Shown: positions 1 through 64,000 of the stretch, one piece after another
Layout: every line of letters begins with the position of its first letter
How positions within the stretch are numbered: position 1 is the stretch's first letter
Origin: Alligator mississippiensis
Taxonomy: Eukaryota; Chordata; Crocodylia; Alligatoridae
Length of the DNA: 64,000 nucleotides
Assembly: GCF_030867095.1 (NCBI RefSeq)
Contig: NC_081828.1
Location: forward strand, 51,809,434-51,873,433
Direction: 5' to 3'
Translations under genes and position numbers: made by a program
Notes under the pieces: generated by a model
What the model saw: the letters and a program-made list of their open reading frames with translations, nothing else
What the model was told of the DNA's origin: nothing
The model's database searches: none

Positions 1-279
1 TCTGAGAGCTGTTGCACAGGAGAATAGCAAAGATTTTTATTTTTAATCAGTCAAACTGGAAGTGGTGCCTGGTGCCTGCTGCTCCTTCCACAGATACTTC
101 CAACCCCATTATTCTATGTATTCTGTCTAACATGTCTGTGTCCCAGCTCAAAGAGTTGCACCCTGAGTGGTGCCGCCTATCTGTTCTTCATGCACTTATT
201 GTCACTTTTCCAGTGCTTGCATGGAGGGAATGTTCCTGTTTTATTTATGACCCATCTCATTATTTTGCTTTCCTTGCAG

Positions 280-370
280 CACAGAGGAGGTTCATGGCTT
301 CTTTCAGAAAAACAATGTCATGTACCTGGCCTTGATCTTTGAGAAGAACGACTCATTTGTGGGCAGAGAG
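280..370 (+). CDS. QSOX1: QSOX1 copy 1 exon 5
   Basis: Acceptor TTGCAG, donor GAG|GTGATG. Encodes the start of the second thioredoxin-like domain ([11 protein letters not shown]...[13 protein letters not shown]). Length (91 bp) and phase equal exon 5 of copy 2. Homology with copy 2 extends upstream to the window edge, so the duplicated block is not fully contained here. Confidence 0.92.
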
Positions 371-3300
371 GTGATGTTTTATTGTAATGTCTATGTTGCT
401 GAAGCCCCTGCAGTAATGGGTGGGATTCCTCTATCCCTTGTGCTTGGCGCTGTCAGCACATGTAAAGAGAGGACAGTCCTTTTCCCAAAGGTTTCTTCCA
501 AGCAGTGTGTCCAGAGGAGCAAGTTCCCCTTCCACCACTGCACCACTGCAGAGTTTAATTGACATCGATGCATAATATTAGTGTTGGACCCTTCTTTATG
601 CCCCAAAGATATTAGTTTCCAAAGATATTACGTGCCATTTGCTGAAGTGGAGAGTCTGAGACCCAAGGAACTGCTAGTTTTACAGTTTTACAATTTAAAC
701 CTACAAAGTTTTACAATTAAACCCATTTCTACCCCAACTTGGGCCAGTCCCTTACTTCCTCTGTGGCTCTAGTGGTTCAATACTTTTCTACCTCTGAGGG
801 ATACTGGAAAGGTCAGGAAATGTTTGGACACTGCCTGGAGGATGTGAAGGGTTGTACTGGGGTTGAGTCATCTTGCTGGCCTGGAGAAGCTATGGGCTTC
901 CTGTTACACTCCATATGGTCAGCTCTACCCACAGAGGAAACCTGTTGTGATGGGTCTGGTCCCTGGGATGTCCTGTTCCATGAGTAGCCTGACCTGGGAG
1001 CATCTTGTAATAATGCAGGTGATCCTGGACATGCAGCAGTATGAGGACATTGCTGTCAGGCGAGTCCTGAGCAGTGAGAAGAAGCTGGTGGAAGAGTACA
1101 ATGTGACTACCTTCCCTTCTGCCTACCTGCTTAGCAGCAATGGCTCCTCTGCCATCAAAGTGTGAGTCCTTCCCTACCAATTCCCAGGTTGGAAATAGGC
1201 AGCCTCTGTTGTTAGCTTGTTAAGGTTTCACCTGTACTGTACTCAGAGACTGCGGGTATGAATCCTGGCAATGCTGGATTGATGATGGACAGGCTGCTTG
1301 TGCTGGGACAGGGAGTGTGACTCTCAGTCCCTGTTGGAGGCTCCCAGGGCACTTGCATAGTGCCTGAACAGTGATGTCCAGCAGGAGTTCTGTGGAGGCC
1401 TTTAGACTTTGATAGAGACCATGTTCTCTGCAGAACTTTTTAAAGCTATTTTACAGAGCTTAATATATAATCCTGCCCTGACCAGAGAGCTGTGAGCTGG
1501 TTTGAAACCCTCTTTAGAAAGAGAGGACATAATTGCTCTCTGCAGCTACAGGCTCTCTCCTACAGAGAGGAGCACATTGGGAAGAGGTTTCCTTAGGAAG
1601 GGTGCAGGGGAGGGCTTGGTGTCATCTTGACTTGCCATCAGATGGCAGGGCAGGTTTTCCAGCTGGGAAGTGTGGAATTTGTAAACCTCAGCTTGGTTTG
1701 CATGGCCTGGGGGGGGGGGATGGGGATGACTGGGTAGAAGTAGGGGAGGGGTGCTCCTGAAGGTGTGAGCTTGACCCAAGATCATAGTCATTGTTTCCTA
1801 GCCACAGAGCTGGGGGGGTGGGGGAGGAAATTACTTGTGATGAAGCTGTCTGTCCACCATGTGATTGCAGGCAAGCATTAAGTAGTGAAAGCAGAGTGAA
1901 AACTCACTGGCTGCTCACTGCCAACTTTCTGGGGCTTTCAGGCTGCTGGCTGTCCCACTGCCCAACAGATTTTCTTATCCTGGGCAGGTTTTCTTGGGAG
2001 CCCTACTCCCTGGTCCACCAGCCTGGCCAAGATATTCCAAGAAATGTCCCCCATCAAGCCTGCACAGCCCCTTGAGTGCATAAGCTGGGGTTGGAGATGA
2101 CTGGTGGGCAGGGCTGTGTTTCCCCTACACCAGTCTCTATGCATCCCAGGCCTCAGCTCCTTGGATAAAAGGAAGGTGTTGATATAAAGGGGGTAAAGCT
2201 GACCCCTCCAGAGCTGAATGGGAGTTGCCCCAAAGGACAGAGGAAGGGACAACTTTTCAAGGAGCTGAGTCCAGATATTAGCTTTACTTGAGCTTCTGTA
2301 TCTTCTGCCTGCCTCCTTGCAGCACTTTGGGAGGAAGAAGGCACTGCTGGCCCAGAGTGAGGAAGGGGAAGCTTTTAAAATGCTTCCTAGTCACCTCTGC
2401 CATCCCCTGCTAGGGAGCTGTAGGTAGCACTTGGCATTTTCCCTCTGCTGCTAGAGTCAGCAAAGCTCTTCCCAGAAACCCAGGGTGTAAGGAGGCTGCC
2501 TGCAGGAACTAGAGGTGAGGGGGGTTAGCTGGGACTGGTAGATGCATGGGGTGAGGGTGGCCATTGCATGAGTGTGTGGTAGAGCCTCCTGTACACTCCT
2601 GGAGAGGAGTCTCCTCTTCTTTCAGGGTGCGATATCTCACATGTGCCTGAGGCTGGGGGTGTGGCAGCTGGGGCTCTGTCAAGGTGGAGAGGAGACTACC
2701 TCTCCATGCTTTGTCTTTGCCTCTTTAACAGGCAAGGGGAGACACGATCCTCCTACACCTCCTTTCTGAGGGACCGATCTGGCTCTAATAAGAAGACTCT
2801 AATGTTAAAAGTCCAGAATGAAATAACACCTCCTCCTTCAAGGGTGCCAGATGAAGAGCACCCAACAGAAGCAACCCCTTGGAAGTACACTGACAGGTAA
2901 GAAATGCTCTCCCTTGCTCTTCTGTCTGCCCAAATTTTTTCCCTAATCAGCCAGAGTGCATTATGGCACTACCATCATGACGGACTTGAGCTGCTCATTG
3001 TGGGCATTGGAACACCCTGGCACCATGCAGGGGGCTTTATGCCCCAAGTAAGAAAACTGAGGGTGCCCTGCCTAGGGCTGAATGGAGAAGTTTGAGTTAG
3101 TGCAGCCTCCATCCACAGGGGTAAGAATAGATTGCAGTGATCCAGTGATCCAGCAGCCCAGAATTGGCGGCTATGAAGAAACTTCTCCTTCTTGCAAGCA
3201 GGTCCCGTTGGGGCAAGGCCAAGATAGAGAACTGAGGGAGGTGACCCTCTCACTGTGGGTAGACTCACAAGGTTTTCAATGCTCCACTAATTCTTTCTCA

Positions 3301-6300
3301 AGATCCAAACTGTACATGGCTGACCTGGAATCTGTGTTGCACTGCTCCCTGCGAGTGAATAAGGCCAAATTCCCTGTCCTGAAGGGAGAGCAGCTGGAGA
3401 CCCTGAAGCGCTATGTAGCAGTATTGGCCAAGGTGAGCACTAAGGGTGACATTTCCATCTTTCAGTACCTTTACATCATGACAAAATGGTTTTGTAAAAG
3501 GGATGCTGCCCCTCAAACCAAAATCATAGGCCTGTTGCAGAAATTCCTTGGTGGGGTTCTCTGTTTCATGGGAGGTCAGATTATATGATCATGATTGTCT
3601 TTTGTGGCCTTGAAAAACTGTGCATCTAAATATAGGTCACAAGTGTAGTGAGTCATATGTTCTCAGCTTAGGCCTTAGTTACTTTTACATCTTAACCAAT
3701 TGCCCTATTACTAACAAGTGAAGCTGGCCAGCTCTGCGCATGAAAGGTCTAGGGCTGAGACCAGCTGGTGGTGCTGTAGGTCAGGATCCAAAATCACTGG
3801 AAGAGCTGTGTGATACAGACAAGGCTAGAATAACAAGGACTGGTGCAGGTCAGGACTGAGGTGCCTTGGCATAGCTGTGGTGGATTTCCTTAACTCCTCC
3901 TCTTCACACTGTTTGGCCTTAGCTAATGATGTCAATCTCTCACTATCTGGAACACTGAGGGATTGTTTAGATCAGAGTCATCCAAGTTCTAAGGGGCCAG
4001 GAGACACATCAGTGGGGGCCGTAGGCCCTGGGTGCCTTATGCCTGCCCATCCTGTTGCACAGAGCACCTGCTGCTCTCTGTGCCTACCTGCTGTACTGTA
4101 CAACATGCTGCTTCTGCTCCCTGCCCCTCCCCCTGCCCCACTGCTGGTCTCTGCACTCTCCACTGCACTGTGTGCCCTGCCACTTCTGCTCCCCGCACCT
4201 CCCTGCTGCACCTCATGTCCTGCTAATTCTGCTCCACTCACCTCCAGCTACTGCTCCCTATGTGCACCCTGCTCCTGCTCCCTGTGCCTTCCCGCTGCTC
4301 CTCACATCTGCTCCCCACTCACCCTTAGGTCTTTGACTGTGACCTTTGCCTTCTGCACCACCAGGCTCACTTTAGGATTGTTGGTTGTACCTGTGTTGGT
4401 CTAAGGACATAGGCAGACAAGATTCTTTGGGTAGATCTTTGGGTCGATCAACAGACTCTCTTTATACCTGAAGAAGGGTGTTTGTGCCCAAAAGCTTGCA
4501 AAGAACAGTTTTTCCAACTGTTTAATTGGTCTAATAAAAGATATTACATCTACCCAAAGAACCTTGTCTGCCTATATCCTACCTTACTACTTTCTCCAAA
4601 AGACAGCAGACTGCCTTTCCCAATCAGAAATTAAGGGGATGTGGAGGGGTTGCATTGCTCATCCCATTCTAGAACCTTACAGGAACAGTCTGGTTTGGGA
4701 AATGCCTGTGGTAGTGTCCAACAGCTGTAGCAATGCTGGCTTCCAATTAGGGAACACAGCTCTTTAGAAAGAATCAATGGAGGATCCGAGATAGAAATAG
4801 CACAAGGGACCAAGCTCACCAAATGCACTCCCATGCCCAGCAAAGTTCACAGAACTTGGGTTGCTGGCAGGGGGCAAGAGTGGTTGCTTTGCAGTCTCCT
4901 CTTGTTTTGCCTCGATGCCAGTAATTGGATGTTGGGTACCAGCCTGTTTCTAGTCTGGGAATAACTGGTGCTGAGCACTGAACTGTGGTGTTTCAGATGG
5001 TGGACACTAGACAGAGCAGTACCCCCAAGATCCCAATCTTCTAGCCAGTTAGAGCAACTTAATCAGCTCTGATCCAAAGAACTTGCCTGCTATTCTGTGT
5101 CCCTTAGCTTTGACCTTAAGTATTGTCTCTCCACAGCCCCTGGAAGACATGTAAGTAAAGGTGCAATGGGATCAGATGTGAGATCGCCACTATTATGCTT
5201 CCTACCATGCCACATGTGTATGGCAGGAGGCGTGATTGTGTGTTCAAACATCAGATCCCGTCATGCCTTATTGTTGTGCCAGCAAGTAGGAAGCTCCCGC
5301 AGCTGGGAGCCCCATTACATGATCCAGGCTCCTAGCCACAGAGGCACACCAAGCCTACCTTCTTTTCCACCTTGCTGGGTTTCTGTCTTGCTGCCAGGTG
5401 CCAGGCACTAACCCAGCACCCTTAGTCCCCTCTCGGATACTCATAAGATCCTTCTTATTCCCAGGGACTTGTTCACCAAGATGACAAAGGGAGCTTTGCA
5501 GCAGTTTTGAAGGAACTTTTCTCTTTCCTGTGTTTTGAGTTTGAATGCTCTCTTTGGCTCAGAAGCCCTGGGCATATAGAGCCCTGGGCTTCACCCCCTT
5601 CCAGTCACATCACCCTAGGCTTCTTAACTGGGTCCAGAGGTTTCTCGTTCATTCTGCAGCTCTGCCTCAGAACTGCCTGGAGTTCTTCACTCTATCCTAT
5701 TGCTAGTTGCCCCAGTTAAGTGTCTTACAGTCTGTTACTGTCTTGGAGCTCTAACTGCTAACACCTTCTGCTGCCTACATGTTTGCAGCTTGCAGCCACA
5801 TAATGCTACCTTCACTCCTACTTAAATTAACATGGACAAGATGCCTCATGTTCCACATGCCCTCTCCTTTCTAATAGTGCTGTATGATGCTGGAAATACA
5901 GGGCAGAGTCGCCCACAGTCAGTAAATCTCAAGCAGGTTGCCAACCCAAGATATTTTTTTCACTTCAAACTTTTTTACTAACAACTTACTATGGTTGATG
6001 TTAAACCCCTAAATTTGAACCCAGTCTTTCTAACTGGGGCCTGGCATCAGGGCAGGGCCTGGCAGACGAGTTACATTTATGTCATGTAAAACATTTATGA
6101 ATAAAAACATGAGTCAGTAAAAAGTTTGCAGATTGTCAAAAACAAAACAAAACTTGGGTTGGCAACCCTGATTCAGGGTGGGTTCTAGTACATCATTTAC
6201 TGGTTAAAAAATCAATTCTTCCCTCCACACCAAGACATTCTTAGCTTAACTGTCTCCTGGGCCCCTGGCACACATTACACTTAAGATGTGATTAACTGAT

Positions 6301-9300
6301 TAATCACATCTAAAGTTGTTACCCAGTCACACATTAATTAATTAAAGTACACAGTAAAAAAGAAATAAGTCACAAAGTTATTGGACAAAAAAATTGGAGC
6401 TAGTTTCTATCATGTTAATTGAATATGTGGCCAGGCTGAGGTTCCCAGTTCTGGGTTGCACCCCCATGGTTGGGAGTCCCATCAGCTGAGGGGCTCCCAG
6501 TCATGGGGGTGCATCCAACAGCTGGTCACCAAGGGGCATCAGATTATAGGGTTGGAGCCCAAAGCATATTACAGGTGATTACAATTCTCCAGCAGAAATG
6601 TCAAGATCAGCAGTTAATGGCAATCCCCCTATTTTGGGTGATCACCAAGGGGCATCAGATTATAGGGTTGGAGCCCAAAGCATATTACAGGTGATTACAA
6701 TTCTCCAGCAGAAATGTCAAGATCAGCAGTTAATGGCAATCCCCCTATTTTGGGTGATCACCAAGGGGCATCAGATTATAGGGTTGGAGCCCAAAGCATA
6801 TTACAGGTGATTACAATTCTCCAGCAGAAATGTCAAGATCAGCAGTTAATGGCAATCCCCCTATTTTGGGTGATCAAGTCCATTTCCTTGCATTTCTTAA
6901 TTGTATAGCATTCCAGGGTGCCCAAGTAGAACAGATAAGTAACAGCCAAATACTCTTTGCCTCTTTTCTTTCATTCATTCTTTTCCTGTTTGCTCACCTG
7001 CTGTTTTTGTCCTTCAGCCCTGCCTGTCTCCATGTCTGCCTCTGTGGTGTGGTTCTCTCTGCTTTGTGTGTGTGTTTCACTCACTTCTCCACTCCCTATA
7101 GTGCTTGCTGTTTTAAAGTGCTGATACTTATCAGATTTGAGTTGACTTATTTTCAAAGTAGCTTTCTGTGTTCATCAGAGACTTTTTCAAGTTACCATCA
7201 AGATTTGGGTCTTGGCTCTTGGCCTGCAGGGCTGGTTTATTCATGTGAGCAGCACCTTGAATACAAATGAAGAGCCCTTCCAACATTAGCCTGCCTGGAT
7301 CATGGTGGAAAGAGTCCTTCATAACCAGCTGGAGCTGTGGGTAGCTGTTAGTTCTCCCACTGCCAGTGTCCCATCACCATTCCCATCCTGGGAGTAGCTG
7401 CAACTGTCGTAGCTGAGAGTTCATTACAAACAGTGTCTCATGCTAATTCAAGGGTCTACACAGCATCTTGTGTTCATCTCTGTCACAACCCAAAGTGAGG
7501 CAACTGTCATTCACTATATTTCCTCTTCTCTTTTTGCTGCAGTACTTTCCTAAACATGACTCTCTCAATGAATTCCTGTACTCTCTGGACAACTCACTGG
7601 AGAACCTGAAAGAATCTAATATTTCTCACAGTGATTTGGAGGACGTCTTGAAGAAAAGTAATGTAAGGCTCTTGGAGAATGTTTTCTTTCAGTTCTGGAA
7701 AGGAGGATAGGGGTGGGGGAGAGAGAGTGGGGTTCGCTCAGTTGTCTGAATCTTCTCATTGGGTTCAGTCTTCTGCTTTTTAATTCTGTTCCTCCCCCAG
7801 TTTATCCCCAGAGTTGTTTCCAGTAAATTAACTCTGTCTCTTTCTGTCAGCCTCCAGCAGTGCTGAGAAAAAAAGCACGGTGGATGGGTTGCCAAGGCAG
7901 TAAACCTCACTATCGAGGGTACTCCTGCTCTGTCTGGGTCCTCTTTCATCTGCTGACAGTGCAAGCATCACAATATGCCAAGCAGGATGCAGGTACAAGA
8001 CAAGCCATGCATTTGTATCTGTCTTTGAGCCAGTGGCCAGCCTAGCTGCATAGAAAGTGGCATAGGAACCATCCTGTTCTAGGCAGGTCAAAGATCTGAA
8101 GCTTTGGAGGCCTCAGAAAATACATGACCTTGCTAGGGAACTAGAAAGAAGAAAGACCAATTCTCATGGGGTCAAAGGCAGTACTGCCATCTCCATTCAG
8201 CTATCTCCACCTATCATACATGGGAAGCATAATGCAGCTGGAAATTATATCTCTTACACGATGCAGCTGTCCAGTGGGAGAGTTGTACCATGAGCAGTCA
8301 TAAATCATAGAAAAATATGCCTGGAAGGTGCCTCAGGAAGTCATCTAGTCCCATCCCCTGCTCAAGACAGGATCATTCCTGTCTAAACCATCTCACCCAA
8401 GTGTTTGTGTAGCCTGCACTTAGAATTTTCATTATTGGCAGTTTTTACAGCCTCAGGGCCTTGTTACACATTCATTTTAGGTGGCTCCTGGAGCTCTTAA
8501 CCCCCAGATTGTCCTCACATTAACACTTGAAACTAGTTTTAAGCATGCTTTAGGCAACTAAAGTTATGCCATTCTCAGGCAGGTTTATCTCTGATCTGCG
8601 TTACCATGGGTGACTGGTGCCTCCCGATTCTGGGGAGCACCAGCCACTGATTGCCAGCTAGTTGGGGGGGAAGGTCCCCTCACTGGCTGATTGCCAAGCC
8701 AGCACTTGTGGTTTCGCTGCTGGCGCTTCTCTTGCCACAGAGGGGGCACACTGGCACTTCTCTTGCCGCAGGGGGGGGCACGCTGGTGCTTCCCCCAGTG
8801 TCCCCACTTCTGGGGGCCAATCTCGGGGGGGGGGCACATGCCTCCCCATGCCCCTCCATGCGTTGCTTATGCATGTTACATAGCTTATGTTCCATTAATG
8901 TGTGGCCACTCTCCACAGATGAGCCACCCAAGTTGCAGTCCTCCAGCATCCCAGGATGTAGTGTCTTCTCCCCTCCCCTCCTGTTCTTTGTGGACAAGCT
9001 TCCACCCCCTGAACTCTACCGCCCAGGGGGTGGTTTTGAAATCAAGCCAACTCCTGCCCCTAGAGGATGTGACCTCCCCACCCCCAGGGGTGTAACCTGG
9101 TTCAAATAGCCTGTAGAGCACATACCAGCTTGCCAGGTCGCAAGGTACAGACAGGCCCAGGAGTGGGGTTGAAGTGGAGAGGGGGAACAAGATAGGGGGC
9201 TGGATCAAGTCCCTGTGATCTGGAGCTTCCTTCCTCAGGGTATGGCAGTAGTTCCCTCAAAAGCACCTTCCCTCACTGCTCCCACCTCCCAGCTACCGCA

Positions 9301-11622
9301 GGAAGCATAAACAGCACCCCCTCACCCCACACACACACTCCCCCTTACACACACCAGTCCCAAATCCCAGTTTATTAAAAGATGAGACCTTATTTAATTC
9401 AATTCCTCTTTATTTATTTATTTTTAAATTCTCTCTCTCTTTTTTTACTACATTTTATTCTGTCCTTCAGTGGGTGACTTCCTTCATTTCACCACTCTTC
9501 CCCCACCCCCAGTTCCTTTCCACCTCCCATTTCATTACCCACACCCATCCCATTACCTCTGTGCCTCACAGCTTCATGTTCCTGTACCCCACAACCCCTC
9601 TCTTGTCCCCCACCTAGAGCAGGCATAGAAGCCTGTCCTTCACTCACCAGCCCTGTAGTGGTAACTCATAGCTGTAGCTCCTAGTCAGACCCCTGCTCGC
9701 CAACACTCTAGTGGCAAGTCACTACTGTGCAGGTGAGGAACAGTCAGAGAAGCTTTTTAGCCATAGGATGCAACTGCTCCAAACTCAAGCTAGGACTACC
9801 ACTATTAAACATTTAAGCAGCATAAAAATGTAGTGTGAACCACACCTCTAGTTAGAAAGTTCTTGCTAATGCCTAACCTAAATCTCCCTTTTGGTCAGTC
9901 TAAAATCATTACTTCTTATCCTGTTCCCTGTGGTCACAGAGAGCAGTTTGTCACCACCCTCTTTAGAAGATATCTTGAGGTATTTGACTATTATTGAATC
10001 CCCACCTTCATCTTTTTTGCAGACTAAATAACCCTAGTACTTCCAGCCTTTCCATTTAGCCTGTGTCACTGGGGGCATTTCTTATACCAAACCTTCATGT
10101 CTTGATGGCACAGTCAGCAAGGCTCGGGTTGCTGTACTGTACCATGGTGAATCATGACAGCCCTACTGCATGGATGGAACTGCCTGGTGCAGGGTTCCCA
10201 AATGCCAGGAGGTGCTTTGATTGTCTGGCTGGCTCTAGGCTGTGCCTGCTCTGAAGGATGTTTGGAATCTCCTGGGCCCACCTAGCCTCAGACAGCTGGC
10301 AAGCTGCCATGAGATGAAGGATCCTGCTCTGAAGGGCTCAGGGCAGTGCTGGGGTAGTGGCTGTTGGGGTGGCATGGTGAATGCAGTGGTGTTATGTCTT
10401 TGAGATGCAAGGTATCCCTTGCCTTGTGTGCTGTGCTGACAGGACTGTCATGCCTCTTGCTCTAGATCCATTAGAGGTCCTTCAAACTATGCGAGAATTC
10501 ATGCATCACTTCTACTACTGCAGAGATTGCTCAAAGCACTTCGAAGGAATGGCAAAAGAATCCATGGACCAAGTGAAGAGCAGAGATGAGGCCATCCTCT
10601 GGCTTTGGGAGAGACACAACACAGTCAACATGCGGGTGAAAAGTAAGGATTCCACCACTGGGACTGGCCACAGCCTAGTGGCAAAAAAGCAGCAGCTCCT
10701 TTAACTCCCTGTCTGCTGGCTGCCCTAACACCTGCCTCAAGCCAGGTCTGCTGTATCTGATCTTGACCCTTGCCCCTAGCAGTGAGAAAGGTGCAGAATA
10801 ACCACGTGTTCACTGGCTTAAGTCAGTCCCTGGACCTCATGCCCCATTTGCCCACTCTAAGTTATGCTATTAGCCACTGGACTGCTTCCCACACTGCTTG
10901 GTGAGAGGGGCACCTGGCAGTAGCAAGGCAAAGAGAACAAGCTAAGGCTGGAGGGCTTTGATATGCTGGTGGTTGAATAGGGAAGCATTGAGGCATCTCT
11001 GAGATTCCCCAACTCCTGCCAGGGGGGAGGCAAGGTGGGAGACTGAGTGCTCTGGATACTGCATTGGGCTAGGTCACAGCTGCAGAGCTTGCTGGGAGTG
11101 ACTCTGACACTCTTTTTTGCTCTGATTTGTTCAGACCAATCAAATGAAGACCCCAAATTCCCAAAGACACTTTGGCCTCCTTCAAACTTGTGCCCCTTGT
11201 GTCACAACAATCTCAATGAATCTCCATGGAATAAGACGGAAGTCCTGAGCTTCCTCCAGAGGCATTACTCACTGACCAACATTGAGAACGACGAGTTGAC
11301 CAGGCACAGGCGGGAAGTGGATGAGGAAGCTCACATGAAGGGCAAGGATCATAGGCTACTACGGTACAAGGGTGAAGAGAGAGGATGGAACAAAAGTGAG
11401 CAGAAAGAAGGAGAAGAAAGGAAGGCAGAGCAGGTGGACATAGTGGTGAAGAGAGAGGTTAGTGGTCTGAAAAGGCAGACCCTAAAGGCTGCCATCTTGG
11501 CAACCAAGAAGAAGCAGTGGATGAACAAGAGGGACACCATATTGCTGTCAATAGCAGATGATGGCCACCGGGCTGTTCATTATGCTACTTCCCAGGAGTA
11601 CCTGAGGCAGCGTGGGCTGTAG
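280..11622 (+). CDS. QSOX1: QSOX1 copy 1 (partial, exons 5-12, early stop before the membrane anchor)
   Basis: Partial gene for quiescin sulfhydryl oxidase, an FAD enzyme of the Golgi and secreted fluids that oxidises protein thiols to disulfides and passes electrons to oxygen. Eight exons are visible (280-370, 1019-1161, 2732-2896, 3303-3432, 7543-7662, 7851-7992, 10466-10642, 11135-11622), matching exons 5-12 of the complete copy at 33.6-59.7 kb. Splice sites are canonical and intron phases (0,2,2,0,0,1,1) are the same in both copies. The Erv-domain motifs are kept: GCQG with its partner cysteine, the flavin-side CRDC, and CPLC. Exons 1-4, with signal peptide and CGHC thioredoxin site, lie left of the window. 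The reading frame stops at TAG 11620-11622, where copy 2 has AAG (Lys655), so the last 67 residues including the membrane helix are lost. It may be a soluble paralog or an early pseudogene; all other visible exons are open. Confidence 0.9.
1019..1161 (+). CDS. QSOX1: QSOX1 copy 1 exon 6
   Basis: Encodes [18 protein letters not shown] through [16 protein letters not shown], part of the second thioredoxin-like domain. 143 bp, one codon shorter than copy 2. The residue matching human Cys237 (FPSCYLL) is Ala here. Confidence 0.92.
2732..2896 (+). CDS. QSOX1: QSOX1 copy 1 exon 7
   Basis: 165 bp, the same length as in copy 2. Encodes [17 protein letters not shown] and a Thr/Pro-rich linker ([19 protein letters not shown]) between the thioredoxin and helix-rich regions. 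Confidence 0.92.
3303..3432 (+). CDS. QSOX1: QSOX1 copy 1 exon 8
   Basis: Encodes [18 protein letters not shown] and [13 protein letters not shown] of the helix-rich region, where human has SKIYMADLESALHYILR. Split codon with exon 7 gives Arg, as in human; copy 2 has Ser. Confidence 0.93.
4030..4330. repeat. C-rich low-complexity tract (CTGCTCCCTGC-like)
   Basis: Imperfect repeats of CTGCTSCCTGC-type motifs with strong C over G bias on the plus strand. Open frames here are by-products of this bias. Confidence 0.6.
4378..4580. repeat. Fold-back repeat with TAGGCAGACAAGGTTCTTTGG ends
   Basis: Starts near TTGGTCTAAGGACATAGGCA and ends with its inverse (CCTTGTCTGCCTATATCCT). Related copies lie at 13178-13374 and 29541-30143. 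The interior contains CCTGAAGAAGGGTGTTTGTG and TTTATTAGACCAA-like segments. Family name not known to me. Confidence 0.7.
5934..6170. mobile_element. Short terminal-inverted-repeat element
   Basis: Begins CAGGTTGCCAACCCAAG and ends CTTGGGTTGGCAACCCTG, near-perfect inverted ends around an AT-rich core of about 200 bp. The CAGG...CCTG termini suggest a hAT-like MITE, but I found no convincing 8-bp target duplication. Confidence 0.6.
6256..6355. repeat. AT-rich repeat with hairpin
   Basis: Contains AGATGTGATTAA-CTGA-TTAATCACATCT, a perfect 12-bp stem with a 4-base loop. Probably part of an old DNA transposon that begins near CTGGCACACATTACACTTAA. Confidence 0.45.
6524..6871. repeat. Tandem repeat, 116-bp unit x 3
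   Basis: Three units start at 6524, 6640 and 6756 and look identical apart from the first base or so. The 3' half of the unit (TTCTCCAGCAGAAATG...TTTTGGGTGAT) is single-copy at the same place in copy 2 (54412-54473). The amplification is therefore specific to copy 1 and recent. An imperfect inverted repeat (6456-6515) lies just upstream. Confidence 0.92.
7543..7662 (+). CDS. QSOX1: QSOX1 copy 1 exon 9
   Basis: Encodes [20 protein letters not shown] and a helical stretch up to the donor AAT|GTAAGG. 120 bp, one codon shorter than in copy 2. Confidence 0.92.
7851..7992 (+). CDS. QSOX1: QSOX1 copy 1 exon 10
   Basis: Start of the Erv/ALR flavin domain: [17 protein letters not shown] and LFHLLTVQA. 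The two cysteines match the human C393-C405 structural disulfide. 142 bp, two codons shorter than in copy 2. Confidence 0.94.
8304..10050 (-). mobile_element. Old CR1 LINE 3' fragment, split by a later insertion
   Basis: Two pieces (about 8304-8450 and 9843-10050) carry the CR1 tail in reverse (TCATAG...GAAGTCATCTAGTCCC, then TTGCTAATGCCTAACCTAAA). The uninterrupted counterpart is at 57126-57520 in copy 2, so the CR1 predates the gene duplication. The intervening block in copy 1 arrived later. Confidence 0.8.
8455..9842. mobile_element. About 1.4-kb insertion inside the CR1, family unknown
   Basis: Defined by comparison with copy 2, where the CR1 is continuous. It holds G-rich and C-rich runs (8660-8840) and a C/T-rich stretch near 9300-9610. 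Its ends (CCTTGTTACACATTCATTTT and ...ATGTAGTGTGAACCACAC) could be remnants of transposon termini, but no clear target duplication was seen. Confidence 0.5.
10466..10642 (+). CDS. QSOX1: QSOX1 copy 1 exon 11
   Basis: Core of the Erv domain with the flavin-side active site CRDC ([14 protein letters not shown]) and the helix ILWLWERHN. 177 bp as in copy 2. By hand count 38 of 58 whole residues are identical to copy 2. Confidence 0.95.
11135..11622 (+). CDS. QSOX1: QSOX1 copy 1 exon 12, ends at an early stop
   Basis: Encodes [13 protein letters not shown], the CPLC cysteine pair, then a charged Lys/Glu/Arg-rich linker, and stops at TAG 11620-11622. After the stop, homology to the copy 2 tail continues (LGLGFSHLDICL...SSMCLLG) but shifts frame just past the former membrane helix, near 11770-11790. 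The lost anchor could therefore not be restored by read-through alone. Confidence 0.93.
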
Positions 11623-12260
11623 TCCAAGCAGCATATCGGCATGCTGAAGGAAGGAGGAGGTGATGGCCTGAGGAGGAGCCAGTGGTTCTGCGTGCTAGGA
11701 CTGGGCTTCTCCCACCTAGACATATGCCTGTGCATTGTCCTGTACTTCTTCTCCTCCATGTGCCTGCTGGGACATATACACCTTCTTCCACATATGGCTG
11801 GGGTCCAGCAAAGGCCACCCTGGCTTCCCCATGGCATGAAGCCTATGAGAGGAGAGCAGCTTAAAATTAAATCTGAATTTAATACAAAATATGACTCTGA
11901 AAGCATTCAAATAAAAAATAAATACACTAAGTCCACAAGCCTCTATAAAAATATTTTGAGATACAGTAGGTGGTGTGCTTTTTATACAGAAAAAAAACAG
12001 GGCATGGCACATTTCAGTTTTGAGGTTTAGCTATGTATATTGGCTCAAAAAATCGCATACTGCATTAAGGGTTTGAGCCTTTAGGGGTGCTGAAAAAATC
12101 TCTCCACCATTTTCTAAAATATTGATAATGAAAAAGGAATAATCTAAAAATAGTAATCTGTATAATTGTTTAAATAAATCTGGATATTTATAGCCTCATT
12201 TAGGTAGCAAGAATATGTAAAATCCTAGTGTAAATGTCCTATTCCATTGTAAATTTGCGT
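11623..12260 (+). other. QSOX1: Copy 1 former C-terminus and 3' UTR
   Basis: Decayed tail coding sequence to about 11840, then AT-rich sequence alignable to the copy 2 3' UTR. Candidate poly(A) signals AATAAA lie at 11910-11915 and 12173-12178. The second, in TAAATAAATCT, is conserved in copy 2 (60094-60099). Confidence 0.65.
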
Positions 12261-12675
12261 GTTGTAATTATATCAACCAATGAGAATGCTCCTTTCTTTA
12301 GAAAATAGCTTCAGTACCATGGGAAAGTTGATTATGATGAATAGTTTAAACGGCAGGTTTCCACCACCACTGAGATGCAGTTCAGTCCTCCCTGTGACCA
12401 GGGAGAGAGTGGTGAGGAAGGCCCATCACAGGTCACGTGTTAACAGTTCCTTCTGTAGGTCTGTGTCTGAAGAAGCAGGGAAGTTCCTGAGTTTTCAGTC
12501 GGATTGCCCTGGCAATAGGTACGACCGGAAGGTTTCTGGGTTTGGCCACTGCTGCAGCTGAGAATATGGAGGTGGCCAGATGGACAGAAATGGCATGGTC
12601 TTCAGAGATCCAGAACCCTTAGCAGCCGCCAACAGCATCCTTGAGAGATTCACTGGAGCTGCCATAGGAATAGTG

Positions 12676-12968
12676 CACTGATTCTCAACCAGGGTACCAG
12701 AGCACCCTGAGGTGCCTTGAGAGTCTTTCAAGGATGCTGTGGGGTGCCACACAATACTAGCATTGTTAGGTGTGCAAACATGATTCACAAGATAAACCCA
12801 GAGATTTCAAATAGCATTCAGACCTGTTGCAGTCTTTTGCACCAGAAGAATTGCTCTATTATTTTTCTATTGTCACAAAATAAATAAAAATTAAGAGCAG
12901 GCATTTTCTGAGGTGAGCCTCAAGTCTATCAAGGAGTGCCTCAAATCTGAAAAGTTTGCAAACCGCTG
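12676..12968. mobile_element. hAT-like MITE in the copy 1 flank
   Basis: Starts CACTGATTCTCAACCAGGG and ends GTTTGCAAACCGCTG, the usual CAGNGGTTCTCAAAC-type termini. The flanking octamers match only weakly. There is no counterpart in the aligned copy 2 flank, so it probably inserted after the duplication. Confidence 0.6.
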
Positions 12969-13177
12969 GGAGAGAGCGCGTGAGCGAGAGTATGTATGTA
13001 TTTGAGGCAGCTGATGTTGTGAACTGTGAAGAAGGAGAGAGCTCTGGCTTCTTCCTGTCCTTACTGAGCCGAGGCTAAGAGCAGTGAGGCCATGACCAGT
13101 GCTGTTTCTTTGGACCAAGAGATACTGGAGAAATCTCACAAACAGTTTGAAAGTCACTTGAGCTAAACCTATTTTAA

Positions 13178-13374
13178 CAGGTGTAGGTTGTAGCCGTGTT
13201 GGTCTCAGGACATAGGCAGACAAGGTTCTTTGGGTGAATTTGATATCTTTTATTAGACCAACTTAAATCATTAGGAAAAACATTTTTAGTAAACCCAAAA
13301 GCTTGCTAAATTTTTTTCCCCAACTACTTAAGTTGGTCTAATAAAAGATATCATATTCACCCAAAGAACCTTGT
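13178..13374. repeat. Fold-back repeat with a 13-bp target duplication
   Basis: 197-bp element flanked by perfect AAACCTATTTTAA copies at 13165-13177 and 13375-13387. Arms of about 46 bp (ACAAGGTTCTTTGGGTGAAT... and its inverse) flank a short loop. The empty site is visible in copy 2 (about 61028-61047, TTAACCCTGTTTTACATCAC). The insertion therefore followed the duplication. The 13-bp duplication is longer than expected for hAT or mariner elements. Confidence 0.85.
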
Positions 13375-14619
13375 AAACCTATTTTAAATCACATGAGATC
13401 AGCTGCTGAGAGGGTGGCCCAACCTGCTGTTGCTGAGCTGGTTTCAAGACCTCTTTGGCAAACATTAGGTCTGCACACTGCAGCTCCACCCACACTCTGC
13501 CTTTGGAAGCACTGGCTTAAAAGCAGATAGAGATGTGGACCCTTAGCCTGGCCATGGATAACTGCTGGAGCTATTAATTCTGTAGCTCCTATGCCTGTAT
13601 GGTAGTTGAGGGTGTTCTTCCCATCCTTCTCTTCAGTGTCTGGGCCTGCTGATTGCATTTTGTTGGGTGAGAGTCACAGACTATAAGCTGTGGCTGTGTC
13701 TGTAAGGCTTACCAGTGCACCACCAATTTAATAGTTTATTACTGAAAGATGTGCTGCCAGACTAGTTTTAACCTGAGAGTTGTGAGGAGGCAGGGCTTTG
13801 CCAAGAAACCCATGTTCCTAACTTGGTCCTTAAGGAGCATATCCAGGAGCAGACCCAGAGGGGTGCAGTGATGAGGTCGCACACCCGTTTCAGACCACAC
13901 TGTGGGGCAGAAGCAAAGGACTTAAGTTTCCAAATCAAGTAAGAGTCCTGTGTCCCCCCACAAGCCTTTCCATCACTTCTGTGCTTGATGGCAGGTCCCC
14001 TCCTCTCGCCTCCCATTTCCCCTTCCACTAGCCACTGCTGCCACTGCCCCAGGCTGACCACAGGTGTGTGGGAGTTCCACAGCTGTTCCTGCCCCACCCC
14101 ACTGACTATGCAGGGAACCTGGGATAACAGCAGCAGTGGTAGAGATGGGTGGGTTCCTCCTTCCAACTCAATCCAATCAGGTGTTTCTAGCAATCTTGGG
14201 AGCAGGCTTAAGGTGCTAGAGTTGCTGCCAGTGCTGCTTCTGTCCCTGGCTGACCCTGGCTCCCTGCACAACCTGGCCAGAGTAGAGTGAGTATGCAAGG
14301 GGGAAGGGAGGGAGTACCAAGAGTCTGGGGGAGATTTTTACCTGATTTGGGGACTTAGCACCCCCTAGCTGCTGCTACCAGGGGCCTCCATCTACACATC
14401 CTAGTCCAGTAGGGGAGCTGGTAGCAGGGGTGAAGCCATCTCTGGAGAACCAGCTGCTGCCCCCCACCTCTTTATAAAATCCTGGATTCACCCATGAGCA
14501 TACCTTAAACTTACCCTGCTAGACATTCATGTTCTCAAACACACTGCACAGTCTGGGACACCACTTTTCTGCACTGGTTCTGCCTCCTGAACAAGAAGCC
14601 TGTATCTGCCCTATGCTTC

Positions 14620-16310
14620 AGGCCCTCTTTTTCTCTTCTTGGAGTGCTGAGAAAGGTGAAGCAAGACAAAGCAGAGGTAAGACCTTGAACCCTGTACCCC
14701 TAGTTTTTCAAATTGAATTGCTCTCCTTCATTGTGGCTCTGAGAGCTTAGAAATAAACAAAAGCTGTTTGCTACAGGAGGGAAACTGCTCTAAACCTGAA
14801 GGCTTTCTTATTCAAAATGAAGCCACTATGATTCCGGATGGATTTGATCTGTTTACTAGGCCAATGTGAAGAATATCCATGTCTGCATGTGTACAGTACA
14901 AACCATTATCATGTCTTCTCAGCAGGGTTTCCAAAAACCCTGAGAGTTGACCCCAAAAAACTGCCTCTCTCTCCTCTCTGTAATTGGGCTTCTTCCATGA
15001 GGAAGGAGACTATTTGATCTGCTGCTTAATCTTTTTTTTCAGAAACCCCTACATTATCTGGAGTTTCCTCAGTAGCATCAGTCTCTTCTTGCTGGAACTC
15101 CTGGGCTTGAATTAGAACCGCAAGAAGTCTCCTCCCCCAGATCCTCTTCAAGGTACTATAAGGATTGTATATCTTGAAGTTAGGCTGTCACTCATCTCCC
15201 CTCTAGGATATCACTGTTACATATAGCAAAAAGTAAGTTGAATTTGAGAGAGAGCTGAAAAAGGAGTCTCATGACTGTATGGGTGCTGTTGGCATAAATT
15301 AAGAAACCTCTTTGTTAAAAGGCACTCCTGACTTTATGAACTGTACCCAAAATGCAACAGCTGTCCTCCCTTGAAGTGCTGCTTTTGGTTGCTGGAACTT
15401 GTGTGTTATCTTTTGCATGAGTACTCTCTCTGTCTCTCTATCTCATGTGCACATCCCCTTTAGATCTGTTTTGGGAGGCTGGTTGTCCATCTCCTGCCAG
15501 AAATACTCTGTAGGTGGACACAAAATTCTGCTTTGCTTAACTTGCTCTTCTACAGCTTTGTCCAAACCCAGCTTCATTCCCAGTGTCAAATGTGTGATGT
15601 TCTACTCCTCTCTGTCACCAGAATTCAGAAAGGGCTGAGCCTGCTACTCCTCAGGGAAGGGAAGTGACATGCCGTAGTGTCACTTGAGGTGGGCGAGTGG
15701 GGCAAGAGCCTCAGGTGCTGTCTTAGACAGGGTGTGAGAATGGTGGCTGCCCAGTTAGTCTGAACCTCTTCATCACCAGGTTGGGAGTCAGGACCAGAGC
15801 CAGCAGGGCTCAAAGCAGGATGTGTCAGGTGAGTCAGCCTCTAGGAGGTTGAGGGCATAGCTGTTCTCGTATTGCAGCTGCTAGTTTTATTTTTTTCTGT
15901 GACCCCTGGAAGTTCTGGCAGTAGAGGCAGCTATATAGGGGAGGCAGCCCCTATAGGGGCAGATTAACCCCTTGGCTGCTAGGTGCAATGACACATCTTC
16001 CAGCAGCCTTGGCATCTGCCCCAGGAGCAGCATGAGGCTCCCTTGGCCCAACCTCACCCCTGTTCTGCACTGGAGACATGTGGCTGGCTCTCTCAATACC
16101 TCCTCCTGCATCAGGTTTGCTCCAGGATGTAAATATGATGATGCCTCTGGCAACATGGCACAGGCAAGCCACTTGAGTTGGGTGCGCACCCAATGCTTTG
16201 GGCAGCTCTGTGCAGCTCTGTCATTACCAATGACACCAGAGCACAAAGTGGAGCTTCAGGAGACACAAGCTGCTGAAGAAATCATGGCAGCTGTCAGAAA
16301 GTACATGAAG
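14620..16310 (+). pseudogene. Decayed coding exons, possibly CEP350 (copy 1 flank)
   Basis: Three blocks read like old exons. Block a ends at 14676 with donor CAGAG|GTAAG. Block b, about 15104-15152, reads TPGLELEPQEVSSPRSSSR and ends CTTCAAG|GTACTA. Block c, about 16228-16310, reads PEHKVELQETQAAEEIMAAV. Blocks a and b have counterparts at 62604-62638 and 62860-62920, with the same joining phase across the intron (QSRG|TP...PRSS). The acceptor of b has lost its AG here. Assigning them to CEP350 rests on position upstream of the tail fragment at 22.5 kb and on gene order in other vertebrates; I cannot verify it. Could also be fortuitous open stretches. Confidence 0.4.
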
Positions 16311-17197
16311 GTTTTCTATCCTTTTTGGAGGTAGGATTATTGCTGGCAGAAGGGAAAGTTCTGCCTCTGCAGAGGAGCTCTGGGTGTGGACACACTCAGC
16401 AATCATTGCCTTGTTGCTTCCTGGTATTTAAAGCCATAACACTTTCTCCTTGAATGTTAGCTGTATGGGGAACAGAGGGCTATGACAAAAGGGATAGTGG
16501 CTCCCCACCACGCACACACTTTTTTTCTTTTTTAAAAATAATAACCTTTTGAATTGTTGTTGTTGTTTTCCACCTATAAAAGTGTGGCTCTTTGGGAGTG
16601 CTCCTGAAACTCCTGTTAACTGCCCTTTCATACATGTTGGCAAAACAGACTTTTCCCAAACTCAGCAATGAGCGAAAGAGCAAGCTGTCAATTTGGGAAA
16701 CCACAGGCTAAACAGTCAAAAATCTTAGAAGTAGATTTGTACCCAGGGTTTCTGTTACAGCCTGCTCTTGGGCCTTCCTGTTGCTTTAGAATGATTAAAT
16801 CACAACAAATTCTTGTACCATAGGTCTTACCCTATCAGCAGGCAGAACCTCTGCACAGACTAGTATAATACTTAATATATATTACTACCTAGTTTTGTCA
16901 GCATAGCAGTTCTGGGTAGGGATGTGAAAAGATCACAATCCCCCAGCCAATGACACCTATGCTATAAAAACCTTGGTGGAAATGCATCCATGTCAACAGA
17001 AGAGGGCGTTTTTGAAGCTAGCTGCAGCATTTTTGCAAGTAAGAACTATGCCAACAGGAAACCTCTGAATACTGGCAGACACTGCATCTCTGTAAGGGGC
17101 TCTGCAGACATAGTTTAACCAACAGCAGAGACTGTAGTGTAGAAGGCAAGGTAGATTTTCTATAGACTATCCAAAGTAGATTGTGTGAGTGCTCTTT
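16311..17197. other. Spacer without recognised features
   Basis: Unique-looking sequence. The part to about 16.9 kb aligns with 63.4-63.7 kb in the copy 2 flank. No gene, RNA or repeat recognised. Confidence 0.5.
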
Positions 17198-17211
17198 CTT
17201 TCTCTCTCTCT

Positions 17212-17280
<69 letters not shown>
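17198..17280. repeat. (CT)n-(CA)32 microsatellite
   Basis: CT-rich run (17198-17211) followed by an uninterrupted 64-base CA run (17217-17280). Probably highly variable in length. Confidence 0.98.
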
Positions 17281-17283
<3 letters not shown>

Positions 17284-18342
17284 CAAATTTCTCATCAAGA
17301 ACGACAGGTGGGCAGGGACACAGGCCTGTATCTGGTCCCCCTGCCTTTGGTTCCAGGCCCATTCCCCCTCCAATCCAAGCCCGTTCCCCCCTTCCCCCAC
17401 TGCTGGTTCGGGTCTGGGCCTATTCCCCCACGTCTCCCCCCACTTCAGCTCTGGGCCTGTTTCCTCCCTCCCCCAAGCCACACCTCTGAAGGAGCTGCCG
17501 GGCTCCAGTTGTCCCATGACCCAGCCCAGTTGGGACCCCAGTCATTGTGAATGGGGACCCAGCTGGGCCGGGTTGTGGAGCAATCAGAGTCTCACGGCTT
17601 GTCCAGGGGTACGGTCTGTGGCCCCTCGGTCTGTACATGGGGAAAGTGGGGGCTGCAGCTGTGGGCTGTGCTCAGCCTCTGCTCCCTGCCTCACTGCCAC
17701 TGCATTGGCAGTAGCACAGCACCATATGCCTCGCTGCCCGACCCGGCCTACCCAGTGGCAGTACTCACATGGCACTGCACCATACTGCTGTCAAAGCAGC
17801 AGCAGCAAGGCAGGGAGCAGAGGCTGAGTGCAGCCTGCAGCCCCCATCCCACCCTCCCTCTCTGGGCAAAGCCGGTTGGGGGTCAGGGAGCAGGGCAGGT
17901 GGTTGGGGGCGCAGTTGGCCAGGGAACACTGTCACTGAGCTGTGCCACACAGCTGATCCAGTCCTCCCCCTCCCCACTGCCTCCCACTCCCTGCCAGCTG
18001 TGGTGTGGGGGTGCGCTGTACTGCGCCTCCTGACAACAGGCAGCAGGGAATAGAAGGCTGCAGAGTGGGGGGAGGGAAGCAGGCATAGCATGTTGCACCA
18101 CATGGCCATGCCCCATGGCAGGCGGTGCCCTGCGGCAGGCAGTGCACCACGCTGCACTATGCTCTGCCCCCAACCACCCGGTCTGCTCCCTGACTCCTGA
18201 ACACCTTTGCCCCCACCTCCTCCTGTTTGCCTGTCTGTCCGTAATGATCTGGGCCAGCCAATCACCACCCACGCTGTGGGCAAAGCATGTGTAGTTGGCC
18301 TGGAGCATTATGGACAGACAGACACACAAACAAGTCTCTTAT
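17281..18342. repeat. GC-rich spacer with an inverted repeat
   Basis: C-rich sequence holding a stem: CAGCCTCTGCTCCCTGCC near 17675 and GGCAGGGAGCAGAGGCTG near 17810. There is no counterpart in the copy 2 flank, so this is inserted DNA of unknown family. Its open frames follow base composition and show no protein motif. Confidence 0.4.
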
Positions 18343-19276
18343 TAGGGCTGTGCGAAGCTGGAGATTTGGCTCGATTCGGTGGCTGAATCTCCAAATCCAG
18401 ATCTAATCAGGAGACTAATTAAAAGGTCCAAATCAATTTGAAGCTCTCTGAATCAATTTGGAAAAGATTCGGAGAGCTTCAGTGATTCAGGCAGTCCCCG
18501 CTTGCTGTGGCAGGGAGCTGGACCCAGACTCCGAGCTGGTAAATAAGGGGCAGGGGAGGAGAGGCTGAAGGAGCGGGGAGAGGACCATGGGGGGGACCCC
18601 TGCCAGGCCCCATCCCCTGCCCTCTCCCCCAGCCCCCCTGAGTGCCCCATGACCCCTGCCCATGCCCCTAGTTCCCCGCCCCATGGCTGCCCTGCCTGCC
18701 CCAGCTCCTGGTTGTTTAAAAAAAAGCTCCACTCACCAGGTGCTGCCAGGCAGAAGGGTGATCCCTGCTGCCCCCATTGCCCCATGCTGCATGGGGGGGC
18801 TCTGCTACAAGCCCCCTGACCCCTGCCCACTCCCCCAGCCCCCCATAGCTGCCCTGCCCCCCCCAGCTCTGGCCCTTTAAGGAAAGAAAAAAAACAAAAA
18901 ACCCCACACTCACCGGCTCATGCAGCAGCCTCGGGGCTTCTGGGGGCTTGGGGTAGAGGCCACCATGCACCATGGGGCAGTGGGGGTCAGCGGGGATTCC
19001 CCCCCACTGGGCAGCAGCTGGTAAGTGGGAGCTTTTTTTTCTCCAAGTGCTGGGAGCTGGGGCAGGCGCAGCAGCTGTTGCAGGGCTGGGAGAGCAGGCA
19101 GGGGATAGGGCACATGTGATTTGGAGATTCGGCTGATTCAGCAGCAGCCAAATCTCCAAATCAGATTCGGCCAAATGAACTCGGGACAGTGATTCAAATC
19201 ACTGAATCGAATCACTGTCCCCCAAATCAGCTGAATCCAAATCCGAAGCGAATACTAGATGCTTTGCACAGGCCTA
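18343..19276. mobile_element. 934-bp terminal-inverted-repeat element
   Basis: Begins TAGGGCTGTGCGAAGC and ends GCTTTGCACAGGCCTA, inverse matches with two mismatches. The sub-terminal parts are also inverted (GAGATTTGGCTCGATTCGG and its counterpart near 19120-19160). Flanking octamers TCTCTTAT and GCTTTTAT match at 6 of 8. The GC-rich interior holds at least two imperfect direct repeats (about 18590-18750 and 18770-18915). It looks like a non-autonomous DNA transposon. No transposase seen. Confidence 0.7.
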
Positions 19277-19985
19277 GCTTTTATTATATTGAATATATAT
19301 ATATAGCACAAGCTTTTGTGAGTTGAAGTTAATTTTATCAGATGCTATACATATGTAGATCAGGGGTTGGCAGCCTACAGCCTAATCTACAGAGCCATTG
19401 GAGCTGGTCCTTGGAGCTGCAAGGAGGGGAAGGGAGGGGAGGGGTGAAGATGGGAGTGGGTGGCTTCATCTGCATCATGGACCAGTAGCGGGGAAGTTTG
19501 CCTGCATAGTGCCCAGGCAATGGAGAAAAGGGGCAGCAAGCAGATCCTAGTGCCAGCCCGTCTTGACTCAAACTGGGTCATCCTGGCCCATCACCAAGAA
19601 AACTTTTCTAACCACTGACATAGACAAGCTCTATAATTAAACAAGGAGAAAGAGAGGTCTGGGATTACAGCTTTTCCCTTTTAATCTCCTCTGTTTTAAA
19701 TACATCTAATACTTCAGACAAGGAATATCAAATGCACCCTGGGCCCCCAACTAGATCCAGATCATGGGGGCTCCTCCCAAGCTGGATCCATGACTGGGGA
19801 CAGTAGTAGGAGCCCACAGTCAAGGAGCAGCCTGGGTCAGGGATCAGACAGCAGTGCAGGTCCAGAAGTGGGTGGCTGAAGAAGTCTGGGGGTGGGTGGT
19901 GGTGTCATCCAGGATGAAGCAGCAGCCTGGGTCAGGCAGTAGGTGGCAGTGGGGCAAGTGAGAGCTGCATCTGAACAGCATACAC

Positions 19986-20540
19986 TTGACTTGCCTCTAT
20001 CGGGCACTGGTCAGACCTCAGTTGGAGTACTGCGTGCAATTCTGGGCGCTGCACTTCAAGAAGGATGCGGATAACCTGGAGAGGGTCCAGAGAAGGGCAA
20101 CTCGTATGGTCAAGGGCCTGCAGACCAAGCCCTACGAGGAGAGACTAGAGAAACTGGACCTTTTCAGCCTCCGCAAGAGAAGGTTGAGAGGCGACCTTGT
20201 GGCTGCCTTTAAGTTCATCACGGGGGCACAGAAGGGAATTGGTGAGTATTTATTCACCAAGGCGCCCCCGCGGGTTACAAGAAACAATGGCCACAAGCTA
20301 GCAGAGAGCAGATTTAGATTGGACATTAGGAAGAACTTCTTCACAGTTCGAGTGGCCAAGGTCTGGAACGGGCTCCCAAGGGAGGTGGTGCTCTCCCCTA
20401 CCCTGGGGGTCTTCAAGAGGAGGTTAGATGAGTATCTAGCTGGGGTCATCTAGACCCAGCACTCTTTCCTGCTTATGCAGGGGGTCGGACTCGATGATCT
20501 ACTGAGGTCCCTTCCAACCCTAACATCTATGAATCTATGA
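19986..20540 (+). mobile_element. CR1 LINE 3' fragment
   Basis: End of the reverse-transcriptase ORF (YRALVRPQLEYCVQFWA, ERVQRRATRMVKGLQ, NNGHKLAESRFRLDIRKNFF) followed by the short 3' UTR and terminal ATCTATGAATCTATGA. It is 5'-truncated. Very similar to the antisense copy at 61256-62289, so probably the same young subfamily. Confidence 0.95.
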
Positions 20541-21643
20541 CTTCCTACCAATGGACATGTCCATCGGGGTGCAGGGACCCTGAGTTCTGTGGCAGGCCAT
20601 GCCCCACTGGCCATGTCCTCCAACTTCCAGTAGCCTGTTGGACTACCTGCAGCCTTGCTGAAATGATTCTATGAGCCAAATCCAGCTCACAGGCCATATG
20701 TTTAAAACTCTTGCTTCAGACAATTGATAACATGCAACTAAAACGTTTTCACGTGTAGTGTCTTTCAGCCTTGCTTCGGCAAAGGAATCGAATATCAAGG
20801 TTTGCATTTCCATCTGTGTTACTTATTAATTGTCCATGTGTAGTCTGATACACCTTTTGTACAAACTGGAGTTCCCTAGCTTTTCTTTTTCTAATTAAGA
20901 TAAACATTTACTCCTGAGTCATATAGGATATGTGGCCTGAGTTGGCTTAGCACTGAAACTGAGTAAATAGTGTGAGAGAGAATATTTATTTTATTATGTT
21001 CCCATCCTTTCTATATCCCTTCTGTGAAAGCTCAAGTCCTCAGGCTTTGTTAGCATGTATATTTAAGGATGCAAAACTTTTTTTTTTTTATCATGAATAC
21101 CAAAATAGTCAATAAAAGCATATTTTAAACACTGTTATTTGTAAAACGCAGGTTAGACTGTCTTCAGACTGTACATCATTTGCTGATACAATTCTATCAA
21201 AATCATTGTATGTTTTCTGTCATCTGGTATATGAGCACCCAGTTTTATATGGCCAAAAAAATTGGCCCATCACAGGCACCTCATGTATGAGAGAAGAAAT
21301 GCAAATTAACAACATATTGCTGCACAGTACATTGTTTGCTAGCAGTTCTACTTCTGTTTTCAGGAGAATTAGGAATGAAATGTGAATTCCTTTGTTTCTT
21401 ATGATTTGTCATGCTTCTTAACAACTTTCCATACTCTAATCTTTCTTTTTTTTTCTTTCATTAAGTTGGCCCTTACTTGTTTCAGTTTTTTGTACAGCAC
21501 GCATCAAATCTGTTTACTTTTTACAAATAAGGAACACATTAAGGTTTTTTTTCAATTTGAATTCATGGTCTTTGGTTAGTAATGGTGTACAATATCATGT
21601 CAATATTGTGTTTTAAGCACAAATCCAAGGAAATCCTTTAAAA
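20541..21643. other. AT-rich spacer without recognised features
   Basis: Low-GC sequence with T runs near 21070 and 21450. No gene or clear repeat ends seen. Confidence 0.5.
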
Positions 21644-21998
21644 TAGTGGTTTTCAACCGTTTTTGTACCAGGACCCATTTGTAAACGTCAATTGCCAACC
21701 CCAACCCAGTGCCCCTCGCTCCCAACTAGCTATCCCTCCACCCCCGCCCCAACCCTCCAGTGTGTGGGGCAAGGAGTGGGTATGTGGGGTGGGGAGGGCA
21801 TGGGGGGCCCCCAAGCAACTCCTTGCAGGCTGGAACTCTGCCAGCCTGCAAGAGAAATGCCAGTTTCCCATGTTGTTCCCCTTTAAAGGAGAATCTATTT
21901 TTAAAGTTTGCTGATCCATTTTTAAAGTTTGTTTGTGACCCTTTAATATATTCTTGCGACCCACATTTGGGTCATGACCCACAAGCTGAGAAACACTG
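21644..21998. mobile_element. hAT-like MITE with 8-bp target duplication
   Basis: Starts TAGTGGTTTTCAACC and ends GCTGAGAAACACTG, flanked by CTTTAAAA (21636-21643) and CTTTAAAG (21999-22006), 7 of 8 matching. The interior is C-rich then AT-rich, with no transposase. Confidence 0.85.
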
Positions 21999-22487
21999 CT
22001 TTAAAGTGAATAGTAAATCCATGGGGGGAAATTAAATATTTTAGCCTAAGTAGCCTATTTAAAAGTAATCTGTTATGCAATTGCTTATTTAATATTCTAA
22101 GAATATATCTGAAACCACTTATTCCTGGGTATGCAGCTCAAACACTGAGTGCTATTTACAAAGCACAGTTTCAATGGAGGCCACTACTAGTGACATCTGC
22201 TATGTTCAGATGTAAGCCCTCAGCACGTTTGCAAGTGGGAAATGGGACTGAACACACAGGCTTATGGACAGATTAATGAATCATTGCATAGTGAAGACAG
22301 GGGAGTCGCTGTAATGCTTTTCAAATCCTTTTGCATTTAATAAAGTGAGTAAAGAATATTGGCATACAACAGACATTGTGGTGGGCTGTGTGATATTCAC
22401 CCCAACGCTTACAGAAAAGCATTTCCATTATTAGCAATTAATTCTCTATTATGTGTCTCATGCTTGTTTCTGATTTTTCCTGGAAGT

Positions 22488-22975
22488 TCTGAAAGTATAT
22501 AACGTATGCTAGGAAGCAGTGGAGTAGTACTATTTGTATTTTTTCTATACATGCCAAAGCACAGAAACTCCATGAGGAAAAAGCTCAGTGGGTGAACTAT
22601 GATGAGGATGAGCTGTGTGTGAAAATGTAGTTGACAGATGAGATCTTTGAGGCCTTAATTGGAGACACCACTGATGTTCTTAACCAGATGAATGGAGAAC
22701 AGTGTAGACCACTGCTTGTGTGTCATATCCGAAGCAGTGGAGTAGTACTACTTGTATTTTTTCTATACATGCCAAGGCACAGAAACTCCATGAGGAAAAA
22801 GCTCGGTGGGTGAACTATGATGAGGATGAGCTGTGTGTGAAAATGTAGTTGACAGATGAGATCTTTGAGGCCTTAACTGGAGACACCATTGATGTTCTTA
22901 ACCAGATGAATGGAAAACAGTGTAGACCACTGCTTGTGTGTCATATCCAAAAGTAAACCACACGCTGTAACAGCT
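22488..22975 (+). pseudogene. CEP350: C-terminal fragment of a centrosomal-protein gene, probably CEP350, internally duplicated
   Basis: One frame reads AKAQKLHEEKAQWVNYDEDE, then LCVKM, a TAG, and LTDEIFEALIGDTTDVLNQM followed by RPLLV. I recognise this as similar to the CEP350 C-terminus, from memory and because CEP350 lies directly upstream of QSOX1 on the same strand in other vertebrates. The block occurs twice in tandem (22513-22730 and 22731-22948, 218-bp period). Both units carry the same TAG (22628-22630 and 22846-22848), so the nonsense change came before the internal duplication. A preceding piece (EVLKVYNVC, from about 22488) matches an exon beginning at the right edge of the window. 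Read as the dead 3' end of the upstream neighbour, carried along with QSOX1. Confidence 0.6.
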
Positions 22976-24291
22976 TGAGCTGTGGGCGTTTCTGCCTCCT
23001 GACATGTACTACATGTCCACCATAAGAGTCTATACTGCTACTAAACTTTCATAGGTGTTTCTTAAAGGTAGCTTGGATATGATAAAGGAGCATAGTCTTA
23101 CATAATCTGCTTTTAGATGCCTTATACTGAACTGATTTGAAAGAAGCATGAACCCTAACTTGAAGCTAGTGCATAGAGTGTTTTTGCCATTCTTGTGCCA
23201 AGACAGTACACAGCATAGCTTCCAGCAGCTCCCCAGGTTTCAGTCTGGGGCTGGGAACTTCATATTGCCCTCTCACTGTGAGATTGCTGAGCTAGGACTG
23301 GCTGGGGCCCCTTGGCCTGGAATTGTCAAGAATTGAAACTGAAGTGATCTTCAGACATATGTGAGATTCTCTCTCACAATAGGATGCTACCTGAGCTACT
23401 GATTTTTGGGTCACCGTACTGTACCTTTCCGATTAGTTTTTGTTTCACACAAGGTTGAGTAGTTTATTGAAAGATCCATCTTCTTCCCTTTTTTTTCCTG
23501 AAGAAGTGGCCTTTGCTTTTGCAGTACTTAAATAGTGTGTACCTGAAGAAGATATTCAGTAGCACAGTGACAGAACATTTACATAGCTACCCTGTGAAGA
23601 ATGGAGTGCAGTTCTCACTTTCCTATCCCTTTGCTATCTTAAGACTCTTGGAGGAATCAGATATTTCATATTGTTCTATTTCTTGAAAACTGACAAGAAG
23701 ATGACAGCCCTGATCCAGGACTTCCCCATTTATTCCACAAGAAGCCATAACGACAGTCTGCCCTGCTGTTTTATTATACTGATTTTTTTCCCCTCAGAAT
23801 GCCTGCTTGTGTCATCTTAAAGACTTGGCAACTCTAATTTAATTACCCCAGCATCATGAAGGACAGAAGTGTTAAAAGCAAGTGTATTACCTATAATTCT
23901 ATACACAGTTCCACTAATATGCCATCGTCTACTTCAATTAGCCCAAATTCCTCCATTCATGTCTAGCTGCAACAAAAATCACATGCAGTGGTCTGGAGGG
24001 AGGTAGTCGAGGGACAGAGCCCACACCTCACTGTTCTGATACTTTTCATAGTGAAGCATCTGCTTGCACACTTAAAAAATCCCCAGTTATTTCCAGTGTT
24101 CCTGTTATTCTAGGAACTAGATTCACTGGACTCATTACAACCATCTCTTCACTAGTCTAGAGGTGACTTCTTTATCCACAGATGGGGGGAGACCATGTCC
24201 TGATTCAATGGCATTCATTTTTAATTGTGGAATCTTGCTGGAATAGTGTCTTGACAAAAGGGTTGGTAAGACTGATGTGCTACAAGCTTCT
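22976..24291 (+). other. Possible former 3' UTR and spacer
   Basis: Sequence after the CEP350-like tail. It may be the old 3' UTR of that gene followed by the normal CEP350-QSOX1 spacer. No further coding signal or clear repeats. Confidence 0.35.
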
Positions 24292-25041
24292 TGTGCAGGC
24301 CGGGCGCAAACCCGGGCCCTTTGTCACGCTGCACGCGGGCTGTGGCTGGCAGCCCGGGCACGCCGGGTCGGAGAGGGTGGGCGCCGAGCTAGAATTAGGC
24401 ACAAAACACTTAATGGTTGATTTTAAGATTGTTTACTTACACCGAGATGGTCGCAGTGCAGGCTGAAAACTTGCTTGAGTTGCGGTTACAAACAGAAAAC
24501 ACGAACAATCACGTGGAGTTTGCTAGGCTCCACGCAGACAGAACTCCGGATGTCCAGGACAAGCGCGCCTCAAAACTCGTCGATATGTCTTATAAAAGGT
24601 TACCGCTCGAAGACGGGAAGAGGTGGGCGGTGGATCAGGCCGCCAAACTCCTCTGAATAACACACAGGGTTTCTATGACCCTGCCGCATACCCAGAGTCC
24701 CCACGAGATGGATGTGGAGTCCTCTTCGGCTTGGGCGGAAACTGCTCAAGCCTCTTATACGGCTGGCAGGCCAATCGCTAGCCGCCACGTGGGAATAATT
24801 TAGCACTAGCCAATAGCGGGACACTAATTTGCATTCGAAGAGCAGGAACTCTTTGCACCGTGCATTTCTGTGCTGCAAAGGGAAATGCACCCTGCAAAGA
24901 CAACTGCAAAGTGGCGGGAACTCTCTCCTTTGCACACGGGTTCTCTGTGCAGCAAAACTCCACCATGCAATGAAGCTGCAATCCCACGGGGATAATTCTG
25001 GTGCCGAAGCACACACAAAATCAGACCTTTGGGTCACGACA
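24292..25041. mobile_element. Solo LTR of an LTR retroelement (fossil)
   Basis: 750-bp block beginning TGTGCAGGCC and ending GTCACGACA, flanked by the 5-bp direct repeat CTTCT (24287-24291 and 25042-25046). That is the signature of a solo LTR. It is far richer in CpG than its surroundings, suggesting a fairly recent insertion. A TATAAAAG motif near 24592 and a TATAAGAGG motif on the other strand leave the orientation open. No internal coding region is present. Family (Gypsy-like or endogenous retrovirus) not determined. Confidence 0.8.
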
Positions 25042-25046
25042 CTTCT

Positions 25047-26831
25047 CACATTGGGGCTTTCAAAGGAGTCAAGGGAATTAGGTGTCCTGTTCCGACTGAA
25101 ATTCAGTGGAAGTTAAGCATCTTAAACTGCTTTGAAAATCCCTTTCATAGATTCTCATTACAATGTTCTCATGGTCTTCACTTTCCTTATCAGCTGAGCT
25201 TGTGAAACTGGACTGGCTGATTTTATTTTTACTTCCCATGCTTTAGTTCTTGCTGCTCCACTTGGGTTTCTAACTCTATGCAGCATTGCTTCAGGTGTTG
25301 TTCTGTTCCAAAAATACTATGGTAGTGCTCTGCTTGCTAGTAAAAAAAATCTCCCACTCCAACTGACAGACCTGCACCTCTGCTTGGACCCTCAAGAGTC
25401 AAACTAGATTCTCTTCATCATTATGTTTTAACATAGGTGGTGCAAAACAAAGGTTGTGACAGGTGTAGACTGCAGATCTGGCAGCCTGGGGAAGTTGGAG
25501 ATGGGCAATGGAAGAGGTTTCTTGTATCTGGATGTGAGTGGCAGTTGGTAGGCATTGTTGGGATGAACAGAAAGCTTTGCTTTTCTGGGGGTTTAGGCAG
25601 GGAATTGGTGGTAGGAGGGAGCTGAAGTTCATGGGTTTGGGGTGTTGTATGGGGAGCCCTATTTGTGGGTTGTCCATTTATTGTAAACCACTTTGAGCCT
25701 TTTGAATAGAGCAGTATATAAATCTAAAAATAAATTAAAAAAAAAAAAAGCAAGAAAAAAAGCTGACTAAAGTCCTAGCAATGCTTGCGGTCCCCACTTT
25801 CTTGAAACTGCACCGTGAATGACACCTACTTAATAAACCCATTGCTTTCCAAGGGTTTACAGAAGTGTCGGTGACTGGAACTTCTAAAGTAATTTTGGCA
25901 TCTGTGGCAGATACTGAGTGTTCCTTAATGTCTAGGCCTTATAACATCTGTACTGCCAGAACTGCAGCTACAACCTGCAGTTTCAGCATAACTGCTGTTG
26001 TGACATAAACAGAGCCTATGCTGACTGTTTGTAATGGAGAAAATGCAACTGTAAATTCTATCTGATGAGGGGTGAGTTCAGGGCTGCAGAAATAGGGATT
26101 TTAGCATTTCTCAGTGTGCAGGCTTAGCTCTACTGCCCCCTTGCACATTGAATTCCACTGTAAGGCCTCCACTGTAAAGTCTCTTTACCTGTGTTAGTAC
26201 TGCACTTTGTCCCATGGGTTCTGGCTCTCCACTGGGAACTTTTAGCATTACCATAAAACAAATGATTATTCAGAAATATTTTATCTCTCTGGAAGGAAAT
26301 CTGTACATAGTCACCAGACCATAATATTTATAAATCCTCAAGGGACTTACCCATACTGCTAAAGGGAAGAAAATGCAAATCATGATGTGGGATCACTGTT
26401 TAATTCCCGAGCTTGGAACTAGTACTTGGGCTTAGTTTTACTCTAAAATGTGCAAATGTAAAGGGCCAGGGGAATTGTATCTTTGTGTCCACAGGCCCTC
26501 CCTTCCAAAATGGTGCAGTTTATAGGCATGCAACTGTTGCAAACATAAAATTGTACAAAGGACACTGAAGTCTCAGCACTCACCACAGTAGGGTGGCCCT
26601 TAGTTCCAGCACAGAGGGGTGTGTAAGAAGCAGGAAAAGCTCCAGACAAGAGTATTTTTGAGGTTTGTATAAGCAACCTGAAGAGGAGTGGTGGCAACCC
26701 CTGGCAGTGGTAAGGAGTGATGGACATGCATGGTGGAGCAGCAGCGAGGGGTGGTGGTTACCCCTGGTGGAGAAGATGGCAGAGCAATGACCCCCAGCAG
26801 CAGAGTGCTGGTAAACTTTGGTATGGGCCAC
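25047..26831. other. Spacer without recognised genes
   Basis: Mixed-composition sequence with an A-rich run at 25737-25770 (AAATAAATTAAAAAAAAAAAA), possibly the tail of a retroposed sequence whose start I could not define. No conserved coding frame. Confidence 0.4.
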
Positions 26832-28371
26832 TGTAACAGGTTGCCTTCCCCAGCACCATCTTCCCTGTTATCCATGCCCTATGTGGGGCACCCTTGGAGT
26901 TCCCGTTAAGGTTTCTTGTGTCCTGCTCTCTATTCGCCTGCCACGTCTTGATGGAAAAAATTGTTATACTGATGTTCTTGTAAGCGGGAGACTGCCTATT
27001 ATATTTTATATGTTGGGGTCTTCCACCCCCACAGGCCTTGACCCCTTGCCTTTCTCTAGCTAGGCCTCCTCATCTAAACCCACCAAACAGGGTTTGACTC
27101 TGAGGCTCTAGCCCTTTTCTTCATCTTGAGGCTCATGACCCTCCTTTCTGCTCTAGTTTGGTGCCCAGCCTCCCTGGCCCAGAGGCCCAGACACCAGCCC
27201 CCACAGCCAGGAGGCTGCAAGTTCAAGGCCAGGGAATGGTCCTGAACCCATGCTGTCCTAGGCCACAAAACAACCCCCCCCCCAAAGTTGTACCTCAGGG
27301 GCACCAGATCACCCCAGCCTTTTAGGATTGTGCCTTCTGGTGCTGGGGTCTGTAACCCTCCCAAAATCCTGTACCCACACTGGCACCAGGGCCCATGTAC
27401 CCTGAATACTGTGCCTTCTCTGGCACCAGGGTCAGTACACCCCAGATCCTGTGCCCACACGGGCACCAGGCCCCCATGGTGTAGTGGGGTCCCAGTGAGG
27501 CCTCTTCCTTCCCCATTAGCCTCACCCAAACTGTCAGTGTTATTCAAAAAAACACCATAAACAGTCTGTCCATGGGCTATAACCGCCACCAAAGAAATAT
27601 GATCAAAGAAGGCAGCACACCAGCTTACGTTTACTCAGGGGTCATGCTTGTGCTCCCCACCATCGGCTACCATCCTTCCTCTGGGGTTGCAGCTGCTTCT
27701 CTGGGTTCCTCAGTAGTTCCTTCAGCCTTTGGACTGCTCACCCAGCCTCTCTGTAGAACTCTCACACACACTCCTTCTCCCTTGGCTGCCAGGCCTTCAA
27801 CTGCTGCCCAGCCCAGGGCTTTTATAGTCCTGGCCTGCCTGCTTCTGGTCACCTGACCAACTGGCCTGGCTCAACTTTTAACCCCTACCTTACCAGCGTG
27901 CTGTGCCCAGAAAGTCCTGATCTTAAAGGGGCTGACCTGTCTTCTGGTAACAGGGCTAGGGTTTCCTGTTCCTGTCCCCCTCTCTTCTCTTTCATCTGGG
28001 GTCTTTCCTTCCCCTCTGAACCCTTGACCTACCTTCTGGTAACAGGGCCAAGGTTCCCTATTATAGCCACCCCACCCAGCACTTGCCATTTTGGCTGGTA
28101 TAGGTAGTAAATTCCCTGGAGTAGAATGGCAACCCCCTGGTAGTGTGGGCATTTCTACAGGGTATCCTTCCGACACTGTACCTACCACTTTTGGCTGGCA
28201 TAGGTGGATGAGCCCCTAGACAGTAGCCCTGGGTTAGGTCATAGTTCCCCTGGGTTGGTTTACCACTTACTGAGATTGTTAACGTTGTGGTTCCGGCTAA
28301 CATTTAACAGATGAGGTTTTCTTTAGGCTTATGTGTATGTCTTTTTTCCCACTGTAATAAACCCTGTTACA
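26832..28371. mobile_element. Possible LTR-like element (TGTAACAGG...CCTGTTACA)
   Basis: 1.54-kb block with perfect inverse ends ACTGTAACAGG / CCTGTTACAGT, C-rich interior, and an AATAAA close to the right end. An internal direct repeat (CTTCTGGTAACAGGGC near 27940 and 28032) is present. I found no flanking target duplication. It may be an old LTR, a composite, or another transposon type. Confidence 0.4.
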
Positions 28372-28897
28372 GTTTAATGTTTTCTTGTGAGTGGTGAAAA
28401 CCGAGTCCAAGCCAAATTTGCAAGTTTCCTTAGATGAAGCAGCTTTAATAGGATTTTAGGGCAGTACATTATCATCTTTTTATCCTATCAGAACCTTTGG
28501 CTTTATACAAAGTATCCAGGCTTTTCCTACTACCTTAAAAAAATCTAGAAACAACTTGACTGCCCCTTATCTCAGGGACTTTCCATTTCTATTGAGTGTG
28601 TATAATGCTGTCCTGCTTACCTCTGTGCTCCAGGATATACATATTAAAGGAGCTGTCACAATAGAACAACTCCCAGTTCATGCAACTGTAGGTTTAACTA
28701 AATTTCTTACAGTACCCAAGCATCATCAGAGTCCAGGTCAGTTTGACATAACTACTTTTTCTAAACCACTCCTAGCACTTAATGCAGTTTTCCCTGCATA
28801 GGAATAACAAAGAAGTGTTCATGCAATATGTTTAAGAACACAATTGGATCCATACAACCCTTGCTCTTTCATTATCTGAAACACAAACTCACTGGGG

Positions 28898-29219
28898 GGG
28901 CCAGCGAGAATTGGGGGAGGCTCTGTTCCCTCGGGCACCACCTGGGGTTACTAGAAATAATGGCCACAAATTATTAGAAAGAAGGTTCAGACTGGACATC
29001 AAGAGGCATTACTTTACAGTTAGGGCTGCCAGGCTCTGGAATGGGCTCCCAAGTGAAGTTGTACTCTCTCCTACCTTTGGGGTCTTCAAGAGGAGGCTGG
29101 ACAGAGATTTGGCTGGGGTGATACGACTGTGGCACCCATTCCTGCCCAGGGCAGGGGGTCAGACCTGGTGACTTGTTTAGGTCCCTTCCGACCCTAAGCA
29201 CTATGAAACTATGAAATTA
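28898..29219 (+). mobile_element. CR1 LINE 3' fragment
   Basis: End of the CR1 ORF2 (PPGVTRNNGHKLLERRFRLD, LWNGLPSEVVLSPTFGVFKR) and 3' UTR ending CTATGAAACTATGAAATT. 5'-truncated and distinct from the subfamily at 19986. Confidence 0.93.
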
Positions 29220-29540
29220 TCCGGTACTAGGAAAACTCTATGACTAATTACCAGCCATTTGACAGAAACTTTTTTAGTATCAACAAATTTAGCAATTTCC
29301 TTTCTGTAGATTGCTCAGATAACTATGCAATTGTGTCAAGTTGTTGTTGGCTGACCCTTACATACCCACATCTAGAGATGCAGCACTGGTGATAACATTT
29401 TCTCTCGGTTCTCTTCTTTCAGATCTATCAGCACTCTCAGAAGAAACAAACTGTTCTTTGGAAACAAATATTTTGGTTGGATGAGCATTTATAACTAGAA
29501 GAGTCTGATGGATCAGTTGGAAGTCAACCAGATGACTTAA

Positions 29541-30143
29541 AGCAGACATATGCAGTTCTCATGGTTAAGGATAACCATAGTCCTCCCTTTCCCCACTTTC
29601 CATTCTCCCCCTTTCCCTGCCACCTACTTGTCTCACATCAGTTGTCTCCCATCCCCTCTGATCCTCGCTGCCAGGCATTTGCATTTTCACAGACCTGCAT
29701 TTTGCATATTGGCTTCTATTCCACCCAGGAAAGCACACAAAATATCAGTAGACTCTCCCTGTGCCTGAAGAAGGGTGTTTGTGCACAATAGCTTGCAAAG
29801 AACAATTTTTTTTCCAACTACAGGAAACCCTTGGTATTCATGGGTTCAGCATTTGCAGTTTCAAATATTCACAAACGCTGAACCTGCATTTTAAATACAC
29901 TTTAAATACTCCTCGGGAGCTCTGCACTTGCTCCTGCCATCGCTGCCATCGCCATGCCACCCCCTGGGGGCACTGTGTTGATGAACGCAGACAGTGTTCA
30001 TGAATGCAGTGCCCTATTCATGGATTTCACCATTTGCGGGGATCACGAGAATGTAACCCCCGTGAATGGCGAGGGTTACCTGTATTTAGTTGGTCCAATA
30101 AAAGATATCATATTTACCCAAAGAACCTTGTCTGTCCACATGA
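29541..30143. repeat. Fold-back repeat containing a nested pogo-type MITE
   Basis: Outer element related to those at 4378 and 13178: CCTGAAGAAGGGTGTTTGTG near 29765 and AAAGATATCATATTTACCCA near 30100. It is flanked by ATGACTTAA on both sides (near 29532 and 30142). Split by the element at 29821-30082. Confidence 0.65.
29821..30082. mobile_element. Nested pogo/Tigger-like MITE, TA target duplication
   Basis: 262 bp starting CAGGAAACCC and ending GGGTTACCTG, flanked by TA on both sides. Sub-terminal stretches are also inverted (TTGGTATTCATGGG and CCGTGAATGGCGAGG). TA duplication plus CAGG-type ends is typical of the pogo/Tigger branch of Tc1/mariner. Confidence 0.8.
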
Positions 30144-32900
30144 CTTAAGAAAACTTGAAAGCACTAGCCTTTGTTGCACATTGTTCCTTTCAGCTTTTCT
30201 TTTGCACTATTCCAGCAAGCCATTTTCAGCATTCTGGAAGACTGTCTATTTATTTTGGTTTTGACCATGACCATTTATGTATGTAGACAAATACAAGCCA
30301 AACTAATGTAAAGGTGCTGTAGGGTTTCCTCAGAGCTTGCAAGCTCAATTGGGGTGTTTGCAGTCTTGGGACAAGGATCTGCAGCCGGCTGTGCACACAG
30401 AATGCACAGCTGTATCTCCAGAGCAGGAAACCTGGGAAAAAACCAGGGGAGACTAGCTTGGGAGAGGGTAGCTGAAGCTGTGGGGAGACGGGCTGTTTCT
30501 GAGGGGGCTGCTACCAGGACAGTTGCTTCTGAGAGGATGACTGGCAGAAGAATTGTGACTGAGTGAGCTGCTACTGAGGGCAGAAGAGCCACCAGCTAAT
30601 GAGTACCCAGGATTGCCTGGTATCCTTTACTAAAGGAGCAGGGGTTGTGCAAACAGGTTCCCCTCCTCATTCTTAAGATCCCTGGGTGCAGGAAGTCACT
30701 GGAGGGAATCAGGGACAGGGGTTACTAGAGCAGGTTTTCTGGGAAAGCTAGAGAAATTATCAGGGAATCACAGCTGTGGGAGCTCCAGCAGAGAGCTCAA
30801 TAAAGTACAGCCAAGAAGGGGCACTCCAGGTGCCAACCACAGGGAAGCTGCCTTGGGAAGTGTCTGGGGGATGGTGTGAGTGATTGCAGGCATCCAGGAA
30901 AGACTGAACAAGGGAAGAAACCCTGGTCTCTGGAGCAGCCACACCTGAAGTCCTGACAGGCACCCCCATCTTCTGTCCAGATGACGGCATTGCCACTCCT
31001 CTTCTGAGGCAGAGGGAGCACCGCTCCCTGGGGCTCTGCTGCAGCCTCTCCACAGCAGAACTACTTTGCTGCGGGTAGAGTGATTTTGTGGAGACTTGGC
31101 TGATTAAGTGTACATACCTGTTATAAGTTGCCTGAGTGTTAAAGCTGATAACATAATTACTTTTGTTATATGATGAGCATTTGCTTTATCTGATGGTATA
31201 GATTATTATTGAGCTCATTGAAAATATTTTATTTATCATTTATGGGATGTTGAATTTGTCAATCTCTCAGTTATTATAAATTATTGTAAATAGTTATTTA
31301 ATGTGTGGTCTGGTGTGGGGAAGACCACGGGTGAGCACTCCAATGAGTGGTGGCTCCCAGCCTGTAGATGGAGTGGGAGCAGACAAGACCTATTGGCACC
31401 CCAGGATCCCAAAAATGTGGACGTGGCTGTGGGTAGCGTCGCCGCCAGGGTTGCACTAAGAACTTCTGAACAGAAGTAGAACATGTAGGAAATGAATCAG
31501 CCAAACAAAGTGTGGCCTATCATTTGCTGCTGTTTGACAGCAAGTTGTACAACAACCTGAATTATAACAAAATATAGTTAGTGCTCCTGAATAATAAATG
31601 GTGTGACTGAGCCAGAGCCTAGCTTTCTTAAGATGGTAGGAAAGGGTTGCCTCCTTAAAATCCCTCAAACTAAAGGCTTGCTTCATGGTCATACCCTCCC
31701 TGGAATGTAGTATTTTACATTCTGTTGGAAGTAGTGAACAACCTAGGAGGACTGGGAGTTGCCTGAAATAATTAAGTGGTTAAGGACTGAATAATGCTTT
31801 TCTTTCTTCTGTTTTTTTATGACCTTTTTCAGAACTAATCCAATCAGGGTGGAGCTCTTGACTTACTTGAAAGTTGACCAAGTAATCAAGGAATGTAGAA
31901 AATAAATCAAAAGGGTAATGTGCTAAAAATGCATAAGAAAGAAACCTAGCTGTTTGTGCATGTGTTAGCCTATGATTGGATGGCTCAAAGAATGATGTGT
32001 GTTTTCAGAGGAACTTTGGACTTGTGTACCCTGACATTTATCACCTGTCAAGTAGCTTGATTGGTCAACTGGCAGTGAATAAAGCCTATTTGGTTTATAT
32101 TCATAGCTGAAACTGCAGGAGTGGGGCTGAAAGAAGTATTCCTAGAACTCAAAACAATATATCTGCTTCCTGTTTGTGAATTTGCTTTTTGGCTGCCCCA
32201 GCTTCTCAGTAGGGAAGAAGATGACAATAATAGACATGGTTTGGGAACAAAGACAGTAATGACAACACTAAGGTCATGCAGTGCTAAAACATGGATTTAT
32301 GTACCCTGCTGATTCCCCTTAGCATGTTTGTATTTTGCTGTGTATGACAAAGATACAGGACAGCGAATCTGCAGTGCGGGTGGCTGAATTGCTTCCTGCC
32401 GGGGTTCCTCCATATCTCTGAGTTTCCCACCTTTGGGGGTGGCAAAGGCCAAGACTGATCACCATCTAATATCATCCTGCTAAGCTGGTGGGAGTTTAAG
32501 GTCTCCTGTCCAGGCAAGGGCTGTTACCTCATTTAACTACTGAACATGTAAGCGGTTACACATACCTCCTCTGCTAGCTGGTGGGCACGAGGGTCCTTAA
32601 GAAAAGAGGACTCACTTCTCAAGGAGTCAGAGCCCAGGCCCTTGAGGTGAAGCTTTCCAGTAAGCTTTGTTCTTCCCAGCCTACCAAGCTACTCCCTACC
32701 TACATCCCTCTAGTCCAGATGTTACTGTCTTCTCTGTGGGTCGAACCGTCGCCTTTTACAGTGGAGTGAGCACCAACTCCTCTCTGGCACTAACCTCCTC
32801 TTAGTCCCAGGGCAATTCTCTGCCTCAGTGCTGTCCTCAGGGTGCCCCTGTCCTGTCTTACAGGTTGGGCCTCCCCCATCCCCACCCCGAGGAGCTGGCA
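30144..32900. other. Spacer upstream of QSOX1 copy 2
   Basis: No gene recognised. 30340-31080 is G-rich with AATAAA at 30801 and may be an old repeat. 31290-31460 has a GC-rich patch. The rest is AT-rich. Distal regulatory sequence for copy 2 could lie here, but I cannot point to sites. Confidence 0.4.
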
Positions 32901-33588
32901 AGGAGACGCTCCTGCCACAGGCTCGAGTTTCCTCAGTGTTCACATTGCCCCTTCCCTGCTGTGCGGGCTGTACAGCCCCTCTCACACTTCCCAGTGCACA
33001 ATACTGAGAGGGAGGAGGGGGGAATAGGAGACAAGAAGCAGAGGACAAATATTTGCCAGCCGGCAGAGGGAACTTGGGAGAGCGGGTCTGTCCGGGAACT
33101 AATCTCCCCTCGTCGTGAGGGAAGTGCAGGGACGCGCCCTCGCAGCCCTGGAGGTCATGAATGTACCCATGGCCCCTGGCAGGGAGTCGGGGAGCGGCCG
33201 GGCGGGGAGCGGTGCTGGACAGCTCCCAGGCAGCAGGACCGAGCAGGACCCCGCAGAGCTGAGCCCGGAGGCCAGCCGTGCCGCGGGACGGGGCTGGGAG
33301 CGGCGGCGAGAGCGCAGGCGGGCCCGGGGCCTCCCAGCGGGGAGGAAGCCGGGGAGTGGGGCGGCCTGGGGGCTCCCCAGACCTCGGGTCCAGGCCGGCG
33401 GAGCCCTCGCTTCCCCCTCGGCCCGCCCGGCACCAGGGGCACAGCCGAGGCAGGGGCCGGGGCCGGGCCCGGGCCGGCTCCGGGCGGGGCGGGGCGGGGC
33501 GGGGCGGGCGCTGCTCCCGCGACTCCTCCCCGCCGGCCGGGCCCGGAGCGAGCGGCACTCGGCGGCGGGCGAGCGGGCGGCACGGAGC

Positions 33589-33826
33589 ATGGCGCGGGTC
33601 CTGCTGCTGGCGCTGGTGCTGGCGGTCGCCCTGCCCGGGGCGCGGCCCCAGCCCGAGGCCGGCCTGTACTCGGCGGCGGACCCGGTGGTGCTGCTGCGGG
33701 CCGAGACGCTGGGGCGCAGCGTGCTCAACTCCAGCAGCGCCTGGGCCGTGGAGTTCTACGCCTCCTGGTGCGGGCACTGCAAGCGCTTCGCCCCCACGTG
33801 GCTGGCGCTGGCCGCAGACATCCTGG
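33589..33826 (+). CDS. QSOX1: QSOX1 copy 2 exon 1 (coding part)
   Basis: Signal peptide, LYSAADPVVLLRAETL, a likely N-glycosylation site (N47-S-S), and the catalytic motif FYASWCGHCKRFAPTW. Donor CTGG|GTGAGT, phase 1. Confidence 0.96.
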
Positions 33827-36800
33827 GTGAGTGCCCGGCCCCGGCCCCGGCCCCGGCCCCGGCCCCCTCGGGCCCTTCCCGCTGCGGCTCTCCGGGCCCG
33901 GCAGGAGGGCTGGGCTGGCCCCGGCGGAGGAGTTTGAAGCTGGAGTTGTGCCGGCAGAGCCCGGTAGCGCAGGCTCGGGCGGGCGTTGGGGCATCTCGTA
34001 GAGCCCAGGCTCAGATGGGCCCCAGCAAGTCTCTCTGAGGAAGGCGTTGGCCTCCCACCAAGGGCCCCCCGTGCTGGATGGTCACGGCTGCAGCTTTGGC
34101 CTTTGTAGGTCAAGGTTGGGCCTGTCCCCTGGGCCGGGGCAGCTTCCAGAAAGGGCCTTTTGGGTGAACGCCTCCGCAAGGCTTCATGTGAGGTCAGAGT
34201 CCGCTTCAGCCCAAGGGATCCTTAAGTGTTTAACAGCCTAATTGATGCCCTAACTGTAGGTACCTAGAGCTAAATAAACTACCCCCCCCCCAAGTGGAAA
34301 GTGGTAGTTGTTTGGAAATGCGTGGTGCCACGCTGTGTAGCTTAGGACAGACGGTGAAGAATAATGATCCCAGCTGAAAAAACACAGGGGGGATTTTAGC
34401 TATTCTGCATCTCTGGGGATCCATTGTCATCACCCTGCTCTGGAGTGTGCTGTGCCTCAGCCCTTCCCTTACTCATCCTTCTGGAGAGTGGTGGCCAGTA
34501 ATGGGGTGGCCCATTATCACACCCAGCCTGGTCATTGAATAACGTTTTGCTTTCTGTCCCAATCTGGGGATCCTAAGCTGCCTCAGAAGTAGTAATGGAT
34601 TTTGTTTCCCACTCTCGGTCTGACAGAGGGAGCATTAGGGAGAACCTACCCGAAGGACATTGGCACAAGTGGGGATGGTCCTCTGGTGTGTGGATCCCTG
34701 TACCACACAGTGAGGTTACTAGCTTCTGGAAGAAGAGGAGGGCCAGGCAGAGAGTTAATGCTGTCCAGTCCAGGCTTGCTGCCAAGGAGGGAGCTCAGCC
34801 AGCCCATAAGTTGCAGGGCTCGGGCTCGGGCTCCAGCTCTGGGTGCAATGTTATAAATCAGGTGCGTGACTGCTACTTGTATATTTACAAGGGGCTGAGG
34901 CCTTACCAACAGTAGTGGTTGTGGTCAACATTCTTCTTCTCATGTATGACTTCAGAAAGTTGACTCCTCCAACCATTTAAGAGTAGATCCATCAATATTA
35001 CTGCAATCTTTCAGACTTGTTCGCTCCCTCTGGTGGACCATATAGAGGGCAGTCAGTTAGTTAATATATGCTGGGCTGTCTGAACTCCTTTGCCACAGGG
35101 ACATGATGGTGAGTTTGTAAGGCTCATTTTATGTTTCATTTTGTTGAAGGCTCCATAGCCTGATCACAGTCGATTCAGGTTTAGCCATGCCTTACATGGG
35201 AGTTTATAATGAGGAGGGTGTGAGGATGGTAGTTGTATGTAGTTGTGTAGTGGGGTGTGGACATATTGCAGTGGTCGACATATTGGGCACAGACATCCAC
35301 CCCTGCAGGCCAGAGAGAACCAATCTGCATATGGTGTACCCGTGCACTGAGCTGGGCGGCAGTTGCTGACAGCAGCTCCCTGGTTGTTCCCCCTGGGAAA
35401 ATGCTTAACAATATTCATGATTGACTGGAACTGGTGACCCATGTGGGTAGCAGGGGGTGGAACTGTATGCTGACAGATGCTGTACTACTTGTTTTAACTT
35501 GTGTTGGCTCTAATGCCTGGGCTTGACATTGTGGCTGTGAAGTGTTTGTGCTCCCATGTCATGGACAGATGGTAGCTTGATGCTTAACAAACAAGGACAC
35601 GGAGAGCCTCTGCTGGAGAGTCTCCACTTAAGAATCCATGGTTTCCTGCCCCGTGAAGAAAATACACCCTGCTTTTGGTGTGAAGGGGGATCTGTCCCTT
35701 TAGTGACACCATTTCTTACATGAATGCTGCCCCTGTGATTTCCCTGCATAGAGGTGGGTGCTGTGAGGGCCTGGCACAGCTCTCCTGAACTCTAGCTCAG
35801 GGCTTGGTGCAGTTGCCTGCAAGGGCCTGTTAGGTCCTACTGCAACACAGTTCAAATAAGCAGGCAGCAGTGAGCTCTTGGTCTAGCTTTTGGCATACAT
35901 GTGGGTGCACTGGTGTTGCCTGAACAGGAGGGTGCAAGCAAGTCCAGACCCCTTGCAATGTCTGTATGACAGCACAGACAGGACTTGTTTTTCCCCTCCT
36001 CTTTTGCATTCTGGCCCAAAAGTCTGTGTATAATGCAGGGCATTAGAGGAAATCTGGTCTCTGCTTCTCTGATGGCTCTAGAACAGGGGCAGATAAAGTC
36101 CAGCCTGCTGGCCGAAGCTGGCCTGCAGTGGACTCCATTTCCCAGCAGCCCTTGCCCACGAGGCTGTGGCTGGTTTCCATGGAGACCAGCCCCAGCAGCA
36201 CTGGCAGAGTGCATGGCAGTGTGGGGAGCTGCTCCTGGGCTGAACTGGGATCTTGCAGCAGTGAAAGCATGGTCCAGAGCCGGGGCAAAGCCGTGATCCA
36301 CACCCTGCATGCTGCTTGGAGCACATAGGCTGCAGATCGCAGGTCTGCTCTGGCTCTGGACCACGCTGTCACCGCTGCAAGATCCCAGCTCAGCCCCCAA
36401 GCAGCTCCCCGCCCTGCCAGCACTGCTGGGGCCAATCTCCATGGGAACCACAGCCCCACCTATCATAGCTGGCTGCTGCTGGGGTCTCCATGGAAACTGG
36501 CTCCAGCCTCATTGGCAGGGGCTTCTGGGAAATGGAGTCTGGCTGCCCTCTGGATCCATCATTTTGCCCACTTCTGCTCTCGAATCCCATAAATTAAAGT
36601 GTTGGAAAAGCTCCATGAATCTGACTGGGCAAAGGCTGATCTTTAAGGAGAAACCTTGTGGGGCAATGAGGAGTGAAGCCTGCCCAATCTGCCTTGAATT
36701 CTTGTGCCAAGAGATGATGTTTTGTTGAGAGTTTATGCCACCTGGCTTTTTCACAGTGGGTCAGTGGGATTAATCCTCACTTTCTTGCAGAAATTAGAGA

Positions 36801-39800
36801 GCCTCTAACTGAAATCTTGCTGGGGGTGGGGGGGTGTTGACCCTTTGAGTAAATTAAGCTGTGCAAATCCAGGTGCATGCCCCTTGGGCCTCATTAAGAA
36901 GAAGGGATGGAACCTGGGACTGATAAGTAGAGACCAGAAGGCAGCTAGGTCTGTGTATGTGGCTGGTCCAGGGCACGAACTACATGCAACAGCAGCTGGT
37001 CTGGGAAACACGATGCATGTGGCACCTGTGCTGGAAGCAGCCCTGCACACGGGATTCAGCACATGGAATTGGTCTGTGGATCTGATCTAGCCCAGCCTCG
37101 TGCCCCATGCATACTACACCAGACAGGTTGTGTGTGCTACATTGAGGCAGGTAACACCATGGTCCAAATGACACAGCTCTGTGGTTGAATCTGGTCTGCA
37201 GGCCATAACTTTGACACCCCTGCCTTAGAAATTCCCCTCTATACTCATGAAAGAGAGGAGTTACTGCCTCATAAGCCCTGTGTAGGCCATGATTACCAAA
37301 CTTTCCTCAGGAGAGTAAAGAGCAGTGGCCCATTCAGCCCCACTTTTTTTCTCTGACTTGGACCATCACTGGCTGCCATGGAAAAAGAAGACAGAATCCG
37401 TATTGTAGAACAGCCTATCCCTAAAGGACCTTGATTTCCAGGCCCACTAGGTGGTGGTTGGCTTGTTTCCTGAAGTGTGTGGGTTTATAGCCATTGTAAT
37501 TCCTTTCTGTCTAGCACAACTGGAAGTTCTTGTCCACATAAATGTCCTTCCTGTCCTGAATCCTGATAAACTCTTGGCTTCCATAGGTTAATGGTGTCAT
37601 GTTTTATCCTTGGTTGTGATCCTTTGATTAGTGCTAAATTGCTGCCTTGTCACTTTCCTTGATTGCCCCATATTTGTGGATCTGCTCTAATAGGAGAGGG
37701 GGCTGTTCTCTCTGTTTGCCATTGCTTTACATACTTGTCCTGTATCCTATCTAATGCATCCCCTCTCAACACTGCCATTGTTTTTTATCTCTGCTTACTT
37801 AAAGGTCTTGACATATCTCTTACCATGAGCTCTGGTCAGAATGTGAGAGCTTTGGGAAGCCTGCGTCCCAGGTGGGGGACCAGGATAAAGTGCTGCAGGT
37901 CAGGACTGAGGCATTGGTGAAGCTGAAACAGGAACCCAGCCCTGGAAGAACTGGAATAGCAGGGCTGCTGGGGGTCAGAGTGAAGTGGCGTTGGCAGAGT
38001 TGTCTGAGAGCTCAGGACTGAAATAGCAGGATGTTGGGTATTGCAGGACAGGACTGGCAGCTTGCACAGCATTGGTTTGCACAGAGCTTGATCCTGGCTA
38101 GCACTGCTTTCTCTTTGCAATCCTACCAAAGGCTATGTCCAATGAGAGGCAGGAAAGCACCCTTCTGATTGGCTTATTTTGCAGGGAGTGTTTGACTCTG
38201 GGCCAGTGTCCAGTACCAATGTGGTTTATCATGCTGGCTTGTAGGGGGCTCTGGCATCTCCTTTTGAATGAAATGGTGCCAGTGGACTCCATGGCCTGAT
38301 TTCGCATGTTATGGTGTCTTATGGATTCTGCAGAGAAAGGGTAGAGGGAAGGATGTGAATGCCCCAAGCAGCAGAGCCCTGCTCCTGAGGGTCCCTTGAA
38401 CTCCTGTGTTGGTTCCTCTTCTCCATAGTAGTTTCATGCATGAGCCCTGGCCCCAACCACCCCACCCTTCATTTCATATAGGTTAACAGCTACTGCAGTA
38501 GTCTTAACCACCTCAAAGCCCCAGAAGTAAGTTGAGTTCCCTGCCAGCCAGATAAGCATGGGTCTTTAGAGCTCTGAAATTAAGTATATGAGGTAGTTTA
38601 CTTCATTTATACTGGGCAGAAGGATATTTCACTCTTCTCGGCAAAGGAGAGAAAGGACTGCCCTTTCTGGCATAGTGTTTCTGTAGCTGCCTGGATCTGA
38701 AACCTCCCAAGCTCATGTTCATGCTCCACTCTCCCGGGCACATGTATGCCTGGAGCATGCCCCGTGGATCTCTCATGCAATAAAACTGCCATGGGCAATT
38801 ATTTCGGCTGGAGGGCAACTTAACAAGTTTTGGCGAGCTGTTGAGGGCTGCAAGGGTAGACCCGCCCCTTGATAGGTGCCCTGCCCCCTGGTCACCATCT
38901 TGGGACTGGAAGTTTTGCCCCTGACCTTTGCCATCAGACATCCTTCCCCTTGCTCTGGAAGTACTCCTTTGGGAGTGTTGCCAGCTTGAAACCAGGGGAA
39001 AGAAAACCAATTCTATACTAAAAAAAAAATCAAACATCTACTATAACTTATTTTAATTTTATTTCAAAAAATATTTTTGTCCTGATTTATGTGTATTTGT
39101 GTAATGTATCTAGAGGTGATTGCATAATAGCTAAAATACAGTCACTCTTGTATACTATGTGTCTGGGATAAGAGGGTGTATGTGGGGTCTGTGTGGTTGG
39201 GGGTGGGTGGGTATGGTGGGTGGGGGAAGGTGGGGGTGTGGAGTGTTGTGGATTATGTGGTTGGGGTGGGATTGTGTGAGAGGATGTGGGTATGGTTGTG
39301 GGGTGCAAGTGTATGGAGGCTGTGAGAGGGTCTGGGTGTGTTTGGGGGCATGGTGGTAGGATTGAGAGTGTGTGGGGTGTGAGGGGGTTATGATGGGGTG
39401 GGAGTGTGTGTGGGGGCTGTGGTAGGGCGTGAGGTTATGGTGGGGTGTGGGAGTGTGTTGGGGGTATGGTGGGAGAATTGGGAGTGTGTGGGGTGTGTGG
39501 GGGGTTTTGATGGGGTGGGAGTGTGTGGGGGCTGTGGTAGGGTGTGGGGGTATGGGGTTATGGGGGGGGTCAGTGTGTGGGGGGGGGCTGTGGGAGGGTG
39601 TGGGTGTGTGTTGGAGGTATGGTGGGAGGTGGGGAGCTAGCCCATCCCATCCCATCCCAGCAGAACGTGATTCCAGCTGCATGGCTGGGACCCACACAGT
39701 GCGGCACAGAGCCAGCCTGGGTCAGTGGTGTGCTAGAGTTTCAGGAGCTGCACAAAGTCCCACGTCATCCGGCTTGGCCAGCTCCGTGCCTCCATGTGGT

Positions 39801-42800
39801 GCTCCTGGCACTCTAGCTGGGAGTGGCACATGTTAGAGTCCCACGAACCCCTCCCCCCGGCCCATTCTTACCTGAATTTCCACTCTAGGATGGAGGGAGG
39901 GCTGGGGAACAGCCACAGGGTTGCCAGGGCAGGAGGCTTTGCTAGGCACAAGCTTCTGGTCTTCAGAAGCTTCTGGGGGTTGGGGGGACAGGACAGGGCT
40001 AGGCATGTTGAGTTAGGTTTGAGGTTCGTCACATCTCAACCAGAGCCTGAGCTGCTTGGTGCTGTAGCCGGCACTTCCTGCTACCAGTGTCTCATCCGGT
40101 AATAATTGTCTAAATTTTAGAGGGGCCCTGTGGGCCAGATATAATAGCCTGGCAGGCCAAATCTGGCCTGTGGGCTGTATTGTTTCTGCCCCTGCAATAA
40201 AAGCACAGAGCAGTCTTTTGGATTCTGTGCCAGAAGCAGTGATTCGTAAGCGCTGGGATATATGAAGGGGCTGGTGTTTCCCTTGAATGCAGATCCCTTG
40301 TGTGCTGATGGCTAATGCTTCCCTCCCTCCCAGACCTGTTACTGCTGGCATTTATATGTAGCTATACAGTGAGAGCTGTGCTAACATCTGCCTAGTGCTT
40401 ATGGTAGTGTGCTTGGCTGGCCAGTAACATTTTGGCCTCCCCAAGAGTTTCTCTATATTAACTGTTCTAAGTCACACAGCCATGGCAGGAGGCTGGAAGA
40501 CAAGCTAATGGATTTCATTGTGCTCCACTTGCCTGCCCACTGCTGCTATTTCCAACAAACTTTTGGCTGCTTTCCACAGTTCTGTGTTCTGTTTCTGCTC
40601 TCTGGCCCTGGGAGTCGACTGGCTAGAATGAGCTAATTGATTCTCTCTGGCCTATGGTGGGTGGGTCTCCATGCCCAATATGTCTCATGATGACCACTAC
40701 TGTTGATAAGGCCTCAGCCCCTTGCACGTTATGGAGTAGCAGTCACACACCTGATTTACAACATTGCACCCCGGAGCCAGAGCCCAAGCTCTGCAATTCA
40801 TGGGCTGGCTGAGCTCCCTACCTCCAATCTTTTGCGTGGGGGGAAGGGAGCATGGGAATAAAATGTTCTGGATTTATCAGCTTTTGCACACAAGGACATT
40901 GAGAACCAGTGTTTATGAAGGAGGGATTAGCAGCTCTGAATTGGCTTCCTCCCCAATTCTGCCCTTGGCACTAGTTCAGATCCCTCCTGTTCCCCATGAC
41001 TCTCAGCTCAGCCTGTCCCTGTGAGGGGCTGGGAAGACACTGTCCTCCTCATGTTGGCATGGAAGAGGCTGTTGCTTCAACAGAAGGGTTCTGCCCTCCC
41101 TCCCTTCCTCCTCCAGTACCTGCAGTTGAGATCTAGGAGTTCACAGCACTCATCCTGGCTGCACAGACTCACACTATGGCAGTTTGACAGGAAGGAAAGC
41201 AGGAGCCAGGCAGTGGTGCTGTGATCCCTGCATCCTCAGGCTGTGGAGGGGGGATGCTGGGACTGGACTGTGGGTATTTGGTTTGTGAACAGTAGGGGAG
41301 TTGCTGAGAGTACCATGAGCTACTCGGAGTTGTCCTCTACCTTCACTGAAAGGGGCCCATGTTCAGTGCTACATTGGAAGCGGGATCCGAGCACTAGCAC
41401 ACGCTGCTCGCTGATCCCTCAAGTAGTGGACATGTGGGCACTGCCAACCCATGCACAACTTGGAGAGGAGCCCTTCAAGGCAAATGCTGAGTGCTCCTGC
41501 TGTTTATGTATGTGGTGTTCTTCCTGCACCAGTTGTCAAACATGGCTTGGGTATGGAGTTTGGGCATGATGCTGGTGAAGGAGCAGGCTGAGGTCAGGTC
41601 AGTAAGACTGAGTTCCTGCCTTGACAGGAGCATGAAAGGGTCCCATGGCCACCTGCATGATCCAAAGGGTTTGAGCCCTGTTGTGCTGACCACATTCCAG
41701 CTTGGAGCACTGCATTCACCTTGTCACTAAAATCTGCTGGTGCTGTATTAATTGAGTGATTTGACTCATGTAGAATGCTCTTCTTTACTTGCTGTGCTCA
41801 GCTACTGCAGAGTATCTGCTCTGCGTGGTTAAACAGCTGCCATCCTTTACTCTAGATGCAGCTTTATGTTTAGTTGTGGCTAAAGTGACTTTTCTGTATG
41901 GTGTTAGAAACACAGGAGGCAGGTGCTGCTCCTAGAGTTCAGGTCTTGACCGTGGAAGTGCAGGATCCAAGTGTCAGCACTTAGTTGTTTGAAAACGACA
42001 GAGATTGAGGGGGGATGTACCTGTTATGCCATAGGGCTCTGTTGGACTAGCCAGTGGGGTCTGTGTCTGGGAAATGGACACTCGCACTACTTTCACTGCA
42101 TATAGAACCAGTTTTAGAAGCGAGTAAGCAGGGCTCTACCTTGTGCTCCCTGACTATGGGGATCCCACTAGGCTACGTTAGTACAAGTCATACCATATGT
42201 AGGTGAGAGGAGGGATGGGCCCATGACTTAGCCTCTGCCTTGTGCCCCCACCAGTCTAACTCCCTCCGCTCACATAATCAATATATTTCTTAGCTAGAAG
42301 TAGAAGCTGCCCAGCATGCCAGTAGGCACCTTGTAGTTATGCAGATGCAAGGGTAAGTGCTGTACAGTAGACACCCTCAGGCTTAGCTCTACTCTTGCAT
42401 TTCATACAGTGATTTGTGGCAAAGATCATAGGCTGGAGTAGCTGGGAACTCCTTCAGGGACTCCTTCGCTGGGTGAGGTTATGATGGGAGTAGCTGAGAG
42501 AATGTCTGTAATCTAATCAGCACACCTCTGATTGCCCTCTAGTAAAAGCTGCCCCTGGAATCCCTGACTCCCCTCATATGCTGTGTTTCTTCCCCATTTT
42601 GTACTTGCTGAGTCTGGAGTTAGCACCTGCTCTTTAACAGCAGGTGCTCCTAGAATTGCACTGAATGCAGAGGTAATTCAGCTCTTTTAACCATGTCTGT
42701 CATTTTGTCTGTCCTTCTAGAATGGAGACCAGCGGTGATACTTGGTGCTGTCAACTGTGCCGATGAATTCAATGAGAAAGTGTGTAGGGACTTTAGAATA

Positions 42801-45800
42801 ACTGGGTACCCAACTTTAAAGGTAAAGTTTACAGGGGCTGGGAAGGGGTGGGAGGAAAGCAGAGCCTGTCTCATTTGCCTGGTATCAGGGCTGCAGCCTG
42901 TTTGATATGATATCCAAGAGTCTCTTGATCAGTTCCTCAATAGCTCTGGTCCCCAGTCTGCATATTGCATGGTGTTTTGACTTTGTTTGGAGAGGGGCTG
43001 AATAACAGTAATTGGCCACAGGCCAATTCAGACATCCACCAACCTGTTTATCTTGATGATTCAATAGCAAAAAATGTTTAGTATATAGGGTGGTTCTCTC
43101 GCTATGGGGAACAAGGCAGGGAGGAAGAATTTTCTATGTATGAATTGTCCCTTAAAAAGGTTGCCAGGGGAAACTGGATTAGCTTGTCTCTGGGAAGCTG
43201 TTGTGGGCCTTGTGGCTCAGGGAGCAGCTGTCACAGATGTCTTGATGTCATCTGTCACAGATGCTGGGATAGCCAGCACGGGTTTGTTGCGGGTACGTCT
43301 TGCTTGACCAATCTTATCTCCTTTTATGACCAGGTGACCTATCACCTGGACAAGGGAGAGGAGATTGACGTCATATATCTTGACTTCAAAAAAGCCTTTG
43401 ATCTGGTATCCCATGATCACCTCTTGGCAAAACTGGCCAACTGTGGCCTCCGGTCCACCACAATCCGCTGACTGGGGAATTGGCTCCGTGGCCGGACTCA
43501 GAGGGTGGTGGTTGACGGAAGTCAGTCGTCATGGTGCCCTGTGACCAGTGCGGTCCCCCAAGGCTCTGTCCTTGGATCTAGATTGTTCAACTTCTTCATT
43601 AATGATGTGGACATTGGAGTCAGAAGCGGACTGGCCAAGTTCGCCGATGATGCCAAACTCTGGGGTAAAGCATCCACACCTGAGGACAGGAGGGTGATCC
43701 AGGCTGACCGTGACAGGCTCAAGAAATGGGTGGACAAGAACCTGATGGTGTTTAACACTGAAAAATGCAAGGTTCTCCACCTTGGGAGGAAAAACCTGCA
43801 GCATCTTTATTGGCTTGGCAGTGCTACGCTGGCTAGCACTACAGATGAAAGGGACTTGGGGGTCATGATTAACCACAAGATAAATATAAGCCTTCAATGT
43901 GATGCTGCAGTCAGTAAAGCAAGCAAAATGCTGGCTTGCATCCATAGATGCTTCTCAAGCAAATCCCAGGACGCCATTCTCCCCTTGTACTCGGCCTTGG
44001 TGAGGCCGCATCTGGAGTACTGAGTCCAGTTTTGGGCTCCTCAATTCAAAAAGGATGTGGAGAAGCTTGAGAGACCAGAGAAGAGCCACGCTCATGATCA
44101 GAGGTCAGGAAAACAGACCTTACGATGACAGGCTGAGATCTATGGGGCTCTTTAGCTTGGAAAAGCACAGGCTCAGGGGCGATCTGATGGCCACCTATAA
44201 GTTTATCAGAGGTGTTCACCAGGATCTGGGGGATGATTGTTCACCAGAGCGCCCCAACGGATGACAAGGTTGAACGGTTATAAACTCCAGCAAGACCATT
44301 TCAGGCTGAACATAAGGAAAAATTTCTTCACTGTCCGAGCCCCCAAGTTCTGGAATAGCCTGCCACCGGACGTGGTTCATGCACTTACATTGAACACCTT
44401 CAAGAGAAATTTGGATGCTTATCTTGCTGGGATCCTATGACCCCAGCTGACTTCCTGCCCCTTGGGCAGGGGGCTGGACTCGATGATCTTCCAAGGTCCC
44501 TTCCAGCCCTAATGTCTATGAAATCTATGACATCTATATGTGGCCTACTGCCATGGAGACCCTCCAGTAGCACTGATGTCCCCCTCATTTCCTAGGAGAG
44601 AGGCCTCTTGAGAGTGCCTGTTAGCTGAACACCCTGTGTGATAGAGTACCCCTTCTGGCTAAGAGATCCATTTTTGTGGCCTTCCTGTCTGCTCTGATGA
44701 GTGAGGATCTTGCATCTATGTGGGTAACAACACCCCTGTCCTCCCCAAGGGCTTTCCAAATGACATTTGGCACCTAGGAATTACCCCATATCCTCCTTTG
44801 TGAAGTGCAGCCCCCTAGGGAGTGACACACAGCAGCTGTTTAAAACCATGCAGCACCTCTTCCTTGCACTCCAGAGTAGGAAGTAAAGAATCCAATGTGC
44901 ATATATGCAGCCTTGTCAGGGATTAGGGTAGGCAGGGCATAGAATTGTTCAAGAATGCTGGAAGAAATACTTCAGGTCTTGTCGCAAGCACTGTGGAGGT
45001 GACCTGGCTTCCCTTTTTTATTGTTTCCTGGGTAGCAGGGTTGCAACCAGGCTGCCGGGGGTGATGGTTGGGCCCTTAACATGGAGGCTGCTATTTTTGG
45101 TTCTCCCCAAAGTTGGCATCTGCGTCTGGTGCTCTTCTCCCCCCTCCGGTTATGCTACTGGGTCTTTGTGCCACAGAGACACCAAGAGAAATTTTTTCCC
45201 ATCTGCAAGCTATTTTGAGGATGCCTGATGGCTCTGCTGTTGATGGCTGTTACTTCTAATTCTTCCCCTTTGTCCCATACCCAGAAGCGAATTGTGTAAA
45301 TAAATATACTTTAAATATTTGCTTATGTTGGATTGAAGTTTGGCTTCAGCCAAACCTTCAGAGATGTCTTCTTAACAGGTGGTTAATCCCCAGAATTTGG
45401 AATTACTTTGAAGTTTGGACAGGAGAAGGAGGGGGACAGGAAAACATCACTATGCATTATTATTTACAAAGTGGCACAGGGACACACAGGATGCCAAGCA
45501 CATTACAGGAGTCTTTGTTGGAGGTTTGCTGCTGTTCCTTTTGTGTGTTCCCTTTGGGAGTCTCCATAGGTAGCGCTCTCCAAGATTTAGAGTCCGGGGG
45601 ACAAAGCCAACAAAGTCTCCATCACTCTCTTCTCAATGGCCCAGTGTGGCTCTTGCACTGCCTGTGCTCCTTCCCAGATGAAAGTGGATGTTTAAGGATT
45701 GAATCAGTTCTGGCTGGGGGAATGGTGTGGTGCGCTCTGATCTGGTGCAAAGGGAAATACAGTGTCTGTCTATTTTAAATGTGTCTGCCACAAACATGCT

Positions 45801-48800
45801 CTGACTCAAAGACAGGACTGTTTCCAAGAACTCCTTCAAAGAGAAAGGGTCAATGAAAATCCTTCTTGGTGAGAATCATCACATTTTTGTGACCCTTCAG
45901 ATTATGTAAAGCAGGGAAAATTTTTAAAATTTCCTTTCACTATTCACTTTCTGTGCTATTCTCTGGCTTTTTGTTAAGTCAAATTAATTAATAGATAGTT
46001 AGCAGGATGTACAGTCAAATCTCTGGCTATGTCTTCATATCTAAAAAGAAATGCGTGTTTTGCTTTTAAGTGAGGTAATCTTAATTATCCTGCACTAGAA
46101 GCCTAGTGAAGACAAGGCATCTGTAATGTAGCCAAGCAAAGTCAGGACCCTACTGTTCACTAACAGCTAATGTTACCTTGCTACATAGCAGTAAGAACTG
46201 CTGCACGTTGTCTCCAGTAGGATTTTATGGTAAAGTAGCTCAGGAATCTCTCTGAAAACACACTTGTTTTTTGTCCCTGAAAGCAAAACTTATGTTTTCA
46301 TCTACCTTGGGAATCTGAATGGTATGTTATCCTCTGATAGTTATTGGGTTTTTGAACATCACTCAGAACCTCTAGGTCACTATAAAAACATCTAAATATT
46401 AACATGACTGTTTTTTGCCTACAGTAAATGGTGAGTGCTGTTGGAAAAAAATGTCAGCAATTTGGTTAATGTTTTAATATTCTGCTCATTTCCCCACAAA
46501 GATAAATCCTGTGGGTTTTTCTTATCAGCCTTTATGTGCTAGCAGAGGTGATAGAGAGGCATGGACTTCTCTGATTCCTTTTTTCTTTACCTTGTATGCA
46601 CCAACTTCTGACTGGTCAAAATCTGGTGGAAGTGGTGCCCACACTAGTGATTCCCCATGTGAGTGGTTGTATTTGTGCTGTGTCTGCAACAAGGGTAGAA
46701 GATCCACAAGAAACTCTCCCTTCCTAGTAACTGCAAGCACGAGTCCCAGCTGCTTAAGGATAGTGCCTTGCACACTGATGCACATCCATTCTGTCTCCGC
46801 CTTTCACTAGCTTTGGTAGGGAAATGCCCCTTATGGAGCTGGTGGCCAAGAAGGAGTGATTGTAAATCAGTAACTCCCCAGACTCCCATGGAAATCACTT
46901 TTCTGGACACAAGCAAAAAGGAGGTTAGTTATGTGGAAGGAAAGGTGGGGAATTAGTGAGTATGAGCTGGAGTGCTGGTGATGATCAAGAGTCCTCAGTC
47001 TGATAAGCATTTGCTCACATTGCTGCTGCTGGAGGAGAGAGGACTAGGTGGTGGAGCAGTAAGCTATCCTAACTCAGGTACCTCATAGATTCATAGATTG
47101 TCAGGGGCTGGAAGGGAACTCGCAAGATCATCAGGTCCAGCCCCCCTGCAGTAGGCAGGAAAGACAACTGGGATTAGGTGACCCCAGAGAGGTGACTGTC
47201 CAGTTTCCTCTTGAAGATTTCCAGGGTAGGTGATTGCACCACTTCTGGAGGGAGTGTAAGAATGTGCTGATTGCCTCTTGGCCTATAATATCATACTGGT
47301 CAGGTTTCAGACAGAGGATTTTGCAAAATGATCAGGTTAGCTTATGCCACTCAGTTCAATTGTTTCAGGGTCCCTGCAGGCTGAGGCAATTGTTAAATTG
47401 GTGCAAACTGAGACAGGGTCAGTCAAAAGGCTTTGTTTAAAAGTGCAAAGCTAGAAACGTATTCTCAAAACCTGCACGCTCAGATTCTGGAGTTAGGATG
47501 GCCCTGAGGTAATGAAGTACATGGAGCTTTCTCTGTAATGCTCTCTTGTTTTGTGAGGGGGCTGCCTCTGGCACCCTGTTCCTACAGTCCAGGTCCACTA
47601 ACCTCGACTTGTTGGGTGTCACAAGACAGGACCTCTGAGGGCTAATTCTGGGAAGGTTGACAGGTGACTCTACTTCCTCTACTTCCCTCCCTCTCACTTA
47701 ATCTGTCAAGCCTCAGCTGGTGTTTGCCCTCTAGGGTGCAAAGATCTGTTTGTTCACCAAAGCATTGGCTAAAAGGCCACTTGAAATGCTGAATGAGTTT
47801 GCTTGTGGGAGTGTTGTTGAATTTGCATTGTGTTGGTTGATTAGAACAAATGTGTGCATGTGAGCGCATGCACAATTGATCTGTATGTTCCTAGAAGCTG
47901 CACAGACCTTGTACAAATCTGCAACTTCTATTCACACTGTTCAATTTAGAAATTAATGGATTGTACCTTCTACACCGTGTTCTTCATCCCTTGATTTTAA
48001 AGCAATTCTCCTTCTCCCTGCAGATTGGTAACCTTGGCCCAAGTCTCTCAGCTGATCAGTGGCAGAGCCAGCTATAGAGCCCAGGTCTTTGGACTCCACT
48101 CCCAGGCTCTGTGGGCTGGACTGTTCTGTTTATCCCTGTGCTCTAGGTTTAAAGTGCTGTCAAGACACTCACACTAACTCATTGTCTCTTGTTTCTTTTC
48201 AGTTTTTTGAGGCCTTTTCCAGAAGTCCAGAGGATGGAAAGAGGATCTCTCGTGAGTATTCAGTTGCCTTTTAACCCTTTGATTGAAACCCCGGTCAGAA
48301 TTCTCCTTGCAGAGTTGTTTCCTTTCAGTTTGCAGCCAGCCCCCATGCTTGCTGAGTTCTGGAGCTGGGGCAGGCTGGGAGCGCAGTGCCCCTGACTTGG
48401 GCAGGTGGGGCATTGCCAGTGGGAGGGAGCTCTAGGACAACCCCTTGCCTCTGAAAGGGAAAATCCTGCAGGGTGTCAGTGAAACTTGAACCTGACAAAA
48501 GAGGTGCATCTCTGCCCTGATCCCTTAACCGTTGGGCTGCAGAGACTGCCATATGGACTGGGGAGGTGCCCAGTAAGGCCCAGTAGCATTTTGATCCCTC
48601 TTCTACAAGGCGAAGTTGATGTGGCAGCAAGACAGGAGGGACCCAGTATGGATGGGAGCTGGAGCTGGGACAGGTTGTGTCGGCTACTAGCCAACAGATA
48701 CCACCTTTGGCTGCTTGTGAAGATTGCTGTGGGGTTAAGCTCTGTGTATTTTGTTCCCTCCACAGATGTTGATTCCAGCCTTCAGGCCTTGAGACAGGGC

Positions 48801-51800
48801 ATAATCACCCACCTGGAGAAGTACCAGGATGTTTATCCCCCATTGGAGCCAGGCAGGTAACTGGAGGGTAATGGAATAACACCAGTACCAATTGTATTTA
48901 GTGTGTGTGCATGTTTGTGAGAGAAAGAGATATAGTAGCATGCAATTGGGCTCAGAGATGAGATCTTTCCAGGGGCAGGGGGAGCATTGGTGTCTTGTGG
49001 GGTGAGAGATCAGGAAAGGAACAGAGTCATCCATAACAAGGCTTTTAGTAGCAGTTCTGTCATGGATACTCTGCTATGTTTCTTGGCTCCAGATCTAGGT
49101 TCTTACACATGTTGATAATGACAGTAATCAGGTGCTCACTTTAGAAGCACTCATGTTTATCATTTCTAACTGAATTCCTTTGGGAGTGGACTGGATGCCT
49201 TTCCCAGGCTTTCTTTTTGAGGTTTTCTGGACACTTAATAAACAAAACTAGGTCTATAACTAAGGTTCTTGATTTCAAAAGTTCTGATCAGAGAAAACAA
49301 GCAGTAGGATTAAATGGCTAGGCATTGGCATCATTAAAAAGAAATGAAAGGATAAACAAAAATTGTTCAGTACTAAGGTACTTGTTTATCAAAGTCTTCC
49401 CTTCAGAAATCAAAGGGAACCAAGTGAAGTTAGCTGACATATGGAGCCCAGAGATTTGAATGTGGATGAGACTTGGAATTCCTGCAAGTCAAAGATGCAC
49501 ATACTGTCTAGATCTTGTATCCCAAGTAATGGGGGAAACAGTTGTGGGGAAGGGCTCCTGACCAAAGTGGATAAAGGAACCACCTCAAAGATATGCTATT
49601 TTCTTTAAATACAAGACACACCCCCCCAAATACAAGACACCCCTTTTTCCCCCCACAAATTGGAAATTGGGGTGTGCACTATAAGCAAGGAAGTACAGCA
49701 ACAGCAGTTTCTGTTGCTCAAGCTTCTGCTGCGGGGGACAAAAAGAAGAAATTGCACATCTTCCACAGGAAACAGAATAGTGAGCGAGGCTGGACTCCTG
49801 AGCTGCTGTTACTCAGTGACTTATTACAAGGACAGATCTTTATTTCTTCATTCTGACTTTGAAAAACAAGTTGTCTGTCTTATTCCAGGGTGTGTTGCAT
49901 GCCAGAAAATACGGTATTAGGAGTACATGGGAATCCTGTAAGAAATTTAAAAAAGGAACTGATCAGCAAAGAAAGCTGTGTGTGAGTAGTCAGGAAGTGT
50001 TATGGATAAAGAGAGAATTGCCCCAAAGCAAACTAAGACCTCACAAAGGATGTTAAAACACCTAGCAAAACACTTCCAGCCATACAAATGAAAAACCTCC
50101 ACAAACCCAAAGAAAAATGTTGCAAGGGTTAGGGCTACTGTGTGCTAAAGATGAGGGAGAAATTAAAGAAGATAGCTTAGGCATGGCCTAAAACCAAAAT
50201 GAATACTGCACCTCAATTTTCAGTATGCCTGATGGTGGTGAATGTGGGTTGTAGGGGTGGGGGAGGCTGAAGAACTAATGGGAACAAGATTATGGAAATG
50301 GCCATCTCAGCTGGGAAAAATTGGATAAACTCTGTCCAGAATTCTGAGGAGAGTTGCACATGAGAATTAAAAAAAAAACAAAAAACTTTGCTACCAGATT
50401 TGTAATCAGTCAAATTGGGAATGGCACCTGGTACGTGGGCTTTCCTGCCTGTTGTTTCTTCTACAGGCACTTCAACTCATCTGCAGGGCTGCACCAGGTG
50501 ACCCTTAAGGTTCCTTTCAACCCCATGATTCTGCAGATTTTGTATAATGTGGCCATTTCCCAGCTTGAAGAGTTATGCCCCAAGTGGTGCTGCCTGTTTG
50601 TTCTTTATGCACTTGTTGCCACTTTTCCAGTGCTTACGTGGGGGGAACGTTCCTGTCTTAGTGACAACCCGTCCTGTTGTCTTGTTTTTTTTCCCTTATA
50701 GCACAGAGGAGGTTCATGGATTCTTTCAGAAAAACAAAGTTGCGTACCTGTCCCTTATCTTTGAGAAGAACGACTCCTTTGTGGGCAGAGAGGTGATGTT
50801 TTTTTGTAGTGTTATGTTGCTCTAGCCCCTGCAGTTGTGATGATGTCCCCCCCACCACATGCCTGTGTTTGTTGTTGTTAGCACATAGAAAGAGAGGGCA
50901 GTTATTTTCGCAAAGAGGTTTCTGCGAAGTAGTATGACCAGAGGAGCAAGTTCTCCTTCCACACCCTGCACCTCTGAAGAGTTTAATTGGCATTGAGGCA
51001 TAACATTAGTCTGGAGCCCTTCTTTATGCCCCTTCTAGTTTCCATAGATATTACATACCATTTGCTGCAGAGGGAAGAATATGAGACCCAAGTAGTTTTC
51101 CAAAGATGAATAAGCCCTGGGCTCAAGAGCCAGAATTTGATGGGTTTCAAACTCATCTCTTCACCCAGTTTGGACCAATCCCTTACCCCCTGTGTGTCTC
51201 CAATGACAGTTAATGTTTTTCTACCTCTTGGGACTATTGGGAGGGCCAGGTAATGTTTGGGCACTGCCTGGAGGATGTGAAGGGTTATACTGGAACTGAA
51301 TTGTCCTGCTGGCCTGGAGGAGCTACGGGCTTCCCACTGAACTCCCTAAGGTCAGCTCTGCCCACAGAGGAAAACTGCTGTGATGGGCCTGGTTCCTGGG
51401 ACATTCTGTGCCTTGGGTAGCCTGACCTGGGAGCATCTGGCATTTCAGGTGACCCTGGACATGCAGCAGTACATGAACATTGCTGTCAGGAGAGTCTTGA
51501 GCAATGAGGAGGAGCTGGTGAAGGAGTACAACGTGACCACCTTCCCTTCTGCCTACTTGCTTGTCAGCAACGGCTCCTTCTCTCGCATCTCTGTGTGAGT
51601 GCTTCCCTGCTAATTCCCAGGTTGCAAACAGACCACCCCTGTTGTTAGCTGGTTAAAGCTTTACCTGTGCTGTACCCAGAGACTGAGGGTTTGAATCCTG
51701 GCACTTGTGGTTAGGGCTGATGATGGACAGGCTGCCTGTGCTTGGGCAGGAAGTGTGAATCCCAGCCTTTGTGGGTAGCTTTTAGGATGCTTGGATACTG

Positions 51801-54800
51801 CCTGGATAATGACATTCATCAGGGTTCTGTGGAAGCTGCTTTACCAACCTGTAGACTTTGATAGAGAACGCCCTTTCTATCTGATCTTTTAAAGCTGTTT
51901 TACAGCCCCTTGTTCAGAAGGGTGGTGTTGAGTTGAAGAGGGTAAAGCTGACCCCTCCAGAGCTGAGCAGGAATTGTATGAAAGGTAGAGGAAAGTGCAT
52001 CTTTTAGGGGAACTGGCTGCAGACAGTAACTCACCGTGAGATTTTTCTAGCTTCTTCCTGCTTCCCTGAAGCACCCTGGGGGGTGGCACTGCTGGTGTAG
52101 ACTGAGGAGGGTAGAACATTTAAAGTGCTTCCTAGTCACCTCTCACATTCCTGACAAGGAACTCTAGGCAGCACTTGGCACTTCTCTTCTGCTGCTAGAG
52201 GCAGAAATAAATGCTCTTCTTGGAAACATAGGGTGAGAGAAGGCTGCAGAAAGTAGAGTAGAGAGGGGGTATCTGGGGCTGGTGAGATGCATGGGGAGAG
52301 GGTGAAGAGGCCCAGAAAGGGCCTTTCATACACTCCTGGTAAGGAGTCTCCTCTTGTTTCAGGGTGTGATATCTCATATGCCTGGGCTGGGGGGGGGGGG
52401 GTCTGGCAGCTGGGGGTCTATCAGGGTAGAGAGGAGACAGAGACATCTCTCATATTTTGTCTTTGCCTCTTTAACAGGCAAGAGGAGGCACGATCATCCT
52501 ACACCTCCTTTCTCAGGGGCCTGTCTGGTATTAATGACAAGACTCTAATATTAAAAGCCCAGAATGTAACAACACCTCCTCCTTCAAGGGTGCCAGATGC
52601 AGAGCACCCAACAGAAACAACCCATTGGAATTATGCTGACAGGTAAGAAATGCTTTCTCTTGTTCTTCTGTCTGTCCAAATTTCTTCCCTTATGAAGCCT
52701 GAGTGCATTAAGATGCTGAATCATGACTAACATGAGGAGCTTGAAGGGAGTGACCCTCTCAATGTGGACAGACCCACCAGGCTGTCAGTGCTCCATTTTT
52801 TTCTCTTCAGCTCCAAGCTCTACATGGCTGACCTGGAATCTGCACTGCACCACTCCCTGAGGGTAGAGACAGCCAAGTTCTCCATCCTGGAGGGAGAGCA
52901 GCTGGAGGCCCTGAAGCGCTATGTGGCAGTGTTGACCAAGGTGAGCACTAAGGAGACTTCAACCAGGCAAGGCTTCAGTTGACTGAACAGTTTTCCAATC
53001 CCCACGTCCTGAGAGCAGGTGTTGGGTGTTGCCAGACAGAGAGGAAAATCACTGGATTGCCCCACTGTCAGGTTAGAGGCAAGGCCAGCTGTTGCATTAA
53101 TTACCCAGCTAATGAGGCTGTTCCTTGCAAACTAATTCATCCCAAGTCCATTTCAACTGGTTCCTAACAATGTGGCAGGCCACTTTGGGAGAGGTCAAAC
53201 TGTTTGAAAATGCCACATTCTGGTTGGCATATGTTCCTGACAGTGTCTTTCCCATGCATTTCCAGTGCAGCTGTGGCCCAACCAAGCTGTAGGAAGCTCA
53301 CAGGTATGGCTGTGTGTAAACACCAGGCTCTCACTGGATCTGAGCCCTGGATGTGGATATGGTCTTTGTTTAACTATTACCAGAAACAGGATTGCATCAA
53401 CCACTCAGCTGGGAACAAAATCCCTACTTCCCGTCTCTGACCTATGCAAGTGACCTGACCAGCCCCATCCACCTCTGACATGTGCTACTCCTTTTTGAAA
53501 CCCTATGTACCTATGCACAATGATTCAGCCTGGGCCAAGCTGCCACTAGGGGAAGTAATGGTGGCACTGCTGTTTCTTCCATCCTCAACTTGAAGTTTTG
53601 TTTTCTCCCAACTTTCTGCTCTGTTCTCTGCCTTTAAGCCCTGAACTGGCCATATCATCAGAGTGCAGAGGGCACCACTCCTTGACTCAGCAGCTTTGAA
53701 ATGTCTCCTTTCCTGTGGCATATGAATGACTGGCAGCTGCTTATCCATATGTTGGAATTTGACTGACTAGCTGCGTGAGGAGGGCAGGGCTAGGATAGCA
53801 GGGATTCATGTAGGTCAGGGCGAGGTGCCTTGGCATAGCTGTGCCGAATCTGCTAAACTCCTCTGCTTACTGCCAGACCTCAGTTAAGGCTGTCATTGAA
53901 CACTGAGTTAAGGCTGTCTTGAACACAGAGGAATTATTGAATTATTTAAATGAATATCCTACTTCACCACCTTCCCTTAGGAGCATGGGGACTGCCTTCT
54001 CCTTCACATACTTAAGGAGATGTGGAGAGGTTCTATGGCTTTTGGTCTTATTTTGCAACCTTACAGGAAGAGTCTGTACTGGGAAATGCTTTGATGGCAT
54101 CCAACAGCTGTAGCAATACTGGGTTTTGATTAGGGGACAGCTCTTCAGAGAGAGGCAACAGAGGATCCAGTGCTGAAATAGCACAAGGAACTCAGCTTGC
54201 CAAGCATGCTCGCCTCCTCCAGCAAAGTTCATAGGTCTTGGACTGCTCTTGAGGGCAGGAGTGTTGACTTTGCAGCCTCCATTTGTGCTGTTTTCTCACT
54301 GTAAAAATTGAGAGCTGGGTGTCAACCTGTTTCTAGTCTGGAAATAGCTGGTGCTGGGGATTGAACCATGATGTTTCAGACTTTGGCCACTAGATGGAGC
54401 AGTGCCACCAGGATTTCTCCAGCAGAAATGACAGGATCAGCAATTAATGGCCACTCCCCTAGTTTTGGGTGATTATGTCTGCTTTCCTGTGTGTTTACTA
54501 ATTATATAGCATAACAGGGTTCCTATGTATGACAGATGAGTAACAGCCAAGTGCTTTTTGCCTCTTGTTTTGTTTATTCTTCTTTTTTCATTTGTTCACC
54601 TGCTGTTTTTGTCCTTCAGTCCTGCCTGTCTCTCTCTCTATGTATGCCTCTGTGATGTGGGTCTTTCTTTCTGCTTGTGTGATGTGTGTGTCACTCAGTT
54701 CCCCAGTCCCTAGAGTGCTTGTGGTTTTAAAGTGCAGATACTAATCGGATTTTAGTTGGCTTATTGTCAAAGTAGCTTTCTGTGTTCCTTGGAGATGATC

Positions 54801-57800
54801 TGGAGCTGCGATCAAGATTTGGATCTTGGCTCTTGGCCTGAGGGTTGATTTGTTCATATGGGAAGCACCCTGAATACAGATGAAGAGACTTCCTAACACT
54901 AGCCTCTGGGATCCTGGTGAAAAGGGTCCTTCATAACCAGCTGGAGCCATGGGTAGCCGGGTGCTCCCCCACAGCCAGTGTTCTCTTACCATTCCCATTC
55001 TGGTAGCGACTGGGCCTGTCATAGCTGAGTTCCTTACAAGCAGTGTCTCACTTACAGAGAGCATTTGTGGCAAAGCTAGGGCATGGACTGTGTTGCTACA
55101 TGCACATTTGTTTTATGTTGCCCACAAAGCTGTAACTTCTCCAGACTCTTTCTGGACCCAAAGCCAAGAGTCTCCACAGCATCTGTGTTCCTCAGGCATG
55201 ACCAGGGTTGAGACTTGTCACTCACTGTATTTCCTCCTCTCTGTTTTTGGTGTAGTACTTTCCTGGACGTCCCTTTGTCAAGAATTTCTTGCATTCTTTG
55301 GACAACTGGCTGGAGGAGGTGAAGGAACCGAACATTTCCCACAGAGCCTTGGAGAAAGCCTTGAAGAATAAAAAAGATGTAAGACACTTAGAGAGTGTTT
55401 CCCTTCTGCACTGTAAGGAGGGACAAAGGGTGTATTAGGTTGCCTGAATCCCTTCACTGGGGTTCAACTTCCTACTTTTGCTTCCCTTCCTCCCTCAGTT
55501 TTTCACTGGGGTTGTTTTCTGTAAATTCACCCCTGTCTGTTTCCCCATCAGCCTCCAAATCCAGCGGTGCTGACAAACAGTGTGACATGGGTGGGTTGCC
55601 AGGGCAGTGAACCTCGCTACCGGGGATATTCCTGCTCCATCTGGACACTCTTCCACCTGCTGACAGTGCAGGCATCACTGTACAGTGCGCGGAATGCAGG
55701 TACAAGATAACTGTGCATTTAGTTTACATCAGCCAATATGGCCATACAGAAAGTGGTGTGGAAACTATCCTGTTGTAAGCAGTTTACGGTTGCCTGATGC
55801 TGCATGGGCATCAGAAAACTTCTAACATTATTAGGAGACTAGAGAGAAGAGAGTTGGATACCAGGAGAAGCAGAGTTGTCCATAAAAAATAAAGTCTATC
55901 CAGGAGGTCTGGCTGAATCCAGAAACATGGTTCTCAACATTTTTAGGCTCAAGACACCCCTCCATAACTTTTCAGAATATAGCAGCACCGTACTTGCAAT
56001 TAATATAGCAGCACCCTATTTCATTGTTTCTGCCAAATAACTTCTAGTTCTGTTACCAACTTCAGACATATTCCCAATGTTCCCAAATTAATTTCTGACA
56101 TCAGAGAAAAAGCAGTTATCTCCCTCATGCCTGTTTTTGTCTTACAGTTAACCCAGTCCCCTTTTTTTATAACTTTATTTATAAAATAATCAAACTTATC
56201 AAACAACAAGTTTGACATTTAAAGTTACAGATTCGAAATTTCAAGTCATTGTCCACAGAAGTCAACCCAGTCACTTTTATATAGGGCTGGATGTTATTTA
56301 TTCTGCACAGCATTGAACTGTCTTATTGTGTGTGCCCAAAATGGAGTGAGGAACGTGGCTCTGACCACCAGAAGAGTTGCAGAAGCCAACCTAGTATTGG
56401 AGCAGCCTTGAAACTGGGGACAAGGAGTTCTCCCACTACTGAAAGCATAGAAGTAACCCTTGCTTCTCTCCACCTAGTTCTACCTATCTCAGCAACTATA
56501 TATTACTGCATTTATTATAGCAGTGGTTTTAGTGATGGTTCTTACTTTTGCTGTAGAATCCTGGAGTGTAAAGCTTAGGTCAGGTGGGTCAGTAGCAGCA
56601 GCATTATGGCAGTCACTTGTCAGGTTGGGCACCCTTTCCTTCTGCAGCCATGCAGAGGCACAATCTCTATGGGTGAAGAGATCTTCTATCCATCACCTAT
56701 ATCCAGGGTGTCTGTAATGCCCTAGACCAGATGCATCATGAAGTGTGATGCACTCTGAGACAATAGCACCATCCTGCTCACTTCTTTCCAAAGTCTTCAC
56801 TTCATTTCTGGCTGGATTCCCCGCCCCTACATGAAACATATACAGCAGTGAGGTAAGAGGCTTTGTTGCTGCTGCTTCTAGGCATATGTTGGAGCCCTGA
56901 ATTCCCATCTGCCTAGCTGGTGGAAACTGGTCTCCTTTGTGCAGCATGTCAGTACCTTGCCTTTATCACTGGGAAGCTTTGCATGGCACTCTCTTCTCAT
57001 GAGCCAAAGGCAGTACTGACATCTCCATTTAGCTACCCCCACACATCACATGAGAACAAGACCACAGCTTGAAATGATATCTAGCTCTTATATGTTCAGT
57101 GGGAGAATTGGGTGAGATAAGCAGTCACAGAATTGTAGGAAAATATTCCTGGAAGTGGGACTCAGGAGGTCATCTAGTCCCAGCCCGTGCTCAAGGCAGG
57201 ATCATCCCAGTCTAAAACATCTCATCCAAGTGTTTATGTAGCTTGCACTTAAAAACTTCCCGTGGTGGAGATTCTGGAACCTCTTTCAGGTAACCTGTCT
57301 GAACCATGCCCCTAGTTAGAAGGTTATTGCTAAGATCCAAGGTAAGTCTCCCTAGTTGCAATTTTAAGCTTATTGCTTCTTATCCTGTCCCCTGTAGCCA
57401 CAGAAAACAGTTTGTCACCACCCTGTTTTGGAGCTGCCTTGAGGTATTAGACGACTGTTATCAAATTCCCCTCAGTTATCTTTTCTGCAGTCTAAACTCT
57501 AGGTCTTCTGACCTTTCCTTGAATTCAGAGTCACTAGAGCATTTCTTTAGCAGAATCTATGTTATTTTGACTGCACAGTCAGACTTTGGCATTGCTGTCA
57601 GCCTATCAGGGCCCCACTGCCCAACAAGGCCCAGGATCCTGTGCTGTCCCAGGATGCATGTGTCCTAAATGACAGGAGAAGCCTTGCTTCTTTGACTGGC
57701 CCTTGGCTGTACCCCATGCAGATCTTTACATGGGGCAGTGTACCCAATGCTGGCTGCTCTGGGGGATGTTTGCAATTTTCTGGTCCCACCCAGCCTCAGA

Positions 57801-59706
57801 GAGCTGGCAGGCAGCCAGGAAGAAATGAAGGGGATTTTGGAGTGCAGGGAAGTTTGGGGTGGTAGAGGGGTTGCTGTGCACAGTTGTGGCATCTCTCTGA
57901 GATGGAGAATATTCTCAGCTTTGCATGCTGCCTTGACAGGGCTGTCTTGTTTCCTCCAGGTCCATTAGAGGTCCTTGGTGCTATGCGAGGCTATGTCCGT
58001 TACTTTTTTGGCTGTGAGACCTGCTCAGAGCACTTTGAACAAATGGCAGCAGAATCCATGGACCAAGTGAAGAGCCTGGATGAAGCCATCCTCTGGCTTT
58101 GGTCAAGGCACAATCGGGTCAACGCAAGGCTGGCAGGTAACACAGATGGCATTGGCCACAACTGGGGAGAGGCAAGAAGTGTAGGAAGGTACAGCTTTGT
58201 TAGTTAATTCTTTCATCAAAAGACAGCTCTCTAAATGCTCTATTTAATAATTCCTGCTTCTCCCACCCAGGTATACGGTTACCGTTTTTCTCCCTTCCCC
58301 ACATACCTGTAAAGTCCACTTAAGGGAGGAATCAGTATATAAGCTGCTAACAGCTGAAGGGGAAGAAAGGACAAGTGTCCCCATGGACAGATGAACAAAT
58401 GTCTTCCTCCTTGCCACTGCAGCCTCCCCTCTCACCACTGTAGGAGGCCCTACTCCCAGCATTCACATAGATTCCTCCACCTAGTGATCAAAGCAGTGTG
58501 GCCACATAATTGGATGAAAGAGAGACTGTTTGGTAAAGATGGACAATGAGAAGAGCCTGTTCAGTCTTTGGGAAACCTTGCTGCTCTCTAAAGTAGAGGA
58601 GACAGTTCTTGTCCCAGCCAGTGGAGGCAGGGAAGGGTCTCTGGACAGAAAGCAGCTCCAGGGTTGAGACCTAGTTCTTGGCATTGTTGAAGGCTACAAT
58701 GTCCCCCCCTCTTCACACTCCCCAGTGACAAAGGGCATGTGAGAAGCTGCTACTGCAGATGACTGGGGAGTGGGGAAAGGGAGTGACTTCCCAGTAGGGG
58801 TTGGATGGGCCCCTGTGGTACACTTCCTGCACTGCTTGGTGTAGATGGAGCCTGGCTATAGCAGCAGAAGGGACATCTCTCTAAGATTGCCCATCTCCTG
58901 CCAGGAGTGTAAATGCTCTGCCTACTGCACTGGGCCATGCTGCTGCTGCATAACCTGCTGGAAGTGTGTCTTGAATCTTGTTTGCTCTGATTTGTTCAGG
59001 TGACCTGACGGAGGACCCCAAATTCCCCAAGATGCAGTGGCCTCCCCCAGACATGTGCCCCTCCTGCCACAAAGAGATCAATGGACAACATGCATGGGAT
59101 GAGGCAGCCGTCCTGCACTTCCTCAAGGGTCACTACTCACCAGTCAACATCTACTTTGCCTACACAAAACCTGAGAAATTTCTGTTGGCCAGGGACAGCC
59201 GGGATGCGGAGGAGACAACTGGAGTCAAGGGCAAGGGCAATGGGATAGCGGGGATGGAGGATAAAGGGAGAAGAGAGGAGGAGGAAGGAGGAGAACAAAG
59301 GAGGACAGAGCAGGTGGACCCAGTTGTGGGAAGAAAGATGGTTGCTCAGAAATGGCAAGCCCTAAAAGCTGCAGCCTTGGCAGCCAAGAAGAAGCAGCAT
59401 CTAAGCAAGAGGGACACCACACCATTACTGATGACAGATGATAACAGTCGCCGGGCTGTTGACTATGCAGCTGCCCAGGAGCACCTGAGAAGGCGAGGGC
59501 TTAAGTCCAAGGAGATCATTGGTGTCCTGGAGGAGGAAGGAGATGATGGTGTGAGGAAAAGCCGGTGGTTCCATGTGCTGGGACTGGGTTACTCCCACCT
59601 GGACATCAGCCTGTACTTCCTCTCCTCCATGTGCCTGCTGGGCATGTACACCTTCTACATACGGCTGGGGTCCAGCAAGGGCCGCCCTAGGTTCCCCATG
59701 GCATGA
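33589..59706 (+). CDS. QSOX1: QSOX1 copy 2, complete sulfhydryl oxidase 1 (12 exons, 721 aa)
   Basis: Complete gene for quiescin sulfhydryl oxidase 1, which forms disulfides in secretory and extracellular proteins and reduces O2 to H2O2. Exons sum to 2166 bp in one frame. Predicted protein: signal peptide 1-20 (MARVLLLALVLAVALPGARP); thioredoxin domain with CGHC at C61-C64 and structural C92/C101; second thioredoxin-like domain about 160-290; helix-rich region about 295-378; Erv/ALR flavin domain about 379-520 with C394/C406, flavin-side C446-E-T-C449 and C506-P-S-C509; a Lys/Glu-rich linker; membrane helix about 687-707; short cytosolic tail. Human QSOX1 is 747 aa. All introns are GT-AG. Oddities: CETC where human has CRDC, and no equivalents of human C165 and C237. 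The start codon is the one giving a signal peptide in frame with exon 1, inside the CpG island. Confidence 0.96.
33835..33867. repeat. (GGCCCC)5 hexanucleotide run
   Basis: Perfect or near-perfect GGCCCC repeats starting within 10 bp of the exon 1 donor; GGGGCC on the other strand. Confidence 0.9.
34788..34925 (+). repeat. Intron 1 inverted repeat, left arm
   Basis: GAGCTCAGCCAGCCCATAAG ... GGGCTGAGGCCTTACCAACA matches 40690-40830 in reverse orientation. Probably two copies of one dispersed repeat. Confidence 0.75.
36084..36576. mobile_element. Palindromic hAT-like MITE (fold-back)
   Basis: 493 bp flanked by CTCTAGAA (36076-36083) and CTCTCGAA (36577-36584), 7 of 8 matching. The two halves are inverse copies of about 220 bp: GACTCCATTTCCCAGCAGCC at left answers to GGGCTTCTGGGAAATGGAGTC-like sequence at right. 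Transcripts could fold into a long hairpin. Open frames inside are by-products. Confidence 0.88.
39160..39640. repeat. G-rich minisatellite (GTGGGGGTGTGG-like)
   Basis: About 480 bp of imperfect GTGTGGGGG / TATGGTGGG repeats with almost all G on the plus strand. Many G-runs of three or more could form G-quadruplexes on the transcribed RNA. Confidence 0.9.
40690..40830 (-). repeat. Intron 1 inverted repeat, right arm
   Basis: Reverse-orientation partner of 34788-34925 (CCACTACTGTTGATAAGGCC ... TGGGCTGGCTGAGCTCCC). Confidence 0.75.
42721..42821 (+). CDS. QSOX1: QSOX1 copy 2 exon 2
   Basis: Encodes WRPAVILGAVNCADEFNEK and VCRDFRITGYPTLK of the first thioredoxin domain. Cys92/Cys101 match human C101/C110. 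101 bp, ends in phase 0. Confidence 0.96.
43245..44533 (+). mobile_element. CR1 LINE, 5'-truncated, in intron 2
   Basis: Reverse-transcriptase part of ORF2 (GEEIDVIYLDFKKAFDLVSH; AVPQGSVLGSRLF; catalytic FADD in LAKFADDAKLWG) through the 3' UTR ending TCTATGAAATCTATGACATC. In-frame stops near 43469 and 44022 and a frame change near 44070 show it is inactive. Older than the copy at 61.3 kb. Confidence 0.95.
44534..48202 (+). other. QSOX1: QSOX1 copy 2 intron 2, remainder
   Basis: AT-rich intronic sequence. A CR1 tail fragment lies at 47083-47258. Nothing else recognised. Confidence 0.5.
47083..47258 (-). mobile_element. CR1 LINE 3' fragment (antisense)
   Basis: TCATAGATTCATAGATTG then GGGGCTGGAAGGGAACTCGC and CAGGTCCAGCCCCCCTGCAG, the reverse complement of a CR1 3' end, followed by TTTCCTCTTGAAGATTTCCA. 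Confidence 0.85.
48203..48251 (+). CDS. QSOX1: QSOX1 copy 2 exon 3
   Basis: Short exon (49 bp) encoding FFEAFSRSPEDGKRIS, matching human FFKAFTKNGSG. Ends in phase 1. Confidence 0.95.
48766..48856 (+). CDS. QSOX1: QSOX1 copy 2 exon 4
   Basis: Encodes VDSSLQALRQGIITHLEKYQ and DVYPPLEPG. Human has WPPACPPLEP here, so the cysteine equivalent to human C165 is absent. Confidence 0.95.
50702..50792 (+). CDS. QSOX1: QSOX1 copy 2 exon 5
   Basis: Encodes [20 protein letters not shown] and [10 protein letters not shown], the start of the second thioredoxin-like domain. Aligns base by base with copy 1 280-370. Confidence 0.96.
51449..51594 (+). CDS. QSOX1: QSOX1 copy 2 exon 6
   Basis: Encodes [18 protein letters not shown] to NGSFSRISV. 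Sequons at YNVT and [11 protein letters not shown] replaces human DFPSCYLL. Confidence 0.96.
52478..52642 (+). CDS. QSOX1: QSOX1 copy 2 exon 7
   Basis: Encodes [17 protein letters not shown] and the Thr/Pro linker. 165 bp as in copy 1. Phase 2 at both ends. Confidence 0.95.
52811..52940 (+). CDS. QSOX1: QSOX1 copy 2 exon 8
   Basis: Encodes [18 protein letters not shown] and [13 protein letters not shown] of the helix-rich region. Intron 7 before it is only 168 bp. Confidence 0.96.
52941..55255 (+). other. QSOX1: QSOX1 copy 2 intron 8
   Basis: Aligns with the ends of copy 1 intron 8. It contains the single-copy ancestor of half of the copy 1 116-bp repeat at 54412-54473. No gene content seen. 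Confidence 0.65.
55256..55378 (+). CDS. QSOX1: QSOX1 copy 2 exon 9
   Basis: Encodes YFPGRPFVKNFLHSLDNWLE and a helical stretch ending KKD, very close to human YFPGRPLVQNFLHSVNEWL. Confidence 0.96.
55552..55699 (+). CDS. QSOX1: QSOX1 copy 2 exon 10
   Basis: Start of the flavin domain: WVGCQGSEPRYRGYSCSIW and [18 protein letters not shown]394/C406 pair kept. Ends in phase 1. Confidence 0.97.
57126..57520 (-). mobile_element. Old CR1 LINE 3' fragment, uninterrupted counterpart of 8304-10050
   Basis: Reverse CR1 tail (GGAGGTCATCTAGTCCCAGC, AGCTTGCACTTAAAAACTTC, GTTAGAAGGTTATTGCTAAG). Same place in intron 10 of both QSOX1 copies, so it inserted before the duplication. Confidence 0.85.
57960..58136 (+). 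CDS. QSOX1: QSOX1 copy 2 exon 11
   Basis: Erv core: RYFFGCETCSEHFEQMAAES and ILWLWSRHNRVNARLA. The flavin-side CxxC is CETC instead of the CRDC of human and copy 1. Confidence 0.97.
59000..59706 (+). CDS. QSOX1: QSOX1 copy 2 exon 12 (terminal coding part)
   Basis: Encodes EDPKFPKMQWPPPDMCPSC and HYSPVNIYFAY, then a highly charged linker (RREEEEGGEQRRTEQ), QHLSKRDT (human QWHLSKRDT), the membrane helix LDISLYFLSSMCLLGMYTFY and a basic tail. Stop TGA 59704-59706. Confidence 0.97.
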
Positions 59707-60240
59707 GGCTTGCAGTGGGTGACCAGCTATTTCCAGTCAGGGTTGATTAAAAATTATCCTTTGTTTTTTTCCTTAAAATCCAAGTTTTTTAACATTTTAA
59801 ATTAATTTTTATTTAACTTACAGATACATTATTTTTTAAAATCTTGTTTAAAATTAAATCTGAATTTAGTACAAAACATGTTAAGATCTAAATCTGAATG
59901 CCTTGAGAGCCAATGATAAATAAAAAGTAAATAGGCTGAATCCATGAGTTTCTATAAAAATCTTTGAGATACAGTGGGCTGTGTGCTTGTACTGCATTAA
60001 GAGTTTGACTTTTTGTGGAACTCAAGAACAATCTCTCTTTTGCCATTTTCTAATATACTAACAATATAAAATGTTAAGCTATATAATTGCTTTAATAAAT
60101 CTACATTATTTATAGCATACCCACTTTGGTGGTAAGAATATATCCCAAGTCCTAGTGTAAAGGTTCTATTTAGTTGTAAATCTGCATGTTGTAATTATTA
60201 TATCAACCAATGAGAAGGCATTTTTCTTTAGAAAGCAGCT
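59707..60240 (+). terminator. QSOX1: QSOX1 copy 2 3' UTR and candidate poly(A) signals
   Basis: AT-rich UTR with AATAAA at 59919-59924 and 60094-60099. The second is conserved with copy 1 (12173-12178), making it a good candidate, though the used site is unknown. Confidence 0.55.
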
Positions 60241-60737
60241 GAAATACACATGGAAAAGTTGATTAAAATCAATGATTTTAAATTGAGGCCTTCCACTTGG
60301 TGATTTCAAATAATTAAATGGATTATGTAAATTACTGCGATTTAATTAATCCACATTGTGAGCAGTGGGAGAGTGGCAGGGATAGGCCTGCTACCGGCCA
60401 AGTGTCAATGGTTCCTTATACAGGTCCATGGCTGCAAGGCACCTGAATCTTCAGCTGGATTGCCATGGAAATGGGCATGGCCGGCTGGTTTCTTGGTATT
60501 GCTGTTGCTGCTGCTGCTGAGAATGTGGAGGTGCCTACTTACACAGATATGACATGTTCTTCAGGGATCTAAAAGTGTTGCCTGGTACTAAGGGCCTCTC
60601 AGAGATTTACTGCAGCTGCCAAGGAGATACTATATGTGTGCGCTGAGGGGAAGGGGGTTTGAAGTTGTGAAATGTGAGCAGCTTTTGCTCTAGCTGCTAC
60701 TGTTCCTTTCTGAGCTTGAGGCTGTAAACAGTTAGGT

Positions 60738-60948
60738 CAGAGGTTCCCAAACTTTTTCCTATTGAGTACCCCCTTCCAGATTTACCAGCTGCCCATGTAC
60801 CCCTACCAGTATATGGTTTATATTTTAACCCCTTAAATAACAATTATTATTATGAAAAACCCATCATTACACAATTTCTCCTGCATATCCCTCAGAGAGG
60901 TCTTGCATACCTCCAGGGGTTATGCATACCACAGTTTGGGAACCCCTG
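60738..60948. mobile_element. hAT-like MITE in the copy 2 flank
   Basis: Starts CAGAGGTTCCCAAACTTTTT and ends CAGTTTGGGAACCCCTG. Flanks AGTTAGGT and AATTAGGC match 6 of 8. The empty site is visible in copy 1 near 13083-13095 (GCAGTGAGGCCATGACC), so it inserted after the duplication. Confidence 0.8.
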
Positions 60949-61255
60949 AATTAGGCCATGATCAGGGTTATCCTTTTGGGCCAAAAGACACTAGATATCT
61001 CATAAACAACTTGAAAAGCCACTTGAGCTTAACCCTGTTTTACATCACATTAAAGCCACTGCTGAGAGGTGATCCAAGTGGCTGTTGCTGAACTAGTTTC
61101 AAGATGTCTTTTGCAACCGCCAGGTCTGCACACTGCAGTGCCACCCAGATTCTGCATTTGGAGGAACTGGCTTAAAAACAGATAAAGAATATGGACCCTC
61201 AGTCTGGCCATGGATGACACAGTTGATGCTATTAATCTTGTAGCTCCTACACCTA

Positions 61256-62289
61256 GATTCATAGATGTTAGGGTTGGAAGGGACCTCAATAGATCATCGA
61301 GTCCGACCCCCTGCATAGGCAGGAAAGTGTGCTGGGTTTAGATGACCCCAGCTAGATACTCGTCTAACCTCCTCTTGAAGACCCCCAGGGTAGGGGAGAG
61401 CACTACCTCCCTTGGAAGCCCATTCCAGACCTTGGTCACTCTAACTGTGAAGTTCTTCCTAATGTCTAGTCTAAATCTGCTCTCTGCTAGCTTATGGCCA
61501 TTATTTCTTGTAACCCCCAGGGGCGCCTTGTTGAGTAAAGCCTCACCAATTCCCTTCTGTGCCCCCACGATGAACTTATAGGGAGCCACAAGGTCACCTC
61601 TCAACCTTCTCTTGCGGAGGCTGAAGAGGTCCAGGTGCCCTAGTCTCTCCTCATAGGGCTTGGCCTGCAAGCCCTTAACCATACGAGTGGCCCTTCTCTG
61701 GACCCTCTCCAGGTTCTCTACATCCCTCTTGAAGTGCGGCGCCCAAAACTGCACGCAGTATTCCAACTGCGGTCTGACCAGCGCCCGATAGAGGGGAAGT
61801 ATCACCTCCTTGGTTCTGTTCCTCATGCATCTGCTGATGCACAATAAAGTGCCATTAGCTTTTCTGATGACTTCGTCACACTGACGACTCATGTTCATCT
61901 TGGAGTCCACTAGGACTCCAAGATCCCTTTCCGCTTCCGTGCCACCAAGCAGGTCATTTCCTAGGCAGTAGGTATGCTGGACATTTTTCCTCCCTAGGTG
62001 CAGCACTTTGCATTTCTCCTTGTTGAATTGCATTCTGTTGTTTTGTGCCCATATGTCCAACCTGTCCAGGTCTGCTTGTAGTTGTTCCCTGCCCTCCGGC
62101 TTGTCCACTTCTCCCCACAGTTTTGTGTCATCCACAAACTTGGACAGAGTACACTTCACTCCCTCGTCCAAGTCACTGATGAAGACATTGAAGAGTATCG
62201 GTTCAAGGACCGAGCCCTGCGGGACCCCACTGCCCACACCCTTCCTGTATAAGGTATTCCATTTTTTGCTCCCTCCTTTCAATATCTAG
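61256..62289 (-). mobile_element. Young CR1 LINE, 5'-truncated
   Basis: Antisense CR1 with an open 314-codon stretch covering the end of the reverse transcriptase (GVPQGSVLEPILFNVFISDL; FVDDTKLWG; YRALVRPQLEYCVQFWAPHF) and the C-terminal region, then the 3' UTR. Absent at the equivalent place in copy 1 (near 13580), so it inserted after the duplication. The 5' part of the element is missing, so it cannot move on its own. Confidence 0.96.
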
Positions 62290-62603
62290 GACTGCAGTAA
62301 TGCTGATGGGATTTTGTAGGCAGAAATTCACAGGCTATAAGTTGTTGCTGTTTCTATTGTTTACCAATGCACTGCCTATTTAAAATATTATTGCAAGATG
62401 TGCTGTTGTTGTGCTGCCACTTCTAACATGAGACTTGGGAAGAGATAGGGCTTTGCCAAGAAACCACGCTCCCCATCTATCCTAAAGCACATATACTAGG
62501 CAGTGATGCTCTCAAATATGCTGTACGGCCCCATTCAGTCAGTCTCCTGAACCAGAAGGCATATAGGCTGCATCTGCAGACTGCTTCAGGCCCTCTTTTC
62601 CTA

Positions 62604-64000
62604 AAGCATTGAGGAACATGGAGTTGGACAAAGCAGAGGTAAGGTCATGACTGTGTGTGTGGTGTGAAACATTGTAATGTCCTTTTGGTAGGATTTCCAA
62701 AAAGGTTCAACATCAGTGTCCCAAGAATCTGTATTTCTGTCCTCTCTGTTACTGGGCTTTCAGGAGTAAGGAGCCTACTTTTCCTGATCTTTATTCATTT
62801 TTATTGGAGACTTTTGCAACACCTGGTGTTTTCTCAGTGACATCTCTTTCTAATTTCAGGGACTCCTGTGCTAAAATTGGAATCCCAGAAGGAAGTCTTC
62901 TCCCCCAGATCCTCTCCAAGCTATCCTCTTTATTTAAAGTGCTTTTTTTTTTTTGCTAAAAGATTTTTCTGCACAGCTCCATTCAGCAGCTCTGCCACCA
63001 GAGTTTGAGGTGCACTTTGAGAAGGCACCATGTAAGAGCCAGGCAGTCATCAAGAGCCCTACTGCTTTCAGCAAAAAGGAAGACTGTTGCAGAGCTGTGG
63101 GTGTGGCTGTAATCAAAGTTATTCCAGCATAACTTTATAGTACAAGTTAGGCCTCTGGAAGCTGCTGCTTCTATGGGAAATGAAAGAACTATGCCTATAT
63201 TCAGGGTTTGATCAATGTTTGTTCCCTTTTTTCTATTAAAGCCATAAACTTTGTTCCTTCCTTTTGGAGTCATGTGAAACAGAAGACAGTGACAAAGGGA
63301 AAATGCAGATTTTTTCCTTTCTTTAAAAAAAATCATTTGGCAACGTGTTTTCCAACTACACTAGTGTAGATATGTGGAGAGCAAAGAATTCTAAGTAAAG
63401 TATACACTCCTATTAATTGCCTTCCATACCTGTTTGATACAAGTCCTTTTTTCCAAAACTCTCTAATTAGTAGAAATGGAGCTGTTAAATTGTGAAACCA
63501 CAGGCCTGATGGGTGTGTACACATAGCTAGAAACCTTGGAAGTGGTTCTGTCCCCCAGGGTTTCCTAACGCAGCTTTGTTTTTTTGGGTCTTCGTATTAC
63601 TTCAGGATTGTTAATTCACATAGTATTCTTGTATTGTAGCTTTGACCCTCTCAGCAGACACAGTCCCTGCACAGACTAGTCTAGGGTTTAGTCTTTTCTA
63701 TGCAACTTTGCTGGCATAGTTGTATCAGGCAGGGCGGTGATCGCTGTAGATATGGCAGTAGAAAAACTCCTTCCATCAGTACATACTACATCTCCACTAG
63801 AGGGCTCTGCTGGCATAGTTATGCCAGCCAAGCTGTAGCACCAAGAGTAGATAAACCCTAAACCTAAACCTGCCTAATGAGGGAGGCAGAGTACTGGGAT
63901 TAAAGCAATTGATTCTCTATTATACACAATTTAAACTTGTGGATATTTCTTTCCAGAAGTTCTGAAAGTGTACTATGTATGCCAAAAAGCAATGAAGCAG
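62604..64000 (+). pseudogene. Decayed or partial coding exons, possibly CEP350 (copy 2 flank)
   Basis: Counterpart of the blocks at 14.6-22.5 kb. Block a ends at 62638 with donor CAGAG|GTAAGG. Block b (62860 to about 62920) follows acceptor TAATTTCAG and reads TPVLKLESQKEVFSPRSSPS. A possible block c near 62977-63060 reads PPEFEVHFEKAPCKSQAV. An exon follows acceptor TTTCTTTCCAG at 63957 and reads EVLKVYYVCQKAMKQ up to the window edge, open here although its copy 1 counterpart has stops. Gene identity is inferred from position only; individual blocks are uncertain. Confidence 0.4.
63061..63950. other. Spacer without recognised features
   Basis: Intron-like sequence between the last two putative relic exons. 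Parts align with 16.4-16.9 kb and 22.4 kb in the copy 1 flank. No gene or repeat recognised. Confidence 0.4.

Follow-up and report, generated by a model that had tools for sequence, protein, structure and literature searches.

A three-copy tandem QSOX1 array with decayed CEP350 last exons between CEP350 and LHX4 in Alligator mississippiensis

In Alligator mississippiensis, a tandem array of three QSOX1 copies sits between CEP350 and LHX4, an arrangement that can be stated with high confidence. The order on a single strand is CEP350 - QSOX1a - T1 - QSOX1b - T2 - QSOX1c - LHX4, with T1 and T2 standing for dead copies of the CEP350 last exon. The window is a stretch of 64,000 nucleotides from contig C5. 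LHX4 was identified by a match at 123 of 123 aligned residues. CEP350 was recognized from an open frame of 721 aa, 15 kb ahead of the intact tail exon T0, that contains a CAP-Gly domain and finds centrosome-associated protein 350 as its best match in the PDB. Alligator QSOX1 holds its place between CEP350 and LHX4, and a cattle gene list gives CEP350, QSOX1 and LHX4 in that order (PMC12075139). Searching the alligator genome for QSOX1 returned 38 matches: 29 in the array, 5 on contig C12 (QSOX2) and 4 elsewhere, which are weak. The features are given below, in window positions unless C5 is named.

280-370, 1019-1161, 2732-2896 and 3303-3432, + strand: first four of QSOX1a exons 5-12 (GT-AG introns, open frame, Pfam QSOX domains)
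7543-7662, 7851-7992, 10466-10642 and 11135-11622 with stop, + strand: the rest of QSOX1a exons 5-12, on the same basis
12392-13649, + strand: QSOX1-downstream DNA of unit 0, four pieces (C5:51821825-51823082) matching native QSOX1c downstream DNA (C5:51926222-51927534)
13649-14899, no strand: junction interval between QSOX1-downstream DNA and CEP350 last intron, unit 0, placed by local alignment at interval level only
14899-22512, + strand: CEP350 last-intron DNA, with matching pieces at 14899-15147, 16339-16502, 21306-21623 and 21990-22512
22513-22733 and 22731-22951, + strand: T1, a decayed copy of the CEP350 last exon, doubled head to tail, halves 96.8% identical
33493-33867, + strand: gene-conversion-like tract relative to QSOX1c, covering promoter-proximal DNA and exon 1 of QSOX1b
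33589-59706, + strand: QSOX1b, complete, 12 exons, 721 aa, with a C-terminal hydrophobic anchor-like segment
60357-61186, + strand: QSOX1-downstream DNA of unit 1, two pieces (C5:51869790-51870619) matching native QSOX1c downstream DNA (C5:51926223-51926854)
62667-62904, + strand: CEP350 last-intron DNA of unit 1, 78.5% identical to C5:51785061-51785302
63886-64000, + strand: where the third tail unit (T2) begins, its exon-like part and QSOX1c coming past the window
C5:51873337-51873547, same strand as the array: T2, with its exon-like part past the window end, from the genome search
C5:51886577-51926201, same strand as the array: QSOX1c, the full-length third copy, from the genome search and a gene model

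The sequence between the last-intron pieces of 14899-22512 includes a CR1-like copy at 19994-20537. A QSOX-like reading at 16257-16416 was rejected as chance, with low bits and nothing further in the sequence. Scans for tRNA and Rfam families gave no matches.

An earlier note on the window had proposed that a unit of the CEP350 3' end plus QSOX1 is repeated. This was borne out and can be narrowed, as the CEP350 part consists of the last exon and part of the last intron only. The last bases of the window do match the DNA before the tail: 63904-64000 aligns with 22433-22527 at a local score of 48. Dinucleotide shuffles (n=200) searched against window 1-63600 reached 37 at most, and the unshuffled end scored 26 on the other strand. 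The 3' flanks are common to both copies and collinear from 50494 (paired with 75) through 63740 (paired with 16927) to 63886-64000 (paired with 22414-22527), the last piece having 66.4% identity over 116 columns. The units share one orientation and have homologous flanks that run into the CEP350 tail, the pattern of a tandem duplication. The tail that was said to stand directly before the second copy is present at 22.51-22.95 kb; it does not adjoin the gene, as exon 1 of QSOX1b starts 10.6 kb after T1. The forecast of a third unit past 64 kb held on extending the sequence, where T2 is followed by a complete QSOX1c. Upstream of position 1, extension recovered the missing exons of QSOX1a (exons 1-4, 7080 to 1916 bases upstream; the window holds only exons 5-12) and then the real CEP350 with T0, its intact last exon, which is open and ends with a stop.

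Each of the three copies has an open 12-exon model and its own CpG-rich exon 1, and therefore each probably makes a disulfide-forming enzyme, as judged from sequence. The Thioredoxin, QSOX_Trx1, FAD_SOX and Evr1_Alr domains score above the Pfam cut-offs in all three, so that each has the Trx and Erv domains by which QSOX is defined in PMC3616962. Redox-active CxxC motifs are found in all copies, with the Trx/Erv pairs CSDC/CRDC in QSOX1a, CGHC/CETC in QSOX1b and CGHC/CQTC in QSOX1c. The best PDB match of QSOX1b is QSOX1 chain 3t58. Hydropathy over the last 200 residues peaks at 1.51 in QSOX1b and 2.13 in QSOX1c, high enough for a C-terminal anchor, and at 0.19 in QSOX1a, which is too low. The exon lengths of QSOX1a and QSOX1c differ from those of QSOX1b by multiples of 3 only, compared with 12% multiples of 3 among non-coding gaps (n=527), and 1, 1 and 0 of 2000 neutral simulations stayed stop-free at three rates; since the exon models chose splice sites by homology and frame, this frame-keeping is partly built in. 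The codon-substitution values given are NG86 estimates; the ML option of the codon script gives higher ratios (0.66 for the core and 1.13 for the tail).

QSOX1a stands apart from its sisters. Its membrane anchor is absent, as exon 12 carries an in-frame TAG followed by decayed anchor sequence, and its thioredoxin motif is CSDC, not the CGHC usual in QSOX1. It is possible, and put forward tentatively, that QSOX1a works as a secreted QSOX whose CSDC motif is retuned, a crocodilian-specific disulfide maker beside two membrane-anchored sisters that have a conversion-matched promoter and exon 1. If it works, it could serve, for example, in egg, oviduct or skin secretions, and would have persisted for at least tens of millions of years. 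A doubtful but live alternative is that QSOX1a is a decaying gene or already a pseudogene, leaving QSOX1b and QSOX1c as the only working copies. The premature stop that removes the anchor, the weak donor of exon 4, the replacement of CGHC and the quick evolution of the protein point that way, QSOX1a being the fastest-evolving copy with 49 private changes vs 8 and 9 in the others. Against decay, the gene model runs through 639 codons without a further stop or frameshift, the exon length differences keep the frame, the FAD/Erv cysteines are retained and the four QSOX domains are all recognized by Pfam. The loss of the anchor also resembles a short splice form known from the QSOX literature (PMC3616962).

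Signs of mosaic ancestry or conversion between the copies are clear at exon 1 and moderate elsewhere. Across 33493-33867, identity between QSOX1b and QSOX1c is 85-100% per 60-column window, and outside the tract it falls to 37-65%. Between these two copies, dS is 0.005 in exon 1 and 0.551 in exons 2-12. Exon 1 dS of QSOX1a vs either of them is also lowish (0.18-0.19), so the likeness of QSOX1b and QSOX1c may be partly constraint. Support along the middle unit is uneven (chi-square p 4e-15), with 660 private sites in U0 vs 379 in U1 once windows with <60 triple-aligned sites and all QSOX1b coding bases are excluded. Shared-derived residues fit no single tree: with a mouse outgroup, a+b share 11, b+c 12 and a+c 5, and with a human outgroup sequence the counts are 13, 18 and 4, respectively. 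Their clustering is modestly significant (p 0.015). Non-coding DNA of units 0 and 1 differs by 23% over 16409 aligned sites. At an assumed rate, divergence suggests an age of ~170 million years.

Both inter-unit flanks change from QSOX1-downstream DNA to the CEP350 last intron inside matching intervals. As the junctions in the two flanks are alike, the array probably arose by one tandem duplication, with unequal exchange and gene conversion coming later. The duplication would have joined DNA at least 1.3 kb downstream of QSOX1 to the CEP350 last intron, with the CEP350-side breakpoint ~1.5 kb or more before the last exon, and the resulting order would be CEP350 - QSOX1 - junction - tail - QSOX1. 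Units that paired could then exchange unequally, which would add a third unit and copy the junction. The middle copy may afterwards have been mixed with both neighbors by further exchange and gene conversion, most clearly at exon 1 of QSOX1b and QSOX1c. QSOX1a diverged to an anchor-free form with the CSDC motif. Repeated unequal exchange, the mechanism offered at the outset, fits the second step, where like junctions and a mosaic middle copy would be its marks. For the first step, no repeat shared by the two breakpoints turned up, though these are placed only to within ~1.3 kb and CR1 copies lie nearby. Two independent CEP350-QSOX1 duplications with separate breakpoints and no copied junction are improbable. 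Breakpoints placed to ~1.3 kb intervals, not to a single base, leave some room for them, as do the fewer private changes in T1 (22) than in T2 (55), by which the tails may differ in age. However, units 0 and 1 have two segments in common in or across the junction interval (C5:51823025-51823285 with 51871675-51871936; 51823950-51824157 with 51871927-51872116), neither with a clear match in either reference flank. One common, copied junction is the simplest reading, although these segments may go back to DNA that the reference flanks no longer have. Of the 10 local alignment comparisons at the junctions, most gave scores also reached in 60 shuffles. The best one (C5:51824067-51824287 vs 51783257-51783527) scored 245 vs a shuffle maximum of 209, a weak hint.

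The two dead tails are at different stages of decay. T1 has an in-frame TAG inside each of its two exon copies, and T2, the more decayed of the two, has frameshifts. It is very improbable that the tail is a dispersed repeat or a fragment of an unrelated gene. That reading would draw on the 55-residue tail alone, which finds nothing convincing in Pfam or PDB (one match, choline kinase, E 1.1), and on the last-exon identity, which is partly a matter of general background. The cattle order noted above puts CEP350 ahead of QSOX1 (PMC12075139), which speaks for CEP350. A whole-genome DNA search, which skips very common words, found the tail at three places, all inside the array, and T0 is on the same strand as the CAP-Gly frame.

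Duplicated arrays are often hit by assembly error, yet it is scarcely credible that a single QSOX1 was multiplied to three on paper by misjoined contigs or haplotypes left unmerged, given a non-coding divergence of units 0 and 1 well past haplotype difference, tails at different decay stages, and a sole N run in 263 kb of 65 bases (C5:51751793-51751857), distant from the junctions.

An old three-copy QSOX1 array with unlike redox motifs is a natural test of the roles of CxxC and the anchor in the enzyme. In its decayed CEP350 tails the array keeps a molecular fossil by which the duplications could be ordered and dated in any crocodilian genome.

Craniates have two QSOX genes, QSOX1 and QSOX2, from a deep duplication, according to PMC3616962. 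The alligator copies share the Trx CxxC, the second Trx-like domain, the FAD_SOX region and the Erv/Alr CxxC described there; they differ in that QSOX1 is tripled in tandem, with QSOX2 on another contig. The same paper gives the Trx motif CGHC as nearly universal in Metazoa, except in certain nematodes and insects, and describes a short QSOX1 form whose splicing interrupts the last exon. QSOX1a likewise stops before the anchor, but its stop is fixed in the genome by the exon 12 TAG. In direct-developing frogs, a duplicated QSOX1 orthogroup with relaxed purifying selection has been reported (PMC11342244). This duplication is likewise lineage-specific within vertebrates; it differs in being transcriptome-based and in another lineage, and two passages of that paper mention neither changed motifs nor CEP350 tails, nor copies arrayed in tandem. 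Titles and abstract openings of literature on QSOX1 duplication and on reptiles do not describe a tandem QSOX1 array. Genes triplicated in tandem are familiar as such, and the alligator array was not met in the literature searched. Tandem duplications that carry a truncated fragment of a neighbor in each unit are known from unequal crossing over between segmental duplicates. The alligator array differs from these in its first step, where no common breakpoint repeat was seen, with breakpoints at interval level and CR1 nearby. It resembles them in its head-to-tail units of the same orientation, its junctions, the decayed 3' end of the neighboring gene, the mosaic middle copy and local conversion.

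The final 97 bases of the window (63904-64000) align with 22433-22527 at a local score of 48. The highest control score was 37, among 200 dinucleotide shuffles compared with window 1-63600, and the unshuffled reverse strand scored 26. The earlier note was thus right that the window ends in DNA like that preceding a CEP350-like tail. In a sensitive comparison, the 3' flanks of QSOX1a and QSOX1b stay collinear between 50494~75 and 63740~16927, and the match resumes at 63886-64000~22414-22527. The note also predicted that a CEP350-like tail, and possibly another QSOX1, would come next. Both are present: the tail is T2, and a third QSOX1 (QSOX1c) starts 13 kb downstream of it. The window is C5:51809434-51873433, and a search of the whole genome (2,346,462,532 bases, 195 contigs) with the tail matched three places.

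Places matching the CEP350-like tail (C5, contig NC_081828.1)
T0, C5:51786484-51786762, assigned last exon of CEP350, 81% match
T1, window 22.51-22.95 kb, decayed copy before QSOX1b, a 218-bp unit present twice
T2, C5:51873337-51873547, decayed copy before QSOX1c, 68% match

T0 is an open exon with the C-terminus ...VQELHEEEAQWVNYDEDELCVKMQLADGIFEALIRDTIDVLNQINEKQQRLLLV and then a stop, which we take to be like the C-terminus of CEP350. Upstream, a 721-aa open frame at C5:51770009 contains a CAP-Gly domain; the top PDB hit of this domain, at E 5.9e-46, is to centrosome-associated protein 350 (2coz), and the runner-up has E 2.6e-21. T0 is assigned as the last exon of CEP350 because it lies 15 kb downstream of this frame on the same strand, is open, and has this presumed C-terminus. 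Both T1 copies read KLHEEKA[Q/R]WVNYDEDELCVKM, then TAG, and the likeness of T2 to T0 switches between two reading frames. Beyond the array, two LIM exons (C5:51970196 and 52004422) are identical to PDB LHX4 at 123 of 123 aligned residues. The cattle gene order, in the portion of the source available, is TOR1AIP1, CEP350, QSOX1, LHX4, ACBD6 (PMC12075139). With CEP350 and LHX4 as neighbors in the cattle order, the array occupies the place of the single cattle QSOX1.

Of the 38 genome matches to the spliced QSOX1b protein, 29 lie in the array, where they form three consecutive copies, 5 lie on contig C12, and the other 4 are weak and lie elsewhere. Sequence distance, an adjoining LIM pair, and presumed synteny led us to treat the C12 gene as QSOX2. 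This QSOX gene (C12:63462998-63508405) is followed within 12 kb by the LIM pair, which is probably LHX3. QSOX1 and LHX4 on C5 show a matching arrangement, and the two are an old paralogous block.

All three QSOX1 gene models have 12 exons, GT-AG introns, and a single terminal stop, with splice sites picked by homology and frame. Thioredoxin, QSOX_Trx1, FAD_SOX, and Evr1_Alr score above the Pfam cut-off in each.

The three QSOX1 models and their CxxC motifs
QSOX1a, 639 aa, CSDC/CRDC/CPLC
QSOX1b, 721 aa, CGHC/CETC/CPSC
QSOX1c, 763 aa, CGHC/CQTC/CPSC

QSOX1b and QSOX1c have a C-terminal hydrophobic segment. QSOX1a terminates before that point, and decayed anchor sequence follows its TAG. When neutral decay was simulated from QSOX1b, 654 codons acquired 6.2 to 9.4 stops on average, and 1, 1, and 0 of 2000 simulations were stop-free at rates per site of 0.10, 0.13, and 0.16 changes. 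Wherever exons differ in length, they do so by a multiple of 3, compared with 12% of 527 non-coding gaps. QSOX1a is the fast copy, with 49 private residues where the other two have 8 and 9; over exons 5-12 (NG86), the core gives a dN/dS of 0.47 between QSOX1a and QSOX1b and the tail gives 0.88. The DNA around each exon 1 is CpG-rich (GC 0.70-0.74, observed/expected 0.68-0.71), making it a promoter candidate in every copy. Exon 4 of QSOX1a (C5:51807430-51807517) has the donor ACA|GTAATT where the others have CAG|GTAACT; the shifted donor keeps the frame and looks weak. A QSOX1a intron contains three copies of a 116-bp unit with 100% matches (6526-6876), which either multiplied very recently or stem from the assembly; QSOX1b has a lone related stretch near 54415. 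Intron 1 of QSOX1b has a G-rich minisatellite of period 115-116 bp (39328-39636).

The tails are spaced 45.4 and 41.5 kb apart. After both QSOX1a (unit 0) and QSOX1b (unit 1), pieces resembling the native downstream DNA of QSOX1c are followed by CEP350 last-intron DNA and then the tail. These pieces reach 51823082 in unit 0 and 51870619 in unit 1, and the last-intron match begins at 51824332 and 51872100 (counterpart 51785059 onward). Local alignment placed neither breakpoint to the base. Two segments in or across this junction interval are common to both units (51823025-51823285 ~ 51871675-51871936 and 51823950-51824157 ~ 51871927-51872116), and the simplest reading of the sequence would be a junction formed once and then copied. 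Two separate duplications are unlikely given these segments, though the reference flanks could have lost this DNA. Because CR1 copies lie near both sides, the joining may have been repeat-mediated. About 5.5 kb of the unit 0 flank (16927-22414) corresponds to 146 bases in unit 1. Since 21306-21623 and 21990 onward match the CEP350 last intron, unit 1 probably lost their counterparts. The same flank has an (AC)32 run (17217-17280) in a GC-rich stretch. On the minus strand, 61338-62285 is a LINE fragment, presumably CR1-like, in which a reverse-transcriptase frame (RVT_1) is open for 315 aa. An inverted copy at 19994-20537 shares 91% identity with the end of this fragment.

The units appear to be mosaic in ancestry. 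Over 5443 non-coding sites aligned in all three, unit 2 (QSOX1c) has 807 private changes, unit 0 has 660, and unit 1 has 379, unevenly across 15 windows (chi-square 130, p 4e-15). The tails have 22 (T1) and 55 (T2). A short private branch is expected of a middle unit that shared with both neighbors, and uneven local rates could add to it. When mouse QSOX1 serves as the outgroup over 481 columns, shared derived residues number 11 for a+b, 12 for b+c, and 5 for a+c. The a+b sites lie at QSOX1b residues 142-405 and 10 of the 12 b+c sites lie outside (runs test p 0.015). With a human QSOX1 sequence that we assume to be correct, the counts are 13, 18, and 4. Exon lengths group QSOX1a with QSOX1b (exon 7, 165 nt vs 135 in QSOX1c; exon 4, 88 and 91 vs 103). 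Between QSOX1b and QSOX1c, dS is 0.005 in exon 1 (79 codons) and 0.551 in exons 2-12; exon 1 of QSOX1a differs from theirs at 0.18 and 0.19. The likeness of QSOX1b and QSOX1c is limited to ~375 bp, with 85-100% in 60-column windows and 37-65% outside, and 351 of 387 columns match over the entire stretch. This tract is best read as a gene-conversion footprint, with a possible contribution from constraint on the CpG-rich exon.

Units 0 and 1 mismatch at 0.230 of 16409 non-coding sites (K ~0.275). At a presumed crocodilian rate of 7.9e-10 per site per year, their divergence would be about 174 million years, where alignable sequence favors slow sites and conversion reduces K. The common ancestor of modern crocodiles is placed near 80 million years ago in the section of the source available (PMC11294572), so living crocodilians are predicted to have the array.

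Tandem duplication would have come first, with unequal exchange and conversion afterwards; we consider this full account highly probable. Elsewhere in this genome, two adult-type beta-globin exon 2 copies (C1:482655756 and 482682878) are near-identical, with 1 residue different over 73 compared. One agrees with PDB 8wix_B, American alligator haemoglobin (PMC11294572), at 72 of 73 residues, and the other, on comparing the two results, at 73 of 73, which makes the species an alligator or one very closely related. Tandem duplication with unequal exchange and conversion is a known kind of event. As far as literature searches reach, the array, its CEP350 markers in their decayed state, and a QSOX1 that has CSDC and lacks the anchor look new; in frogs, the accessible part of one report describes a duplicated QSOX1 orthogroup (PMC11342244).
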